The translations under genes and the position numbers were made by a program. A DNA stretch of 64,000 bases. Source: Asterochloris sp. CNOR1. Its lineage: Eukaryota; Chlorophyta; Trebouxiophyceae; Trebouxiales; Trebouxiaceae. Shown piece by piece: positions 1-64,000 of this stretch. The DNA lies in NCBI GenBank assembly GCA_963969365.1, contig OZ017757.1, positions 2,294,001 through 2,358,000 of the forward strand, written 5' to 3'. A model generated the notes under the pieces. It made no database searches and was not told where the DNA came from. It saw only the letters and a list, made by a program, of their open reading frames with translations. Each line of letters opens with the position of its first letter. Positions within the stretch are counted from its first letter, which is position 1.

Positions 1-2549
1 AGCTGCAGCAGCAGCTGAGGCACAGCCAGGGTGAGACTGCCAAGCTGCGGGACTGGCAGGACATCACCAAACAGGTGCACGCAGACCGCATGCAGGAGGC
101 AGGGCAGCTGGCGCAGGCAGAGCAGGCCAAGCTGCAGGCCCTGGTGCATCAGAGGTGGGCTGGTTCGTCGACTTGGCTTGCAGGCCTTATGCGGCATGTC
201 ATGCCTCTGCAGCATGCCTGCTGCCCAGATGAGCAGCCTGTTGTGGAGTGACACACATGAGGGCCGCTGCTCAGCATGGGCTCCTGGTGCAGGGGCGGGC
301 TGCCTGCAGCTGTGTCAGTGAGGTGGTCCTGCTCACACAAGTCCCCCAGACCTCTGTGACTGCCTCTGCACAAGCTGCACATCCATACAGTCCTTGCTTC
401 AAGCGTCTCTCTGAAGTACCACCCATGGCAGGGAAGCCCCCTGAGACTGCCACAATCAGGTGTGAGCAGAAGTCGGAAGCTGGCTTTATTCTACTTCATG
501 ACCCAGGTCATTGGCGGCCACAGCAGCCCACACTGAGCCTGCAACAGGACATGGCCTGCAGGGATCTCCAGCTGGAGCGCTGGCGAGCCGAGTTGACAGC
601 CCTGCAGCATCAGCATGATGCTCGGGGGATAGAGTTGGTGGCGTCCAGGCAGGAGCAGCAGGCCCAGATGGCCAAGCACCAGCAGGCACAGGCGGCCACC
701 GCAGAGCTGCAGGTGTGCAGGGCTGCTGCTGGGAAGCCAGGGAGGGAGCAGTCCGTGTGAGATTCTGCTGAAGTGTCTGCCGTGCTGTCAGGCAAGGTCT
801 GCTAGCTTGTGACAGGCAGCTGAGCTGGACTGGGGATGCCGCCTGCACTGTGTGACAGGCACCGAGCTCTACCCCGAGAGGCCCCACGGAAGCAACATGC
901 AGGCATGACATTTGCATCGATCACCTGGCACAGGAGCAGGTGGCAGGCATGGCTGGACTGTCTTGTCCGGCAAGGCAACATCTGATATCAGTCCCCACAA
1001 GGTCCATATGGTGGCCCTTAACCCCCATCAAGCAGCAGCTGCCACCTCAGCACTTGCTGCATGCCCCTAGCCACACTTCCTGTCTGGCGCAGGGGCGGGT
1101 GGCCGAACTACAGCAAAGGGCTGCTGAGCGGCAACAGGAGCACAGCCACCTGCAGGAGCGGATCAGGCAGCTCCAGCTGCACGTGGAGCATGTGCAGGGG
1201 GAGAAGAACTTGGCGCAGGTGGTCAGCAGGCAGGAAGCGGCCGCAGAGGTGGCGAGTCTCAAAGCCAAGGTGCTCTGCTGTGCATGTGGCACTCATCTTG
1301 CTTCTGCTGCATCTGCATGGGGGTGGTCTGGCCTGGGCAGCCTGTCATGCAGGTAGGAGTAATTGGCTGGGACAAAAGCCCTCAAGGGTCAGGTGCTGTA
1401 CACGGGTGCAGGTGGCATGCTTGCGGTCACCAGCTCTGCATGTCAAGCGCAGCAGCTGGATGCTGCACGCCCTCACATCGTCTGACTGCTCTCCAAGCGC
1501 TGCTGGCGTGCCTACTATGTGGTGGGCAGGTGGATGACCAGGGGGAAGCAGGCAGCCGCCGCGCAAAAGGATGCAGCAGCCAGGTCTGCCATCTCCAGCC
1601 TCTGGGTGTGCATGGTGTGCAGGCAGCTGAGTCTACCATGTCAGACGTCGTCTGGCGTGCTGTGCAGGCAGCTGACGCCCAGAAGGAGGCTGCAGTGAGA
1701 TCTGCCATTGCAGACGGGTGGCAGCGCGAGATGCAGCGCCTGGAGGCGCAGCTGCAGGACCTGCAGCATGAGCTGCGCCGAGAGCGCGAGCAGGTGGGTT
1801 AGCAGGCAGCAGAGTGCTGCTGGCCGGCCATGCGGGGACTGGGGCTGTGGGGGCTGGTCCTCAGTGGTGCAGTGGGTGGTTCCGTGGCTGCAGTGGCATC
1901 TGCCCGTGCACCGCCTGTGCAGCTCTGCCAGGAAGGGGAATGGGGACTGCAGCACCAGCTTGGCAGTGAGCGGAAGCAGGTGGGTCAGCAGACCCACCTG
2001 CTGCCGGTATTGACATGGGCAGGGGCTGCCTGCGCTGTGCCATATCCAGTGTTGCTGCTGCTGGCATGGGGGCTGGCTGAGGGTCGTCTTGAAAAGTCCA
2101 AGCTTGATTTGCGTACTGGACAGCATATCCTGGTAATCTCAGCCATTGCTGCAAATCCTGGCGTTTGAGAAGCAGCTAGGATGCTGCAGGCTCAGCTCAA
2201 GCAAAGGGAGCTGGGGCAGGAGGTTGCCAGGCTGGCACATGAAAGCGTGAGGCAGGCTCGACTGAAGCCCACCAGATACAATGCACCACGGCAGTCACCG
2301 CCGCCTGAGGTCAGCAGAATGCTGCAGCCAGCTTCTCCTGAGGCCAGCAAGCCGCGACAGCACACTCCGCCTGGAGCCAGCAACAGCCCACTTGCAGTCC
2401 GCCAACCAGCTGCAGCTGCCAAACCTCCTGCTTGGCCAAACCCAGAAGGCAGTGCGGCCATCAAAGCTGGATGGAGCCTTCAATTGCCCCCCCAAGACAG
2501 CAATGCTGAGCTCGGTACAGGATCCAGGAACAGTAGGAGGACGCGATGA
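1..2549 (+). CDS. coiled-coil protein, 3' part of a multi-exon gene
   Basis: The window opens inside this gene. Exons supported by splice signals and heptad-like Gln/Glu/Ala/Leu composition are about 3-154, 538-712, 1093-1269, 1668-1793 and a last exon from about 2176 to the stop at 2549. Phases agree for the first four; entry to the last exon is unresolved, so another exon may lie near 1800-2170. The protein is a long helical coiled coil (for example LQDLQHELRREREQ at the end of the 1668 exon). It ends in a Pro/Ser/Gln-rich basic tail without coiled-coil character. No enzymatic motif is visible, so a structural or tethering role is all that can be suggested. The 5' part lies outside the window. 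The introns contain degraded copies of the 1668-1793 exon on both sides of it. Confidence 0.6.
1549..1600 (+). repeat. degraded copy of the 5' edge of the 1668 exon
   Basis: Positions 1549-1600 match 1662-1713, the acceptor plus the first bases of the next exon, about 113 bp upstream. Both start with CAGGCAGC. Translations are AQKDAAARSAIS in the copy and AQKEAAVRSAIA in the exon. It could also be an extra or alternative exon. Confidence 0.65.
1948..1999 (+). repeat. degraded copy of the 3' edge of the 1668-1793 exon
   Basis: Positions 1948-1999 match 1758-1807, the end of the exon plus its GTGGGT donor, about 190 bp downstream. The copy reads LQHQLGSERKQ where the exon reads LQHELRREREQ, and it keeps a donor-like GTGGGT. 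Confidence 0.6.
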
Positions 2550-3043
2550 ATGCTTGCTGTGTTGTACTTCATCTTCGAGAAAAGGCTCAAGCAGCAAGCC
2601 TTGAGTTGCCTGCCCTTCACCACAAGTGCCTGATGGTTGGTCTGACAAGTAGTTAATGAAAAATCGTGTCTGGCAGTGCCAGACCCAGGGTTAGGTCAGC
2701 ACTCCCTCATGCAGAGTCACCAGGGGTCACTGACACTGTCTCACTACTGTTGACTCTGAACCAGGGACCCAGGCTGAGACACTTGGGGTAAGCGTCAGAC
2801 AAGACAGTCAGCCTAGTATTGGCAGACAGGCAGCCATGGCGTGCACATTTTCGTTGCAGCATTGATCTTTCATGTGCCAGGCCTTCCTCATTGCCTTTGA
2901 CAGGCAGCAGCCAGCCCTGATCAAGCTCAAGCAGTCCAGCACAGGTGAGGATAGAGCAATCACACAACTTTAGTGGCAGCATGTGCTCACCTATTGCGGG
3001 GCTTGACCCAGACCTTCGTAGGTAGAAATGCACTTGCTGCACT

Positions 3044-4216
3044 TTAATATAAGTTGCTATTCTCAAAGATTACAGCGCAGCCGCTCTGACACTGTTGCCT
3101 CACCACGATATGACTTGTGAACATAGGAACCTTCCTACCCTTGCTGATGTTCAACTGTTCTGCATTGTTGTGCTGCTGTCTGAGCCTATTGATAAGTTTA
3201 AGAATGTCATGAGAGCATTCACCAAAAAGTGAGGGGTATTCATGCTTTTGCTGCCAGTTCTGAAAAAGATCAGCTCGCTGCCTGAAACCCAGGGCAAGGT
3301 CAACCCAATCAGGGTCTGTCGGATCGAAACGTCTGTGCATTTCATCAACAGACTGCCGAACATACCTCAGGTTGGGACAGCTAGCCAGACAACTGAACTC
3401 AACCAATGTGTAGGGGTGGCAACAGCACTGCTCAACGTTGAGTGTCACCAGGTGTGCCAGGCTAACATGATGTGGGCGTAACTCCTCCAGCGTAAGGCTA
3501 GTCGTATTTATGATGAGCTCACGACCCGCTGGCAGCTGCATCAGGAAGTCGTCAGGTGTGACCTCACCGCAATCGAGCTCGACCTTGGTCAGCTGTGGTA
3601 ATACCGTCAGCTGCGCCAGCCAGGAAATTGGCGGGGGCTCCAGCCCGGCCACATTTTCAAGCGAGGCCTTCAGAACCCTTGCGCTGGGGAACGTGTGACA
3701 TCTAGCGCTGTGCAGGCCTCCAGGACGTCAACACGAAGCTCCTCGACACAGGCCAGGGTAGGACAGTCTGCGGGGGGTTCAAAAGACAAGCAAATGGACA
3801 AGTGCCTGACGGTGGGAGGTAGCCAGGCCCAGCTCCTGTAAGGCAGGGTGGGGACTCAGGTTGTTAAAACACCAGGTTGTTGACAACAACAGATTGGGGA
3901 CGCAAGCCACCTGCTGCACAATGGGTAACCTGGCAGTAGCTGTGCAACACGCCATGTACGTTAAGGTGTGCAATACGCGGCGTGTTGGGTGCTATGCTTT
4001 TTTGAGAAGTTCTGCAGCCACAGGTGCTCTGTGTGAGCTCAGCGGCTGGAGGCTCAGGTAGGCCAAGCCCTCAGGGCTCAGGTGAACAGAATGCCCACCA
4101 GGCAGTCTGCTTCCAGATGATTGACCTTGACTCGCGTTGAGCACTGGTGGGTCAAGCCTGGCGAGGCAAGCTTTGCCATGACCAAATCCATGAGAAACAT
4201 GTGAACAAGCAAACAC
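3044..4216 (-). CDS. F-box/leucine-rich-repeat-like protein, possibly decayed
   Basis: Coding-like stretches on the minus strand occupy successive frames: 4216-3992, 3973-3779, about 3775-3690 and 3652-3044. They carry irregular leucine-rich patterns (for example LPQLTKVELDCGEV, HLVTLNVEQC, CLASCPNLRYV) like the C-terminal half of plant F-box/LRR proteins. I could not place introns that join all the frames, and no F-box motif was found on this strand, so the gene may be degraded. It lies head to head with the related plus-strand gene at 4560-5659, suggesting an inverted duplicate. The stop at 3044 follows the codons for ENSNLY. Function: substrate recognition in a ubiquitin ligase if intact; this is inference. 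Confidence 0.4.
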
Positions 4217-4500
4217 TCACGTGAAGCCCTCCATTAAACGAAACTCTATGCCGCTTGTAGCCAGCGCTGCCAGCACATTCTGCTGCAACAGGAGGTGCAC
4301 GCGCCGGCTGTCTTATCTGGCCTGCGAATTCATAAAAAGGTGGTGCCGCTGTGGCCCGAACCGGTCTAGTCAGGCGTCAGGGCTGGCCTGTCAACCGGGG
4401 TGGGCAGGCCTGGCACAAAGTCAGTGCGGCTGGGTAGCTTTGCTGACGCCGAGGCAACAAATGATCAAGGACAATGGCCAGGAAGCTGTGCAGGCTGGAG

Positions 4501-4545
4501 AAGAAGGTCATGACATTTATAGGTCATGACATTTTTGGTTACCCG
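4501..4545. promoter_or_regulatory. direct repeat upstream of the F-box gene
   Basis: GGTCATGACATTT occurs twice, at about 4507 and 4522, 15 bp apart and just upstream of the ATG at 4560. Each copy contains the palindrome TCATGA. It lies in the intergenic stretch 4217-4559 between the two divergent F-box-like genes, so it could be a protein-binding site. There is no direct evidence for this. Confidence 0.3.
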
Positions 4546-4559
4546 GGGAGGACCAGCCC

Positions 4560-5659
4560 ATGGAGGACCAGCCCAGAGAGGACCGCTGGGATGAGCGCAT
4601 TTACAGATGTGAAGTGGTCAGGCCCCGCTTTGACAACATGACTGCTGTGCAGGGTCCCTAGAGATTGGCCTCCTGATCCTGATCTTTGAGCAGCTGGCAT
4701 GCGTCATGGAATGGCTGTTCACCAGACAGGTGTGCCGGCAGTGGAGGACCGCCTCAAAGGCGTCACGCCCTCACACTCTGGGCTGTGGGGCTGGCACCAC
4801 CCAGCTTATGATGAAGCGGGTGACTCTTACGACGCCGACACGTACAGCACGTACAGCCCCAGGCAGATTTGCGCCCATTGCACAAGAGCCTGGCACATTG
4901 GACCTCCTGAGCGTGCCCTTCAGGGCCAGATGGCTTGGTATGACAACACCTATGAGCCAAGGCACTGCCTGCTCTCAGGGCTGCGGCACGCTTCCCCGCT
5001 CATCAACCATGACAACATCTGCCACGCCCACATCGTCATCACCTCACTGCTGCGCACCTCGCAGTCCTTGGTCTCCCTGCGCATCGTTCCCCCAACCATG
5101 TGGGACACCGGGAATGCGCATCTGTCTAGGCCCCTGTTTGACATCGTACCGTCTAGCCTCAGGCACCTGTGCTTCCACGGGATGCTAAAGAGGGACTGGC
5201 TGGATTTCCCCAAGAAGGTCTTCCTGCACAGCCTTGACACCAACCAGATCACAGCAGACACCCTCCAGATCTGCGGACAGTTGCAGAGCATCCACGTGCA
5301 CAGACCATGTCAACAGATATGGTCCACGCCCTCGCTGCAGCAGCTCCAGGGCTGGTCAGCGTCGGCATCAGGGTCTAGACACTGCCACATTCATGGCCTT
5401 AGCTGCCTGTGCTCACCTGGAGAAGCTGTACCTGAGTACCAGTGAAAGTGACCTGGAGGTGGATCTCAGAGTCTTTCCATGTCTCACTGAGGCCAGGATA
5501 AGTCCTCTCCCTTTTGGACAGCTGATGGCACCACTTGGCTTTGTAGAGACATCTTCATGCAGCCTGAGAATGGCGCAAAGCCTGAACAGTATCACATACA
5601 AACAGTCTTTGCCCACTTGGGGACTATCAGCTTCTCCAGGCCTTTTGTCCAACATGTAA
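4560..5659 (+). CDS. F-box/leucine-rich-repeat-like protein, frame-disrupted
   Basis: ATG at 4560 opens an acidic N-terminus. A very short possible intron (4609-4652) leads in phase to an F-box: LLILIFEQL followed by RQVCRQWRTAS, the usual L..IF..L...L.....VCR.W pattern (4655-4757). Downstream, leucine-rich segments appear in two frames: about 4965-5330 (SLLRTSQSLVSLRIV, PSSLRHLCFHGML, QICGQLQSIHVH) and about 5375-5659 (ALAACAHLEKLYLS, DLRVFPCLTEARIS). I found no convincing introns to account for the frame changes near 4760-4960 and 5330-5380. Either the model is wrong or the gene is decaying. Expected role if active: substrate adaptor of an SCF ubiquitin ligase. Confidence 0.5.
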
Positions 5660-6947
5660 AAAACAGCAGGGTACTATGTAATGGGGTGGGTCCAGAACAA
5701 GAGCTTCTTCCAGTTGATTTCCTTGGTACACCGCGGGGAACACATAGGCTTCTGGCCTGAGACTGCTTTATAGATCAAGACAGTCTGCTAGATGGGGATG
5801 TGAGCACCAGGAAGAGCGCAGCTACTGATGGCGCCCACTGTGGCCTCCCAAAGTCATTCCCCAAAGATTGGCACCTGCATCCGATATGGAGCTGCGGTTA
5901 CACTCCAGCAGGGGTTCCTGTCTCAGACTGGAGCTGCAAGCAAGCACACTTTTTGTCCTGCAACAAGTGGTCAGGTCAGAGCGGGAAAGCACCCGCCCCA
6001 TGCCCATGCACTTCCTGGCCAGGGCACCTCTGCAGTACTCCAGTCCCTAGACCTGCTTGTGGGCCTGCTGCTGCTGTCTCTGCTGCAGCGTCCAACTCCT
6101 TGTGCAAGCAGCCACTGCTGCCACTCTCAAGTCAACACTGGCTTTCTCCATGGTGGTGCCCGCCTTGTAACACATTGATTGCTGCTCATCTCACGCCTGG
6201 CAATGCCAGCGAGGGCCACTGTCCTCAATTCTTGCTCCTCCATCAGTGCATCAGTGGTGCCGCTGTCAGGCTCAGCGGATGCCTGCTCAGATGTGTCCAC
6301 TGACAGCGTGAGTCTGTTGGTGCTGGCTGGCTCAGCAGCATGGCACACCCGCTTCCTGTGTGTGACTGCGTGGGAGACGCCATGGGTATCTGGAGGCCTG
6401 CCAGGGTGTCCTGCTGTGCAACCTGTCAGCCTCCTCCCCTTGCTGCTGTGCCTGGCCCCTGGCATCCTCTGACTTCAAGTGCAGGCCAGTCAGCCCTGTC
6501 CCGTGGCCATGGCAAGCTGAATCCCCATTCCGCTGCGATTGCCAGGCAGCAGCACAGGAATGCAGGTGCCTGCAACTGCTCAGCTGCAGGCGGCCACGTC
6601 ATCCTGCGCATCGGCAAACATGTCTGCAGCAGCCCCTTGCCGGCGCTGGCAGCTACTGTCGCCCTGCCTGCCGCACCTGAGCATAAGCCTCTACAAAAGA
6701 AGGCAGCCAAGCCAATGCTGTGCGTACCAGCAATGGTTTTGCTCAACACTTCCACAACCACAAGTTTGACAGGAACATCGAGCAGGTGGCCTGGCAATGC
6801 TGCCTGGGTCTGTGTTGGATTGCCTGCTGACAATGTGGATCCTACGAACGCATACCACTTGATGTTGACTTTTGACTTTGGTCAATCGGCCGCTGTGTGC
6901 CGGCATCAGGCCCCTGTTCAGCAAGCCGGATCCCCTGATGGCTTGGC
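5660..6947. other. intergenic stretch with no assignable gene
   Basis: No recognisable protein or clear exon chain. Two open minus-strand stretches look weakly coding: about 6180-6310, rich in Glu/Ser/Asp, and about 6700-6880, with hydrophobic DVPVKLVVVEVL. Neither has neighbours in phase or a family match. The end of this stretch must hold the PIG-A promoter. Confidence 0.4.
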
Positions 6948-9900
6948 ATGCGTCACAGGGTGCTGATGGTCAGCGACTTCTTCTATCCCAATGCTGGTGG
7001 CGTCGAAACCCACATATATCAGCTGTCACAGTGCCTCATGGCAAGAGGAAACAAAGTGATCGATGCAGCGTGCAGAGGTGCAGGTTATGAATCCTGCCAG
7101 ACTGCATGGATCTCAGCAGCCGCACTGCTGCAGGTGGTTGTCCTGACCCATGCCTATGGTGACAGAGTGGGCGTGCGGTACCTGACCAATGGCCTCAAGG
7201 TGTGGCAGATGGGTCTGTGAGGCTTCCGCGTTGACTAGCCCTCGGGCACAGTCTGTGACGCGTGCCACCAGTAGTTGCCAAGCTCTGTGCGGCTTTCCAA
7301 CCTCAGCACGCAACCTCAGCGCACGGGCAAAACAGCTGTGCAGGCTCCTGTACTGATTGGCAAAGCCTTGACAACCACCAGGGGCCAACTTGTGCTCCTG
7401 CAGGTCTACTATGTGCCGAGACTCCCCCTGGTCCTGCAAGTGGTGGCCCCCACCATCTTAGGCAGCTTCCGACTGGTGCGCGACATCATACTGCGGGAGC
7501 GCATCACTCTGGTGCACGCCCACCAGGCCTTCTCTGCTCTGGCCCACGAAGCGGTGCTGCATGCCAGGACAATGGGTTGCCAGGTGCGCAGCATTGTGTG
7601 CTGCAGGCTGCCACTTCACGGCTGCAGCTTAGGCATCATATCGGCGCACTGCTGTCAGCTGTCATGCTGCAGGCTGCCATGGCATCGTGCTGCACGTCTC
7701 AGACTTACAGATCATGACAGTGCAGCAGGCAGCCACTTGGGGCCGGCCTGGCCCTATCTCTGTCAGTCATTCCTTGATGAGAGCCTCTTTGCTGTAGGCC
7801 GTCTTCACAGACCACTCCCTGCTGGGCTTTTCAGACTTCAGCAGTGTTGTGATGAACAAGCTGCTTCAGTTCACTCTGGCTGATGTGCATCAGGTGAGTC
7901 ACTTCATTGCCTGAAGTTCTGGTTTGACATGGACCCCTTGCTGTGCATGATGGGGTCAAGGCAGCAGCACAGCAGTGCTTTCCATGAAAATGGGGCACAG
8001 CAAAGGCTGCTTGAGGCTTGCTCTGATTCATGTGATTCAGGCGCAGAAGTTGTGAGTCAGGCGCAGAGACCTGGCTGCAGGTCATCTGTGTCTCACGCAC
8101 CAGCAAGCAGAACACAGTGCAGCGCGCTCAGATCCCGCCCAAGCGAGTCTATGTCATCCCAAACGGTCAGTACATAGGCTGGCAGTGCTGCGCGCCTGCA
8201 TTGCTCAGGCAGAGAGTCTCACATGCACTGCAGTTGTTATCTGTGCAATCCGGGCCAAAACATGCCAGCCAGCAAAGCAGTCTGCAACACTGACTGCCTG
8301 CGTGTTGAACTCAACTGATTCAGGCTGAAGCCTGCATGCCCTGCCTGCAGCTGTCGACGCCACTCGGTTCAGGCCAGACCCCAGCCAGGCGCCCAGACAC
8401 AGGATCCAGATCGTGGCCCTCAGCCGCCTGGTGCACCGCAAGGGGATCGACCTGCTGGCAGTCACCATCCCAGAGTTCTGTGCTCGCCATGCTCATGTGG
8501 ACTTCCTCCTTGGTGAGAGGGATACTAGTTCTCCTGGCTCTGATCATCATGGCGGCTTGCAGCACCCTGAGGCCCTCATCTTGTGAATTATGGGCCCAGG
8601 TTTAACGGCTTGCGCAGCACAGAGCATTTGCCTGCTACTCCGGCAATAGGGGGCGATCTGCTTCTGCCTCCCAATGCAGCATCAAAGTGTTTGGGCAGAA
8701 CGGGCATCTTTGCAAACCTGGCTTGCATTGGCTGTCAAGTGATAAGCCTCAGGCCCCAGACATGCTGCAGGGGGTACCAGCTACAAGGCAGCCCTGCTGC
8801 ACAGCATGGGAGCACAGCAGAAAGGCATCGCATGCAACACAATATCGTTGCAACGACAGCGCAAGTAAGACCTACCATGAGCTTCCAGGAAGGGGTGCTG
8901 CTCAGCACGAATTCTTTCTAGCTGCTGCTTTCAGGTGCTGGGCCTCAGGCATTTCAAAAGCTGCAGGCGTCAGTGGCCCCAAGGCAGCTCTGTTGTGCAG
9001 CATATTCCGGCCGCAGGTGGAGCACACCATCACAGATTTCTGTATCGCTGGACCTGACGTGATGAGCTGCTGCAGGCGGCGACGGCCCCAAGGCAGCCCT
9101 GCTGCGCAGCATGGTTGAGCAAGAGGGCCTGCAGGAGCGGGTCAGGCTGGTGGGGGCGGTCCCCCATGAGAAGGCACGGGACCTCCTGGTGAGCTCGGCA
9201 TCCCCTGCCAGCGCGTTTTGGGCGTCATGTTGTGCATAATAGGGCACGATGCTTGTGCCAGAAGGCATTGGCTTGACCCAGGCACGAGCAAAGCTGTGTA
9301 CCCTGTGGCCCCCTGGCAGGCCATCAGCCCCCTGCCGGGCGACTCAATGTTGTGAGACAATGTGTTGGCCCCCATCCGGCAGCAGGCAACGCACTCTTTG
9401 TGGCCTGCTCAGTTTGCCCTGCTCTTGACTTCCTTGGTGCAGGGAGATTTGGCTGGCAATTCCAGCATCTTGGTGTCAGCATGTATGCACCAAAAGCTGC
9501 ACATCTTCTCGGGCCTTGCTGGTGACATCTGTTTAATCTTTGTGCCAGCAGATTGGAAACCACCTTTCCAACCTTTCAGGTCGCACATTGCTGCAGTCGT
9601 GCTGTTGTGCAGGTCCAGGGCCACATTTTCATCAATGCCTCCCTGACAGAGGCCTTCTGCATGGCTGTTGTGGAAGCAGCTGCTGCAGGGCTGCTGGTTG
9701 TGTCCACAGCTGTGGGTGGCGTCCCAGAGGTGAGGGTCTGCAGTCCATGGGTGACTCTGCCAGAACAACTGTATTCCTGAAGCGCAAAAGCCTGATCGCA
9801 TGAGACAACCTGCTCTGGACCCACTGCCTTGAGGGCTGAGGCCGCATGAGCACTGCGCCAGCATGCTGAGCTTATTTGCCATATATCAGCTCTGTGTCGA

Positions 9901-10488
9901 GAGATCTTCTTTGCCTCTGTGTGTAGGTATTGCCCAGCAGCATGATGCTGCTGGCAGACCCCTCGCCAGACAGCGTTTTGGCAGCCCTTGAGTCAGCTCT
10001 GCAGCGGCTGCCAGACCTGAAGCCCTTTGAGCAACATGACAGGGTGCAGTGCAGTCCTCTGCAACAGACGTGATACTCTGAAGCAGCTGTTCCACCCTGT
10101 GTCACCCATGACCCATTTTCCTGTGCAGGTCGCCTCATTCTATGCCTGGCCTAACATTGCTGAGCGCACAGAAGTTGTGTATGACATTAGCAGAAGTGTG
10201 AGACAAGATGGCAGTCTGCTGGCGCGCCTCAAACGATACCACACCTGTGGCAGCTGGTTTGGCAAGATCTGCTGCTGCCTGGCCATCGTTGAGTTCCTGT
10301 GGTGGCAGCTGGTGCAGCACCTATGCCCACAATGCTCCACTGACACTGCCCCAGACTGGCCTCTTGGCACAGAGCCCACAGATGTGGCACGTGAAACCCC
10401 ACAGACACAGGACCCCTTGCCATGTCATGTTGATTCAAAGCCTTCAAAACGCACAAGCATCAAGGTTCTCGCTGACTCCCACACTTAG
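6948..10488 (+). CDS. PIGA: GPI-anchor GlcNAc transferase catalytic subunit (PIG-A/GPI3)
   Basis: This is the catalytic subunit of the complex that adds GlcNAc from UDP-GlcNAc to phosphatidylinositol on the cytosolic face of the ER, the first step of GPI-anchor synthesis. Ten exons join in phase: 6948-7055, 7134-7199, 7404-7583, 7798-7893, 8081-8165, 8351-8512, 9076-9188, 9613-9729, 9927-10043 and 10129-10488, giving 467 residues (human PIG-A has 484). Diagnostic blocks: [20 protein letters not shown] at the N-terminus, [33 protein letters not shown] near residue 232, and the GT4 EX7E motif with Glu283 and Glu291. A hydrophobic segment near residues 392-414 matches the family's C-terminal membrane anchor. 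The start is taken because [12 protein letters not shown] lines up with short plant N-termini. The intron before exon 7 carries two degraded copies of that exon's start. Confidence 0.93.
8764..8830 (+). repeat. degraded copy of PIG-A exon 7 start (first)
   Basis: A TGCTGCAG acceptor-like motif is followed shortly by AAGGCAGCCCTGCTGCACAG, matching AAGGCAGCCCTGCTGCGCAG in exon 7 (from 9090). It lies about 300 bp upstream of the real exon, in the same intron and orientation. Confidence 0.6.
8962..9006 (+). repeat. degraded copy of PIG-A exon 7 start (second)
   Basis: Positions 8962-9006 align with 9071-9115, the acceptor plus exon 7 start, about 109 bp upstream. Both read TGCAGGCG, then a GTGGCCCC or ACGGCCCC block, then AAGGCAGC.CTG.TG.GCAGCAT. 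The acceptor dinucleotide is retained. Confidence 0.75.
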
Positions 10489-10507
10489 CACTGTTGGCTA
10501 CATGAAT

Positions 10508-11600
10508 TTAGACCGCCTTGGGGCGCACTTTGCGCAGCTCCTGAGCATTTCTGATATCCTGCTCTGGGCATATGGATAGCAGCTTGTCAATGCAGCTGAT
10601 GGCATGCTCTGCAATCTCTGGATCTGCCTGTGCCTCCTTTCTGATTGTGCGCCCACTGATCGTGATGACCTGCAGCATGAAGCAGCTGGCTGTGTTTGCC
10701 CAGCTTGGTGTGGGTGGCTCAGACAATGGCGCTGTATTGCTTCGCCACAATTTTTAGAGGGGCCAGACACTCTGCCCACCTTGCCGATGGCTTCATAGAC
10801 AGGGACGGCCACTGACAGCTCGCTGACACCCTCCTCAGCCGAGCCGCCGTACAGCTTTGACAGAGTGGCTTCTGATTGGGAGCCAGTGGCGAGAGCAGCC
10901 ACAATGGGAGCAGCTGATGAAACCTGAAGTCAACGGGCTCCCTGCATCAGGTCACGCCTTGCACCAGATGCCTGACAGTTTCGAAACAGAGGAGAACTCT
11001 CCTCTGTTCAACCAAACAGGCAAAGCCATTAAGCTCACAATGTGCAGGGAGCACTTGCCTCTCGTAGCCTGGCTGCCATGCCTGGCAGCAGCCGCCGTGC
11101 CTCAAAACGCTCACGGCTGTTTGAGGCAGTAGCTGCCAAGGCCTGCAGGCAGGTAGCATGCTGTGCAGGGACTGCCACCACCACATAGCTGCTAGCACCT
11201 CATTGGTGGCCCACCTTGAGCTCTGTCAGTGTGCCACGAGCATCCATGAGGGACACAATGGCGACATCAGGGGCTATGTCAGGCCTGGTGTACCCTCTGA
11301 CCATGTCCTGGATGAGACTCGCCTCAGCTGGGGCTGTCCCTGCAAATGGCCAGCTATGTTGCTCAGTCAGAGAAGTGCATTGGACAATGATGCTAACAGA
11401 TCTTGCCTGACTGCCACACACAGCCAGCAAGGGTTGCTGCTGCAGCCTGCAGCAGCACAGCTCGCCTGCTGCTGCACAAGAGCTCTATCTTGTCCTGATC
11501 AGCAACTGATCTGCAGCAGCAGACGCTCCTAGCCTCTCGCGACGCATTGCATCCTACGGGCCTGTTGGGGGCCGAAACGGCCACGAGGATCATGTCCAAT
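10508..11600 (-). CDS. conserved-looking protein of unknown function
   Basis: Three minus-strand exons join in phase: 11339-11215, 10923-10780 and 10669-10508 (stop). They encode about 143 residues including SLIQDMVRGYTRPDIAPDVA, IVAALATGSQSEATLSKLYG and a C-terminal helical segment ending RNAQELRKVRPKAV. The first coding exon is unresolved. An ATG at 11594 starts MILVAVSAPNRPVG, but I could not find a donor whose phase fits the 11339 exon. The protein is soluble, with no signal peptide or membrane segment. I do not recognise the family. It is convergent with PIG-A (stop codons adjacent, at 10488 and 10508) and divergent from the ARID gene. Confidence 0.55.
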
Positions 11601-12236
11601 CTTGTAAATCAGATTCTAGCTGAAACTAGCAGTGAACTCGTCGGTGCGATGTTTCCTGACTACAGAAGTCAGGCAGCGGAATGCTGTGGCCTATGGCATA
11701 GATGGTTAGATTGGCTCTGAAAAACAAAAAGTGCATATCCCACATGCGCGATGCTCATGAGCAGCATGCATTATTCATGTCGAGGCACCATGCCTCCGCA
11801 GGCTGCCACAGCGACTCGTCATTAGCGAGGAAAAGGCTTAAAGCTCATCATTTGGTGGACACCTGGTGGGCCCTTGATGACATGACATGCTGGCAGAGCT
11901 TGCGAAGCTCTTTGCATGGACCTCCAGTGCCAGGGCATGCAAGCAACCTCATGCAATGCATTGCTGTCCTGACCTGTTAATGCACCTCATGCAGAGCGTG
12001 TCAGCGGGGCAGGGGACGCCGTGTGAGACACAAGCAATCTCAGGGCCCCTCAGAGCTCGGCATCGCAGGTGCATGTTGCACATGCTATCGCAATGCACCC
12101 ATATATGTGTCATCGCCCCAGGCTGGGATTAGCCCCTTAAGCATCGGCTGGCAGCCCACTGCAACATGTCAGGACAACACCTCCTTAATTTGCAGATTCT
12201 TGCCAGGTTGGCACACGCTGAGGGCGCTCAGCACTG
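11601..12236. promoter_or_regulatory. divergent intergenic region upstream of the ARID gene
   Basis: About 636 bp between the presumed start of the minus-strand unknown gene and the ATG of the ARID gene. No coding exon or repeat was recognised. It should contain both promoters, but I see no unmistakable core element. Confidence 0.4.
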
Positions 12237-15200
12237 ATGTTCAGCGCTGCTGAGTTTGACCAGGCCTACCATTTGTGGTGTGTGCAGCGAGGTGATTCAT
12301 TCAATTTCACATTTGACTGTCAGCCGTGGCCCTGCTTGATGCCAGCACCCCCGGGCTCAGGCTTCTCTGTAATTTCTGTTTGGTATCCTGCCCGGCAGAA
12401 GGAGCACCGGCTGAGCAGTAGCCACAGGACCACCAAAGCCAGCCGCACATCCCGGAGCATCCTCTTGCTTATCCATGGCTTCCCGCCCTCCCTACCATTG
12501 CTTCGCTGCCCTTGCTGACCTTTGTGGGGACACACCCTTTTGGTCTGCTCATGTGTACTTCTTGCGGAAGGATGCTGCTCTGCTGATGGCTCTGGGCATT
12601 GTCTGCCGCCTGCAAACTGCCCCAGCTTGACCTGTGCAGAGACCTCTGGCCAGCTGCAGGTGCTCTGGTTCCCATTGGCTGTGTGACAGGTCGGGGTACT
12701 GTCTTGGCTGCTGCAGTCCAGGCACATCTGCGTGGCTGTTCCCCCTTGCTGCTGGAAGACATGACTCTTGCATGGTGTGCAGGCTGCCCCAGCTCGCTGC
12801 ACGAGACCTGTGCAGGAGTCCAGGTTGGTCTGTACGACCTCTGGCGCTTGGTGGCAGACGCCAGCGCCCAGGCTGCCACCCAAGCCCCGCAGGAGCCGCA
12901 CGATGTATGGGGCGGCATAGCACACGCCCTGCTGGCATGCCCCGCCTGTGACATGTCAGCAGCAGCTCAGGCACGCCCTGCCCTGCACGCTGCACACCAA
13001 GCGGCTGACAGCTTCTCAGTGCCTCTCAGCCACTGCTGCAGCTTCTCTGCTCCTTGGCTGCCGCAGAGCTCTGGCTGGGCTCAAAATGCAGTGCAGCTTC
13101 CAGGCTGCTGTGCTCTGGCTGCATGGTGAGGCCAACGGGCAGTCATCACATTCCAGAGGCTTTTGCAGCAGCATGGATGGTGAGCTGCGCTGGCCTGGTC
13201 TGCCTGCAGGTGGCAGCAGTGTACCAGAACAGGCTGCAGGCCTTCACTGAGGAGCTGGCTGCCGTAGAGCAGCAGCAGCAGCAGTGGCTGGCCGCCCAGC
13301 AGTCCGCAGGTGATGATGCGTTGGCCTAACAGCGGAGCATCGAAGTCTGCCTCTGGTAGTGCGCTTCTGCCACCAGGGCAAACAGCAGCTTTGCTGCGCA
13401 GCCCCCAAGCGTGCTGCAGCAGCACGACCTTAGTGGTTTCTTGCTGTGAGACCCTAGTGCATGGCTACCTCCCACCCGCATGCTCTGCATCCAACCTGCA
13501 CTGTCTGGTGCACCAGCTGGAGTTTGACCTATACCTGTCCACTCAACAGGTGATGCCTGTGCACACCATCATGGTCCTTACTGATTCTGGGCTGCCCCCT
13601 GCAGCAGCCGGCTTTGGAGCCGCCTGGCAGTCCCTGCCGGTGAGCGTGGCCATGCAGCACCTGCTGCCCCATGCACTGAGCATGGGCATGCACGCAGCTG
13701 GACCCTACGCCCAAGCCCTTCAGTACTACGCCCATCAGCAGCAGGCTCAGCAGCAGCAGGCTGCTGAGCAGGACCGGGGGAAGGGGGAGGGGCCAGACCA
13801 GGATCCGGCAGTGTCAGGCCAAGCCCAGCCGGCCCAGGCTGCGCTGCTGGAGGCTGCCCACTCAGCACAGGGCCCGGGGGGTGGGTCCATGCAGGAGCCC
13901 TTGGCTTCGCAGGACACTGCAGCTGCGCGGGGGGGACAGGGGGCGCTCGACCTTCTGGCAGAGCTGGCGGGGAGGGAGATGGCTGAGATGCAGCAGGAGA
14001 GCGGGGGGCCACGGGTGGGCTCTCCCAACTCTTGAGACCCCTCTTCACTGCCACTGTTGTGCATGATCACGCAAACTGGCCAGATGCTTCTTGTGGGAGT
14101 CAGCAGGGTGCGGTGGCACGGCTGGGCAGCCAGTGCTGTCTGCAAAGAATGAGGGTCTGCTGTGCAAGGGAAGATGGCTGCAATGCAGCATGGGCACCTG
14201 AGGCGACACATTGGGCAAGCTGTTGCAGTGGCATGCCTGAGTGTGGATCTGGGCAACCCAATAAGATTGCTTGTGCGGGCTGTGGAGACTGTGGCATATG
14301 AGCTGAACACGCATGCACCGCAAGCATGCTTGCCATTGAGACCACCACAAAGTGGACGCTGCTGCCTTGCAGCGCTGAGCAGGGGCGCTGGGGGATGCTG
14401 ATTCCTTGGGGCGAGTAATCCAGACACTGTAGACTTCTGGACGGCTGCCCTGTTGTGTGGCAGGAGAGCCTGCTGCCATTGTCACTGAAGCGTCTCATCA
14501 TGTGCCGGGATCTGGGGTTTGGGTGTAGAGGGGATTCCTGTCTTGCAGGTGCCGCGCAAGGGGCGGGGCAAGCGTAAGCGGGCGCAGTCTGCTGCCGACC
14601 ACCTGCCAAATGGCTTAAGCTGGCCCCACGTGAGTTTGCTGCAGAAGAATACACCTCCAGATCAAGTTAAAGCTGTGCAGCTGGCCCCAAACCTGCAGTG
14701 GCCGGCCTGCTGCCAGGTCTGCTTGTGTCAACGTTGTCCCAAGCCTGTTGCTGCCAAGCCTGCGGCCAGAGCCCACAATCGATTGCCACAGGATAGCCAC
14801 AAAGATCACACTGTGCACTTGCCGCCATCCATGGGTCACAGACGGCGGCAACACATAAAAAGGCTGTCAGAGCAGCAAGTTTCTGTATACAGAGTGACTT
14901 TGGTCCACCTTGAGACACAATGTTTGCAGCTCCATGTGCAGAGGCTCCCCTGTCAGTCAGCTGCCCTTGCGTGATGTGTGAAGCCTACTGCTTAGCAAGA
15001 GTAGCCAACATCAATGAGCCTGCTTGCAGGATGCTTCTCAGCTGTCGGGGCCCTCCCGGAGCCCTAGCCCATACGCAGGTCACCCGGTACGTTGTACAGG
15101 CACTAAGCCAGGCTGTACAGGGCTGCCCGCGGCTCTGCACGCAACAGCATTGCTGCTGCCGCGTTCTGGTGCCTCCCCCCGAGTGGAAGCAGGATGTTCT

Positions 15201-18200
15201 GCAGAGCCTGTAGAGCGCTCAGGACCTCTCAGGGCTGGCAAACTCCTTGTCACACATTTGCTGCTGCACACCATTGCTGGCATGCGACATGTTGCTGCTG
15301 CCCCTTCACGGCCTGCTGCTGTGTGCAGCAGCAGGGCACCAATCCTGCACAGTGCCAGGCAGCTGAGGTGACAGTGGGCACTGGCTGACCTGCAGGCGCA
15401 GGCAGCCGTCTCTCAGAGCCGGCCGCAGAGCCCCGCAGGCACACCAGAGGTCTCAGCTCAGGGCAAGAAGGGGAGGGGCAGGGGGCGGGGGCGAAGCCGA
15501 GGCAGAGGGCGCAGCTCCCGGGGCAGAGGTGCGGCCTGCACGTCTCTTTTACTGCGCGCGTTGTGCTTGCAACTGGACACCATGTTGCGCGGATCGGCTC
15601 GTCCCCTGGCTGAGGTGCGGCGCTTATGTGTTCAACATACAGCCAATTGCTTCAAAGATGCTGCTCTGCCGGCGCCTGTTCCGCGGTCTGTCAAGGGGTC
15701 ACATGTGTCCCTACATGCTGTAGGCCGCCATAAGGGACGGTGGGGTGCCCAGTCCCCCACTCGGGAGGACAGCCATGATGAGCTGAGCACCAGCGCAGCC
15801 CACAAGGGGAGCCCTTCAGCTGACAGTCGCGTTAGCCGTGAGCCGCAGCCTTCTGCTACCAGCCATCAGGTGCGCCTGCCTGTTCTTGCACGCTGCAGTA
15901 TGACTGTGTCGTCATGGCCCTACAGCTTTGCGCCGTTAGTCACTAGGTATGGCCCAGCTGCCTGCCTGTGCATGCTGCATTACAGTGCGCCAGGCAGGGG
16001 GGTCAACTCCAGGTTGGCTCTGGGCAGGAGAGTGACATTGAGCGTGAGCTGCAGCCAGTGCAGCCCTCTTTGTTGTTGGCCGTCTGACTTGCCTACCCAT
16101 TGCCCGCTGGGGTGTGGAATGCGTGCTGCCGCCTGCAGGCTGACTTGGTCGTCGCCGTACTCAGGAAGCACTGGGCGTGGCCCAAGGCCTTGCATCACTG
16201 TACATCAGGTCAAAAGCAGCCCAGTCTGTCCGCACCTAAGGCCCTGCATGCGTGTACTCAAGCAGCTGCCTGCTGGCTGATGGCTGCTGCCAGCAGCCCT
16301 CTCCCCTGACAGGCAACCTCCTCCATGAGTGACTCCCTGTCCTGGCGCAGGCTGATTCAGCAACTCAGTCCTTCTCCGTCATTGGCCGCCGCCAGCAGCC
16401 CTTCCCCCTGACAGGCAAGGACTTCCTGGGAGTGCAGCACCTGCGACCACGGGACGACCTGATCGATGAATCCTCTCCCAGGTCGCCAGACCAGGCAGCT
16501 GCAGCAGTGGCCTCCACGCCCCAGGAGTGGCGCCAGCGAGGGCTCAGCCTGCTGCCCAGAGTGAGCGCGCAATGAAGTTGTCAGGACTGTGGTCTGGGGA
16601 CTGCATTTCAAAAACAGGTTTGGGGGTGACTTTTCAAGCTCAGGTGTGCCAGCAGCTGCCAATCCCAAGAGTGGCAGCAGCAAGAGTAAGCCAGCCTGCC
16701 GTCCAGGGTTATGATGGTCTGAGTACGTCATGATTTGGTGTCCGAGAGCAAGATTGGGGGTGCAGATAGTGCTTTGGGTAATGTCTGCACCAGACCAAGG
16801 ATGTGTTGGGTGTGGTGGGAGTGCAGCAACAGCCTGGTGGGTGAGCTCGACAAGTTTGCGCCTGTCAGGCACAGGCCTGGGACCCTTCTGCTTGTGATGG
16901 TCAGAGCACTTGCTGAGCGCTTGTGACCTGCTGATTCCTGCCATTAGTGGGTGCACGGCCACTGCTTCAGCAGAAGGAGCTGTACAGCATGCGCTGTGCA
17001 GCAGCTGTCATGTCTTGTGCAGCTCTGCTGCAGCGTACAGCGCATTGTTGCTGCCCTTCCAAGTAAGTGTTCAGGGTGCACACGGATGTGCAACGCAGAG
17101 TTCATTGGCAAGGACTGCTGGGCGGCGCTCTGTGGCTTTGTGCCCTGGGATGTCATCGCCTGGTGGCTGCAGAGTTGCTGTCACGAACACCCCTTCCCCC
17201 GCAACCTGAGGGTCGTCAGAGCATACTTGCAGCAGCTGCAGGCCAAGCTCCACTCCTACAGCCACTGGTCACGGGGTTTGTGGAACAGACCCCTGCCACC
17301 ACCTGATTCTTGCAGCTCAGGGTTTTAGAGGTTGAGGCCCATTGCGTCCAGCTGCTGCTGTACAGCAAATTTTTCGTTTCTTACAAGCTGCGCCTGTCCT
17401 GGCTGCAGGCCGAAGTCCACTCCTCAGACCTGCTGCTGTGGCTAAAGGCGGCTGCTGAGGCCCCCTTGAGGGCGGCTGAGGCTCTGTTTGCTGAGGCCCA
17501 GCCTGTGCCACGGGCTGCTGTGGCAAGCCTGAAGGCGCTGCAGAACCCTGCAGCCCTGCCGGCGCGTGGGGGCTGGGCCTATCTGCCCACTGCCCGCGCC
17601 AGCTGGAGCACCTCAGCCACAGCGGTGGCGCGCAGGGCAAAGCTGCAGGGCAGGGGGGCAGGCACTGCGCCCGGAGGAACCAGGCAAACCCTCCCTAGCA
17701 GCCCCCAGCTGAGCGCGTCCAGGGGGCAGAATTCAGCAGTGGCAGGCACGGATGTGGTGCAGGACAATGGCCCAGGTGCGTAGTAAGACGGGGAGGTCTG
17801 CTGGCAACTTGCTGCTCCAGCCTGCTTGAAATGCCCCCAGATAGCAGCAGGACCAGGAAGGGGGCCTGCAGGGCAGCGCAGGGCAGAGGTGTGGCATCTG
17901 AACGGCAAAGGTGTGCAGGCGAGGCGGGGAGTTTGACTAAGGGCACTTTGTCACCCAATATGTTAGGACGGGCCCCATTTGCTGTGTTGGGCAGAGCATC
18001 ACCTACACTGCCACTTCACTGCAAGAAAATGCCATTAGCGCCGCTAGATGCCTACAAAGAGCTCAGCAGGCTGGCAGACCTTGCAGCGGGCTGGGTGCCG
18101 GTCTGCCCCCAAGGTACCCCATACCAGATGCCCACTGCCTGCATGCTGCTGCCAGACATGACCTGCAGGCTGTGTACAATGATGTCCAAGCATGACAGCC

Positions 18201-21200
18201 CGTCCTCTGGGCTGCAGGTGCGCCCACCCCCCTGCAGGATGCAGCTGACAGTACAGCAGGCCCCTGGACTTCCCACCACGTGGCTGCGAGCCCTGCAGAT
18301 GCTGAGATGCATGGTGGCGCAGCCGTGGACAGTTTGTCCCATGCTCAGGCACCCACAAAGCAGCAGCAGAGGGCTGGGCCCCCACCTGTCAGGTGTGGAC
18401 TGTCATGCGTGCTGGTGCCAAATTGCCCCAGCATGGCCACTGAGCTGGGGCAGCAGGCACAAGCCCAGCGCCGTGGCACTGCTGGACAACTGTCAACTTT
18501 TCCACCGCTGAGTTGGGATAAGTTACGCCACTGTGTGCGTCACCTTATACAAGCTCAAGACAGGAGATGCTGATCGGGCCTCCTGCTCTGCACAGTGACA
18601 GTGCTTGTGTCCTGCCAAATTAATGCCTGAGTCCTTGGGGCCCATGCTGTTGCTGCATCTACACCTACTGCGGGTGGCCCTGGTGCCAGAAGGGGCAACC
18701 ACAACAAGCTTAACACATTGCAACATGTGGCCTTCCTGGTTTCACTGCTTGGCTGCATGCAAGTATGTTCTGGACCTCAAGGGGGGCCTTCGTGTCCCAG
18801 GTGCCAGTCAGGCTGCTGGACGGCATCACAGCGTCTGCACTGCATTCGCGAGTACCACGAAGGTGCGGACGTGATATTGTGTTGTGCAGGCATCCAGCCA
18901 AGTTGCTGGATGGCATCTGGAGTGCCCGACCGCACCACCCAGCTGCAGCACGCGGCACTCAGTCCGGGCTCAACCAGTGGAGTGGGCAGCCGAGTAGCAC
19001 CTACGTTGGCCCGCACTCCCCTCCGCCTCTCAACAAGCAGCCCCCCGTGCACACCCCCATCTCACAGCTCTCACAGGGCCTGGCCCAGCAAGGGCTTGGC
19101 AACACTGGTGCGGGCCCCCTCCAGCCATCTTCTCATAGCCAGCACTGGTCTGCCCCCTCGCCTGCCCTCCTGGCAGGGCGGCAGTGGCAGCGGCAGGGCC
19201 AGCCAGGCCCAGCCTTGGGTGGCACCCAAACCCCTGCGGATGCAGTGGCAGCGCTGGGTTCAGGCTCTGCTGAGCGGCCATCGATGGACGCTGCGCGAGA
19301 GGGGCGCCCGCAGCACCCAAGCGTGGTGCTGCTGCGCCCGGCGCCCTGCTTGGACCCTGTGCAGCAGCGGCGGAGCATGGGCGCCTGGGGCCAGATGCGC
19401 CGTCTGGTGCAGCGTCGTGGGGCGGCGCGCCTGGTTCTGGAGGACTTTGAACCCTCGCAGGTCAGCCGGTTGAAGTCTGGCAGCATGCTGCGAGGCAGGC
19501 TCAGAATTTGCAGGGCATGCTCTGGTACTGAACTGGTCTTGGTGATTGGTCATGCCTGGCTGCCCCCTTACAGTTGGCGAACATGAAGACTGATGGGCAG
19601 CTGTTGTGTCAGACTCTATACTTTGGCTCTTTGTGGTTGGCCTGATGTGGTGCATCATGATGGCACCGCGCCAGCTCAGTGTGTGATGTGTGTGGCGCTG
19701 CCCGCCCCTGCTTGACTGAGCACAATGCACATCTGGGTCTGTGTCGTAGGATCTGCCCCCTATCTTGCACAAGAAATTACCTGGTGCAGGGCTCTCTGCT
19801 GCACAGCCTGGCTCACAAACGCCGCAGTGCCCTTGTCATTGCTGCAATCCCAGTCCAGCTGCACAGCCGTCCATGCTGTGCAGGTCACACAGGCAGCCCC
19901 ACCAGGACGCATCAGGCGCAGCTCCCGAGCTCGTGCCCTGGGAGCACAGCATAACTGGCGGCGGCGCCTCGAGGGATACGACTCGTGAGTCACAAGACCT
20001 GTGCACAGCGTGTTGCTGCAGCACAATGCATCACGCCGACCTGCAGCCCTGTTCTGGCCAATCTTTGCTACCAACATGTTGCAAGTGCTGACTTTCAGGT
20101 CGATTGGTCCTCGCAGGGTGCCCAATTGCTGGGCATTGTGGCTTGTGAGCCCTGCTGCACAATCTGCTGGTGAGCTGCAGTGCAGACAGGGCGACAGAGC
20201 TCTGTCTGCAGAGCAGCGCGCTACCGTGGCACTGCAATGCAAAGGATCTCCATATGGGACACCGATTTGCCGCTGTAGTTGCACAGCTCTGCAGGCGCCC
20301 CGGACAGACAGTCTAAGAGTCGGGCTTGCTCTGTTTGACCTCTTGTTCACACACCTCGACTGGCAACCTGCAAACAACTGGAACGTGCTGCACCGCAGGG
20401 GTCACCTTTTGCACGGCTCTCATCTGCATGGGCACAATCATGCCGTAGTCCTGCGCATGCTATGCTGCCATACCCAAAGATCATGAGCTGCTGCGCTGGC
20501 AAACCTCTTGACGGCCCACCTGTCACCCCGCAGGGAGGGCGATCACGTCGAGGTCCCGCGAGTGGCCTCCCGCTACCAGGCAGAGCTTCCCAAGCTGCTG
20601 AACCGTGGACCTGGGGGCATAGACGCCTCTGAGCAGAAGTGGAGCTACCCACCCATGGCGCCAGCAGGTCCGTCAGGGCACCTCACATGGGAAGCAGTGG
20701 GCCTCCATGCCGACGTGTCTGCAGCATGCTCCTGTGGGCTTGCTTGAGGCCACGGCACAATTTGATGCTTCTGGGCCAGAAAGCAGAGCCCAATCATGGG
20801 CCAGCAGGGGTGTTGCTGCAGCTCCTGCAAAGCATGGGGTGCCAGCAAATGTCATGCCAGTCCGTTCTTCTGCAACCCCTGTGGGCTTGCTGGGGGCCGC
20901 ATTGGCATATGGGATCCTCTCTGAGCAGCAGCAGACGCACTCACCTGTGGCACCAGCAGGAGTCAGGCACTGTCATCCTGATGAAGTCTGCAGCATGCCT
21001 CGCTGGGCTTGCTTGTGGCCACACTTGCCTGGCGCAACAAGGTTGCTGTCCATACAGTTTGCATGTCATATCTCCAGGTAGATGGTGCAGTCCTGCGTGG
21101 GGCGCTCTCTGAAGGTGTGTGGCAGCTTCGAGTGGCATTGCATCAACTCCCTTGCTGTTGCCTGCACTTGACAAATTGGGTTTGCCTGACCTGCAGTGTG

Positions 21201-24099
21201 CCGCCCAGGTACAGACACACTCTGATCGCCGACTCAGATTGCCAGCAGGAACTGATAGCACAGACCATGGCTTGCATGCAAGGTGCAAGGCTGCCATGCA
21301 CTGCTCCTGCAGTGGGCAAATGGTGTACACTGCCTACCATGAGACATTCATGTCAGCTGGCACGCAGTGCTGTCAGGAGCCCCTTGCAGCAAACAGACCG
21401 GCTCCACTGCAAGCTGTGTGCCCTGCAGGCTGCAGCGGGCCTCCAGACCAGCCAGCACACATTCCCCATCCCGCTCGCCCTGAGAGGGTGGCAGCGCTGC
21501 CCATTGAGGACAGGTGAGCTGCGCCCTTCTCGGGCTGCTTTGGGTCTCCTGCGACCTGCTGCCCAGGGATGTGTCAAAGCCTGAGAGACGACCACTACTG
21601 CAACTAAAGTGGGGTGAGCTGAGTCCTTCTGAGGCTGCTTTGGGTGACTTGCGGCCTGCTGCCAGGTTTGCTGGGACGCCAGCTGTGCTGCGCATTGAGG
21701 AACATGTGAAGTGCTGCCTCTGGTGGCTGCATTGGATGGCCTGCAGCTCAGATTGTGGTGCCGCTCATCCACCATCTGCAGATGCTGTCATGGCACCTGT
21801 TGCACATTGCAAGGCCTCTTTTGGGATGCCGCTTTTGAGTAGAGTAGCAGCCTTTATACTGCCCTGGCTACTCTTGGTCTGAGAGCTTCTGCCCAAGTGT
21901 TTGGTTTTGTTTGTCATAGCATCCTGCTTGCTGCCTACTGGCCTGGTAAGACTACGCGACCCTGCTGAAGCTGCTCTCTCTGCAGGCGGCCCTGAGGCGG
22001 GGCTTGCCACCTCTGACATTGAAGGGGCTTTTCACAGATGCATCCCTGCCGCAGGTTGGCCTGGCAGGCGCAGGGCCACATAGCCCTGCTGAGTGTGCTG
22101 CCTCTAGACCGCGCGCAGGCTCTGGGGGCGCTGACCATGGGACCTGCAGTGGCCGCAGGTCAGTGAACAGTCAAGCGTCCTGTGCTGCTGGCATGCCAGA
22201 TGACTGCTGTCACATGGGCTTGACCACTCCATTGCAGCGATGTGGTGCAAGCCACAACATAGCAAAAAGTTACTCTGGCTGCTGACCTGCCAGATGACAG
22301 CCGCACTCTGCAGGTAGCAAGACCATGTCAGCGTGAACTATCTGCGGCAAGTTTGACTGAGACAATCTTTGTCATGAGCAGCAGTGCAGTGTACCTGGGT
22401 GTCGGGAAGCAGGGATGTGTAGGTCATGCCTCTGCAACACCTAGAAGCTGTTTGTGGTCCCTTGCCCAAGGGACAGCAGGCATGTGAGTGCAGGATGAGC
22501 TCCAGAGAGAAAGTGTCCAGTGACCTGGCTGCCCATGGCTATCGCTCAGGCGTGTGCCCGCCCAAATGCTGCCAGAATCAAGCAGGCGTCACCATCCCTT
22601 GTTGCAGGGTGGAGTGAGGAGGAGGCGGCAGCATTTGAGGCCGGCCTGGATGCCCATGGCCGCCGCTTCGACCTGGTACACGCGCACATGCTGCCGCACC
22701 GCAGCGAGCGTGAGCTGGTCTCCTTCTTCTACGACGTGTGGAAGACACGGAGCACGCCCCGTGCACGGGCCTGGCATGCGCGCAAGAAGGAGGTGCGGAC
22801 ATTTGTGAGTGGGCAAGGCAGGGCAGGACAGGTCTTCTCAGTAGCTTTTGGGACAGCTTGAGACTCGGTGAGACTGCCACCCGCGGCAGGTCTCAAGCCT
22901 GGCACTTGTGCAACAAGGAGAAGTGCTGCTTGGTCCATCCAGGCTTTCGTCTAGGGATGGCTTGAGGCACATGTTCTGCCTTGTCGAGGACGCCTGTCCA
23001 TGCCTGGCAGTTTGACTCATGCTATAGCTCATGCAGCCCTGATGCTGACCAGTTGAATGCCTGCAGCGCAAGTCCCTGCGACACCACACCGTCCACCATG
23101 AGGCCCAAGCCCGCGTAGCTGCTCTGCATCGTGTAGAGGAGAGGCGCCTGGAGGCTCTGCGCGAAGGCAACCGCCGTCGGGCACTGCGGGAGGCGCTCCT
23201 GTGGCTGACTCATGCTGCGCAGCAGCCCCACGACGCCAATGTCAACAGGTCTGCTTGCATTGCAGCCAGCTTATGATTGGGAACTTCTCAACAGAAGGGC
23301 AATGCCGAGGGTGTGCGCAGCGCCAGCTTGCCTGAGGGCAGTGTGACCCTAGTGTGGCCCTGCTGCCAGCCTATTATTTGTTGATGTATTGTTCATAGGA
23401 GTTTCAGCAGGTTTGAGATGTCGCAGGGCACTATAGGAGGCCCTAGCTGTGGCTGACTCACGCTGCTTGACCCAACATGCCAAAGTCTACAGTATCAGTT
23501 GATCCTGTACAACCCAAAGCGCAGACAGCAGCGCTGTCAGGACTCTAGCCTAAAGGCGCCAGCCAGGGGGTCGTTGTGAGGGCTGTATAGTTGCCACAAT
23601 GCGGGGAGATGCTCAAAATGCAGCACAGTCTTTTGCTGCTTGGCATGCTGAGGGCGCAACAGTGCACAGGGGGTGCTGCTGCACGCCGCTTGTCCTTGAG
23701 TGGTTTGGTGGTCTGTACACGTCCACAGGTGGCCACAGCATGACCTCCCTCTGGCTACAGCTTGATTCTCAGGGTGCGCATGCTTGGGGCATTCAGGCCC
23801 TTGCAGAGCTGTTCTATAGACTGTGACTTGAGTGATAACTTCGCTGTGGTTGCAGGCTGAAGCTGAGGGAGCGCATGCTGAGCGGGATGCAGGCCCTTGC
23901 TGGGCACCAGACCCAAACCGAAGCACAGCAGCGCTGGGGCGCCTGTGCACCCTGTCACCGAGAGCAGGTGGCTCAGCTGGTGGCGGCCGAGAGTGCTGGC
24001 GACTGCCTGGGCCACCTGCCCCCCATTCAGAGAATACCCTATCATGCCTGCACCGTCGCGTGTCCAGATTTGCATGTGATCTCCTTCCTTCCCCGCTAG
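12237..24099 (+). CDS. ARID-ELM2-SANT chromatin protein (plant ARID1-like)
   Basis: Exons joining in phase: 12237-12291, 12428-12552, 12824-12970, 13210-13309, 13605-14014, 14549-14629, 15030-15086, 15396-15528, 15724-15869, 16351-16560, about 17041-17267, 17321-17775, 18218-18392, 18890-19460, 19884-19984, 20534-20667, 21429-21513, 22055-22158, 22608-22804, 23067-23248 and 23856-24099; about 1,312 residues. An ARID DNA-binding domain spans residues about 42-128 (YHCFAALADLCGDTPFW, then VGLYDLWRLVADA, then VAAVYQNRLQAF). The middle is low complexity, with Lys/Arg-rich (KGRGKRKRAQ) and Gly/Arg-rich (KGRGRGRGRSRGRGRSSRGR) stretches and an unassigned Cys/Trp-rich segment (KDCWAALCGFVPWDVIAWW). 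An ELM2-type motif, VASRYQAELPKLL, lies near residue 1005 and a SANT domain at about 1106-1152 (WSEEEAAAFEAGLDAHG ... ELVSFFYDVWKTR). Plant ARID1/2 proteins share this ARID-ELM2-SANT order, so recruitment of histone deacetylase-type complexes is the likely role (inference). The donor after 12970 appears to be GC. Confidence 0.72.
18801..18850 (+). repeat. degraded copy of the 18890 exon start
   Basis: CAGGCTGCTGGACGGCATC at 18808 matches CAAGTTGCTGGATGGCATC at 18899. RLLDGI in the copy corresponds to KLLDGI in the exon, about 90 bp upstream and preceded by a CCCAG acceptor-like end. Only the downstream copy fits the reading phase, so it is taken as the exon. Confidence 0.65.
20700..21010 (+). 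repeat. tandem-like repeats including a copy of the ELM2 exon 3' edge
   Basis: Positions 20916-20968 resemble 20625-20680, the end of the ELM2 exon with its GTCC donor: TCTGAGCAG, then AC.CACC.ATGG or AC.CACCTGTGG, then CACCAGCAGG or CGCCAGCAGG. Nearby GTGGGCTTGCTTG / GTGGGCTTGCTGG / CTGGGCTTGCTTG units recur at about 20735, 20881 and 21004. All lie in one intron. Confidence 0.55.
21513..21668 (+). repeat. two tandem copies across the donor of the 21429-21513 exon
   Basis: GGTGAGCTGCGCCCTTCTCG at 21513 and GGTGAGCTGAGTCCTTCTGA at 21615 begin two copies of about 57 bp. Both continue GGCTGCTTTGGGT and end near CCTGCTGCC. The first begins at the true splice donor, so the second carries a duplicate donor about 100 bp downstream. 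Confidence 0.75.
23750..23815 (+). repeat. degraded copy of the last ARID-gene exon start
   Basis: Positions 23755-23812 align with 23852-23907, the acceptor plus final exon start. Both contain GCGCATGCT followed by CAGGCCCTTGC. The copy reads LRVRMLG where the exon reads LRERMLS, and it is also preceded by a CAG acceptor. Confidence 0.75.
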
Positions 24100-24225
24100 T
24101 TGTAGACCTCTTCGCTGTCACACTGCCAGGGTGCAGATGCACCAGAGACAATTGTCCACGTGATTTCATATGCTTGAAGGAGAGAGAGACCAACATTCAT
24201 TTGTGAGTCGCAATGCAAGTCTCTC

Positions 24226-25691
24226 TCACATTCGTACGACTGCGTTCAGCTGGTTGAAGTTCAATGTCAGGCCCTTTTTACTGCGCATCAAGCTCACAGC
24301 TCCCTCACCCTGCACACAGATGGACATGAAGGGTCAGCAGCATTTCAGACAGGCCCCCAGGGTTGCCAGACGTCAAGAGCATTTTGGTATGCAGCCAAGG
24401 ATCTGAGAGCTCCAGGCCAAGCCCAGCACACCGCCCATGGCAGGCTGTCAAAACATTCAGCTGGGCTCTTGACCCTTACCTGCGTCTTGGCTGATGAGCC
24501 TGCTGTGAGGGGGATGCCAACATGAAAGTTGTCTGGGAAGCGATGGCTGCCGCTGATGGGCCTGCCCATGGCCAGCAGAGCTGCCGCACCTACAGCCACC
24601 AGCCACTTGGGCCGCACCTCAGCAAAGTCAATGCCCAGCTCTGGTAGTGGTCCTGCAAACAGTGCTGGAATGTCAATGATCCTACATGACACACAGGTAG
24701 TCTGGGCAACGAGTGGTGTAGAGCATGCAGACGTGCTCCAGGATCAACAGCACATCACGCAGGCATTCCCACTCCCCACAATCCTCGCCAGGCATCCACA
24801 CGGACACATGATGACAGATCACTCTCCCTCAGGTAGATTAATGGTGCTCACCTGCAAAGTTGGCTCCCACATTTGTGATGAGCGTGGTGCTGACACCCTT
24901 GAAGGAGATGGGGATGGACTTGCGGTGAGCGATGCCACGGTTGTGCACCCGCAGAGCTCCCAGGTTTCTGCCTTTGGCATGCAGCTGCAGGCAGGTATCC
25001 AAAGTGGCTTAGACGAACAGCAAGGCGCACATATGATGGGATGCCTGGAATCTGAAGGAGGATCGTGGAGCGTCTGGGTTTCTGATTGGCCATATGCCCC
25101 ATCAGGTTTGCCAGCATGCAGGCAGGCAAGCGCAAGGGCTGTGCGATGCCTGCAGAAGGGTCGTGCCGTGCCAGACCTTGGCTGCAGGGGCCTGGAGTCC
25201 TGTTCATGGCATGCAGATGAAAATGGCAGATGGCCATGCAGTGAGCAGTGGTAGCAGACGGCGCACTGCATGTTCCCTGCCGCCCAGTGCATGCTGCCCG
25301 CTGAGATTAACGCAGACTGCTCAGAGTTGAATTTTCTTATATCCCAAGGTGCCAGGTAAGGAATGCGCAAGGTGCCACCTACGATGTGACAGTGGCCTGC
25401 CCACATCAGGAGCGTGAGCAGCGCTGTGCAATGCATCATTTGCAGCAGGTGTGCTGCCTGGCACTGTAACCAGGGAATCACTGCAGCAGACTGCCTCACC
25501 CTGTAGTCTAAGCACAGAAAGGGGAGCATGAACTTCTGTTGCGCATTAAAGTCTGCGCCAATCTCCCCGGTCAGCTTGTCGTTGAATTTGTACTCCGTCC
25601 TCAGCCTCAGCATGTTCTGCAGGCCTCCCCATCGCAGCTTGACCAGCTCCCCAAGGTCCAGCCCCTTCTGCCCCTTGCTAGGCTTGGACAT
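24226..25691 (-). CDS. 193-residue protein of unknown function, beta-barrel-like
   Basis: Four minus-strand exons join exactly in phase: 25691-25500, 24984-24852, 24652-24480 and 24309-24226 (stop TGA), giving 193 residues. The N-terminus is short and basic (MSKPSKGQKG). It is followed by alternating hydrophobic/polar strands typical of membrane beta-barrels (NMLRLRTEYKFNDKLTGEIG, SIPISFKGVSTTLITNVGAN). A more hydrophobic segment, WLVAVGAAALLAMG, lies about two thirds along, and the protein ends SKKGLTLNFNQLNAVVRM. There is no classic signal peptide. An organelle outer-membrane or envelope location is a guess from strand pattern alone; I recognise no named family. The start is the only ATG before the first strand. 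Convergent with the ARID gene, 126 bp between stop codons. Confidence 0.75.
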
Positions 25692-27603
25692 GCTGCCTGC
25701 ACCCAGAAATCGGGATCTAATGATTCGTTGACCGAAACAGCAGGCAGGTGCTGCCGATATTGACACCACAAGGTGATAATGCTGTGAGTGGCCACCAGAT
25801 TGAGAAGCATGATAGCAACAAAGTTCAAGCTAACCTGCAGCAATGCGGAGGGGCTTCCTTTCGGTGCAGGGGTGCTTGCTTAGGGGAGGTCAAGGGTTGA
25901 CGTTTGACTGCGCAAAGCAAATATAAAGAGCATCATTCCGTGCAGAGTCAGCAGTAGTGGCCAGCTTGCAGGGTCGTGTTCCATTCATTGCAGTCATGCC
26001 AACGCGAACGCTGAGACAACCTTGACCTGTTCAGCCTCTAGGAGGCTGCACTCCAATGACGATGGCGTGTTGTTTTGATCACTGGACTAGAGCTTTGCAG
26101 GCTCCTGTCCTCCATCGGGATATAACAGGGTATCCCCTATAATGTGCATAGAGAGCTGGAGTGCCAGGCACTGCTGTTGACACCAGTGTGTTGTCCTGCC
26201 TATAAACTCCACTGTGGATCTGAGGTTCTGCACAAACACACCAGTGACTGAGACAGTGGCAGAACTGTGTTGATCAGGCCAGCTGCATTTCTGCAGTTTG
26301 CCCTGCATGTCAGTCCGCCATGCATGTCCCAGGAAGCTGATGGTGCCGCCCTCCTGCACCTTTGCTGTTCATGCTGCAGGACGGGTGCACAGTCAAAGGA
26401 CCCCAGCAGCCACTCCTTAGACGCATGCATGTACCTCCGCTCTGCACATCATGCTGCGGGGTAAGCATACAGTCAATGGACCCCTCGGCAGCTCCTATTG
26501 AGGCGTATGCATGCACCTCTGCTGTCCCTGCTGCAGGGCGGGCAATCAGTCAATAGAGCCCAGCAGCCACGCCTTGTGGCACAGCAGCAGGCACGGCAGG
26601 AGGTGCAGCAGGTGACTCAGCGTCCTTGGCTCTAAAGTGGGGTACAAATGTTGCTTCTGCTGCTTTCCCACAGCTGAGCACCACCGTCTGGGGGCCATAT
26701 CCTGGTGGCAGAGATGAAGCTGGCCTCACAGCTGAGCCGTATGTACTGGGGGCCCCATGCAGAGTGCAGCATGGATGGCAGATGCTGAGACACATAATAC
26801 TGCACAGCCCCGTTGATTGCACACACATGACCACATAAACACAATGCCAAGCAACGGGTTGCTCACCAGCCATATCAGGATGCACTTGGAGTGCTGGGTT
26901 GCAGCTGATCTTCCCACCCTGCAAACTGCGCCGGGGTCCGTTGCAAGCGCTGCTGCATGTTCATTGTGGCGGCAGGCGCCAGCTGCTGAATTTAACATCA
27001 CAGATTGCGCCTGCATACTAGATAGTCCCTCATGCGCTGCCTGCTGCGCTCCCACTGGTCAACTCTCTGCATGCCGGTCAACTTCAAAAGCTTAACCATC
27101 AACAAGCGTTCAGCGATACCGGAAGCTCTCAACAAAGCGACCGCTGAAGCCGGAGCTGTGATGCCTACAAATGTTGTGCAACCGATATTGCCAACCAACT
27201 CCTAGGTCAGCTCCATTAGGACCCTCTGGCAATGCTGTTGATGGCCTGGCATGTGTCTGCAGCTCTTCCGGGCCACAACCAGCATATGAGGCTCACTGCT
27301 CAAAATCAGCTGTCACGACGTTGCTGCAGGCAGAGCTGGCACTCATCATTTGCTGGCATGAAAGGGTGTCGGCCTCAGGGCAGCACAACCTGAAGCAAAT
27401 TGCTGGCCCCGATCAGAGGCCTGCTCACCGCGACACGCCAATTGTGTGAGGGAGCACGCTGAGGCAGGAGTGCTCCAGGCACTCCTGATCCCAGACAGCA
27501 CAACCATTCTGAACAGCTGCCCTCTGCCCAGGCTCGGCAACCCTTTGTGTGGCAGAGCTGCTGGCGGCAGAGTGTGCTTGGCACCTGATCACTCAAGGAT
27601 CCC
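25692..27603. other. repeat-rich intergenic region
   Basis: About 1.9 kb without a confident gene. It holds an imperfect tandem array at 26340-26570 and one minus-strand open stretch (27198-26998) that reads plausibly in two frames and has no family match. It should include the promoters of the flanking divergent genes. Confidence 0.45.
26340..26570. repeat. imperfect tandem repeat, about 85-90 bp unit
   Basis: Roughly two and a half copies of a unit that includes ATGCTGC(A/G)GG(A/G)...ACAGTCAA(A/T)GGACCCC..GCAGC..CT. Copies start near 26367, 26451 and 26530, and all contain CAGTCAA(A/T)(G/A)GA and CAGC. None is in a recognised exon. Confidence 0.6.
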
Positions 27604-30600
27604 ATGGCCCCAGCAGAGAGGAGCATCAGCAGCAGCAGTCGCCAGAAAAGCATCAGCGGCAATGGCCGCGGCCCCGTACCGGGCTCATTGGCGCACAAGC
27701 TGACCTTTGCTGAGGTGCGGGCAGTGGGCCGCTGGCCACGTCATAATGGTGTGGTGCCATCTGTCCCTGTCACTCATGCCAACATTGATGCTGCTTGCAC
27801 TTGCAGGCCGGTGGCCCCCAGGTCTTCAAGAAGGGGGAGGGGCTGGCCAGCCTGGCACGCTGGGTGCATGAAGCTCAGGAGGCAGCCCATCAGACTGCGG
27901 CAGAGGAAGCGCCGCTGCAAGAGAGGGACCCTGCAGCCACGTCCAGCAGCAAGGCCTTTTCGCTGGCTGCGCATGCCAGGCAGATTGTGCCGGGCAATCG
28001 GTGGGGCCACCTGCTGCTTCCTGGTGTGCTTCTGGATGTGTGGCTTGGCGGCCAGGCAAGGGTAGGGCCACCCTAAAGCACTGCTAGACAGCCAAGTACT
28101 GGTGACACTAAGAGCCTGACAGGCAGGCATGGGTGAGGCCACTTCATGAGCTGCTGGACAGCCAGGTTTGGTGGTGAGTGTGCCTGGCAGCCAGGCAAAG
28201 ATGGAGTTACCCTGCAGCGCTGCTGGACAGCCAAGCATTGTTGGCGTTGCAGCCAGGCAACCCTGCAGCATTGCCAGGCAGCCATGCACTGATGACATGC
28301 AAGGCTTTCTGAACACACACTCAAGTGAATGCCTTCCTTCAGAGCAGCTTGCCCATAGGCATACACTGCAGCTGGCACCTTCACACTAATAGTCTGACCC
28401 GGTCTGTCTGCCAGGAGGCACTCACTCCGACGCTGATGCTCAGATGTTCTGGTTGAACGTGCATGCCAAGCAGCATTTGCCATGCTTCATGTTGAGCACA
28501 TCTTGTCCAACGGCGGTTCGGGCTCATGACACTATCGCCAGAGCCCAGGCCCACTGAGAGAGGCAGCGCTGCCCCCTGCAGGTGGGCAGTGGCGACCTCC
28601 ACCATCATGGCCCGCGAAGCTGCCAAGCAGGTCCGCACCAGCGCCAAGCTGAAGGCCCTCCAGCGCACCCCCCACCACACCATCATCCACCGCATCAAGC
28701 TGCTGCTGGACCGCCTGCCTGCAAGGGTCAACCCTGAAAGTTCTGTGGCCCCAGCCCCGACAGGCAAGCCTTGATCTGCAACCTGTGGCCAGCACTGTGA
28801 TGCACTGCACTTGAGGTCACATTCTGAGGGTGTTGAGGGTGGGACGGTCCCCGCGTTCACCTACATTTTGTGACCTGCGAGAAAGGTGTGGGCACTGTGG
28901 CGGCAGGTGCACTTTGACCTGCCCTGGGAATCTGGCTTTCAGCTTGACAGGCAGGTCCTGGTCCGCCTAAAAATGCGCTTGCCAGGTGTGGCCTGCCCTC
29001 CTGGACGGACCTTGTGGCCTCGGCGGTGATAGCAATGGCTGCCAAGCCCTTGTTCAATCATGGTCTGCACAATGTGGGGGTTTGCTCTGAGCCCCAAGCC
29101 GCAGCTGCGATGCCGTCCTGAGCCTTGCCAGCTAGCTTGACGTTGCTGTGAGCACCTTGGCCTGCGTTTTGCGTGCGGCTCGCATATTCAGGCGCTTGCC
29201 TGAAGGCAGGCTCCGTGCCTGCGACTGCAGCCCCACACTGCCAGCCTACCATGCTCACTTCTCAAAGCAGGGGTTTATGCATTGCAGCAGCCGTACATGC
29301 ATCGCTGGCCAGCACTGCAGCAAAAGAGAGTTCGCAGCCCAGCAAGTGATGCTGCTGCAAAGCTGAGCTCGGTGCCCACCACGCTGGCTTGGCCAGGGCT
29401 GCCCTACAAGACTTGGTCAAGAAAGGGTTTTCCACCTTTGCTTGTTGCTGTGACACCCTGAGGAGCCTGGTGAAGCACCTGTGATGGTTTGTGGCTGGCG
29501 CTTCGCACCGGCCACATGTCGCAGGGGTTGTGAGACCGGGGACACAGAGGCTCATCCGGTGGCTGTGAGATGGGGGTCTTAGAGCTTCGCCCGGCGGCTG
29601 TGACATGGGGGGCCAGAGGTTTACCTGGTGCCTGACTTGGGACCGAGAGGCTCACCTGGTGCCCCAGAGGCTCACCTGGTGGCTGACCTTCGACCCAGAG
29701 GCTCATCTGGTGGCTGACTGGTGCCCTAGAGGCTCACCTAGTGCTCTGCACGTGCGCGTGAGAGGAGGAGCAGAGGAGCGGCTGCAACGGGCAGCTTCAT
29801 TGTGCAAGCACACCTGCCGGCATCGCAGCAAGAGTTGGCTGACTCAGAGTTCTTCCTGATGCAGCTTTGGTCAGGGAGCCATCCAATGCAGCAGCCCTGA
29901 AGGCCTCGCTGGCCAAAGTTGCCACCCTGGGGCGCTCGCAGTCCCAGACTGCATCGTCCTTGAGGGCTGCGGCTGCGGCTGGGAGCATGCCGCGCCCGCA
30001 GACAAGCGCCGCGGATGTGCGGCCGCCGCGACCGTCCAACGTTGTCCGTAGACCCAACACGGCGGCTGCTGGGTGAGCGTCCCGCAGCAGCTGCATTGCT
30101 GCTGCCTCTGCACACATCTGTGGCAAGAGACAGCAGCAACAGCCAGGCAGTCGGTGGGGGTGGAGGTGGCCGTCACTCTGGCTGCCTCTCCATCATCCTG
30201 CCTAGACGAACATCTGCCAAATTTCTGCATCACTCTGCACTGTAATGTGTGTGTGCCATGCAGGCATGCAAGGTTGGTTGATATGTGTGTGTGTGCCCTG
30301 CAGGCATGCATGATTGATTGCTGTGTGTATGCGCCCTGCAGGCATGCAAGCTTGGTTGCTGTGCGTGCATGCCCTGCAGGCATGCAAGTGTTGGGTGCTG
30401 TGTGTGTGTATGCCCTGCAGGCGTGCAAGGTTGGTTGCCATGTGTGCAAATGCCCTGCAGGCATGCAAAGTTGGTTGCTGTGTGTGCGTGCCCTGCAGGC
30501 ATGCAAGGTCAGCGGCAAGTCAATCAGACTACTACCTGCCCTGCCGCGCTTGAAAGTGCCCAGCAACCCTTTCTGCAGCGGTCATCATCTGCTGCTGACC

Positions 30601-33600
30601 GCAGAAACTCAGGCGTGCTGCCCTGCAGGCCGGCAGGGGGCATGGACGAGGCTTCCATGCTGGAGGAGCTCTCCATCATTCTTTGCTTCTTGAACCCCTT
30701 CCTGGCGCGCATGCCCGAGGATGCGCGTACACAGCTGTGCTCCTTCCTCAATATGGAGACCCTGACGCGGGACACCATCATCTGGAGCCAGGGGGAGGAC
30801 ATCTCCAAGTTCTACCTGATTCTCAGTGGTGAGCACGCTGGCCTGCCTTCAGCCAGCGGTGCCTTGTGTGCACTCAGGCAAGGTGTAGCACCCACGCCCC
30901 ATGCAGACCAAGGTACTCTAGCAGGTGAGGCCTGCTGGTCTTGTTGGGTCAAAACTTGGAGGACGTAATGGTTTCACTCATAGGGTCAGGAGAAATGGTG
31001 AGATGCCACCAGCACCCATTGCACGGGCTACGCCAAGAGGGCCGCATGCTTGTGCTTGGCTGCAATGGCTCTTGTCAGCGCCGCTGGGTGGCAGGTAGGG
31101 CATCAATCAACATCAGGTGTCTGCAGAACATTCACGCCCCCTGCTGCGCTGCAGGGGTGATACAGGCCGAGGACGTGAGCTGGGACACTTCTGCAATGCA
31201 GGGGCTATGCTGAGGGTGCTGCATGCTCATGCTTGACGGCCATTGGGTGCCCCTGGCTGCCATGGTCAGCACAGTGTCTGCAAAACATGCGAGTCCCTTG
31301 CTGCGCTGCAGGGGTGGTGGAGGCATCTGTACGCAAGCTGGGGCAGCGCACCAAGGCCATATTGAAGAAGGGGAACTGCTTTGGGGAGAAGGCCATCCTT
31401 GCAGGGGAGTCAGCCCAGGATACCTGCATCGCGGGGTCTACCCTGGTGGTGCTCTCCGTGCCAAAGTGAGGCACCAAGTGCCTGCCTGTGTGTCTCTGCA
31501 TACATCATGCTGCCAAGCATTTGATGCCTGGTCAGCCATACAACCCACCTCAGTCCCACGAGGAGAGTCAGCCCAAATTTGGTGTGCTGTGAGAAGGGCA
31601 GCCTTGGTTTGCTGGACTTTGCCGGATGGGAGTCGTTGCAGGAACCTAGCAAAGATGTGTTTGTGCAGGAATGACTTTCTGGGGGTTCTGGAACCCTACA
31701 TGGAGCAGGAGAAGAAGCTGATAATGGAGTTCCTGCGTCAGCATGTCTCGGCCTTCAGGACGATGCCGCGGGGGCTGGTGATCAATCTGGCGCAGCATGT
31801 GCAGCAGGCAAGCGCAGCTGGCTCCTCCCCTTCAGTAACTGAGCTGGCAGACACAATCTGCGCCAGCCGTCTCTGTCTTGTGCACAGTGCCCTAGACTAT
31901 GGCGCAGCATGTGCAGCAGGCAAGCGCGGCCGACTCCTCCACTTCATTGACTGAGCTGGCAGACAGCTCCTGTGCCACCTGTCGCTGCCTTGTGCACATT
32001 GCCCTGGACTATGGCGCAGCATGTGCAGCAACAAGCCCTGCTGGCTGCCTTGTCTGGCAATGGTCAGTGCAGGCAACAGGTGGTTGCCGTCCTTTGCACA
32101 ATGTCCCGTGGTGACTCTCCACAGATGCACAATGTGCAGTAGTCAAGCGCAGCCAGCTGTGTGCTGTCCCTGACTCAGCAGCAGCAGGCAGATGCTGCTG
32201 TTGGCACCCGGCAAGAGGCTCTGCAATGCAGCCCTGCATATCTGTGCCCCATGTGGGGCACAACTATGCCCTCTGCTGCTTCTGCTTTGTTCTCATATGC
32301 TCAGCAGTGTGGGTGTTGCTGTTGCAGCAATGCTGCTTCTGGCTGGCCCGCTGCTTGGTGCACAGCCCAGTCAGCATTGTGCAGCTACTGCACGCCGAGC
32401 AGATGCAGCACGCAGAAGGGCCACTGCTGCTGCAGCCAGCTTTGCAGTCGCCACCATGCGACACTCCTTGGATTCTGCACCGTTGGATATAAGGTGCTTC
32501 CTGGTGGGTGCAGGTGCAGAAGAATGATGGCACCCAGATCGATGCAGCCGACACCAACATCTACTTTGTCGTCAGCGGGCTGTGCCACCTATCAGCCGTG
32601 GAGAAGCAGGTGGTTGGGGACGCCATTAGAGAGGATGCTGAGAGCTCTGCGGAAGCTGCTGCGCCCTGGGCTCAGAGGCTGGGCCAGTCAGGGCCCCTGG
32701 CAAAGGTGCGCAGCGGCTGGGGAACCGGCCTATGACCTTGAGTGGGAGTTTGTAATCTCTGTGGGTGAGCTAGCTGGCTACGGTCTGGGCATGGAGGCAG
32801 CGAATCCCCTTGGCTTGGCTGATGACCGCTGGACAGCCGGGACACGTCTCGGTCTCAGGCCCGTGAAGGACACGCAGCACTGGCCCACTCTGCCCTCACC
32901 TACTGCCTTGAACAAGGCGGCACGCAGGTAAAATCTTGTCTGCAGATTGAGCTGCAGGGTGGGCGTGTGGTGGGCGCCCTGGGACGCCAGTGGCCCACTG
33001 CCAGAATCAGCGGTGTCCAGCAAGCTGCTTGACTCCGTTTCCATCCTGCTGTGCAGGTGGAGATAAGAGATGGGCGTGTGGTGGGCACGCTGGGGCGCCA
33101 CGGGGCCACCGCCAGCAAGCGTACAGTGGTGTCCAGCAAGCTGCTGTCAGAGCTGGAGCAGGGGGACTTCTTTGGCGGGGGCAGCCTCCTCATTGGGGAG
33201 GGGGAGCTTCAGGTAAACATCTGGCATTGATGTTGGATAAAGCCAGTCACTTGGTGCACGCCTGAGCAAGGGATCTTGTCAGAAGCCTCCTCTTTGCAGT
33301 CTGGGACTCGCAGGATTTTGGGGGGGCAGTGGAAAAGGGGTGTGGGGGGGGCTGGCAATGAAGTGGCAGCAACAACGTCCACAGCCTCACGGCTGTGCAG
33401 ACATGCTTTCTGTTGGGAACCAGACTCCCGGTCAAAGCAGGGAAGCTGCAGTTCTGCTCCTCTCTGCCTTGCCTGGTGGGGTTGCTGTTGGCTTGTGCCC
33501 CGGCATAAGACTAGTCATTGTCCAGGAGCAGCCTGCCTGCTGTCATGTGACCAGGTGAACACCCTGCCCTCCACTCCTGCAGTCAGCACTGGTGGTCACG

Positions 33601-36600
33601 GCGGTGGGCCCTGTCAAGCTCAACGTCATCTCACTGGCAGACTTCAGCCGCCATGCGACGCCCGAGTTGCTGCGCAAAATGCGTGACGAGGTGGGGCAAA
33701 CTCATGCCAGCAGTTGCTTGGAGGCGATTCAGGTGCCGGATGGTGCCCTGCATCAGCTGCAGCACCTTACTTTAGCAGCCATGGAGGGTTAGTGCCAGGT
33801 TCTGCTCCCTGTAAGCTCTGCATCGCAAAGTCAAGCCCACTGGCTGCCATGCCATGCCCCTGTGCAGGTCTGCTCCAGCCTTACAAGTAATGCATGCTGT
33901 GTTCAGTCCTGCCTGACGTGTGCTGCTGCCTTACAAGCAACAAATGCTGCGCTCAGTCCTGCCTGGGTCTTCCATTTGAGCCTTCTTCATCCTGACATGC
34001 AATGCATGCTGTGCTCAGTCCTGCCTGGGTGTTCCATGACAGTCTGCTACCGTGCAGGTATGCTTCCGCTTGACATACTACCATGGGAGGGTTGGGCTGG
34101 CACCTGTCGACGCGGTGGTGGGGCACAACCTGGCTGCCCTGTCGCCAGGGGCTGCCCCCAAGGAGGCTGCTCCCAAAAGAGCCAAGCACCGCCCAGGGAA
34201 GCGCAAGGCCCCCGGGCGAGCAGCGGGAGGCGGCAAGGGTTCACGGGCTGGTCAGTGGGGTGTGCCCTGGTGTGTTATGGTTGCGCCCAGCAAGTACTAG
34301 ATGCGCTGAGGAGCTGTGGCAAGTTCAGGGAGCCGGCAAGGGGCTGCTGGCAGCTGCGCACACTGTGTCACATGCTTGGAGGCTGAGCAAGCTGCAGCAA
34401 AGTTGCACGGTGGGCACTGCGCGCCGGCCAGGGGGCACAGGCAGGTGTGTGGGGATTCTGTCTGGGGTGCGATACTGACTGCTGGTGCCTGGCACAGGGT
34501 TTGGCCTGCCCTTTGCTGGTGTTTTTTCTCAATGATGTGATTTGGTCGCCCTGCCTATGCATCAAGGAGCGGCAACCAGACAGGTGCACTGGCAGGGGGT
34601 TGCTGGCAGGCCCAATGGTGTTGGATGAGTGACACATAAATTCTAAGGGGTCAGCAAAGTCCTTGAGTGACGTATGGGAGGTGGCCATGAGAGCTGCGAG
34701 CAGGTGTGGGCCAAGTGCTGAGCACTGATTAGTGCCCAGCAATGTGAGATGCAATGCTCGTTGAGGCAAAGCTTCTGGGATGGGCACAGCATGCGGCAAC
34801 AGACAGGTGCGTGCCATGCGCTGTGATGTTTCAAGCAACGTCAGGTGTCAGCAACGCAGTGTGCAGCCACCAGGCCACCCGCAGGAAGCATGGCAGTCAT
34901 TGAGCATGCGCGGCTCTGCAGCAGGCCGAGGCTTGCAACATCCATGTCATTTATCCTCCGTTCCTGAGCCAGCGCTGTGGTGCTGCTGTGGTGCTCTGTA
35001 CCCGTGGGCCTCTCACTTGCACTGCAGGGGACCAGGGCGGCGATGAGGACCTGACTCCTGCCCAGCGGGCGGTGCAGCACTACAGCGTCCTGCACCGAGA
35101 GGATGAGGAGGTGCAGCTCACCGGGGTGTCCAAGGCCACTGGGGAGGTTGAGCGCTTCTACGCCAATGGGACGCCGGCGGAGAGGTGGGCTGCCCGGCCT
35201 CTGGCGCGCTGCGTCTGCCTTGGCACTGCCGCTCTCACAGCATCTCCCCAGACCTATCAAATCTTGGCTGCCTACACATCCCAGCCTGGCACACTATGAC
35301 CTTCTCTGCTGACACACAGCGGGACTGCCCCGCCTCTGCCCTGTTGTGTCTCCTCTGGTACCGCCGCCTTGCGGGCTTCACTGCAGCTCTTGATTGGTAC
35401 AAAGCTGCGCTATTGACGCAGAGGGCTGCTCCCAGAGGCAGCACATCGCCATCCTGCTGCAGGCTAAATTCAGCAATGTTGTGCAGGAGTTCAGCCACCA
35501 CTGGTCCCTGGTGTGGGCGGTCAATGCAGGGTGCAGTGCTGCCACCATTGGCAGGGAGGGGCATTCAGAAGCAGGCCACCACACCATTCGTTCTGTTCCA
35601 CGACTGTGCAGGTACTCTGCCACCATCGGCGCCGAGGGCAGCTCCAAGAAGCAGCACATCACCAACCTGCTGCAGCAGATCTTCCCGGAGGGCATCACCC
35701 CTCTAGCGGACAAGGTGGCCCGTCTGGAAAGGCGTGAGGCGGTCTGGAACGCGCGGCTGGGGCGCTTCACTGGCACCGTGAGTTGCTGGTCTGGGTTGGA
35801 GTGTGTCTTGCTCATCCCTTTCTCTCCTGAGCAGGACATCTCAGAGGCTCTCTGGTGCCCATGGCTGACGAGTCTGTGTTCACGAGCAGGTTGCTGGTTC
35901 TCATATAGCCACGTGCTGCATATGTGCTGGACATGGCCTGCCTGGGGCACTCTGGTTAGAGCACCGCAAAGTGTGTGCTCCTTTGATTACACTAACCAGA
36001 GGCCCTGCAACAATGATGTCCACAAGGACCATGTTGATTGCCAGCAACTCGCTGTTCAGTGCATTGCTCTCTGCTATGGATCAGGAATGCAACACTCGGG
36101 CGCCTAGCTGGCACGATTAGCATGGCCACGCAGGTTAATTGCCCCGGCCGCCGGGGGCCTGGAGACACAAGTGCTGTGGGTGCTCCTCTGTTTAGGTCCA
36201 GTTGAGCAGTGCTTGTATGGCCTCAGAAATTTGAGTCATGAGCATGCTTGACTGCCTCAGGTGGCTGTCCACAGTTTGCAACTTTACCTGACCAGCCTAG
36301 CTGGTGCCACCCTGCAGGCCAGCACAACAGCCGTCAGCGCCGATGCCACGCCTCGGGCGAGTACTGCAGAGAGTGCAGCGGCGGCAGCTAATGACTCCAC
36401 AGCCCTACAGCAGATGCCGGCATGGCAGCAGCGGCAGCAGCAGCAGCAGGCAGAGCCGTCTCCAGAGGCGCCCGCTGCAGGGCAGCAGCCGATGCAGCAT
36501 GAGCCCCCCTCTCAGCGGCCGCAGGCAGCCTCTCAGGGGCTCTACAGGCCCAAGCGCAGGCACTATGGCTATGGGGAGAAGCTGGCGGCTGCAGCCTTGT

Positions 36601-37261
36601 GGGCCGCTGCCACCGGGCGGGGCCAGAGTGCCCAGCTGCGCCAGTGTCTGACCTACTCAGAGATCCGCTTGAAGGCCCTGGCCACAGCTCAGGTGGGCAG
36701 CTGTGTGCCCGGCTAGTCAGCTGTGTGCCCGGCTGGTCAGCTGTGTGTGCTGATGCCACTGCACAGCTGTGGGTGCTGCTGCCATGCGGCGTCTGCTGAG
36801 ACTGCAGAGTGCTTGTCTTATTTAGGATGCCAAGGGAAGGCCCATGCCAGGGCCCACCCCAGCAGCGGTGGGTGCTGCATGTGCAGCTGTCAATATGCTG
36901 ACTGCTGCATGCCAGCAATTGGGGCTTCTCTGCAGGCTTCCTGTTGTAGCATTGTTCCTGCATTGTACACATCAAGTGGGGAGACAGGCGCCACACAGAA
37001 TGCGTGGCGGAGGCTGACTGCCATCTGCTGGCCTTGTAGACTGAAGTCATCTGATGAGCCTAGTTGCGCATGCAGGCAGAGCCAGCTGCTGCATCAGGCA
37101 CGCCGCCAGGCTTCACAGGTGGCGCAGTCAGCAGCACACTGCACTTCCGCCCTGGCACTGCAGAGCCTGTCATGGGCCCTTCCCTGGTGCCCAAGCCCAG
37201 TACAGCAGACCGGCTGCCCATGCCTGCCATTTATGAGGCCCGTCCATACACTAGAGCCTGA
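27604..37261 (+). CDS. protein with two cyclic-nucleotide-binding folds
   Basis: Exons, mostly in phase: 27604-27714, 27807-28000, 28582-28726, 28907-28985, 29865 to about 30047 or 30072, about 30499-30828, 31312-31465, 31669-31798 (or 31807), 32514-32609, 33057-33212, 33583-33690, 34058-34250, 35028-35184, 35612-35777, 36261-36692 and 37076-37261. First cNMP fold: DTIIWSQGEDISKFYLILSG, then GNCFGEKAIL near 31375. Second: NIYFVVSGLCHLSAVE, then QGDFFGGGSLL near 33160. The canonical phosphate-binding Arg of the RTA/RTS motif is not evident in either, so cyclic nucleotide binding may be lost. The N-terminus is Ser/Ala-rich and basic. The C-terminus has a GEVERFYANGTP stretch and a Gln/Pro-rich tail. 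The 5' exons might instead form a separate small gene ending at 28774 by read-through of the 28726 donor. Likely a signalling or scaffold protein; no exact orthologue named. Confidence 0.6.
28070..28275 (+). repeat. imperfect tandem repeat in intron 2
   Basis: Three to four units of about 50-70 bp around GCTGCTGGACAGCCA(G/A)G, plus GGCAGCCAGGCAA and GCAGCCAGGCAACC variants, between 28070 and 28275. It is non-coding and lies inside the intron between the 27807 and 28582 exons. Confidence 0.6.
29535..29750 (+). repeat. minisatellite, about 25-35 bp unit
   Basis: At least seven units with the core AGAGGCTCACCTGGTGGCTG and variants (AGAGGCTCATCTGGTGGCTG, AGAGGTTTACCTGGTGCCTG) at 29535-29750, in the intron before the 29865 exon. 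The open frames across it are a repeat artefact. Confidence 0.8.
30240..30508 (+). repeat. tandem array of intron 3' ends (acceptor repeats)
   Basis: Six copies of a 43-56 bp unit, each with GCCCTGCAGGC(A/G)TGCAAG or a close variant followed by TTGGTTG.(T/C)(A/G)TGTGTG. Units sit near 30257, 30295, 30337, 30376, 30414, 30453 and 30490; the last merges into the start of the next coding exon. Every unit therefore carries a complete pyrimidine-CTGCAG 3' splice signal. Confidence 0.85.
31005..31195 (+). repeat. degraded copy of the intron end and start of the 31312 exon
   Basis: 31117-31172 matches 31272-31327: GTGTCTGCAGAACAT vs GTGTCTGCAAAACATG, then CCC(C/T)TGCTGCGCTGCAGGGG and TGATACAGG vs TGGTGGAGG. 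The acceptor CTGCGCTGCAGGGGTG is intact in the copy. Flanking sequence from about 31005 also resembles 31195-31270, so the duplicated unit is about 155-190 bp. Confidence 0.8.
31789..32050 (+). repeat. three tandem copies spanning the exon 3' edge
   Basis: TGGCGCAGCATGTGCAGCA recurs at 31789, 31899 and 32010, with about 110 bp units that also share ACTGAGCTGGCAGACA and TGTCTTGTGCACA / TGCCTTGTGCACA. The first copy ends the 31669 exon; the others lie in the following intron and keep the same GTGCAG or GCAAGC donor candidates. Confidence 0.85.
32941..33035 (+). repeat. degraded upstream copy of the 33057 exon
   Basis: The copy reads GGGTGGGCGTGTGGTGGGCG where the exon has GAGATGGGCGTGTGGTGGGC, then GCCCTGGGACGCCA vs ACGCTGGGGCGCCA, and GGTGTCCAGCAAGCTGCT is present in both. 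The copy is preceded by its own CTGCAG acceptor and runs into an in-frame stop. It is a former or alternative exon of the second cNMP fold, about 114 bp upstream. Confidence 0.85.
33863..34050 (+). repeat. triplicated intron segment, about 65 bp unit
   Basis: Three copies of CATGCTG(T/C)G(T/C)TCAGTCCTGCCTG, or AATGCTGCGCTCAGTCCTGC, at about 33892, 33945 and 34005. Each is preceded by TTACAAG(T/C)AA or a decayed version, in the intron before the 34058 exon. Confidence 0.8.
35415..35600 (+). repeat. two degraded copies of the 35612 exon
   Basis: The exon at 35612 reads ATIGAEGSSKKQHITNLLQQ. Upstream, 35415-35475 reads DAEGCSQRQHIAILLQ and 35538-35580 reads AATIGREGHSEAGHHT. Both copies are in the intron before the exon, in the same orientation, about 200 and 75 bp upstream. 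Confidence 0.8.
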
Positions 37262-37800
37262 ATTTTGGAGGCAGCTACTCCGCATCTTGCCTTGTGCACT
37301 GGCTGAGTTATGGTGCTCAGGACCCGTACATCATTTCTGTTGCAGTTGCGTTCAGCTCCGCTCCACTTCCCTGACTACATTGAATTGCTTCCTAAGAGCT
37401 TCAGCCAACACACTGAATGCCTTTGTTGCTGTCAATGCGCTTGTGCGCATGCACTTGCACCAGCCCAAATGCCGCTACGCAAAGCTTCCGTCTCGAACCA
37501 GGAATGCCACCAGCGGGGAACACGTTGCATGTGCCTGACAATACCCTGATCCTGAAAGATCAGAATGAAAAGAAGGCTGTTGTTCATGAAGATGAATGTG
37601 GCTCATGCAGGCACATCAGTACTCACGAGCGCACAGGGCCAGTAAAGTGTTCGAAGTTGTATGGGAGGTCACTTGATGCTGGCTGCGCACTCAAAAGGAA
37701 GGTGCTGAGGAGCCAACTCAGGGCACAGGGGAGGGGGATCCAGCTGCAGTGGCTGTGTCACATGCTTTGCTTGCCTCAGGAGGCTGAGACATAAGCTCTG
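37262..37800. other. convergent intergenic spacer
   Basis: 539 bp between the stop of the cNMP-fold gene (+) and the stop of the kinase gene (-). No coding pattern or repeat was recognised. Confidence 0.4.
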
Positions 37801-40800
37801 TCAGACATTGCTGCTGTTTGCGCGGGAAGGTGGAGCATGAGCCTGTATGTACTGCAGAGCCTGGCCTGCAGTGAAGTTGGTATTGCGGGGGAACAGGAAG
37901 CCCTTGAGGCGGATGATGAGCTTCCGGACATTGTGCAGGCGGCAGCCCTTCCTCTGCCAGGGCTTGCCCTTGCCCCTGCCACGTCGAGGCTGCTTGACTG
38001 CCTCCTCTGCAGGCAGCCAGGCATGTGCCATCAATGTAGCCTTGGCAGTATTGTTGCGGCAGATTGTTGCACTGGACTGCCAGAGCTCCCTGCTGTGGCC
38101 ATTCAACACGTTCTCTGCAGGCAGGCGGGGCACATATTCCAGTGCTGAGTCAGCATGCAAGCGCTGGCAGCAGGTGGTGCCTGGTCCCTTCCTGCGCCAC
38201 AGCTGCTTGAATTTGCCCCATGCAGGCACTTGGGTAAGGCGCTGTAGAGGCCTCGTCTCGGCAGCTGCCCTGCTGAGCTCCTAGCACATCACAAACTGTT
38301 CCTGGCAGTGATCGTAGCCTTGGTCAACCTCAGACTTCTGCAGGCTGAAGATCACAGCAACAATTCAGGTTTTGCTTAGTGCCCGTTTGTCCTTCTGGGC
38401 AGCATGAACTTGAGATTGTGACACACCAAATGATTGCATGGCATGAAAGAAATCAGGCACTGGAGTGCAGCTTGCAGCTGGCTGATCGTGGCAGGCAATG
38501 CAGCTGGCAGCAGCAGCAGCATGCACAGCATGGAGCAGGCCAGGCAGGACAGCACAGCTGGCAGCAGCAGGCACAGCGTGACACAACTTGGTGCGGCTGG
38601 CAGCAGAAGGCAGAGCCCTGGGGAGCATGGAGCTGCACACGGAGCTGACCTCCACTGTTGCTGCCCTGTCCATTGCCCGGACTCCCATTGCCGTCCACGT
38701 CCTGGTCCCAGGCCAGGAAGAAGGTGTTGATCCGGATGCCAGTCACCTCGTGGATCAGTTCCCTCACGACCTTGACCTTTACAGCAGCATTCAAACCATC
38801 AAGGGTCAAACATGTGCATACAATTCACTGAGAAGATGATGCCAGGCGCCTCCTCGATCAGCTCCTTCCCCACCCTACCTGCAAAAGCGCATTTCAGCAG
38901 ACGGGTCAAGTTCAAGAGATGTGTAAGGGCCAGTGCACATACTGCTCCCACCAGCCCCGCTGGTCAGCCTGAGGGATGCTTAATATCTGCAACTTTGAGG
39001 AAGATACAGGCAATATCTTCCCTGGCATGACAGCAATGCACCCCTCGGCAGCCCGCATAGTCAGCCCTGGCCTCCTGCAATATGTGCCTCAATCGATGCA
39101 TGGGTCATGCTGTGCAGGAGCATCAAGATGCACACAGGCAAGGGACATCTGCCATCCCGTGTTGAGTCCTCCCATCAAATGGAGCTCTGCATACCTGACT
39201 GGCCTGGGCCTCGTGCCAGGTGCGCCCGTCCAGCGCATTGATCATGCTGTGCAGCAGGCGCCAGGTGTCGCCCTTGCCCAGCGCCCAGCGGTACATCACC
39301 TCAAAGAATGGGATGCGGGGCAGGCGCTGCTTGGTACGCGTCCCATACAGGGCCGCGTGGCCATAGTCGATGATTTTGAAGTGGTACTTGGCAGGCGCCT
39401 GGTCCCCTGCAGCGGGCTGCAGTGCAGTGGACGAAGAGAGGAAAGCAGGGCTGGGCAGACAGTGACCGATGACCCCAGAGTTGTACTTGGCTGGCGTTGT
39501 TCACCACAATGCAGGCGAGCTGAAGAAGTGAGGGACATGACTCAGAAGACACAGGCCTGAACCAGTACTTGAACCTGCTCTGCTTTGGCAAAAGGGCGTC
39601 TCAAGCAGCGCAGGGCTGCATGGCGGTTGTCGATGACCCTGGGCTGGTAGCCAACAATTTGACCGGCCGACCTGGTGCCCACAGCCCCAGCTGGATTCAG
39701 AAAGCCACATGCCAAAACGAGGACCTACCTGGTAGGTGGAAGACGTTGGGCTCGTTGGATGCCCGCAGGCCCACCTGACGCCGCTGGCTCTTGCTGGCAA
39801 AGCCCTTGGGCAGCAGGGGCTTGGCATCCGCGCGGTGCTCCATGATGTTCTGGATGCGCAGGTCGTGGTGCACAAAGCCCAGCCGCGTCTCAGCCTTGTC
39901 GATGGCTGTAAAGACCTGCACAGGCGGTGGAGAACCCTGTCAGGCGTGTCAGAGGCAAAGGGGTCCCTACCGAGCCCAGCTGTGTCCCAGCATCGTCACT
40001 GGCTCTGCAGATCTGCGCAGGCAAGAAGCACTGGGCATCACCAGCCGGGTTCAAACTGCAGATGGTTGTGCACAGAGCTCAACTATGGCCAGCCCTTGCT
40101 GATGATGGGGAACTGTCCTGGAACCCTTGTACACAAGGAGTCTGCTTATGAGAAAAGTACAGCAGAAGCAGCTCGGCCAGTGGCGGCAAAGACCTGCACA
40201 GGTGGCAGAGAGCCCTGTCAGCTCTGCACGTCAGAAGCAGCCTTGATCGGGCAGCCCTGTAGCAAAAAGAGATTGTTAAGAACAGTGCTCTTGATGGAAG
40301 TGAGGACCTGAACAGGTGGGTCAGCCGTGCTAGCGGCAGTGAGAGTCAGTGCCCAGGCACAAGGGCCATCTGCCATGCTGCTGTTGCAAGCGCCACACGC
40401 AGAATTGATGCACAGCTTCAAAGCTCAGTGATGCAGGGTGCTGCTGAGCCTGTGCCCTGAGCACCTCTTGCGCACACGCAGTGAGTGCTCAGGCAGTGCC
40501 CACAGACCGCAGTATAAGGACCATCTCAGAAGACGGGCAGTCTCAAGACTGCAGTGAAGCCTTGCTCACCTGCCGAAGCATCTCGAGGATGTACTCTGCA
40601 TCCTCGAAGTCCTTGTCAGCTTCCAGCCTGCAGACAGGCAGCAAATGGTGTGGCCTCCACAGATATGCAGAGATTGTTTGGGCCCCCTCTGGCAAGCAGG
40701 ACGCTAGGCAGGGTCAGGATTGCCCAGGACAGTGCTATGCTGAAGGGTGTTGGGTACACAGCAAAGAGGCTTTGGGCCCCCCTCTGGCAAGCGGGACGCT

Positions 40801-42029
40801 AGGCAGGGCCAGGGCTGCCCAGGACAGTGCTATGCTGGAAGGAACATCAGGCACACAGGCAGCTGGTGGCCAGCAGGCCTCACACTGCAACAGCTTGCAG
40901 GGTAGGCAGGTCACGATAAGTGGCTTGGCCTCTGTGCATGCATGGACCCTGCTGTGCTCACATGTCGCTGGCTTCCAACCAGTGATGATGCCTTACAGGC
41001 TTGTGAGACAAGCAGGTTCTTCCCTTCAGCACTATAATCTGGGAGCTTGCTATGCTCATCTGCTATTGCCTGCCGCCTCGTCAGCTAGTCCACCCCAAGC
41101 CACAGGTCACAGGACACGCTCACCTCTTCTTGACCTCCCACCCATTCAGCTTCTCCAGGATGAGGCCCTCGAGGACGCCATCAGCAGCGCCTGCCACCAG
41201 AGCCTCCCCAGTGCCCATGAAGCCTGCATGCAGCCATGTCTACCCTCAATCAATATGCAAACAAAGCAAGCTCAAAGTTGCCAGTCCAGGACGGTGCGAC
41301 AAGCACAAAGAGTTTGAAGCCCTCGATGAAGGGGTGTGCAAGGCCGCACCTGACATCTCGTCCCCGTCGTCACCCAGCGTGTTGAGGTGCTGCCCAATGA
41401 TCCACTCGCGCTTGAGCCCGACATCGGCGCCCGTGATGGGGGCAGCAAACTTCATCTTGAGCACCTGCAGGCATGGCAGGGGCAGGCTCCTGCAGGGGTG
41501 CGAGCAGTGCAGGGGCAGCCTCCTGCAGGGGTGCGAGCCGCGCAGGCTCCTGCAGGGGTGCAAGCAGGGTGTTGCAGGGATGTGTGGTCGTCTGCGCAGG
41601 AGCCTTATGTGAAGGCCTGATTGGCACCCGCATCCTAACTTTCTTGAATACCTGCAGGTCCAGGATTCTCATTTGAACCCAGAGCAGGCGCCTGCTCTGC
41701 CAACAGCAGGTCCAGCGGGCCGTGTGCCTGCATGCCTGCCCTGCCTCCAAGTGCTGTTGCATGCAGTGCAGAGGAGCCATCGGACTACTCGAACTTGCTG
41801 CCGTGGGGGCCCCATGAGCAGATTGAACAGGTCCTTTCCTTTGTGAGCTCCTTGACTGCTAAGTCTGAGCAGTGCGCACCTTGAGCAGCTTTGGAAGGTC
41901 CTTCCCGTCGCTGTCCTGCAGCTCGAAGATGGCTCCCTGGCTGCCGCCAGCCAGCTCCTTGCCCACAGTGTACTGCTTGCTCAGCTTCACGCCCTCCTGG
42001 ACCTCAAAGTTCTTGGGCACAACAATGAC
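37801..42029 (-). CDS. divergent protein kinase (HHD loop, DYG instead of DFG)
   Basis: Minus-strand exons in phase: 42029-41880, 41464-41350, 41223-41124, 40627-40570, 39915-39729, 39406-39200, 38878-38829, 38776-38650 and 38228-37801 (stop). The 5' exon with the start codon was not found and should lie between 42030 and about 42950. Kinase signature: glycine loop YTVGKELAGGSQGAIFEL, a VLKMKFA strand, catalytic-loop-like GFVHHDLRIQNIM, and a metal-binding-loop equivalent FKIIDYGHAALYG. The usual HRD Arg is replaced by His and the DFG Phe by Tyr. The essential Asp and Asn of the catalytic loop and the Asp of DYG are present, so activity is possible. The C-terminus is basic (RGRGKGKPWQRKG). 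Substrate unknown. At least three introns hold copies of neighbouring exon edges. Confidence 0.72.
39455..39665 (-). repeat. two degraded copies of the DYG-encoding exon
   Basis: On the plus strand the exon contains GTCGATGATTTTGAAGTGGT (39367) followed by ACTTGGCAGGCG. Copies read GACCGATGACCCCAGAGTTG then TACTTGGCTGGCG (39462-39500) and GTTGTCGATGACCCTGGGCT (39628-39650), the latter also preceded by GCGTCTCAAGCAGCGCAGGG matching GCGTCCCATACAGGGCCGCG. Both lie upstream of the exon in transcription order. Confidence 0.75.
40185..40325 (-). repeat. degraded copies of the intron end at the 39915 exon
   Basis: AAAGACCTGCACAGG(C/T)GG.(G/A)GAGA.CCCTGTCAG occurs at 39910 (the real exon start and acceptor, read on the minus strand) and again at 40189. 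A weaker copy, GAGGACCTGAACAGGTGGG, is at 40301. All lie in the same intron. Confidence 0.75.
40675..40845. repeat. tandem duplication, about 98 bp unit
   Basis: GGCAAGC(A/G)GGACGCTAGGCAGGG(T/C)CAGG followed by GCCCAGGACAGTGCTATGCTG appears at 40690 and again at 40788. The copies are nearly identical, so this duplication is recent. It is inside a kinase intron, next to the 40627 exon. Confidence 0.9.
41465..41580. repeat. short tandem repeat, about 24-30 bp unit
   Basis: Four to five units of GCTCCTGCAGGGGTGCGAGC or CCTCCTGCAGGGGTGCGAGC at 41488-41570, immediately upstream (in transcription order) of the 41464 kinase exon. On the minus strand each unit contains a pyrimidine-poor CCTGCAGG. 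Confidence 0.8.
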
Positions 42030-42200
42030 CTGCAGGCAGGGCCATCAACTCTTGGCACGTGCAGTCAGAACAGGGAATGCCTTGCCCAAACTTCTTGGGA
42101 TGACCTGCAGCCACGTTCGGCAACTCTCGGCACATGCGGTGAGAACAGGGATGCCTTGGCTTGTAGCACCAGCTGGCCGACGGTGTACTGCAAGCTCAGG
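42030..42200 (-). repeat. tandem copies including a relic of the glycine-loop exon
   Basis: CAACTCTTGGCACGTGCAGT at 42047 and CAACTCTCGGCACATGCGGT at 42120 mark two copies. Next to the second, ACGGTGTACTGCAAGCTCAG (42181) matches ACAGTGTACTGCTTGCTCAG (41965) inside the exon, so YTV of the glycine-loop strand is repeated in the intron. Confidence 0.75.
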
Positions 42201-43052
42201 CCCCCCACATCCAGCAGCCAAGAGTCTTGCCCTTGCATCAACAATTTGTAGGGGCAGAGAGATGAAGGGAGGCTACCCGAAGTTTGCAGCTGCCTGCAAT
42301 CAGGGTGCAGGACTGCCGAGCAGCAGGCAGGAGCAGCTAGCCAACTGCGGGACATCTTGGGCTCATGGCAGCCACAGGCAGGATGCAGCTGCAGAGTTAA
42401 CTGGCAGGGCAGAGCGTGTGCCCAAGGGGCTGCTGCAGATCTGGCTAGACCTGCTGGCCATATTGTGGCCTCCATGAGATGACTAGAAGCTGGCAGGACA
42501 GATGAGTGCCACCTCAGCGGAATCTTTGAGCAAGCTGCACCTTCTGCCTCAGGTCTCCATCGTTCACTGCAATGGACTGCTGCCTTCCAATGGCATCACT
42601 TGAAAGCTTCTTCTTCAACAACGGCTCAGCAGTGCTGGAGGCCATGTCTGAAACAGCTGATCACGGAGTGCTCCCTAGCAGTCAGCAAATGGGCAATCAG
42701 GCGTTTTGTATTGCCTTCCGGGACTGGTCACGGAGAGCACTCACCACAGCCGGCTTCCTGCTTGCTAATGTGTCATAGCTGCAGATCAGCCACGGCAGAT
42801 AAAGACTTGCTGGTCTCGGTGCAGCTAATCTTCCAAGAAGCTAAATTTCGAGTCAACGGCCCTGAAAGCAAGCTCTGCAGAGTGAGTCTGCTTCTGTTGC
42901 CAGACATTGTGCAGACTCGTGTTTATGAGTTTTATGCATCAAGCGCCAGATCTGTTCGGCCCCAATCCAACAACATAACCCCCTGTGACATGCAGGAATC
43001 AGGAGCAATCACTGGCTGGGCTTCACTTCATACTCAGTTGCAGCGCGTAGCC

Positions 43053-46000
43053 ATGGGCATTCTGCGTCCACAGGATGTAGAGCGGCGCATGAGTGCGCCA
43101 CCACGGCCAAGGGGGCCGCAGGACCCCACTGTGGCTGAGCAGCTCAGTGCACAGGTGATTTAGTGGGCTCATTGTCCTTCTCCGGTAGTCTCCAGCTCCT
43201 AGTTTGCGGCGGTCTGCAAGAACAATGCTGGCTCTCAGAGTCTCACTAGCCTGCATGTCGGCTGATTATCAATGACTGAGTGCAGCAAATCTGTAGGCTG
43301 CCTTCACGCCCCCGCCAGGCTGTGCAGGCAACAGTCCTCCTGGCAATGCGAGATGCTGAGCATTCATCAGCTTCAGGACGCATTGAGCTGGAGTCTGTCT
43401 GCAGACTGCATTCAGCCCCAATTTCTGAAGGAATCGCTCCTGCCTGCATGATCCCACAGGCTTACGTCGCTTTACCAGGCAGACTGCTGGCTTTTCTCCG
43501 CAGCTCTGCCTGTCATAGCTCCGCCCAATGCCTTTCAGCTGCTGTCACATGCACAGGTTGCAGCCTGCACAGTATTCCTGCTTGTGTGCAGACGCAAGTG
43601 GATGCGGAGCATCCTGATGAGCCCAAGCCTGCTCCGCCTGGGGCAGGGCGGCAGCTTCTGGTGGTCATGCGGCACGGGCAACGCATTGACGAGGTGCGCG
43701 CACTGCTGCGACTGTATCGCTGTGAGCTCTCTGTGCTGTGGCTGCTGGTGTCTGAGTTCAGGGCGGCAGCGTCTGTTGGTCATGTGGCAGCAGCGCTGCC
43801 CACGCTGCTGCCACTGCCTTATTTTCCCCGGCTGGGGCTGCTCCTCTGACGTGCTGTGGCCCCTGCTACCATCAGTGCCATGTCATCCAGCATTTGAGCT
43901 CAGCATGGCAGCTTTCTCATACACCCACTGCAGCGCATCTGAAGCAGGCTTCTGAGCAGTGTGACCAATGCAGGTTGACCCTGAATGGCCGGCCCAGGCA
44001 CCACGCCCGTTTGATCCATATTTGACAGAGTATGGAGAGAAGCAGGTCAGTCCGGCTGCATGTACTCATGCTCTGCTCTTAGCAAAGGAAGCAAGCCTTG
44101 TAACGCTGCAACCTGCTCATGCAGCTTCTGCTGCTGCCTGGCCTGAGCAGCGGGTCAGTCAACTGCGCCTGCTTATTGAACTAATTAAAGGCACGTCATT
44201 CAGCGTAAAAGCCAGTCGGCAGTCCTCTTGCTGCTGCTTGGCAGCAGCTGTGCCAGTGTCTGCAGTAATGTGGCCACTGACCTTGCCTGTACTCACCCTG
44301 CAGCCAGCCTTCTGGAACGTTGCGCTGCTCTTGCTGTGCAGGCCCGCGATAAGGGACCCCATCTGACGCAGTACGCCATCAAACATGTATATGTCTCTCC
44401 CTTCCACAGGTGGGCTATCCATAAACATTGCTCTCTAAGTCAGCACCAATGTTGGTGCTGCCAGCCAATTCTGTGGCCCTGTAAAAGATGGTAGATGCAC
44501 AACAGGATCCTGCAGTGTGCTGGCACCATGGCTGGTGCCACTGCTGGTCAGGCCTGGTGTTCTCTTGCCCTTGTCATGGCTGCCCGTCTGCACAGCGATC
44601 TCTACTAGGCCAGCTGCCGTTGCAGGTGTGTAATCTAGTTCAGAAATGCATGGTTGTGCCTGCAGGCAGCCCAGCTGTATGGGCAAGCCACCTAGCCAGC
44701 TGCCTCAATCTGTGCAGGTGCCTGCAGACGACACTGCACGCTATGGAGGCTGGACCTAGAATACCCCCGGAGAAGTGGACCGTCACCACTCAAGTCTGTG
44801 AGGTGCGCAGCCCCTGCCTTGGTGGCCGCTTCCAGCCAGCAAGGGCACTTGCTATGCTCTGGGAAGGCAGAGCTTCTCAGGCTGGAGCTGCATCTCCCAA
44901 AGCACTTCTGGGCAAATGTGTGTTGGGCCCTGAAGCATGCCACCTTTTGCTTCTCCCACCACCTTGGCTCCCTGTGTTAATGCACAAGTGTAGCTGTTTG
45001 AGCTGGGCTGCTAATCAAAGGCAGCTGGCGAAAGCCACTTGACAACCTGATTACATGGCATTTGGGTAAGTAAGCATGGGCAAGGATGGGCAGTACAGCC
45101 ACTGGCTTTATAAAAGGGCCAGGAGGAGACATTCGATGCTACATGATGTAGCCCCTGAACCTGCCTTTACAAGCTCCGCATGCTGCTGCAACTCCTGATT
45201 CTGCACGCCTGGTCAGGAGGTGAATTCCCGTCTCTGGTAGGCATTTCATCCACGGCTGAGCTTCCCACCTCACCACGCAACACATCTTTCTGCCCCTGCA
45301 GCTCTTGGACACGCATGTCATGGGCACAACCTGAATTCGCTTCTACAGCTAGCCCGTCAACCACGCTAAGCTTCTCAGTGCCACCATGATTGTGATGCCC
45401 CTGCAGCTCTGGGACTTGCACAACCTAGACTAGAAGACCCTGTGCCCAGGGCGCTGTCGTTTCAAGGAAAGGCCCTGACCTCGCCTCTCAATGCAGTCTG
45501 GTGCCCCTGCAGTTTTTGAACCCCCACATCATGGTGAAGAAGGGAGCGTCTGTCCCCGCCGGGCACATTAACGAGTGGTTCTGGGAGGGCGACGTGCGTG
45601 ACCACCTGCTGAAGAAACTGCCTAAGGATGTCGCCAGGAGGATGCAGATTGGACAGACAAAGTTCTATCGCTTCCCTGAGAACCTTTACCAGTCGCGTAA
45701 GCGTTACATCAGATCCTTCCAGGTGGGATGCTCACTGAGACACTGTCTTGCCTGGTTGCCTGGCTGGGCTTAGCAGAGGACATCATGCAAGTGCGTGGGT
45801 GGGTCTGCTCACACGAGTTGCGCAAGGACATTGCTGGTGACGTGAGGTACCTTTTGAGTGCTTCCCTGGGAAGCTGTGCCACTCACAGGTCGTTCCCTGT
45901 GGTTCACCAGTTCAGGTAACAGCTTGAAGTCTGCCGCATGCAGCTGCACTAAGCAGGGCCAGGATCAATCTCAATATGCGGGTCCACCTGCACATGATTC

Positions 46001-47617
46001 AATAATGCCCTGGCTGGACATTGCCGGGAAGATACTGATTGGGCAGGCAAGCTTTGGATGCTTCCCTGAGGAGCTGTGTTTTCCAAGTTTGTCAACATTC
46101 ATTGTGGCTTGGCTCTGCCAGGCTCGCCAGCATCGAGGTGGCGTTCTGCAATGCTTGCTTGGAAGCAGCTGCCAATTCAAGTCAAGTGTTGGCTGGGCAA
46201 CTGGCTGTGCAAGCTGCTCTTACTGTTGGCTAATGTGTGCATGAATTGGCTGAAAACTGCAGGACAGTTTGGTGTCATCTGCTGCAGGTCAAGGTGTCTC
46301 TGCAGCCTCCTTCCTGTGTGGACCTGATTGATGCCAGGTCCAGCCCTGCTGGCAGCCCTTTGGAAACCCCCAAGGCTTCACTGGCCACTCAACTGTGAAA
46401 GCAGTGCAACGCTTGCATCACAGGGATTGCTGTTCTGCTTTGCAGGCGGTTGCTGGTGAGTTCATGGGCTGCTGCAGCATGCCACAATCTGATGAGGGTC
46501 CCTTTGCTTGCCCGCAGGAAATTGCCGATGAGGCCCAGGGGGAGAACGTGCTGGTGGTCACGCATGGAGACGCAGTGAACGCGTCTGTGTCGCGGATCTG
46601 GCCCTGGGCCATTGTGCACCCTGTGACACACACGGGCTACACGGTGGCCTCCAGGGAGCGCAGACCAGGTCAGCAACTGCAACAGGACTGCGAGGACAGT
46701 GCTGACGTGCGATGGCACTGCCATGACGGTGCTACAGGATGCACACTGGTGCACGTGGTGTGCATCTTGTCTGCAGCTGGGGTGGTACGCGACACCCAGG
46801 CTGCTGATCCGTCACGTGCACTGCCTCCAGGGAGCGCAGACCAGGTCAGCAACTGCAAGAGCACTGCAATGACAGTGCTGCCTGCAATGACACTTGTATG
46901 ACGGTGCTACAGGATGCACACTGGTGCACTTGGTGTGCATCTTGAATGCAGCTGGGGTGATACGCGACCACCCAGGCTGCTGATCGGTCATGTTCACCGA
47001 GCAGCTCCGCACCAGGGTGCACACCTGCTCTCTGTTGCAGATGGCAGCTTAAAATTGCACAGCGCAAGGACTGCACCAGTCTTTAGGGGTGCCTGCATGG
47101 CACATTGTCTCCTGATGCCTGTTGCTTTAACGAGCCACTGCATCTCAAACTGTTTGCAATCAGCAAAAAATTGGCCTCCCGTTGAATGCTGCCGACTTCT
47201 GCATTTGTCTCCTGGTGAAGCTGGCAGCTGGAGGTGATCAGCATCCAGGTATCTGTGCAGCCTGGCGCTGCCTCCGCTGCAGATAGACAAAGGTATCGGT
47301 GGTGCATGAACACATGCTACTTCGTGGTGTGCATCACTAGGCATATCTGGTTGCTGGGTGCAGATTGCAAGTGCAGCAGGTGGAACCATTCCCAATATTG
47401 TCTGGCCTGGCTCTGCAACCCTTCTGTTGCTCCTGCTGCAGATGGCAACTGGAGCAGATGGCGCATGGACACCCGCAGCGGCGAGGCTGGAGTGTGGTGG
47501 CGCACTGAGTTGCAGCCGGCCTTTCATGTATTCAAGGCGGGCCAAACCATCTTTGGCGTGGGGCAGCACATTATTGGCGGGGTGCTCCACATTATTGGGC
47601 AACTAAAGCCATTCTGA
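43053..47617 (+). CDS. histidine phosphatase superfamily (phosphoglycerate-mutase-like)
   Basis: Eight exons join in phase: 43053-43154, 43592-43693, 43974-44045, 44342-44409, 44718-44802, 45513-45722, 46518-46668 and 47442-47617, giving 322 residues. The phosphoacceptor motif VVMRHGQR is in exon 2. Exon 4/5 carries VSPFHRCLQT, the conserved Arg-containing second motif, and exon 7 has the second catalytic His in LVVTHGDAV. The ATG at 43053 is followed by an Arg/Pro-rich leader and no signal peptide. The final exon is enriched in Gly/His/Ile repeats (VGQHIIGGVLHIIG). The fold suggests a phosphatase or mutase acting on small phosphoesters or phosphoproteins; substrate cannot be read. The insert between exons 5 and 7 (FLNPHIMVKKGASVPAGH) resembles the longer eukaryotic members rather than glycolytic enzymes. 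Confidence 0.85.
45290..45430 (+). repeat. two degraded copies of the exon 6 start
   Basis: Exon 6 begins GTGCCCCTGCAG then TTTTTGAACCCCCACATCAT. Upstream copies are CTGCCCCTGCAGCTCTTGGA with CACGCATGTCATGGGCAC (45292) and ATGCCCCTGCAGCTCTGGGA with CTTGCACAACC (45396). Both keep the full acceptor. Confidence 0.75.
45830..46090 (+). repeat. two degraded copies of the exon 6 3' half
   Basis: Exon 6 contains GATTGGACAGACAAAG then TTCTATCGCTTCCCTGAGAA. Downstream, 46038 reads GATTGGGCAGGCAAGCTTTG with GATGCTTCCCTGAGGAGCTG. A weaker copy near 45855 reads GAGTGCTTCCCTGGGAAGCTG. Both are in intron 6. Confidence 0.7.
46640..47000 (+). repeat. tandem duplication carrying the exon 7 donor
   Basis: GCCTCCAGGGAGCGCAGACC followed by AGGTCAGCAACTGCAA occurs at 46648 (end of exon 7 with its donor) and again at 46827. 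ATGACGGTGCTACAGGATGC and GTGTGCATCTTG then recur at 46723 and 46897. The unit is about 175-180 bp and highly similar, so the duplication is fairly recent. Confidence 0.9.
47265..47330 (+). repeat. degraded copy of the last exon start
   Basis: 47267-47310 reads GCTGCCTCCGCTGCAGATAG ... GGTGGTGCATGAACAC. The real exon reads GCTCCTGCTGCAGATGG ... AGATGGCGCATGGACAC from 47428. Acceptor and exon start are both duplicated, about 165 bp upstream. Confidence 0.65.
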
Positions 47618-47842
47618 GACGGCGCTCTGCAGAACAGTATGTGGCTAGTGTATGCAGTCACAGGTCATCTGCCCCACTGGCAGCTTGGAAGTCATTCACT
47701 CAGGGACTTTGAATATTGTACACGCACAGAAGTAGGCGGTGGTTCAACAGAAGTTCCTCACAACCACTGGCCATGATCACAGGCAGAGTGTAGCATCAAA
47801 TGGAGTCAAATAATCAAACATTACAAGAACACTGTTCATGAC
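47618..47842. other. convergent intergenic spacer
   Basis: 225 bp between the stop codons of the histidine phosphatase (+) and BMT2 (-), AT-richer than its surroundings. No gene is seen here; both 3' UTRs must lie in it. Confidence 0.4.
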
Positions 47843-49336
47843 TTATCTGTCCAAACTTACAGCAAACTCATTTGTCTTGCTGCCATCCCTGGCAAGCCGA
47901 GGAGGAGGGTCTCCAAACTTCTTCCGCAGCTGTGGCTCAGCAGCTGGAGGATCTATAGCCTTGGCGCACATGAACGCCACTTTAGGACTTGACTTCTTCC
48001 TGATCACCTGCAGACACTGCTAGATTGAGGCGAGAACTGGATTGAACCTGTCAGATTATCTCACCTGTAGACCCAGTGCTGCCAGAGCGTTTTCAAAGTG
48101 CTGCCAGGTCATGAAGGGGGAGCTGTCCAGACAGCGGAGCGGTAGCATCACAAAGGCAAGCCCTCCCGGGCGCAGGTGCGCTCGCATCTTGCGCAGCATG
48201 TCGCCTCGCTGCGCTGCTGCAGCAACAGCCACACAGTCTTTGAGCAGCATATGGAGCTATCCCCGCCACAAACACAGCAGCAAGGCTACCACCTCAAGCA
48301 GAATGAATCGGTGGGGGAAATGGAGCTGTCCTGAGTCACCAGGAGATTCTGACTGTTTGCACCAGTCAGCAGGACGCTTGGTGTCCAGTGCTCACCTGTG
48401 GGCATGCAAATTACAACACCGTGCTGCACACGACAACATGGCAGTAGGACCAAGGGGGCAGGAATGTGATTATCTGCATTGCTCTGCCGCCGGAAGCACG
48501 CTTCTGCAGCCATGCAGCCGCCCAATGTTCACCTGTGGGAACGCAATTGAGGACCATGCTGCACACTACGACCTGGTAGTGGGGCCGAGGATGCAGAGAA
48601 AGGAAGTCCTGCTTCTGGATGCTGGGCAGACAGGGGCGGAGATCAATGGCTCTTGTTTCCAGCCAAGGGATGCTGAGCAACTGCGTATTGACGGCTCCGA
48701 TCTGCAGCAGGGCAGCGGTTGACAGCTGTGGCGGCTCATCATCCCCATGATACAGCTTCCTGAATGAGGCACGACACACACACACACACTATGCCGCTTG
48801 TCTGAGGAGAAATGCATGCAGCACTTTTGCGCAGCCGGCAGGCAGAGCACAGTGGGTGGCGGGCAGTGTGCACCCCAAGCACCACCAAGGCAGCCCAGTC
48901 CTAAGTTGAGGCAGGAAACTGCCCATTTTGCACTCTCAGCTGTCTGCAACACGGCACCAGACCTCACCTCCAGCAGGGGCAGAGGAGGCTGCCCCTTGGA
49001 CGGGCGCAGGCCCAGCTCTGTGAGGACTGAGAACACCCACTTGCTGACGCGGTGCTTGGATGTTGTGAGCTCTGAGGCTGCCTGGTAGGCAGCCCTGCCT
49101 CCCAGCTCTGACACCTGCTGGTCCAGCTTCTGTGCTTTGATTGCATCTCCGCTTGCTGCTGCCTCCTCTGCCTGCACCAACCATTCCCTTGGCTGTATTC
49201 TGCCAGTCAAGGAGGGGCTTGCACAGATTGCCACCTGGTGGGTGAGTTTGTGGAATGAGCTGGTGAGAAATCGAGCCCTCTTCATGCTCTTCACAGGGGC
49301 CACCAAGGGTTGTGGCTTGCGTTTCTTTGTGCCCAT
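47843..49336 (-). CDS. BMT2: 25S rRNA adenine-N1 methyltransferase (BMT2 family)
   Basis: Four exons join in phase on the minus strand: 49336-48968, 48701-48533, 48216-48065 and 48007-47843, giving 284 residues. Diagnostic stretches of the Bmt2 family: SELGGRAAYQAAS, a SAM-binding start PLPLLEIGAVNTQ, then ETRAIDLRP and FLSLHPRPHYQVVVCSMVLN with the VPTG that usually precedes RG.ML (here AAQRGDMLRKM). LRPGGLAFVMLPLRCLDSS follows. Yeast Bmt2 makes m1A2142 in 25S rRNA in the nucleolus, and the N-terminal KKRKPQPLVAPVKSMKRAR is a plausible nuclear/nucleolar signal. The ATG at 49336 starts MGTKKRKP. It lies divergent from the quinone reductase gene with 383 bp between starts. Confidence 0.88.
48368..48450 (-). 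repeat. degraded copy of the BMT2 exon 2 3' edge
   Basis: Plus-strand GTGCTCACCTGTGGGCATGC at 48387 matches ATGTTCACCTGTGGGAACGC at 48525, followed in both by ACC(G/A)TGCTGCACAC.ACGAC.TGG.AGT. In translation (minus) MPTGEHW vs VPTGEHW. The copy lies downstream of the exon in transcription order and carries a duplicate GGTGAGC donor. Confidence 0.85.
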
Positions 49337-49719
49337 GCTGAGCAAGAACAGACACTGTGACAATGTCACACATCTTATCGAGACAGATAGGAGCAGTTTT
49401 CTAGTAGGGTTGTGCCAGAAGTCAAACACATCACAGCGCTCGAAGGCCTGATTGTTGATCTGTGCCCAAGCGACTGAAGGCAGAGTACCACCTTGATCGT
49501 CGAAAGCCGTCTTAAGCAGCTGCCTGCCTGCCTAAGGCATGCGGAGCAAGCCCACCAGCGGGGGTTGCAAATGCAGTGATTCCAAGAGGGAGCTCCAGAC
49601 TTCAGCAGTGCCACTTCTCTGAAACAACCAGCAGACCCAATTCAGCACAATGCATGTTCGATAAGCAGCAGCAGCAAATGATGGAGCGTGACCTCTACTG
49701 AGCGTTTGACATAAGCAGC
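49337..49719. promoter_or_regulatory. shared divergent upstream region, BMT2 / quinone reductase
   Basis: 383 bp between two start codons on opposite strands. It must carry both 5' UTRs and promoters. No unmistakable TATA box or motif pair was identified. Confidence 0.4.
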
Positions 49720-52700
49720 ATGGCATTCAAAATTGCTGTTATATATTACTCCCTTCATGGCGTCCTAGTCACTCTGGCAAACATTATTGCAGCAGGAGCC
49801 CGCACGGTGAGCAGCCAGCATGCTGGTTGTTGCTGCATACTGCACCTGCCACATGCTTGCCGGCAATGCCAAGCCCGCTCAAGCAGCCAAGCTTCAGAGT
49901 CGTCTGCTGCAGCAGCAGCTGCATAGCCAGAAGTGTGCACGTCCAACTTTTGGAGCATGCTGCTCTCCTGTGTGCACCCTCATGCATCGCAGCGTCTGCT
50001 CTCCTGTCTGCACTCTCACGCATCGCAGTGTCTGCTCAAGCAGCGGGGGCACAGACAGGTTTGCGTACTGTCAAGCCACCCGACTGCATGGCTTTCTCCG
50101 TGTCCTCCCTTCACAAGCTGCACCCTCTGCTGCCTAGTCAGGGCTGTGCAGGCTCCACGCCCTGGAACCTCGGCATCCCCTGTATGCCATGCCCCCTCAC
50201 AGGCTGCACTGTCCAGAGTTACAGCAGGTGCACGACCTCAGCAACTCGACCTGCCCCGTCTGCACTTGGGCATGCTGCCCTGGTTGCTGCTGCAGCATGG
50301 CGGTTGCTTGAGCCAGGCTCCAGAGCACTCCCTCCCCGGTGTGCACCTTGACAGGCTGCTCTGGTTGCTGCTGCAGTACGGCAGCAGCTTGAGCCACGCT
50401 CCACAGCATTCCTTGCCTGGTGTATGCTGACAGTCTGCTGCCCAGCCCCATGCCCTGCTGCTGCAGATTCCCGGCGCAGAGGTGACCGTGTACCGAGTGA
50501 AGGACCCTGTCAGAGGGGACGACCCAGGGGAGTTTGATGACGGAGTGCTGGAGTCACCAGTCATCACTGAGAAGGTGAGATGTGAAGGACCCTGGTAGGG
50601 GGCCTTTCCCCACCAGTGGAAGTTGTTGAGGGAGTACTGGAACTGGCAGTCATCACTGAGAAAGCGGATGGCTATGTCGATGCAAATTGACGTCTGCTGC
50701 TTCCTGGTGCAATGGGATGGTGCATCGGTATTGGGTCGGGCGCCGCGAACATTGCCTGGGGGCGAGCCACCACTGAAAGCAGGGGCTGGGTGGAAGGTCG
50801 TTGAGGGCACATAGGTTGCACTGCTGGGGTGCTGTAGTCTCATGGCGGCAGGCTGCAGGTGCCATTCATCACTTTCATGTGTGACCTGCTAGACAGTCAG
50901 CGGCCGGCAAGCATTGTCGCGGGAAGTGACTGCACATCTGCCGTCCAGGACCTTGGGAGGCTTCTTCTCCACAGAACATGCTCAGTCCTGCATTTATGCA
51001 GGCAATTATGCAGGCGGGGGTGCCGCCCATGCCTCGCCTGCTGCATCCTGCACGCGGCTATGAGGCAGCGTGCTGAGGCCGCACCCTTCCTGTACCGCTC
51101 ACTGGCCTGCATGCTGTTTCATTTGCATAAAGTGGTTCTTGAGTAGTCTTTGTTGGGTCTCATTCAGGGCCTGCTGCCCATGCACAGCCACGATCACTGC
51201 AGGCTCCACAAACACACAATGGCACTCGAATAGCCTGCAGGCTTCATTCGTTGCTTGCTTGCCATGCCCTGCCACTGCTCCCGTCCTCAGCAGGCTGCCG
51301 ATGCGGGGCCTTGTGGTGGTGCACCCACCGCACCCTGGCTGCTGTGCCTGCCGCTGTGCTTCACATCGGATGTTTGCCTGGGGGTCCTTGAGGCGGTGGC
51401 AGCTTCACATACACCGACGCTTGATCGTCGCAGCACAACTGCAGTGGCCAACAAGCTGCACCAGAGCGGCCTTCAAGCCGCGTCACAGGCAGAAGGCATG
51501 TCCACCCACACCCTAGGCCCAGTGACGCTCTGACAGCGACACCCTGCTTGGTGTGCCCTGCAGGCTGTCCTGGAGGCTGATGCGCTGATCATCGGCGCCC
51601 CCGGCCGCCAAGGGGGCATGTGCGGGGAGATGCGCCTGTTCCTGGACACGTGGGCCCGCCTGCAGGCCAAGCAGAAGGGAGGCACCTATGGGGCCCTGAA
51701 GGTGCCTGCAACAGGGATGTGGCTGCTGTGAGCTCGCGCCAGGGTTTGCCTGTGGGGTTGCTTGCCTGTCTGCTGGGGACACCTGGGAGCCACATGGCGA
51801 GCCCTCGAGGTCAGCATGCTCATGCAGGCTGAAGACGGGCTTTGATCTCATGTTGGTGACCTCCCCAAAGCTGCTGGTCAAGCACTGCTGGTGTGCACGT
51901 CTGCAGGATGACGGGATGCAGTCGCTGACTCGAGTCTGGTTGCCTGAGGTGGCTCGCCTCACACAGGGATTGGATGCAGGCACTACCAGTGGTGGTCCTG
52001 CAGCAGCCTCCTCTTCCCCCTGCAGCTTAATGTAGGGGTCAACCGTTCCCTGTCTGCTGGGCACGCTGCTCCACCAGCAGCCAGTGTGACGGCAATGGTC
52101 TGGGGGTGATACCGAGCACTTATGCTGTTTTCTGACCCTGCACATAGCGCACTGTGGGCAGCGCATCCTACAGCATGGCAGCATGCTTGGAGTGCACAGT
52201 GCCCAGCTGATCAGCACACGAGGACAAGCAGAACTTCAGGGTCGTCGCTGCCATGGTACTGACGGATTGACCGTCAGAATGCTGTCTCGCCTCCCTGCAG
52301 GGGAAAGTGGGCAGCGCATTCACCAGTGTTGGTGGCACAGGCCGGGGCTTTGGGGGACACGAGGCCATCCTCCAGTCTTTCCATGCTACTTTCCTGCAGC
52401 ACGGCATGGTGAGCTTGACGTCACCAAGACCCTCTCTGGCTACCTGGGTCTCCAGTAATCTTAGGCTCACCTGCTCCCAGGGAAATTTGGGGAGCGACTC
52501 TGCAGGAGCGTCTCCCCTACAAGGCAGCCCTTGCATGTGAATGTGCTGCGGCTGGCTGGTGTGTGCATCTTTGGCACGTCACCCGCCTTTGCTGGTTGTA
52601 TCAGGCGTGGGGCTTGCTGGTGCATGCAGTTTTGTGCCGGCAAGGCAGCTGCCAGCAGCTGATGCTCCATGGATGCATGTCCCCCGCCGCTTCCCCAGCG

Positions 52701-53090
52701 AGTCCGGGAGCCTTGCATTATCTAATGGGTGTCCTGCTGCAGGTGTGTGTCAGTCGCCTGCTCAGCAGTATACTGCACTGAAGCACTGGTGGCCGCACCA
52801 CCTTAGAAATGGACAGCTCATCTTCCTCTGTCCCGCTTCAGGTGGTTGTCGGGAACCCGCCCAGCAACATCATGCAGGATGCTATCATGGCCTCCCCCTT
52901 TGGCGTGGTCATGGCAGGCAAGGAGTCCGCCCCCAGCCAGCCAGCGCTCAATGGGACAGAGGTCAAGCTGGCCTATGGAATGGGGGAGTGGACCGCCCAG
53001 ATCGCGAGAATGCTGCACGACGCTGATGTGGACCCACACCTGGAGAACCACAACCCCCGCCCTGCGGGTGGCCTCGGCACCAGCATCTGA
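49720..53090 (+). CDS. flavodoxin-fold NAD(P)H:quinone reductase (WrbA/FQR1-like)
   Basis: Five exons join in phase: 49720-49806, 50467-50574, 51564-51701, 52301-52408 and 52842-53090, giving 229 residues, near the usual length of about 200. The order matches plant FQR1: AVIYYSLHGVLVTLANIIAA (flavodoxin phosphate loop), IPGAEVTVYRVKD, LEADALIIGAPGR.GGMCGEM.LFLD, GKVGSAFTSVGGTGRGFGGH, and C-terminal SPFGVVMAGKES. Family members reduce quinones by two electrons using FMN. Several FMN-contact positions are atypical: HGV replaces YGH in the phosphate loop, GAPGRQGGMC replaces GFPTRFG.M, and TGRGFGGHE replaces the GSQGGGQET region. It could therefore be a divergent or non-catalytic paralogue. Exon 2 and the last exon are both echoed nearby. 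Confidence 0.85.
50578..50672 (+). repeat. degraded downstream copy of quinone reductase exon 2
   Basis: GTGAAGGACCCTG starts both copies (50497 in the exon, 50582 in the intron). They share GAGG..TACTGGA or CGGAGTGCTGGA and GTCATCACTGAGAA, 85 bp apart. The copy begins right after the true donor and lacks an intact donor of its own. Confidence 0.9.
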
Positions 53091-53320
53091 AGTACAGAAG
53101 TCCGTAGCAGCCTGAGCACCAGCGTATATACTTCAGACATTTGTAGCAGCCTTGGCACCAGCATTTGAACTTCAGGAGGATTCACTACAAGGACCCCCCC
53201 TCTTGGTGCCAAACAATGCACCAGCATCCTGCTGTGGTGCAGGTGTTGCATGATGCCTCTGTGGACCAGCGCCTTCTAGACCATGCCCTGGCGGTCCTAG
53301 CATCAGCATCCCAAGTTGTT
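53072..53320 (+). repeat. tandem copies of the gene's last codons, stop and 3' flank
   Basis: GCACCAGCATCTGAAGTACA (53078), GCACCAGCGTATATACTTCA (53117) and GCACCAGCATTTGAACTTCA (53156) are three units of about 39 bp; the first contains the TGA stop. Further on, 53246-53312 reads VLHDASVDQRLLDH, echoing MLHDADVDPHLENH of the last exon about 235 bp upstream. The echo phenomenon therefore extends past the stop codon. Confidence 0.85.
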
Positions 53321-53863
53321 GTGAGCTCAGGGCATCACAGCAGGTTGATATGCAACAGTGCATGCCATGTTCGCTTGAAGTACTATGAGTGTGCTTGCGG
53401 GTTTTGGAAGCGTCATGCTGCCTGACATGCCTCAAGAGAAAGGATTGCCCTTCCCGCATCTGTGGGACATGTCTGGCCCGCACAGGGATGAATATGGAAA
53501 CGTGTAGTGGGGAAAGCATCTGTTTTGGCGCCATGCAAGCATTAGACACAGGCACAAGGGTTTCCTGGTAGCTGCGGCCAAAGTCACTGCTTAAAGTTGC
53601 GGCCCCACAAGCGCACTGCGTTCGCACCCCGCATTAAATATTCTGCTGGACATGATGCAGGTGTTGTCGGCCTTGCATGCAGACTCTCTGCCCCCCCTGT
53701 GCACCGGCATTGCTGCTGACTTGACATGTCAGCAGGTCCACCGTCTTTGATGGGGCAGGCATATGCGGAGCATTGCATGGCTGCCGCCAGAGACAGAGCT
53801 GGCTGCTTTGACTGGACATGCCACATGCGGCTTTGTTATATATAACTTGTTGTCAAAGTTCAA

Positions 53864-56800
53864 GTGAATTGTGGTGGCTCAGACCCATCCGCGACAATTG
53901 TGCGGGTAACAGACAGGCAGAAATGCGGTGTCAAGCGCAAGGCGGTGCCAAGCGCAAGGCGGTGTCAGGAAGCACAGCGGGCAGCAAAACTGCCCAAGCA
54001 TTTTGAGGCTGAGCCTGGGCAGGCGGGGGCCTCTACGCGACCTAAGAAGATGGCGAAGCGGACAGGGGCACATCAGAAGCATGCCATCCCACCTGGTGCA
54101 GATGGGTCTGCACATTTGATGCCTTGCTGCTGCCCATGGTATGCATGGGAGGGTAGCATGCAGTGCGCAGCAGCGTGACCAGCAAGGGGAGACCACCAGA
54201 GCCTGTGAGTGGAGCATGTATGTGGCTGAGCTGGGACTGCTCCGCAGTATGCCAGCCTGGCCATGTCTTGGTGCATCCCGCAAGCAGCCCATCTCTCACA
54301 CCCTCAGGGGCCTGCTGCTGCTGAGCAACTGGAGGACTTACATGGCACACGGCTGCTGCAGGCCAGCCAGGCCCGAACACTGAGGGCCAGACCAACCTCT
54401 CTTCAGCAAAGCCTCCTACTGGGGGGGGACTGCCTGCACCAGTGCCCGAGCAGCAGCAGCAGCAAGCAGAGCAGGCTGCCGAGCCTGCCAGTACATCTGC
54501 TACTCCTGCTGGCCACGCAGCACAGCAGTCTGCATTTGCCAAGAAGGACAGGATGGAGCAGCAGCTTGAAGAGCTTCAAGCCAAGCTCGCTTTTGTACAG
54601 GCTGCTCTGCAGCAGCAGGTAGAGCAGCAGGCGCTGGAGGCTGCTGGCAAGCAGGCTGCCAAGCACGAACAGCAGCAGTCCAGCAAAAGATGGAGGAGCT
54701 GCAGGCGGCGCTTGCAGCCCTTAAGCAGGAGCGCAATGTTCTGCAGCAGCAGGTGCAGCAGCAGGCGCAAGAGGCTGCTGCCAGAGAAGCTACCCTGAAC
54801 GCTGCGGAGCAAGCTCGGCAGGCAGCTGAGCAGGAGAACGAGGCCCTGCAGTTGGAGCATGCTGCACTTGAGAAGGTCTGCAGCAGCCTGCAGCGTCAGC
54901 TGGCTGAGGAGGCTGCCAGCAGGCAGGCAATTGTGCTGGAAAGCGATACTCGGCTTCAGCGGGCAGAGCACCTGGCGCAGCTGGTGAGGCAGCAGGAGCA
55001 GGAGGCTGCTGCCAAGGAGGAGCGGCTGACAGCGCAAGCTGCCGCCTCAAAGGCAGCACAGCAGGCTGCCGACGAGCTGCATGCTGGCCTGAGGCGCCAG
55101 CTGGCCGGGGAGAAGGCCAAGAAGGCTGCGCTGGAGGCCGCTGAAGTCGCCGGGCAGGCCCGTGAGGCACTTCAGCGCCAGGTGGAGGGGCTGCAGCCAG
55201 CGCATGCTGCGCTTGAGTCTGAGTGCACCAGCCTGCGGGCGCAGAAGGCACGGCTGGAGCGCAGGCTGGCTGACCTGCAGCAGCGCTTTTATGAAAACAG
55301 TGGGGCGGCTGTGCGGGATCTGCGGGAGGCACACCAACAGCTGGCACAGCAGTACCGTGAGCGGGACGTGCTGAGGGTCCAGCTCTCTGCGCTCACCCAG
55401 CAGCCGGTGCTGGCCACCCCACGAATTGAGCAGCAGCAGGCTGAGCTGCAGCAGCTGCAAGCTCAGGCTGCGCTGAGACAGCGGCTGGCAGCTGAGGGTG
55501 CAGCGATGGGGCACCAGCATCAGCAGGGCAACTCCACCCTGAGTGGGCAGGTGAGGACCAGGCCCTCGGATGCCACTTGAGCAACATGCACTGCTTTCCA
55601 AGTGTCACAACTGTCATGGATGCTGCATGGACTCAGGGATGGCATGCACCAGCACTCACCGGTGCACTTGCATGATTAAAGTGCTTCCAACTTAGCAGGG
55701 TGGCCCAGGGCCTTCTGAGCTTCCTAGCCCCTTGTAGGGTGGACACGGGGCTGCCACATGGTCTGAGCATGAGCCCGCACCAGCTGCCGCCTCAGCAGGA
55801 GCATGGGCCACCCAGGGCGCACCATCTGAGGCTGTGCACCACATGGAGCAGCTTGGCAATGCTGGCCAGCAGCAGGTGAGGTGCTCTGTCCTCTCAGTGG
55901 TGGGGTGACAGGTGTATTTCTTGTGTGGTTCTGGCCCTTGGGATGTGTGGCAGGCCTTCTGGAGCAGAGCGGGCCGGGCAGGGGTTGGGGTGTGCCACCG
56001 GGCATCTGCCAGCCAGAAGAAGGTGGGACTCGTGCCCTCTTGGTGGTCAGTTGACAGGCGTGTTTCCTTCTGGCCCTCGGGATGAGTGGCAAAACGGGCA
56101 GTTTTCTTGTGCAGACACGCCCAGGCAGGGGAGGGGCCGTGAGACCTGCCTGATGCAAGCTGCTGCAGGAACAGGGTGTGGGCGCCCATCATCAGTAATC
56201 CCAAGACCTGTGTCTCTGCCAAACTCCTGCTGTGCCCCTGCTGCAGAGTATGGGGTGGCCGCAGCCGACCCTGCACAATCTACTCAATGGCTGGTTGAGC
56301 GGACCCATGCTCCCAACCCTTGACCCGCAGCTGATGCTGCTGCACCACCACCTTTGCACCTCTGCTGCGGCAGCAGCTCTGAGCGGCCAGGGCGGCCAGG
56401 GCCTGTCTAACAGCCAGCAGCCGATGCATGGCGGCCAGGTGGGACACTATGAAGGTCCATGCGTGCTTGTGACAGTGTCAAGGTTGCCATCGGCGTCTCC
56501 TGTGGTGCAGAATGCTTGCACTGAGGGGTTCTGCTGCAGAGTTCATGCTGCGTAGTCTTGGCATGGAGCATCTCCAATTTGCAGCCTCGCCTTCCAGCGA
56601 TGCTCCTTGTGAGTCCTGCTCTTGCCCTGCAGGCCAGGGCAGGGCCAGCTGTCAGGGCTGCACAGCATGATGCAGCGTCAGCCACCCAGCAGGCAGCAGC
56701 TGAGGCAGCAGAGCATGACGTTCTGGAGCCGCTGCCTGCTGCAGCCCCTTGCAAACAAACAAAGAAGGTGAGTAAGGCGAAGTAAAAGTTCATGTTCATG

Positions 56801-59800
56801 CAGACAGCAAAGGTTTCTTCAAGTGCCTTGTGTGACAGTTGGCCAGCAGGCTGTGCTGCAGGGCTCATGTCACTCTTTGAACCAGCCAAGTCTCATGTCG
56901 AGAGCTGGGCATACAGTCTTTGCATGAGGTGCACATGATCCTGGTTCTGACGGGGTTGAGGATGCACAAAGCCTAGCTTTGCTATGCATAACGCCTTGCC
57001 TTGTTCTGCAGCGCATGGCGCCCGTTAGGGAGCTGTTGTGTCTGACAAATGTGACAGGTCGCCAACAGGCAGGCGCTAGGGCAGAGCACAGCGCCAGCCG
57101 CCGGCGCCCAGCCACCATCCACAGCAAGGAGGTCAGGCAGGGTGCTGAATGGGAGTGGGGCTTGACCCAACCCAAACGCAGCGGACCCCCGCACGGTCGC
57201 CCAGGCCTCTCCAACTCTTGCTCAGGTTCATGTTGTCCATCAAGCTGCAAGTCAGCTCATCAGGTGCCTCCCTACACTGCAAGCAGGCTGTTGTGGACCT
57301 GCTCACTGGTGGTAGTGTGTACCAATATCGCTTGTGCAACGAAGTGCTGACCCTCCTGCCGTTCTTGACTGCTGTGACCAGTGCCCTGCAGCCCAAGGGG
57401 AATGATGGCAAGGGGACCTCTGCCCAGCTGCAGAAGCAGCCGGACACAGCAGCCAGGCCCTTGGTTGCCCAGGCTCTGACCCTGCATCAGGCCAGCAATG
57501 CATCCCTGCAGCGGCCAGCGAGTTTGACCAAGGCTGTGGGAGCCAAGGCTGCCTGTAGCTCAAGCAACAGACCCCCAGTGACAGGCCAAGACAAGAAGGT
57601 GAGGTGGCATGCCTGTAATTGTCTAGGGACTTGTGACATTGCAGCATGGCGTGGCAGCAACACTTCAAGATGAGTGCGCCGCATGGAGTCCCATATCGCC
57701 TCAGATGCACGACTCTTAGGTGTCCCCAATGCTGTGGCCGTGCTGTCTGCATCGTACTGCTTGTATCGTGGGCACTGACCAGGCCCTTGGCTGTACATGC
57801 TTGCAGTCGCTGCCACTGAAGCAGCTGCTCACTGTCGGCACCTTACCGCTGCCTTTCCAGCTTCCTTTGGCTACAGAACCTTGATGGGGCCGCCACTGTA
57901 AGCTGCTGCTCACCGAATGCACCTTGCCGCTGCCTGTGCAGGCTGCCAGTCAGTGGGCCAATACAAAGCAGCGCGCCGTCCGCGGTGCTGCCTCTAACTC
58001 CGCGGCCAGTCAGGCGGCCCTGTACGCCGCGCCTTCAGCAGCAGCTCCAGCAGCGGCCAGCGGGACACCCTGCACGGATGGTCTCACCGACACCAGAGCT
58101 GCAGCTGCCAGCGCTGGCCTCACGTCTGCTGTTGCAGTGGGCCATGCAGCTGCACAGCAGCGCTCCAGCTCACACCACCAGAGTGGCCGTCGTTGCCACG
58201 CTGCCCCTCAGACAGCAGGTGAGGCAGAAGTGCCTGAGGCCCGTGAGCAATCTTTTGTGAGGAAAGACGTGTGGTGTGCTGAGACTGAGACCATGGCTAC
58301 AACACTTTAGGCTTGCAGGCTGCCTAGCAGCCAGTGTCGCATGATAAGTGCACTATCAGACGTTGTCAGGGTTGAATGTGGAACCCTTACTAGCTGGGCG
58401 CGCAGCACATGCCACGTCTTTGCCTGGGTTGTGGAGACAGCCGCATGGTCCCCGCAAGATACTGCCATTCCCCAGCATGTTATCTGGCGGCATAATGTGC
58501 ACACCATCCACCCAGTGTGCAGCTGCCCTGTGAGATCTCAACACGCTGGTGCAGATGCAGATGCCTCACAGACAGTAGGCAGGGCTGCCCCCAGCGCCTG
58601 CACTGTGGCAGTGCAGCAGCAGCGGCCTGCTGGTCGAGCTGGCACTCCTGCTGCTGGCAGGCAGAGGCCCAATGCAAAGCGGCTTCTGGCAGCAAGGCAG
58701 CCTGCCCGGGGCACTGCTGCTCAGCCAGCTGGCAGGCAGAGCCTTCAGACCCGGAAGCGTGCAGCCCAAGCCCCTGCTGAGGGGCCCACAGCCAGAAGGG
58801 TGTGCACACGGCTTCAAGTGGTGGCCGCTGATGCAGCAAGTGCAATTCCTCGGGCAGCAGCGCTGCAGGGCCCTGCCATGGCCCTGGCCGAGAGGGCGCC
58901 ATCACGGCTGCCAGCAGTGGCCCCTGCTGCAGCCAGTGGACAGCGTCAGGCAGAAGTGCCGGATTGGCCCCTGCAGGGCCAAATCTGCTCAGCCCTGGGC
59001 CCTGCAGAGCCAACCTTAGCAGGAGGGCAGGCCGTGGACGCCATGATCAGGGCGCAGGGTGGTTTGGCAGCTAAGCGCTGGTCAGCCACCTGCACCTCAG
59101 GCGCAGGCCCGGCAGCAGCCTCACACCTGCAAGTCGCTGCAGCTGCAGATGAGCCCATGGCTTGGGGCAGCAGTGCTCGGGGGGTGCAGCACCTGCTGGG
59201 GAGCAGCCACCAGCCGCTGCCACAGGCGCAGGCCCGCAGCTGGAATCAGAGGTGGTCAGGCCCCTGGACGCAGGGGTTGCAGCACCTGCTGGGGAGCAGG
59301 CACTGGCAGCTGCCACAGAGGGAGACCTGCAGCTGGGCATTGAGGCCAAGTATGCTGCAGCTGTCGGGGGCGCATTTCTCGCCAGGGGCCTGTCAGACGC
59401 GGAGCTGGAGTCTGACTTCGATGCTGTGGAGGCAGCCATGCCCGCAGCGGTGCAGGGCCTGCAGCAGCCAGGCGCGCAGGTGGCACAGCCTGTCCCCCTA
59501 CACGCACCCAGATGCTGGCTGGGGCCTGCACACGTGGCCGCCGCCGCCGCACCTGCAGGCTTCGGCCCGAGAGGTGCCAGGCATGATCCCCGCAGAGGGG
59601 GACCCAGACTTCGAGCTGGCGCACCTGCTGCCGCCGCAGGCAGTGCAGGGGGCTGACCCTCTTGGTGGCTGGGGCACGCCTCTCCCAGACCCGGATGCCA
59701 TTGATTGGGACTTCACAGCCAGCGAGCATGGTCTGAGCATCCAGGGACTGCAAGAAGCCTTGAAAGCAGGTGATGGCAGGCCGGTCGACTTGCTGCACAT

Positions 59801-60478
59801 GCAGCTCTCTGTCCACGCGTGCTGCTGTGCTGGTCCTCCGATACAGGCGCTCTGCTGCCAGCAGCTGCGCCCCCACTTTCGTACCTTCCCTTTGCAGGTC
59901 TCCCAGCTTGGCTGTGCCCCCTGACTGTGCTGGACACCCCCTGAGAAGCTGCGACATCTGCAGGCTGTGGTGATGCCGACGCTGTCATGGGTGGGGACGT
60001 TGGTGGTCCCATAGCCCTGAACGCAGCCGCCGCACCCTCAGGGCAGGACACCGGCACCCCTTCAGGTGGGCTGAAGGAAATTGCCATGGCGGCTGCCATG
60101 CAGCTGTGTTTGGTACAGCCTTGGTGAAGCCAGCAAGAGGCGCTGTCGTGACCACCTGTCCTGTGTGCATGCTGAGCGCCTTCTTTGCCACTCATGAATG
60201 CAGGGGTCGGTCCATCCGCCCACGACATGGGCGCTGCAGTCAGCAATGCAGCCGCCGACAATGGTGTGCCCCAGCGGGGTGCCCCCTCACCCACAGGGGC
60301 CCAGGGCGTCAGCTGGGCACAGGGAATGCCAGGTGCGCCTGCGGCCCCCACAAGTGCCCAATCACACTCCCTCTGCTGCCTCTGCGCAGCGCGCTGTTGG
60401 CACACGCAGGACCAACTGGCAGCGGCTCCTTGGCCTGGCGTTCAGCACATAGTGGAATTGCTGCGCTCTGGTGACTGA
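53864..60478 (+). CDS. low-complexity coiled-coil, nuclear-type protein
   Basis: Approximate exons: 53920-54110 (basic, VKRKAVPSARR), about 54361-54685, 54690-55550 (long Gln/Ala/Glu/Leu coiled coil), 55741-55876, 56246-56440, 56632-56767, 57013-57132, about 57230-57598, 57943-58219, about 58545-59767, 59967-60064 and 60203 to a stop at 60452 or 60478. The coiled coil runs about 290 residues. The rest is Ala/Gln/Pro-rich with basic patches (RKRAAQ) and acidic C-terminal stretches (DPDAIDWDFTASE), as in transcriptional cofactors; no named domain. Three frame changes have no intron: in a CAG run near 54670, at a run of six G near 59175 (one base short of continuity), and near 59480-59512, where a GT...CAG of about 33 bp would restore frame. 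Gene limits and first exon are uncertain, and it could be two genes. Confidence 0.5.
55880..56135 (+). repeat. tandem duplication in an intron, about 140 bp unit
   Basis: GGTGACAGGTGTATTTCTTG with TGGTTCTGGCCCTTGGGATG (55904) matches GTTGACAGGCGTGTTTCCTT with CTGGCCCTCGGGATGAGTGG (56050). Flanks (GGGCAGGGGTTGGGGTGTG vs GGCAGGGGAGGGGCCGTG) also correspond. Confidence 0.75.
57795..57943 (+). repeat. duplicated intron 3' end with two acceptors
   Basis: CGCTGCCACTGAAGCAGCTGCTCAC, CACCTTACCGCTGCCTTTCCAG (57808-57860) matches CGCCACTGTAAGCTGCTGCTCAC, CACCTTGCCGCTGCCTGTGCAG (57891-57942). The unit is about 82 bp. The second CAG is used by the 57943 exon; the first is a ready-made alternative acceptor. 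Confidence 0.85.
59180..59345 (+). repeat. in-exon tandem repeat, Ala/Gly/Glu-rich
   Basis: GGTTGCAGCACCTGCTGGGGAGCAG (59275) repeats GGGTGCAGCACCTGCTGGGGAGCAG (59178) 97 bp apart; both continue CC.GC..CTGCCAC. The protein repeat is AAPAGEQ...AAAT.G. Echo-type duplication therefore also occurs inside coding sequence. Confidence 0.8.
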
Positions 60479-61392
60479 TCAGTGACCTTTGTTCCATGCA
60501 GTCCCTGACTTTGTCCCCAGATTCACCGCTGGCATCCAGGCGGGCGCCGCCATGGCGTTCTCTGAGGACATCTGTAGCCAACTTTGTCAGGGCTACTTTC
60601 GAGATCATAGATTCAAAAGTGAGTGTTCGCTACCCTGGAGGGTGTGCTGTACAGTGCGCATACGACTGGAAGGGCGTCTCAGCTGCATGCCAGTGCCAGC
60701 TTTTGCCCCACCGCAACAGCTGCAGGCTGCATTCCTGCAGGATGCAAAGTTCTTCCTGCCTGTTTGCAGATGAAATACAAGGCTGGGGGACCCAATGACA
60801 GGGCATGGGACCGACATTACCTTTGGTTCAGGAAGCACACTGGTTGACGCTGAAGCAAAGTTGCATGAAGATGCGCTTGTCCTCACATGTCTGCTGCAGC
60901 TTACTTTCACAAGCTATGTTAAGGGCTGGCCAGCAAAGGGTGGGCCAAAGTCTGTCCTGGCTGCTGGAACAGGTGGCTGTGGGTGTTGCGCTGTGCGGGC
61001 AGTGCAGCAGGATGTGCTGCTCGTCTTCAGTGGCTGCTGCTGGTCCACTGAGCCAGCCAGGAGGGACGAGACCATGGCAGCTCCTGGGACCCTGCCAGCA
61101 AGACGGCTTGGACACTGTTAAGGATGTCATGATCTCAAGGCTGATTGAAGGCTGACAGGGCACCTGTCTACTCCAGTTCAGCTGTTGAGACAGGGTCTGT
61201 TACTGCAGCGCAAGGCCTTCACTCACTGGCAATCCAAGCTCCTGCTGAGCTGGCACCAAGAAGCCAAAGTAGAAACCTGCAAAGGCCCTTGTTTTGCAAG
61301 CAGAGAGGCTGTGACTTTGCTGTAACCGCACTTGGCAGCCCTTTGACAACTGTGATATAATCAGGACAGCCCTGAAGGCTTAAGCGTGCAGC
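60479..61392. other. intergenic region before PEX11
   Basis: Besides the possible LINE fragment it holds a minus-strand open stretch from an ATG at 60608 (MISKVALTKLATDVLRER) and a plus-strand open stretch near 60795-60890 (GTDITFGSGSTLVDAEAKLH). Neither links to other exons in phase, so no gene is called. The last part must contain the PEX11 promoter. Confidence 0.35.
60828..61163 (-). mobile_element. possible LINE (non-LTR) reverse-transcriptase C-terminal fragment
   Basis: The minus-strand reading frame contains TEDEQHILLHCPHSA followed about 50 residues later by CEDKRIFMQLCF. The pattern E-D-E-Q-H-x-L-x-x-C-P is typical of the C-terminal end of many plant and algal LINE ORF2 proteins, followed by a D..xLA.F....C tail. 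No other part of an element, poly-A tail or target-site duplication was recognised, so it is at best an old 3' relic between two genes. A chance resemblance cannot be excluded. Confidence 0.4.
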
Positions 61393-63986
61393 ATGGCATC
61401 CGTGACTCTAGAGCCTGCTGAGCACCTGAAGGTAACAAGGACGATCCTCAGCTGCCCTGAGCCGTTCTGGTTTGTCCTGCCATTGAAAGGGCCAATGCAT
61501 GACAGGACGCCCTTTGTCCTCATGCAGGCACTCACAACCGCCCTGAAGAGCTCAGACTTCAGGGACAAGCTCACTGCTGCCATCCAGGTGAGTGTGCAGC
61601 ATGCCGTGCAACCTGTTGCGGTCTTCAGCCTTGTAGAGGGCCTCCAGGCTCAGGGACTCAAGCACTCCAAATGCTCTGCAGTATGCAGCCATGTTCGCCT
61701 CAGCAGGCGAGCCTGGCAATGCCAAGAAGGTGCAAGTCAGCGTGGCTGCCGCGCGCAAGGTGTTCAGGGTCATGCGGGTAAGCGCGTGGGGTGCTGCTGC
61801 TGGTGGGCAGCACAGCTGCTGCATGCTGGTGACCTGCAAATGGTGTTCATAAGGAATGAAGGCACAGTGAGCTGCAGCACGGCTGAGCTTGTGTGCCGAG
61901 TGCTAGCAAGCCAGACTGCTTTCTGGACACGCAGATGTGCCATTGCTGCATGATGGTGCATGATTGGAGCTCGGCCAAGACCTTGCTGCAAACACCTGGT
62001 CTTTGCTGCCTACAGCCACTCGAGGCAGTGTCCCCTCTCCTCCTGAACCCCCACTTCAATGCTAAAAAGCCAGTCACCATTGAGATCCTAAACAAGGTGA
62101 GCAAAGAGCTGGGGGTGATAGCCTACTGGCTGCCAGTCTTTGTGACGTGCATATCATCCTGCATGTGGTGCATTCTGCAGCTCTGTCTTGGGTCAAGCAG
62201 CCTTGGCCCAGCCTGCCTGCCTTGTGACTTCTGGTACAGCACTCTAAACTTGCAAATTTGCCCGGCACCTGTGCTGCAGTTGAAAGGCGTTTTGATGGCG
62301 ATCTACTTTGGGGCAGACCACATCGTGTGGGCCAGCCAGGCAGGGCTGTACACAGACAAGCAGGGCACCGAGAGGTGAGCTGTCCATTGCTGAACTGTGG
62401 CTGGGTTTGCTGCCTGCATTGCAGTGTCCCACAGTTGGCCCTGCAATCCAGATTGTAGGCCAAGTTCCCAGAATGTTGCAGCCTGGTGCTCTGCACATGC
62501 TGTCATGAGGTTCAGGCAGGAGGCTCTGCATCCTAGAACCTGCACAAGCTGCAGAAGCCGTCTCTGTGAGCTGCATCAGCCACTAAGGCTTTGAGGTTAT
62601 GTCGCCTGAGGCCTTTGAAGGTCTGCCCCCGAGGGGGATCCTGTGGCGCAGCCAAGAGCACTCTTCCCTGCCGCATCTGCAAGGCGCAATGGTGTCTTTG
62701 TGGGCCTTGTGCAGGGCCCAGCCCATGCAAGTGGCCAGGCAAATTTCCCTGTAAGAGCCCTGCAACTTCAAACCTGCAACTGCAACCCGTGCAGGGCGCA
62801 GAAGGCGTCACTGTGGGGCTGGGCCCTGGGCTCTGTGTGCACCGTGGTGACCGAGTGCTACGAGGTGGTGACCCTGAGCAACATCCAGAAGAAGGACGAG
62901 AGCGATGAGGCCTGGAGCGCCCGGCGCCTCAAGGCGCAGACGGAGATCAACAACAGGCTGGTGGTGCTCACGCACGCCCTGGTGCAGGTGGGCCCTGGTG
63001 GGCTTGCTGTGGGTCAAGCCGCAAGGCAGCAGTGGCATGGGCTGAAGGCGGGGCCTCTGGAATGGGTGATGGCAGCTGCTGCTGCCCTGGTGCAGGCAGG
63101 TGTGGAGGCTCAGGTGACTCTAACAATAGGCGTCTGTGCTCATGCACACCCTTATGCAGTAGAAGATCTGTGGAATTCTCCTGAGCGGAGGAGCAGTGGA
63201 GTCTTGTGTGCCTGTGGGTGGGTGCCTGTGGCTGTGCTGTGCAGGGTACGGTGCCTGTTGGAAGGTGCAGGCAGACATTGCAGACAAGCTGGCCGCGCCT
63301 GCACATGCCCAGTGCTGTAGCCCCTGACTGTCCAGGATGTGGCTCTACAAGGTCCATGCAGACATCAACAGGCTGGCTGCGATCAGGTGCATGTGTTGAA
63401 GCGGGTTTGTGCAGCAGGTGGGCCTCTGCCTTGAAAGTATTAATTGGTGCGAGCCCTTGCCAGTCTGCTGTGAAGGGTGCAACGTCTGGTGGACCTGTCT
63501 ATGGGGGTTTTGTAAGCGGTGGGTTGCTAAGGAGGGTGAGGGTGCTTGCCAGGCTTTTGGGTCTGGGCCCCGCTGTGGTCAACTGACCTTTGTGTCTGCT
63601 AGCATGAAGTTTGAGAAAACCCAGGACCTGTCTTGACGCACGGCATGACGGCCAGAGGGAAGTCCCTGGCTGACGACAGTGCGCTGAGGCGCTGCACTGC
63701 ATCTGGGGCTGCACGCCTATTACCAAAGCTGGCTGTAGATTCCGTGCCATTTCCCTTCAATGCAATGGCTTACACCCTGCAGGCGGTGCTGGCGGCTGGG
63801 CTGCTGCAGCTGCGGCCCATGAAGCCACGCACAGTGGGCCTGGTAGGGATTGTGGCCTCAGTCATGAACCTGTACCTGCTGTATCCCAGCCTGCCCCCAC
63901 CGGCAAATGCCAGCAAGAAGCCTGGCAAAGTGGCTGAGGTCATGCCCTCTGCCCAGCAGAGCAAAATGGAGCTCAAGAAGGCATGA
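61393..63986 (+). CDS. PEX11: peroxisomal membrane elongation/division protein PEX11
   Basis: Seven exons join in phase: 61393-61431, 61528-61587, 61682-61777, 62016-62096, 62280-62374, 62795-62987 and 63729-63986, giving 273 residues. Family landmarks: N-terminal amphipathic helix with VQVSVAAARKVFRVMR (the equivalent of ..SLARKVFRLFK in plants), GVLMAIYFGADHIVWASQAG (the L.DQ.VW..R.G block with Arg replaced by Gln), then SARRLKAQTEINNRLVVLTH. The C-terminal membrane segment is AVLAAGLLQLRPMKPRTVGL, followed by a short Lys-rich tail ending MELKKA. PEX11 proteins remodel and elongate peroxisomal membranes before fission. The last exon start (63729, after an AAAG acceptor) is the least certain boundary. 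Intron 6 holds several copies of exon 6 edges. Confidence 0.85.
63075..63390 (+). repeat. three degraded copies of PEX11 exon 6 edges
   Basis: 63080-63097 (GCTGCCCTGGTGCAGGCAGG) echoes the exon's last bases (CACGCCCTGGTGCAGGTGGG, 62974). 63260-63300 (AAGGTGCAGGCAGACATTGC) and 63343-63382 (AAGGTCCATGCAGACATCAA, then CAGGCTGGCTGCG) echo AAGGCGCAGACGGAGATCAA and CAGGCTGGTGGTG (62931). The latter two also match each other, 83 bp apart. Confidence 0.75.
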
Positions 63987-64000
63987 TTTTGCAACGCTGT

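Follow-up and report, generated by a model that had tools for sequence, protein, structure and literature searches.

In tandem exon duplication a copy of an exon comes to lie beside that exon, and other processes on record include paired-nick duplication, seen in plants, and the patch-mediated repair of rice. The copies described below differ from duplicated exons in that only the edge of the exon is copied and the copy decays. Closer to them is the potato RdRp gene, where the excerpted text of PMC4974935 describes a tandem duplication that runs from the 3' end of an intron into the 5' part of the exon after it; an 83-bp intron-internal duplication that did not alter the gene structure is mentioned there as well. 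For Drosophila, the excerpted text of PMC2891723 describes tandem duplication of exonic proto-splice sites together with intron sliding, and its authors remark that the footprints of old duplications fade. Related duplication work (Rogers 1989, Gao and Lynch 2009, Hellsten 2011) is cited in the excerpt of PMC3443670. Within the open-licence literature, partly among the best 10 of 480 matches, we found no description of exon-edge echoes as a way in which introns grow throughout a genome.

The window is a stretch of 64,000 nucleotides (C12:2294001-2358000) from a genome of 56.38 Mb in 21 contigs. Together with the 100 kb directly upstream, 100 kb of C1 and 50 kb of C6 it makes up the 314 kb sampled, and all rates given here are those of three regions of one genome, not genome-wide values. 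Genes were modeled with our own self-training gene finder, run without annotation, which returned 50 models, several of them fusions of neighboring genes, and 639 introns with a mean length of about 302 bp. The consensus it learned from these introns was CTGCAG/G at acceptors and CAG/GTGAGC at donors; the acceptor consensus is very strong, with T, G and C at -5, -4 and -3 each above 90%. Seven of 10 window-region proteins or protein parts had Pfam matches (PIG-A, histidine phosphatase, Bmt2, FMN reductase, PEX11, cNMP-binding and pyruvate kinase), and neither Rfam at gathering scores nor ARAGORN gave a match within the window.

A sequence-only reading of the window had proposed that introns carry decayed same-strand copies of adjacent exon edges, and had suggested aligning introns with their own flanking exons. 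This comparison gave a clear excess of matches. For 531 of the 639 introns (80-1500 bp, flanking exons of at least 30 bp), alignments were made between the intron and its own 50-bp edge (30 exonic plus 20 intronic bases) and, as the control, between that intron and 200 edges taken from other introns. At a score of at least 100, 33 of 531 acceptor edges and 17 of 531 donor edges matched, against 0.86 and 0.33 expected from other introns' edges. Reversed edges of these introns gave 0 acceptor and 0 donor matches at that score, and reverse-complement edges gave 2 donor matches (0.39 expected) and 0 acceptor matches (0.73 expected), so the claim of same-strand copies stands against all three comparisons. 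The first or last 50 bp of an exon taken alone matched its own intron in 21 and 19 of 486 cases, and exon segments 50-100 bp from the edge did so in 2 of 359 and 2 of 351. Random intron-internal 50-mers matched their own intron in 10 and 10 of 438 cases (about 0.4 expected). Taken with the edge counts, this means that introns repeat themselves in general and that exon edges share in this, with acceptors exceeding the intron interior.

Self-alignment of 485 of the 639 introns (80-1200 bp, exons of at least 40 bp, at most 100 bp of exon per side) gave the same picture. Local direct pairs at a score of at least 90 numbered 166, compared with a mean of 1.4 between different introns, and 100 of the 485 introns held at least one. 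At a score of 110 there were 111 direct pairs, versus 0.2 between different introns and 6 against the intron's own reverse complement. Inverted self-matches are also in excess: 46 reach score 90, compared with 1.4, although each may have entered the count twice. A looser gap scoring was discarded, as its alignments ran through whole regions and yielded 1608 pairs at score 120 versus 1484 in the control. A scan that ignored gene models found 394 raw pairs at score 100, compared with 2 in the control; removal of overlaps left 215, of which 65 were intron-intron, 122 touched an exon edge, 22 were exon-exon and 6 fell elsewhere. From the 166 direct pairs, 153 were kept, the remainder lying outside three filters: 50 on the acceptor side (33 introns), 33 on the donor side (29 introns) and 70 internal to introns (50 introns). 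The acceptor side therefore outnumbers the donor side in pairs and in introns, as had been claimed. Exon-edge echoes occur in 56 of the 485 introns, and in both the edge test and the self-alignment the copies are direct in orientation and lie at the same locus as their original. The echoes in the window, with intron-internal duplications noted as such, are as follows.

46647-46821 and 46823-46997, plus strand: 176-bp tandem duplication, the clearest edge echo, spanning the 5' splice site 46668/46669.
40667-40747 and 40761-40842, minus strand: intron-internal duplication in intron 40628-41123; score 285, identity 0.865.
8763-8809 and 8960-9003, plus strand: two acceptor echoes of 9068-9114 in a PIG-A-like gene (PF08288 and Glycos_transf_1 matches), exon start 9076; scores 155 and 150, identities 0.829 and 0.84.
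35412-35462, plus strand: exon-start echo of 35625-35675, junction 35611; score 175, identity 0.843; starts 13 bp inside the exon and so lacks the splice site.
23740-23809, plus strand: acceptor echo of 23835-23905, junction 23855; score 150, identity 0.732.
39973-40022 and 40181-40239, minus strand: two acceptor echoes of 39876-39957, junction 39915; scores 130 and 147.
45267-45323, plus strand: acceptor echo of 45478-45534, junction 45512; score 115, identity 0.701.
38838-38893, minus strand: acceptor echo of 38735-38791, junction 38776; score 110.
29268-29340, plus strand: acceptor-side echo of 29872-29944, junction 29864; score 115, identity 0.657.
52730-52799, plus strand: acceptor echo of 52829-52897, junction 52841; score 105.
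48385-48461, minus strand: donor echo of 48522-48596 in a Bmt2-like gene (PF11968), junction 48532; score 169, identity 0.74.
1947-1991, plus strand: donor echo of 1761-1805, junction 1793; score 135, identity 0.80.
23426-23492, plus strand: donor echo of 23179-23248, junction 23248; score 132.
43759-43789, plus strand: exon-end echo of 43644-43674 (31 bp), junction 43693; score 125, identity 0.903; stops 19 bp short of the splice site.
21613-21663 and 21671-21744, plus strand: donor-region copies of 21513-21563 and 21480-21552, respectively, junction 21513; scores 175 and 125.
2324-2383, plus strand: donor echo of 2291-2350, spacing 33 bp, junction 2309; score 110.
20919-20960, plus strand: donor echo of 20627-20668, junction 20667; score 110.
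39064-39120, minus strand: donor echo of 39202-39257, junction 39194; score 100.
56104-56160, plus strand: donor-side echo of 55957-56013, junction 56022; score 95.
34409-34454, plus strand: donor echo of 34215-34260, junction 34250; score 90, the threshold.

Two of these loci had been singled out earlier as near-identical echoes, and they fared differently. The pair at 46640-47000 indeed spans a donor (exon end 46668): Tandem Repeats Finder (TRF) gives a period of 176, 2.0 copies, 89% matches and 1% indels, and self-alignment a score of 660, identity 0.892 and gap 1. It lies outside the 33 donor pairs, the gene model having put an exon (46777-46844) on the second copy. The pair at 40675-40845 proved to be the intron-internal duplication listed above, with no exon copied. 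Similarity does not fill the range from near identity to the barely visible evenly, as no edge pair in the window apart from 46647-46997 extends over at least 100 bp with an identity of 85% or above. The window also holds a tandem array at 30246-30509 (38-bp unit, 6.8 copies) in a predicted intron that the model breaks with a 21-bp exon. Outside it, young intronic repeats at L010 ~7880-8602 include an adjacent pair (97% identity, period 91) and an outer one whose copies, 92% identical, are separated by 616 bp.

Other claims held in part or with qualification. Copies usually include the splice site, but not always: 43 of the 50 pairs at acceptors and 22 of the 33 at donors do so, counted as alignments that reach at least 4 bases into the intron at an acceptor or at least 2 at a donor. 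Against a proposed distance of 40-400 bp, 49 of the 50 acceptor copies lie 89-604 bp from the original and one at 34. As many as six copies per intron do occur, in a 649-bp minus-strand intron outside the window (L005 ~5760-6409; C12 ~2229760-2230409) where decayed copies of the next exon's start are spaced about 70-130 bp apart. Within the window, edge echoes in 16 of 87 tested introns, spread over 7 gene models of which some are fusions, are compatible with the nine or more genes claimed. As to a genome-wide scale, echoes are present in all three sampled regions but unevenly, in 41 of 233, 8 of 164 and 7 of 88 introns. Per kilobase of intron, edge echoes are commoner in the window's region (0.73) than in C1 (0.21) or C6 (0.43).

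The copies have lost the constraint of coding sequence. Over 3135 aligned exonic columns there were 759 substitutions and 28 indels, the latter biased low by the gap penalty. Exon-copy substitutions at codon positions 1, 2 and 3 were 230/1050, 234/1047 and 295/1038 (0.219, 0.223 and 0.284), and only 3 of 53 gap lengths were divisible by three, leaving 50 of 53 out of frame. Near-even codon positions and out-of-frame gaps indicate that coding sequence is not being preserved in the copies; neither codon positions nor gap lengths revealed the coding constraint expected of an alternative, duplicated exon, which disfavors the suggestion that echoes supply alternative exons. Judged by sequence, a role as decoy splice sites is plausible: 31 of 39 echo acceptors keep their AG, an upper view from a biased sample because alignments were chosen for similarity there, and 20 fall within the score range of the upper 90% of real acceptors.

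Echoes are tied to intron length. Edge pairs per kilobase of intron rise from 0 at 80-150 bp through 0.07, 0.18 and 0.51 to 1.08 at 500-1200 bp, and the share of introns with an edge echo goes from 0% under 150 bp up to 42% at 500 bp or more. The trend persists among acceptor echoes no more than 130 bp from the acceptor, a distance within which intron length gives no extra room: 0 of 112 introns at 250-350 bp, 8 of 95 at 350-500 bp and 14 of 76 at 500-1200 bp. With both junctions combined, such near echoes occur at 3 of 224 edges at 250-350 bp versus 19 of 152 at 500-1200 bp (Fisher p 7e-6), and the length trend has p 0.009 in the window's region and p 0.011 in the other two; exons missed in long introns could contribute, although the codon pattern argues against this. 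The proposal that introns have grown in this way is thus supported by the link between near-junction echoes and length. Detectable local repeats make up 13,269 of 158,355 intron bases (8.4%).

The best reading of these data, to which we give a probability of about 0.6, is that short tandem duplications arose across splice junctions, the outer site being kept and the inner copy decaying, a mechanism the sequence-only reading had also favored. Duplications of typically ~90-130 bp would arise inside introns as well as across junctions. Where one spanned a junction, the outer splice site would stay in use, leaving a copy of exon edge and splice site in the intron; the protein would be unchanged, the intron longer, and the inner copy free to drift without codon constraint. 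Where intron sequence was copied, both partners would drift and the likeness would be lost at twice the rate; old duplications would thus be recognizable mainly with a conserved exon as partner, and exon edges would stand out. In favor of tandem duplication, the drop from exon edges to segments 50-100 bp into exons is sharp (2/351, 2/359), and clean adjacent cases crossing a junction exist outside the window: A g11.i13 (gap 3), C g3.i12 (gap -3) and B g19.i25 (gap 11). That CAG slippage or microhomology drives the process found no support, with no shared run of 2 or more bases at the freshest junction, the one inspected by eye.

Targeting of duplications to splice sites would not be needed, since a model of uniform duplication combined with selection and exon conservation gives ratios of the observed order. 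With exon-only events removed and retention of the branch-point region required, six settings of the model gave acceptor-to-internal ratios of 0.18-2.58 (observed 0.71) and donor-to-internal ratios of 0.27-4.54 (observed 0.47). All six settings predict more donor than acceptor echoes, the reverse of what is observed. This counts against the tandem reading, as does the excess of inverted self-matches within introns. The rarity of copies less than 89 bp from the acceptor would follow if a tolerated duplication carries its own branch-point region.

The simple version of tandem duplication, acting steadily as first envisaged, is contradicted by the data. Simulation at a constant rate predicts far more fresh adjacent copies than exist, with adjacency in 87, 66 and 57% of acceptor pairs by identity class against 0/15, 2/19 and 3/16 observed. 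Adjacency (gap of at most 15) is seen in 5 of 50 acceptor pairs, and also at 46647-46997. Mean similarity just beyond the alignment is z 0.27 versus 3.21 expected (n=71), and z 0.52 versus 5.94 in pairs of at least 80% identity. The scarcity of adjacent pairs and this loss of likeness outside the alignment are the strongest evidence against the simple version. Simulated old duplications (d ~0.4 per lineage) or indel-rich decay (d 0.2-0.3) give gap and alignment-start distributions like those observed, so age or indel-rich decay could hide adjacency; we file the clear cases as tandem and regard the rest as likely. No simulated setting fits every measure, as the observed median score of 137 and identity of 0.75 exceed those of the old-duplication runs, while the aligned exonic parts, in which 759 substitutions stand against 28 indels, do not agree with indel-rich decay. 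We infer a tandem origin for the non-adjacent majority too, and use of the outer splice site; the age of the duplications is inferred likewise.

One alternative is non-tandem patch copying, in which a template switch during repair or replication carries 35-75 bp of exon edge, without flank, into the intron some 100-300 bp away. The non-adjacent majority of edge pairs fits this, as do the fall of similarity around acceptors to background by about -30 and +60 and the U test, which shows no flank similarity. The gap between copies is no proof of such copying, since third copies of an array also make large gaps (33870-34027; TRF). In the intronic flank [-55,-7], a window that overlaps the alignment in pairs reaching far into the intron, mean z is 1.52 at acceptors (se 0.33, n=49) and 1.52 at donors (se 0.47, n=32), whereas a simulated exon-edge-only copy has a flank z of ~0 and patches running from -12 into the exon give -0.11 to 0.11. 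Pure exon-edge patch copying is thereby disfavored, while patches with variable flanks remain compatible. Why copies sit at junctions rather than anywhere in the exon is left unaccounted for, and we consider patch copying unlikely overall. Comparisons between copies of multi-copy introns (34 in 8 introns, 15 of them from one) are too few and too dependent to settle the mechanism. If tandem duplications of old date had been refreshed in part by the exon through gene conversion, this would explain why the exon part stays alike and the intron part is lost; heterogeneous cases in which the intron part is the better conserved (21513-21663) speak against this, and it seems less probable still.

Two further explanations question whether the echoes are decayed copies at all. 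Echoes could be unrecognized or alternative exons, or products of mis-set gene models, and our own models, some fused and one with an exon on an echo (46777-46844), lend this some color. The near-even substitutions over codon positions and the out-of-frame indels speak against it. Nine of 10 proteins around echo junctions also have Pfam matches, and in 7 of the 10 the best match spans the junction (5'-nucleotidase, two junctions of one kinase, exportin-7, LCM, RNB and amidase); among the other three, one is without a match, one has a match ending 3 residues short and one belongs to a repeat family with its best stretch elsewhere. We regard this explanation as very improbable. Chance, or low complexity, would have strong splice consensus motifs recur in CAG-rich introns, and both motifs are strong here, but edges of other introns with the same motifs give 0.33-0.86 matches where 17 and 33 were observed, and the whole-sequence scan exceeds its control 394 to 2 at score 100. 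This explanation is the least credible of all.

Tandem duplication across junctions, if correct, has wider implications. Tentatively, and with the odds against so broad a claim, the long introns of this lineage may derive largely from waves of short duplications across and near junctions, every one of which left behind a strong decoy site; the conspicuously long introns of green algae may have the same origin. Most older copies would then be beyond recognition. The excerpted Chlamydomonas comparison (PMC8226300) calls the mechanism behind intron length unknown and probably ancient; the length link seen here, from 0% under 150 bp to 42% at 500 bp and above, points to a growth mechanism testable in sister strains. 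As a natural collection of aged decoy sites, the echoes could also reveal, through their distance and degree of decay, what the spliceosome passes over. They are a warning for gene annotation too, as our own gene finder set an exon on one.

Compared with known systems, these echoes depart from intron gain under the Rogers model, in which an intron opens with a duplicate of the following exon and closes with a duplicate of the preceding one; here the introns are long, and most acceptor copies are found 89-300 bp upstream of the acceptor instead of at the donor. Introners, as presented in the excerpt of PMC9860276, likewise change introns genome-wide by copying sequence, but they are dispersed copies of one family, whereas here the source is the adjacent exon; in the sampled regions, sharing between introns amounts to 1.4 pairs at score 90 against 166 within introns. 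The Drosophila cases, in the excerpt of PMC2891723, are alike in that a coding segment with splice signals is duplicated and one copy turns intronic; that set, with 7 such introns, concerns the origin of new introns and positions, whereas here existing introns grow. The potato duplication, in the excerpt of PMC4974935, made a new intron in one gene, while here intron number stays the same and introns lengthen in many genes. Single junction-spanning duplications and duplications of splice signals are known; in the open-licence literature covered, we found none described as a common mode of intron growth.
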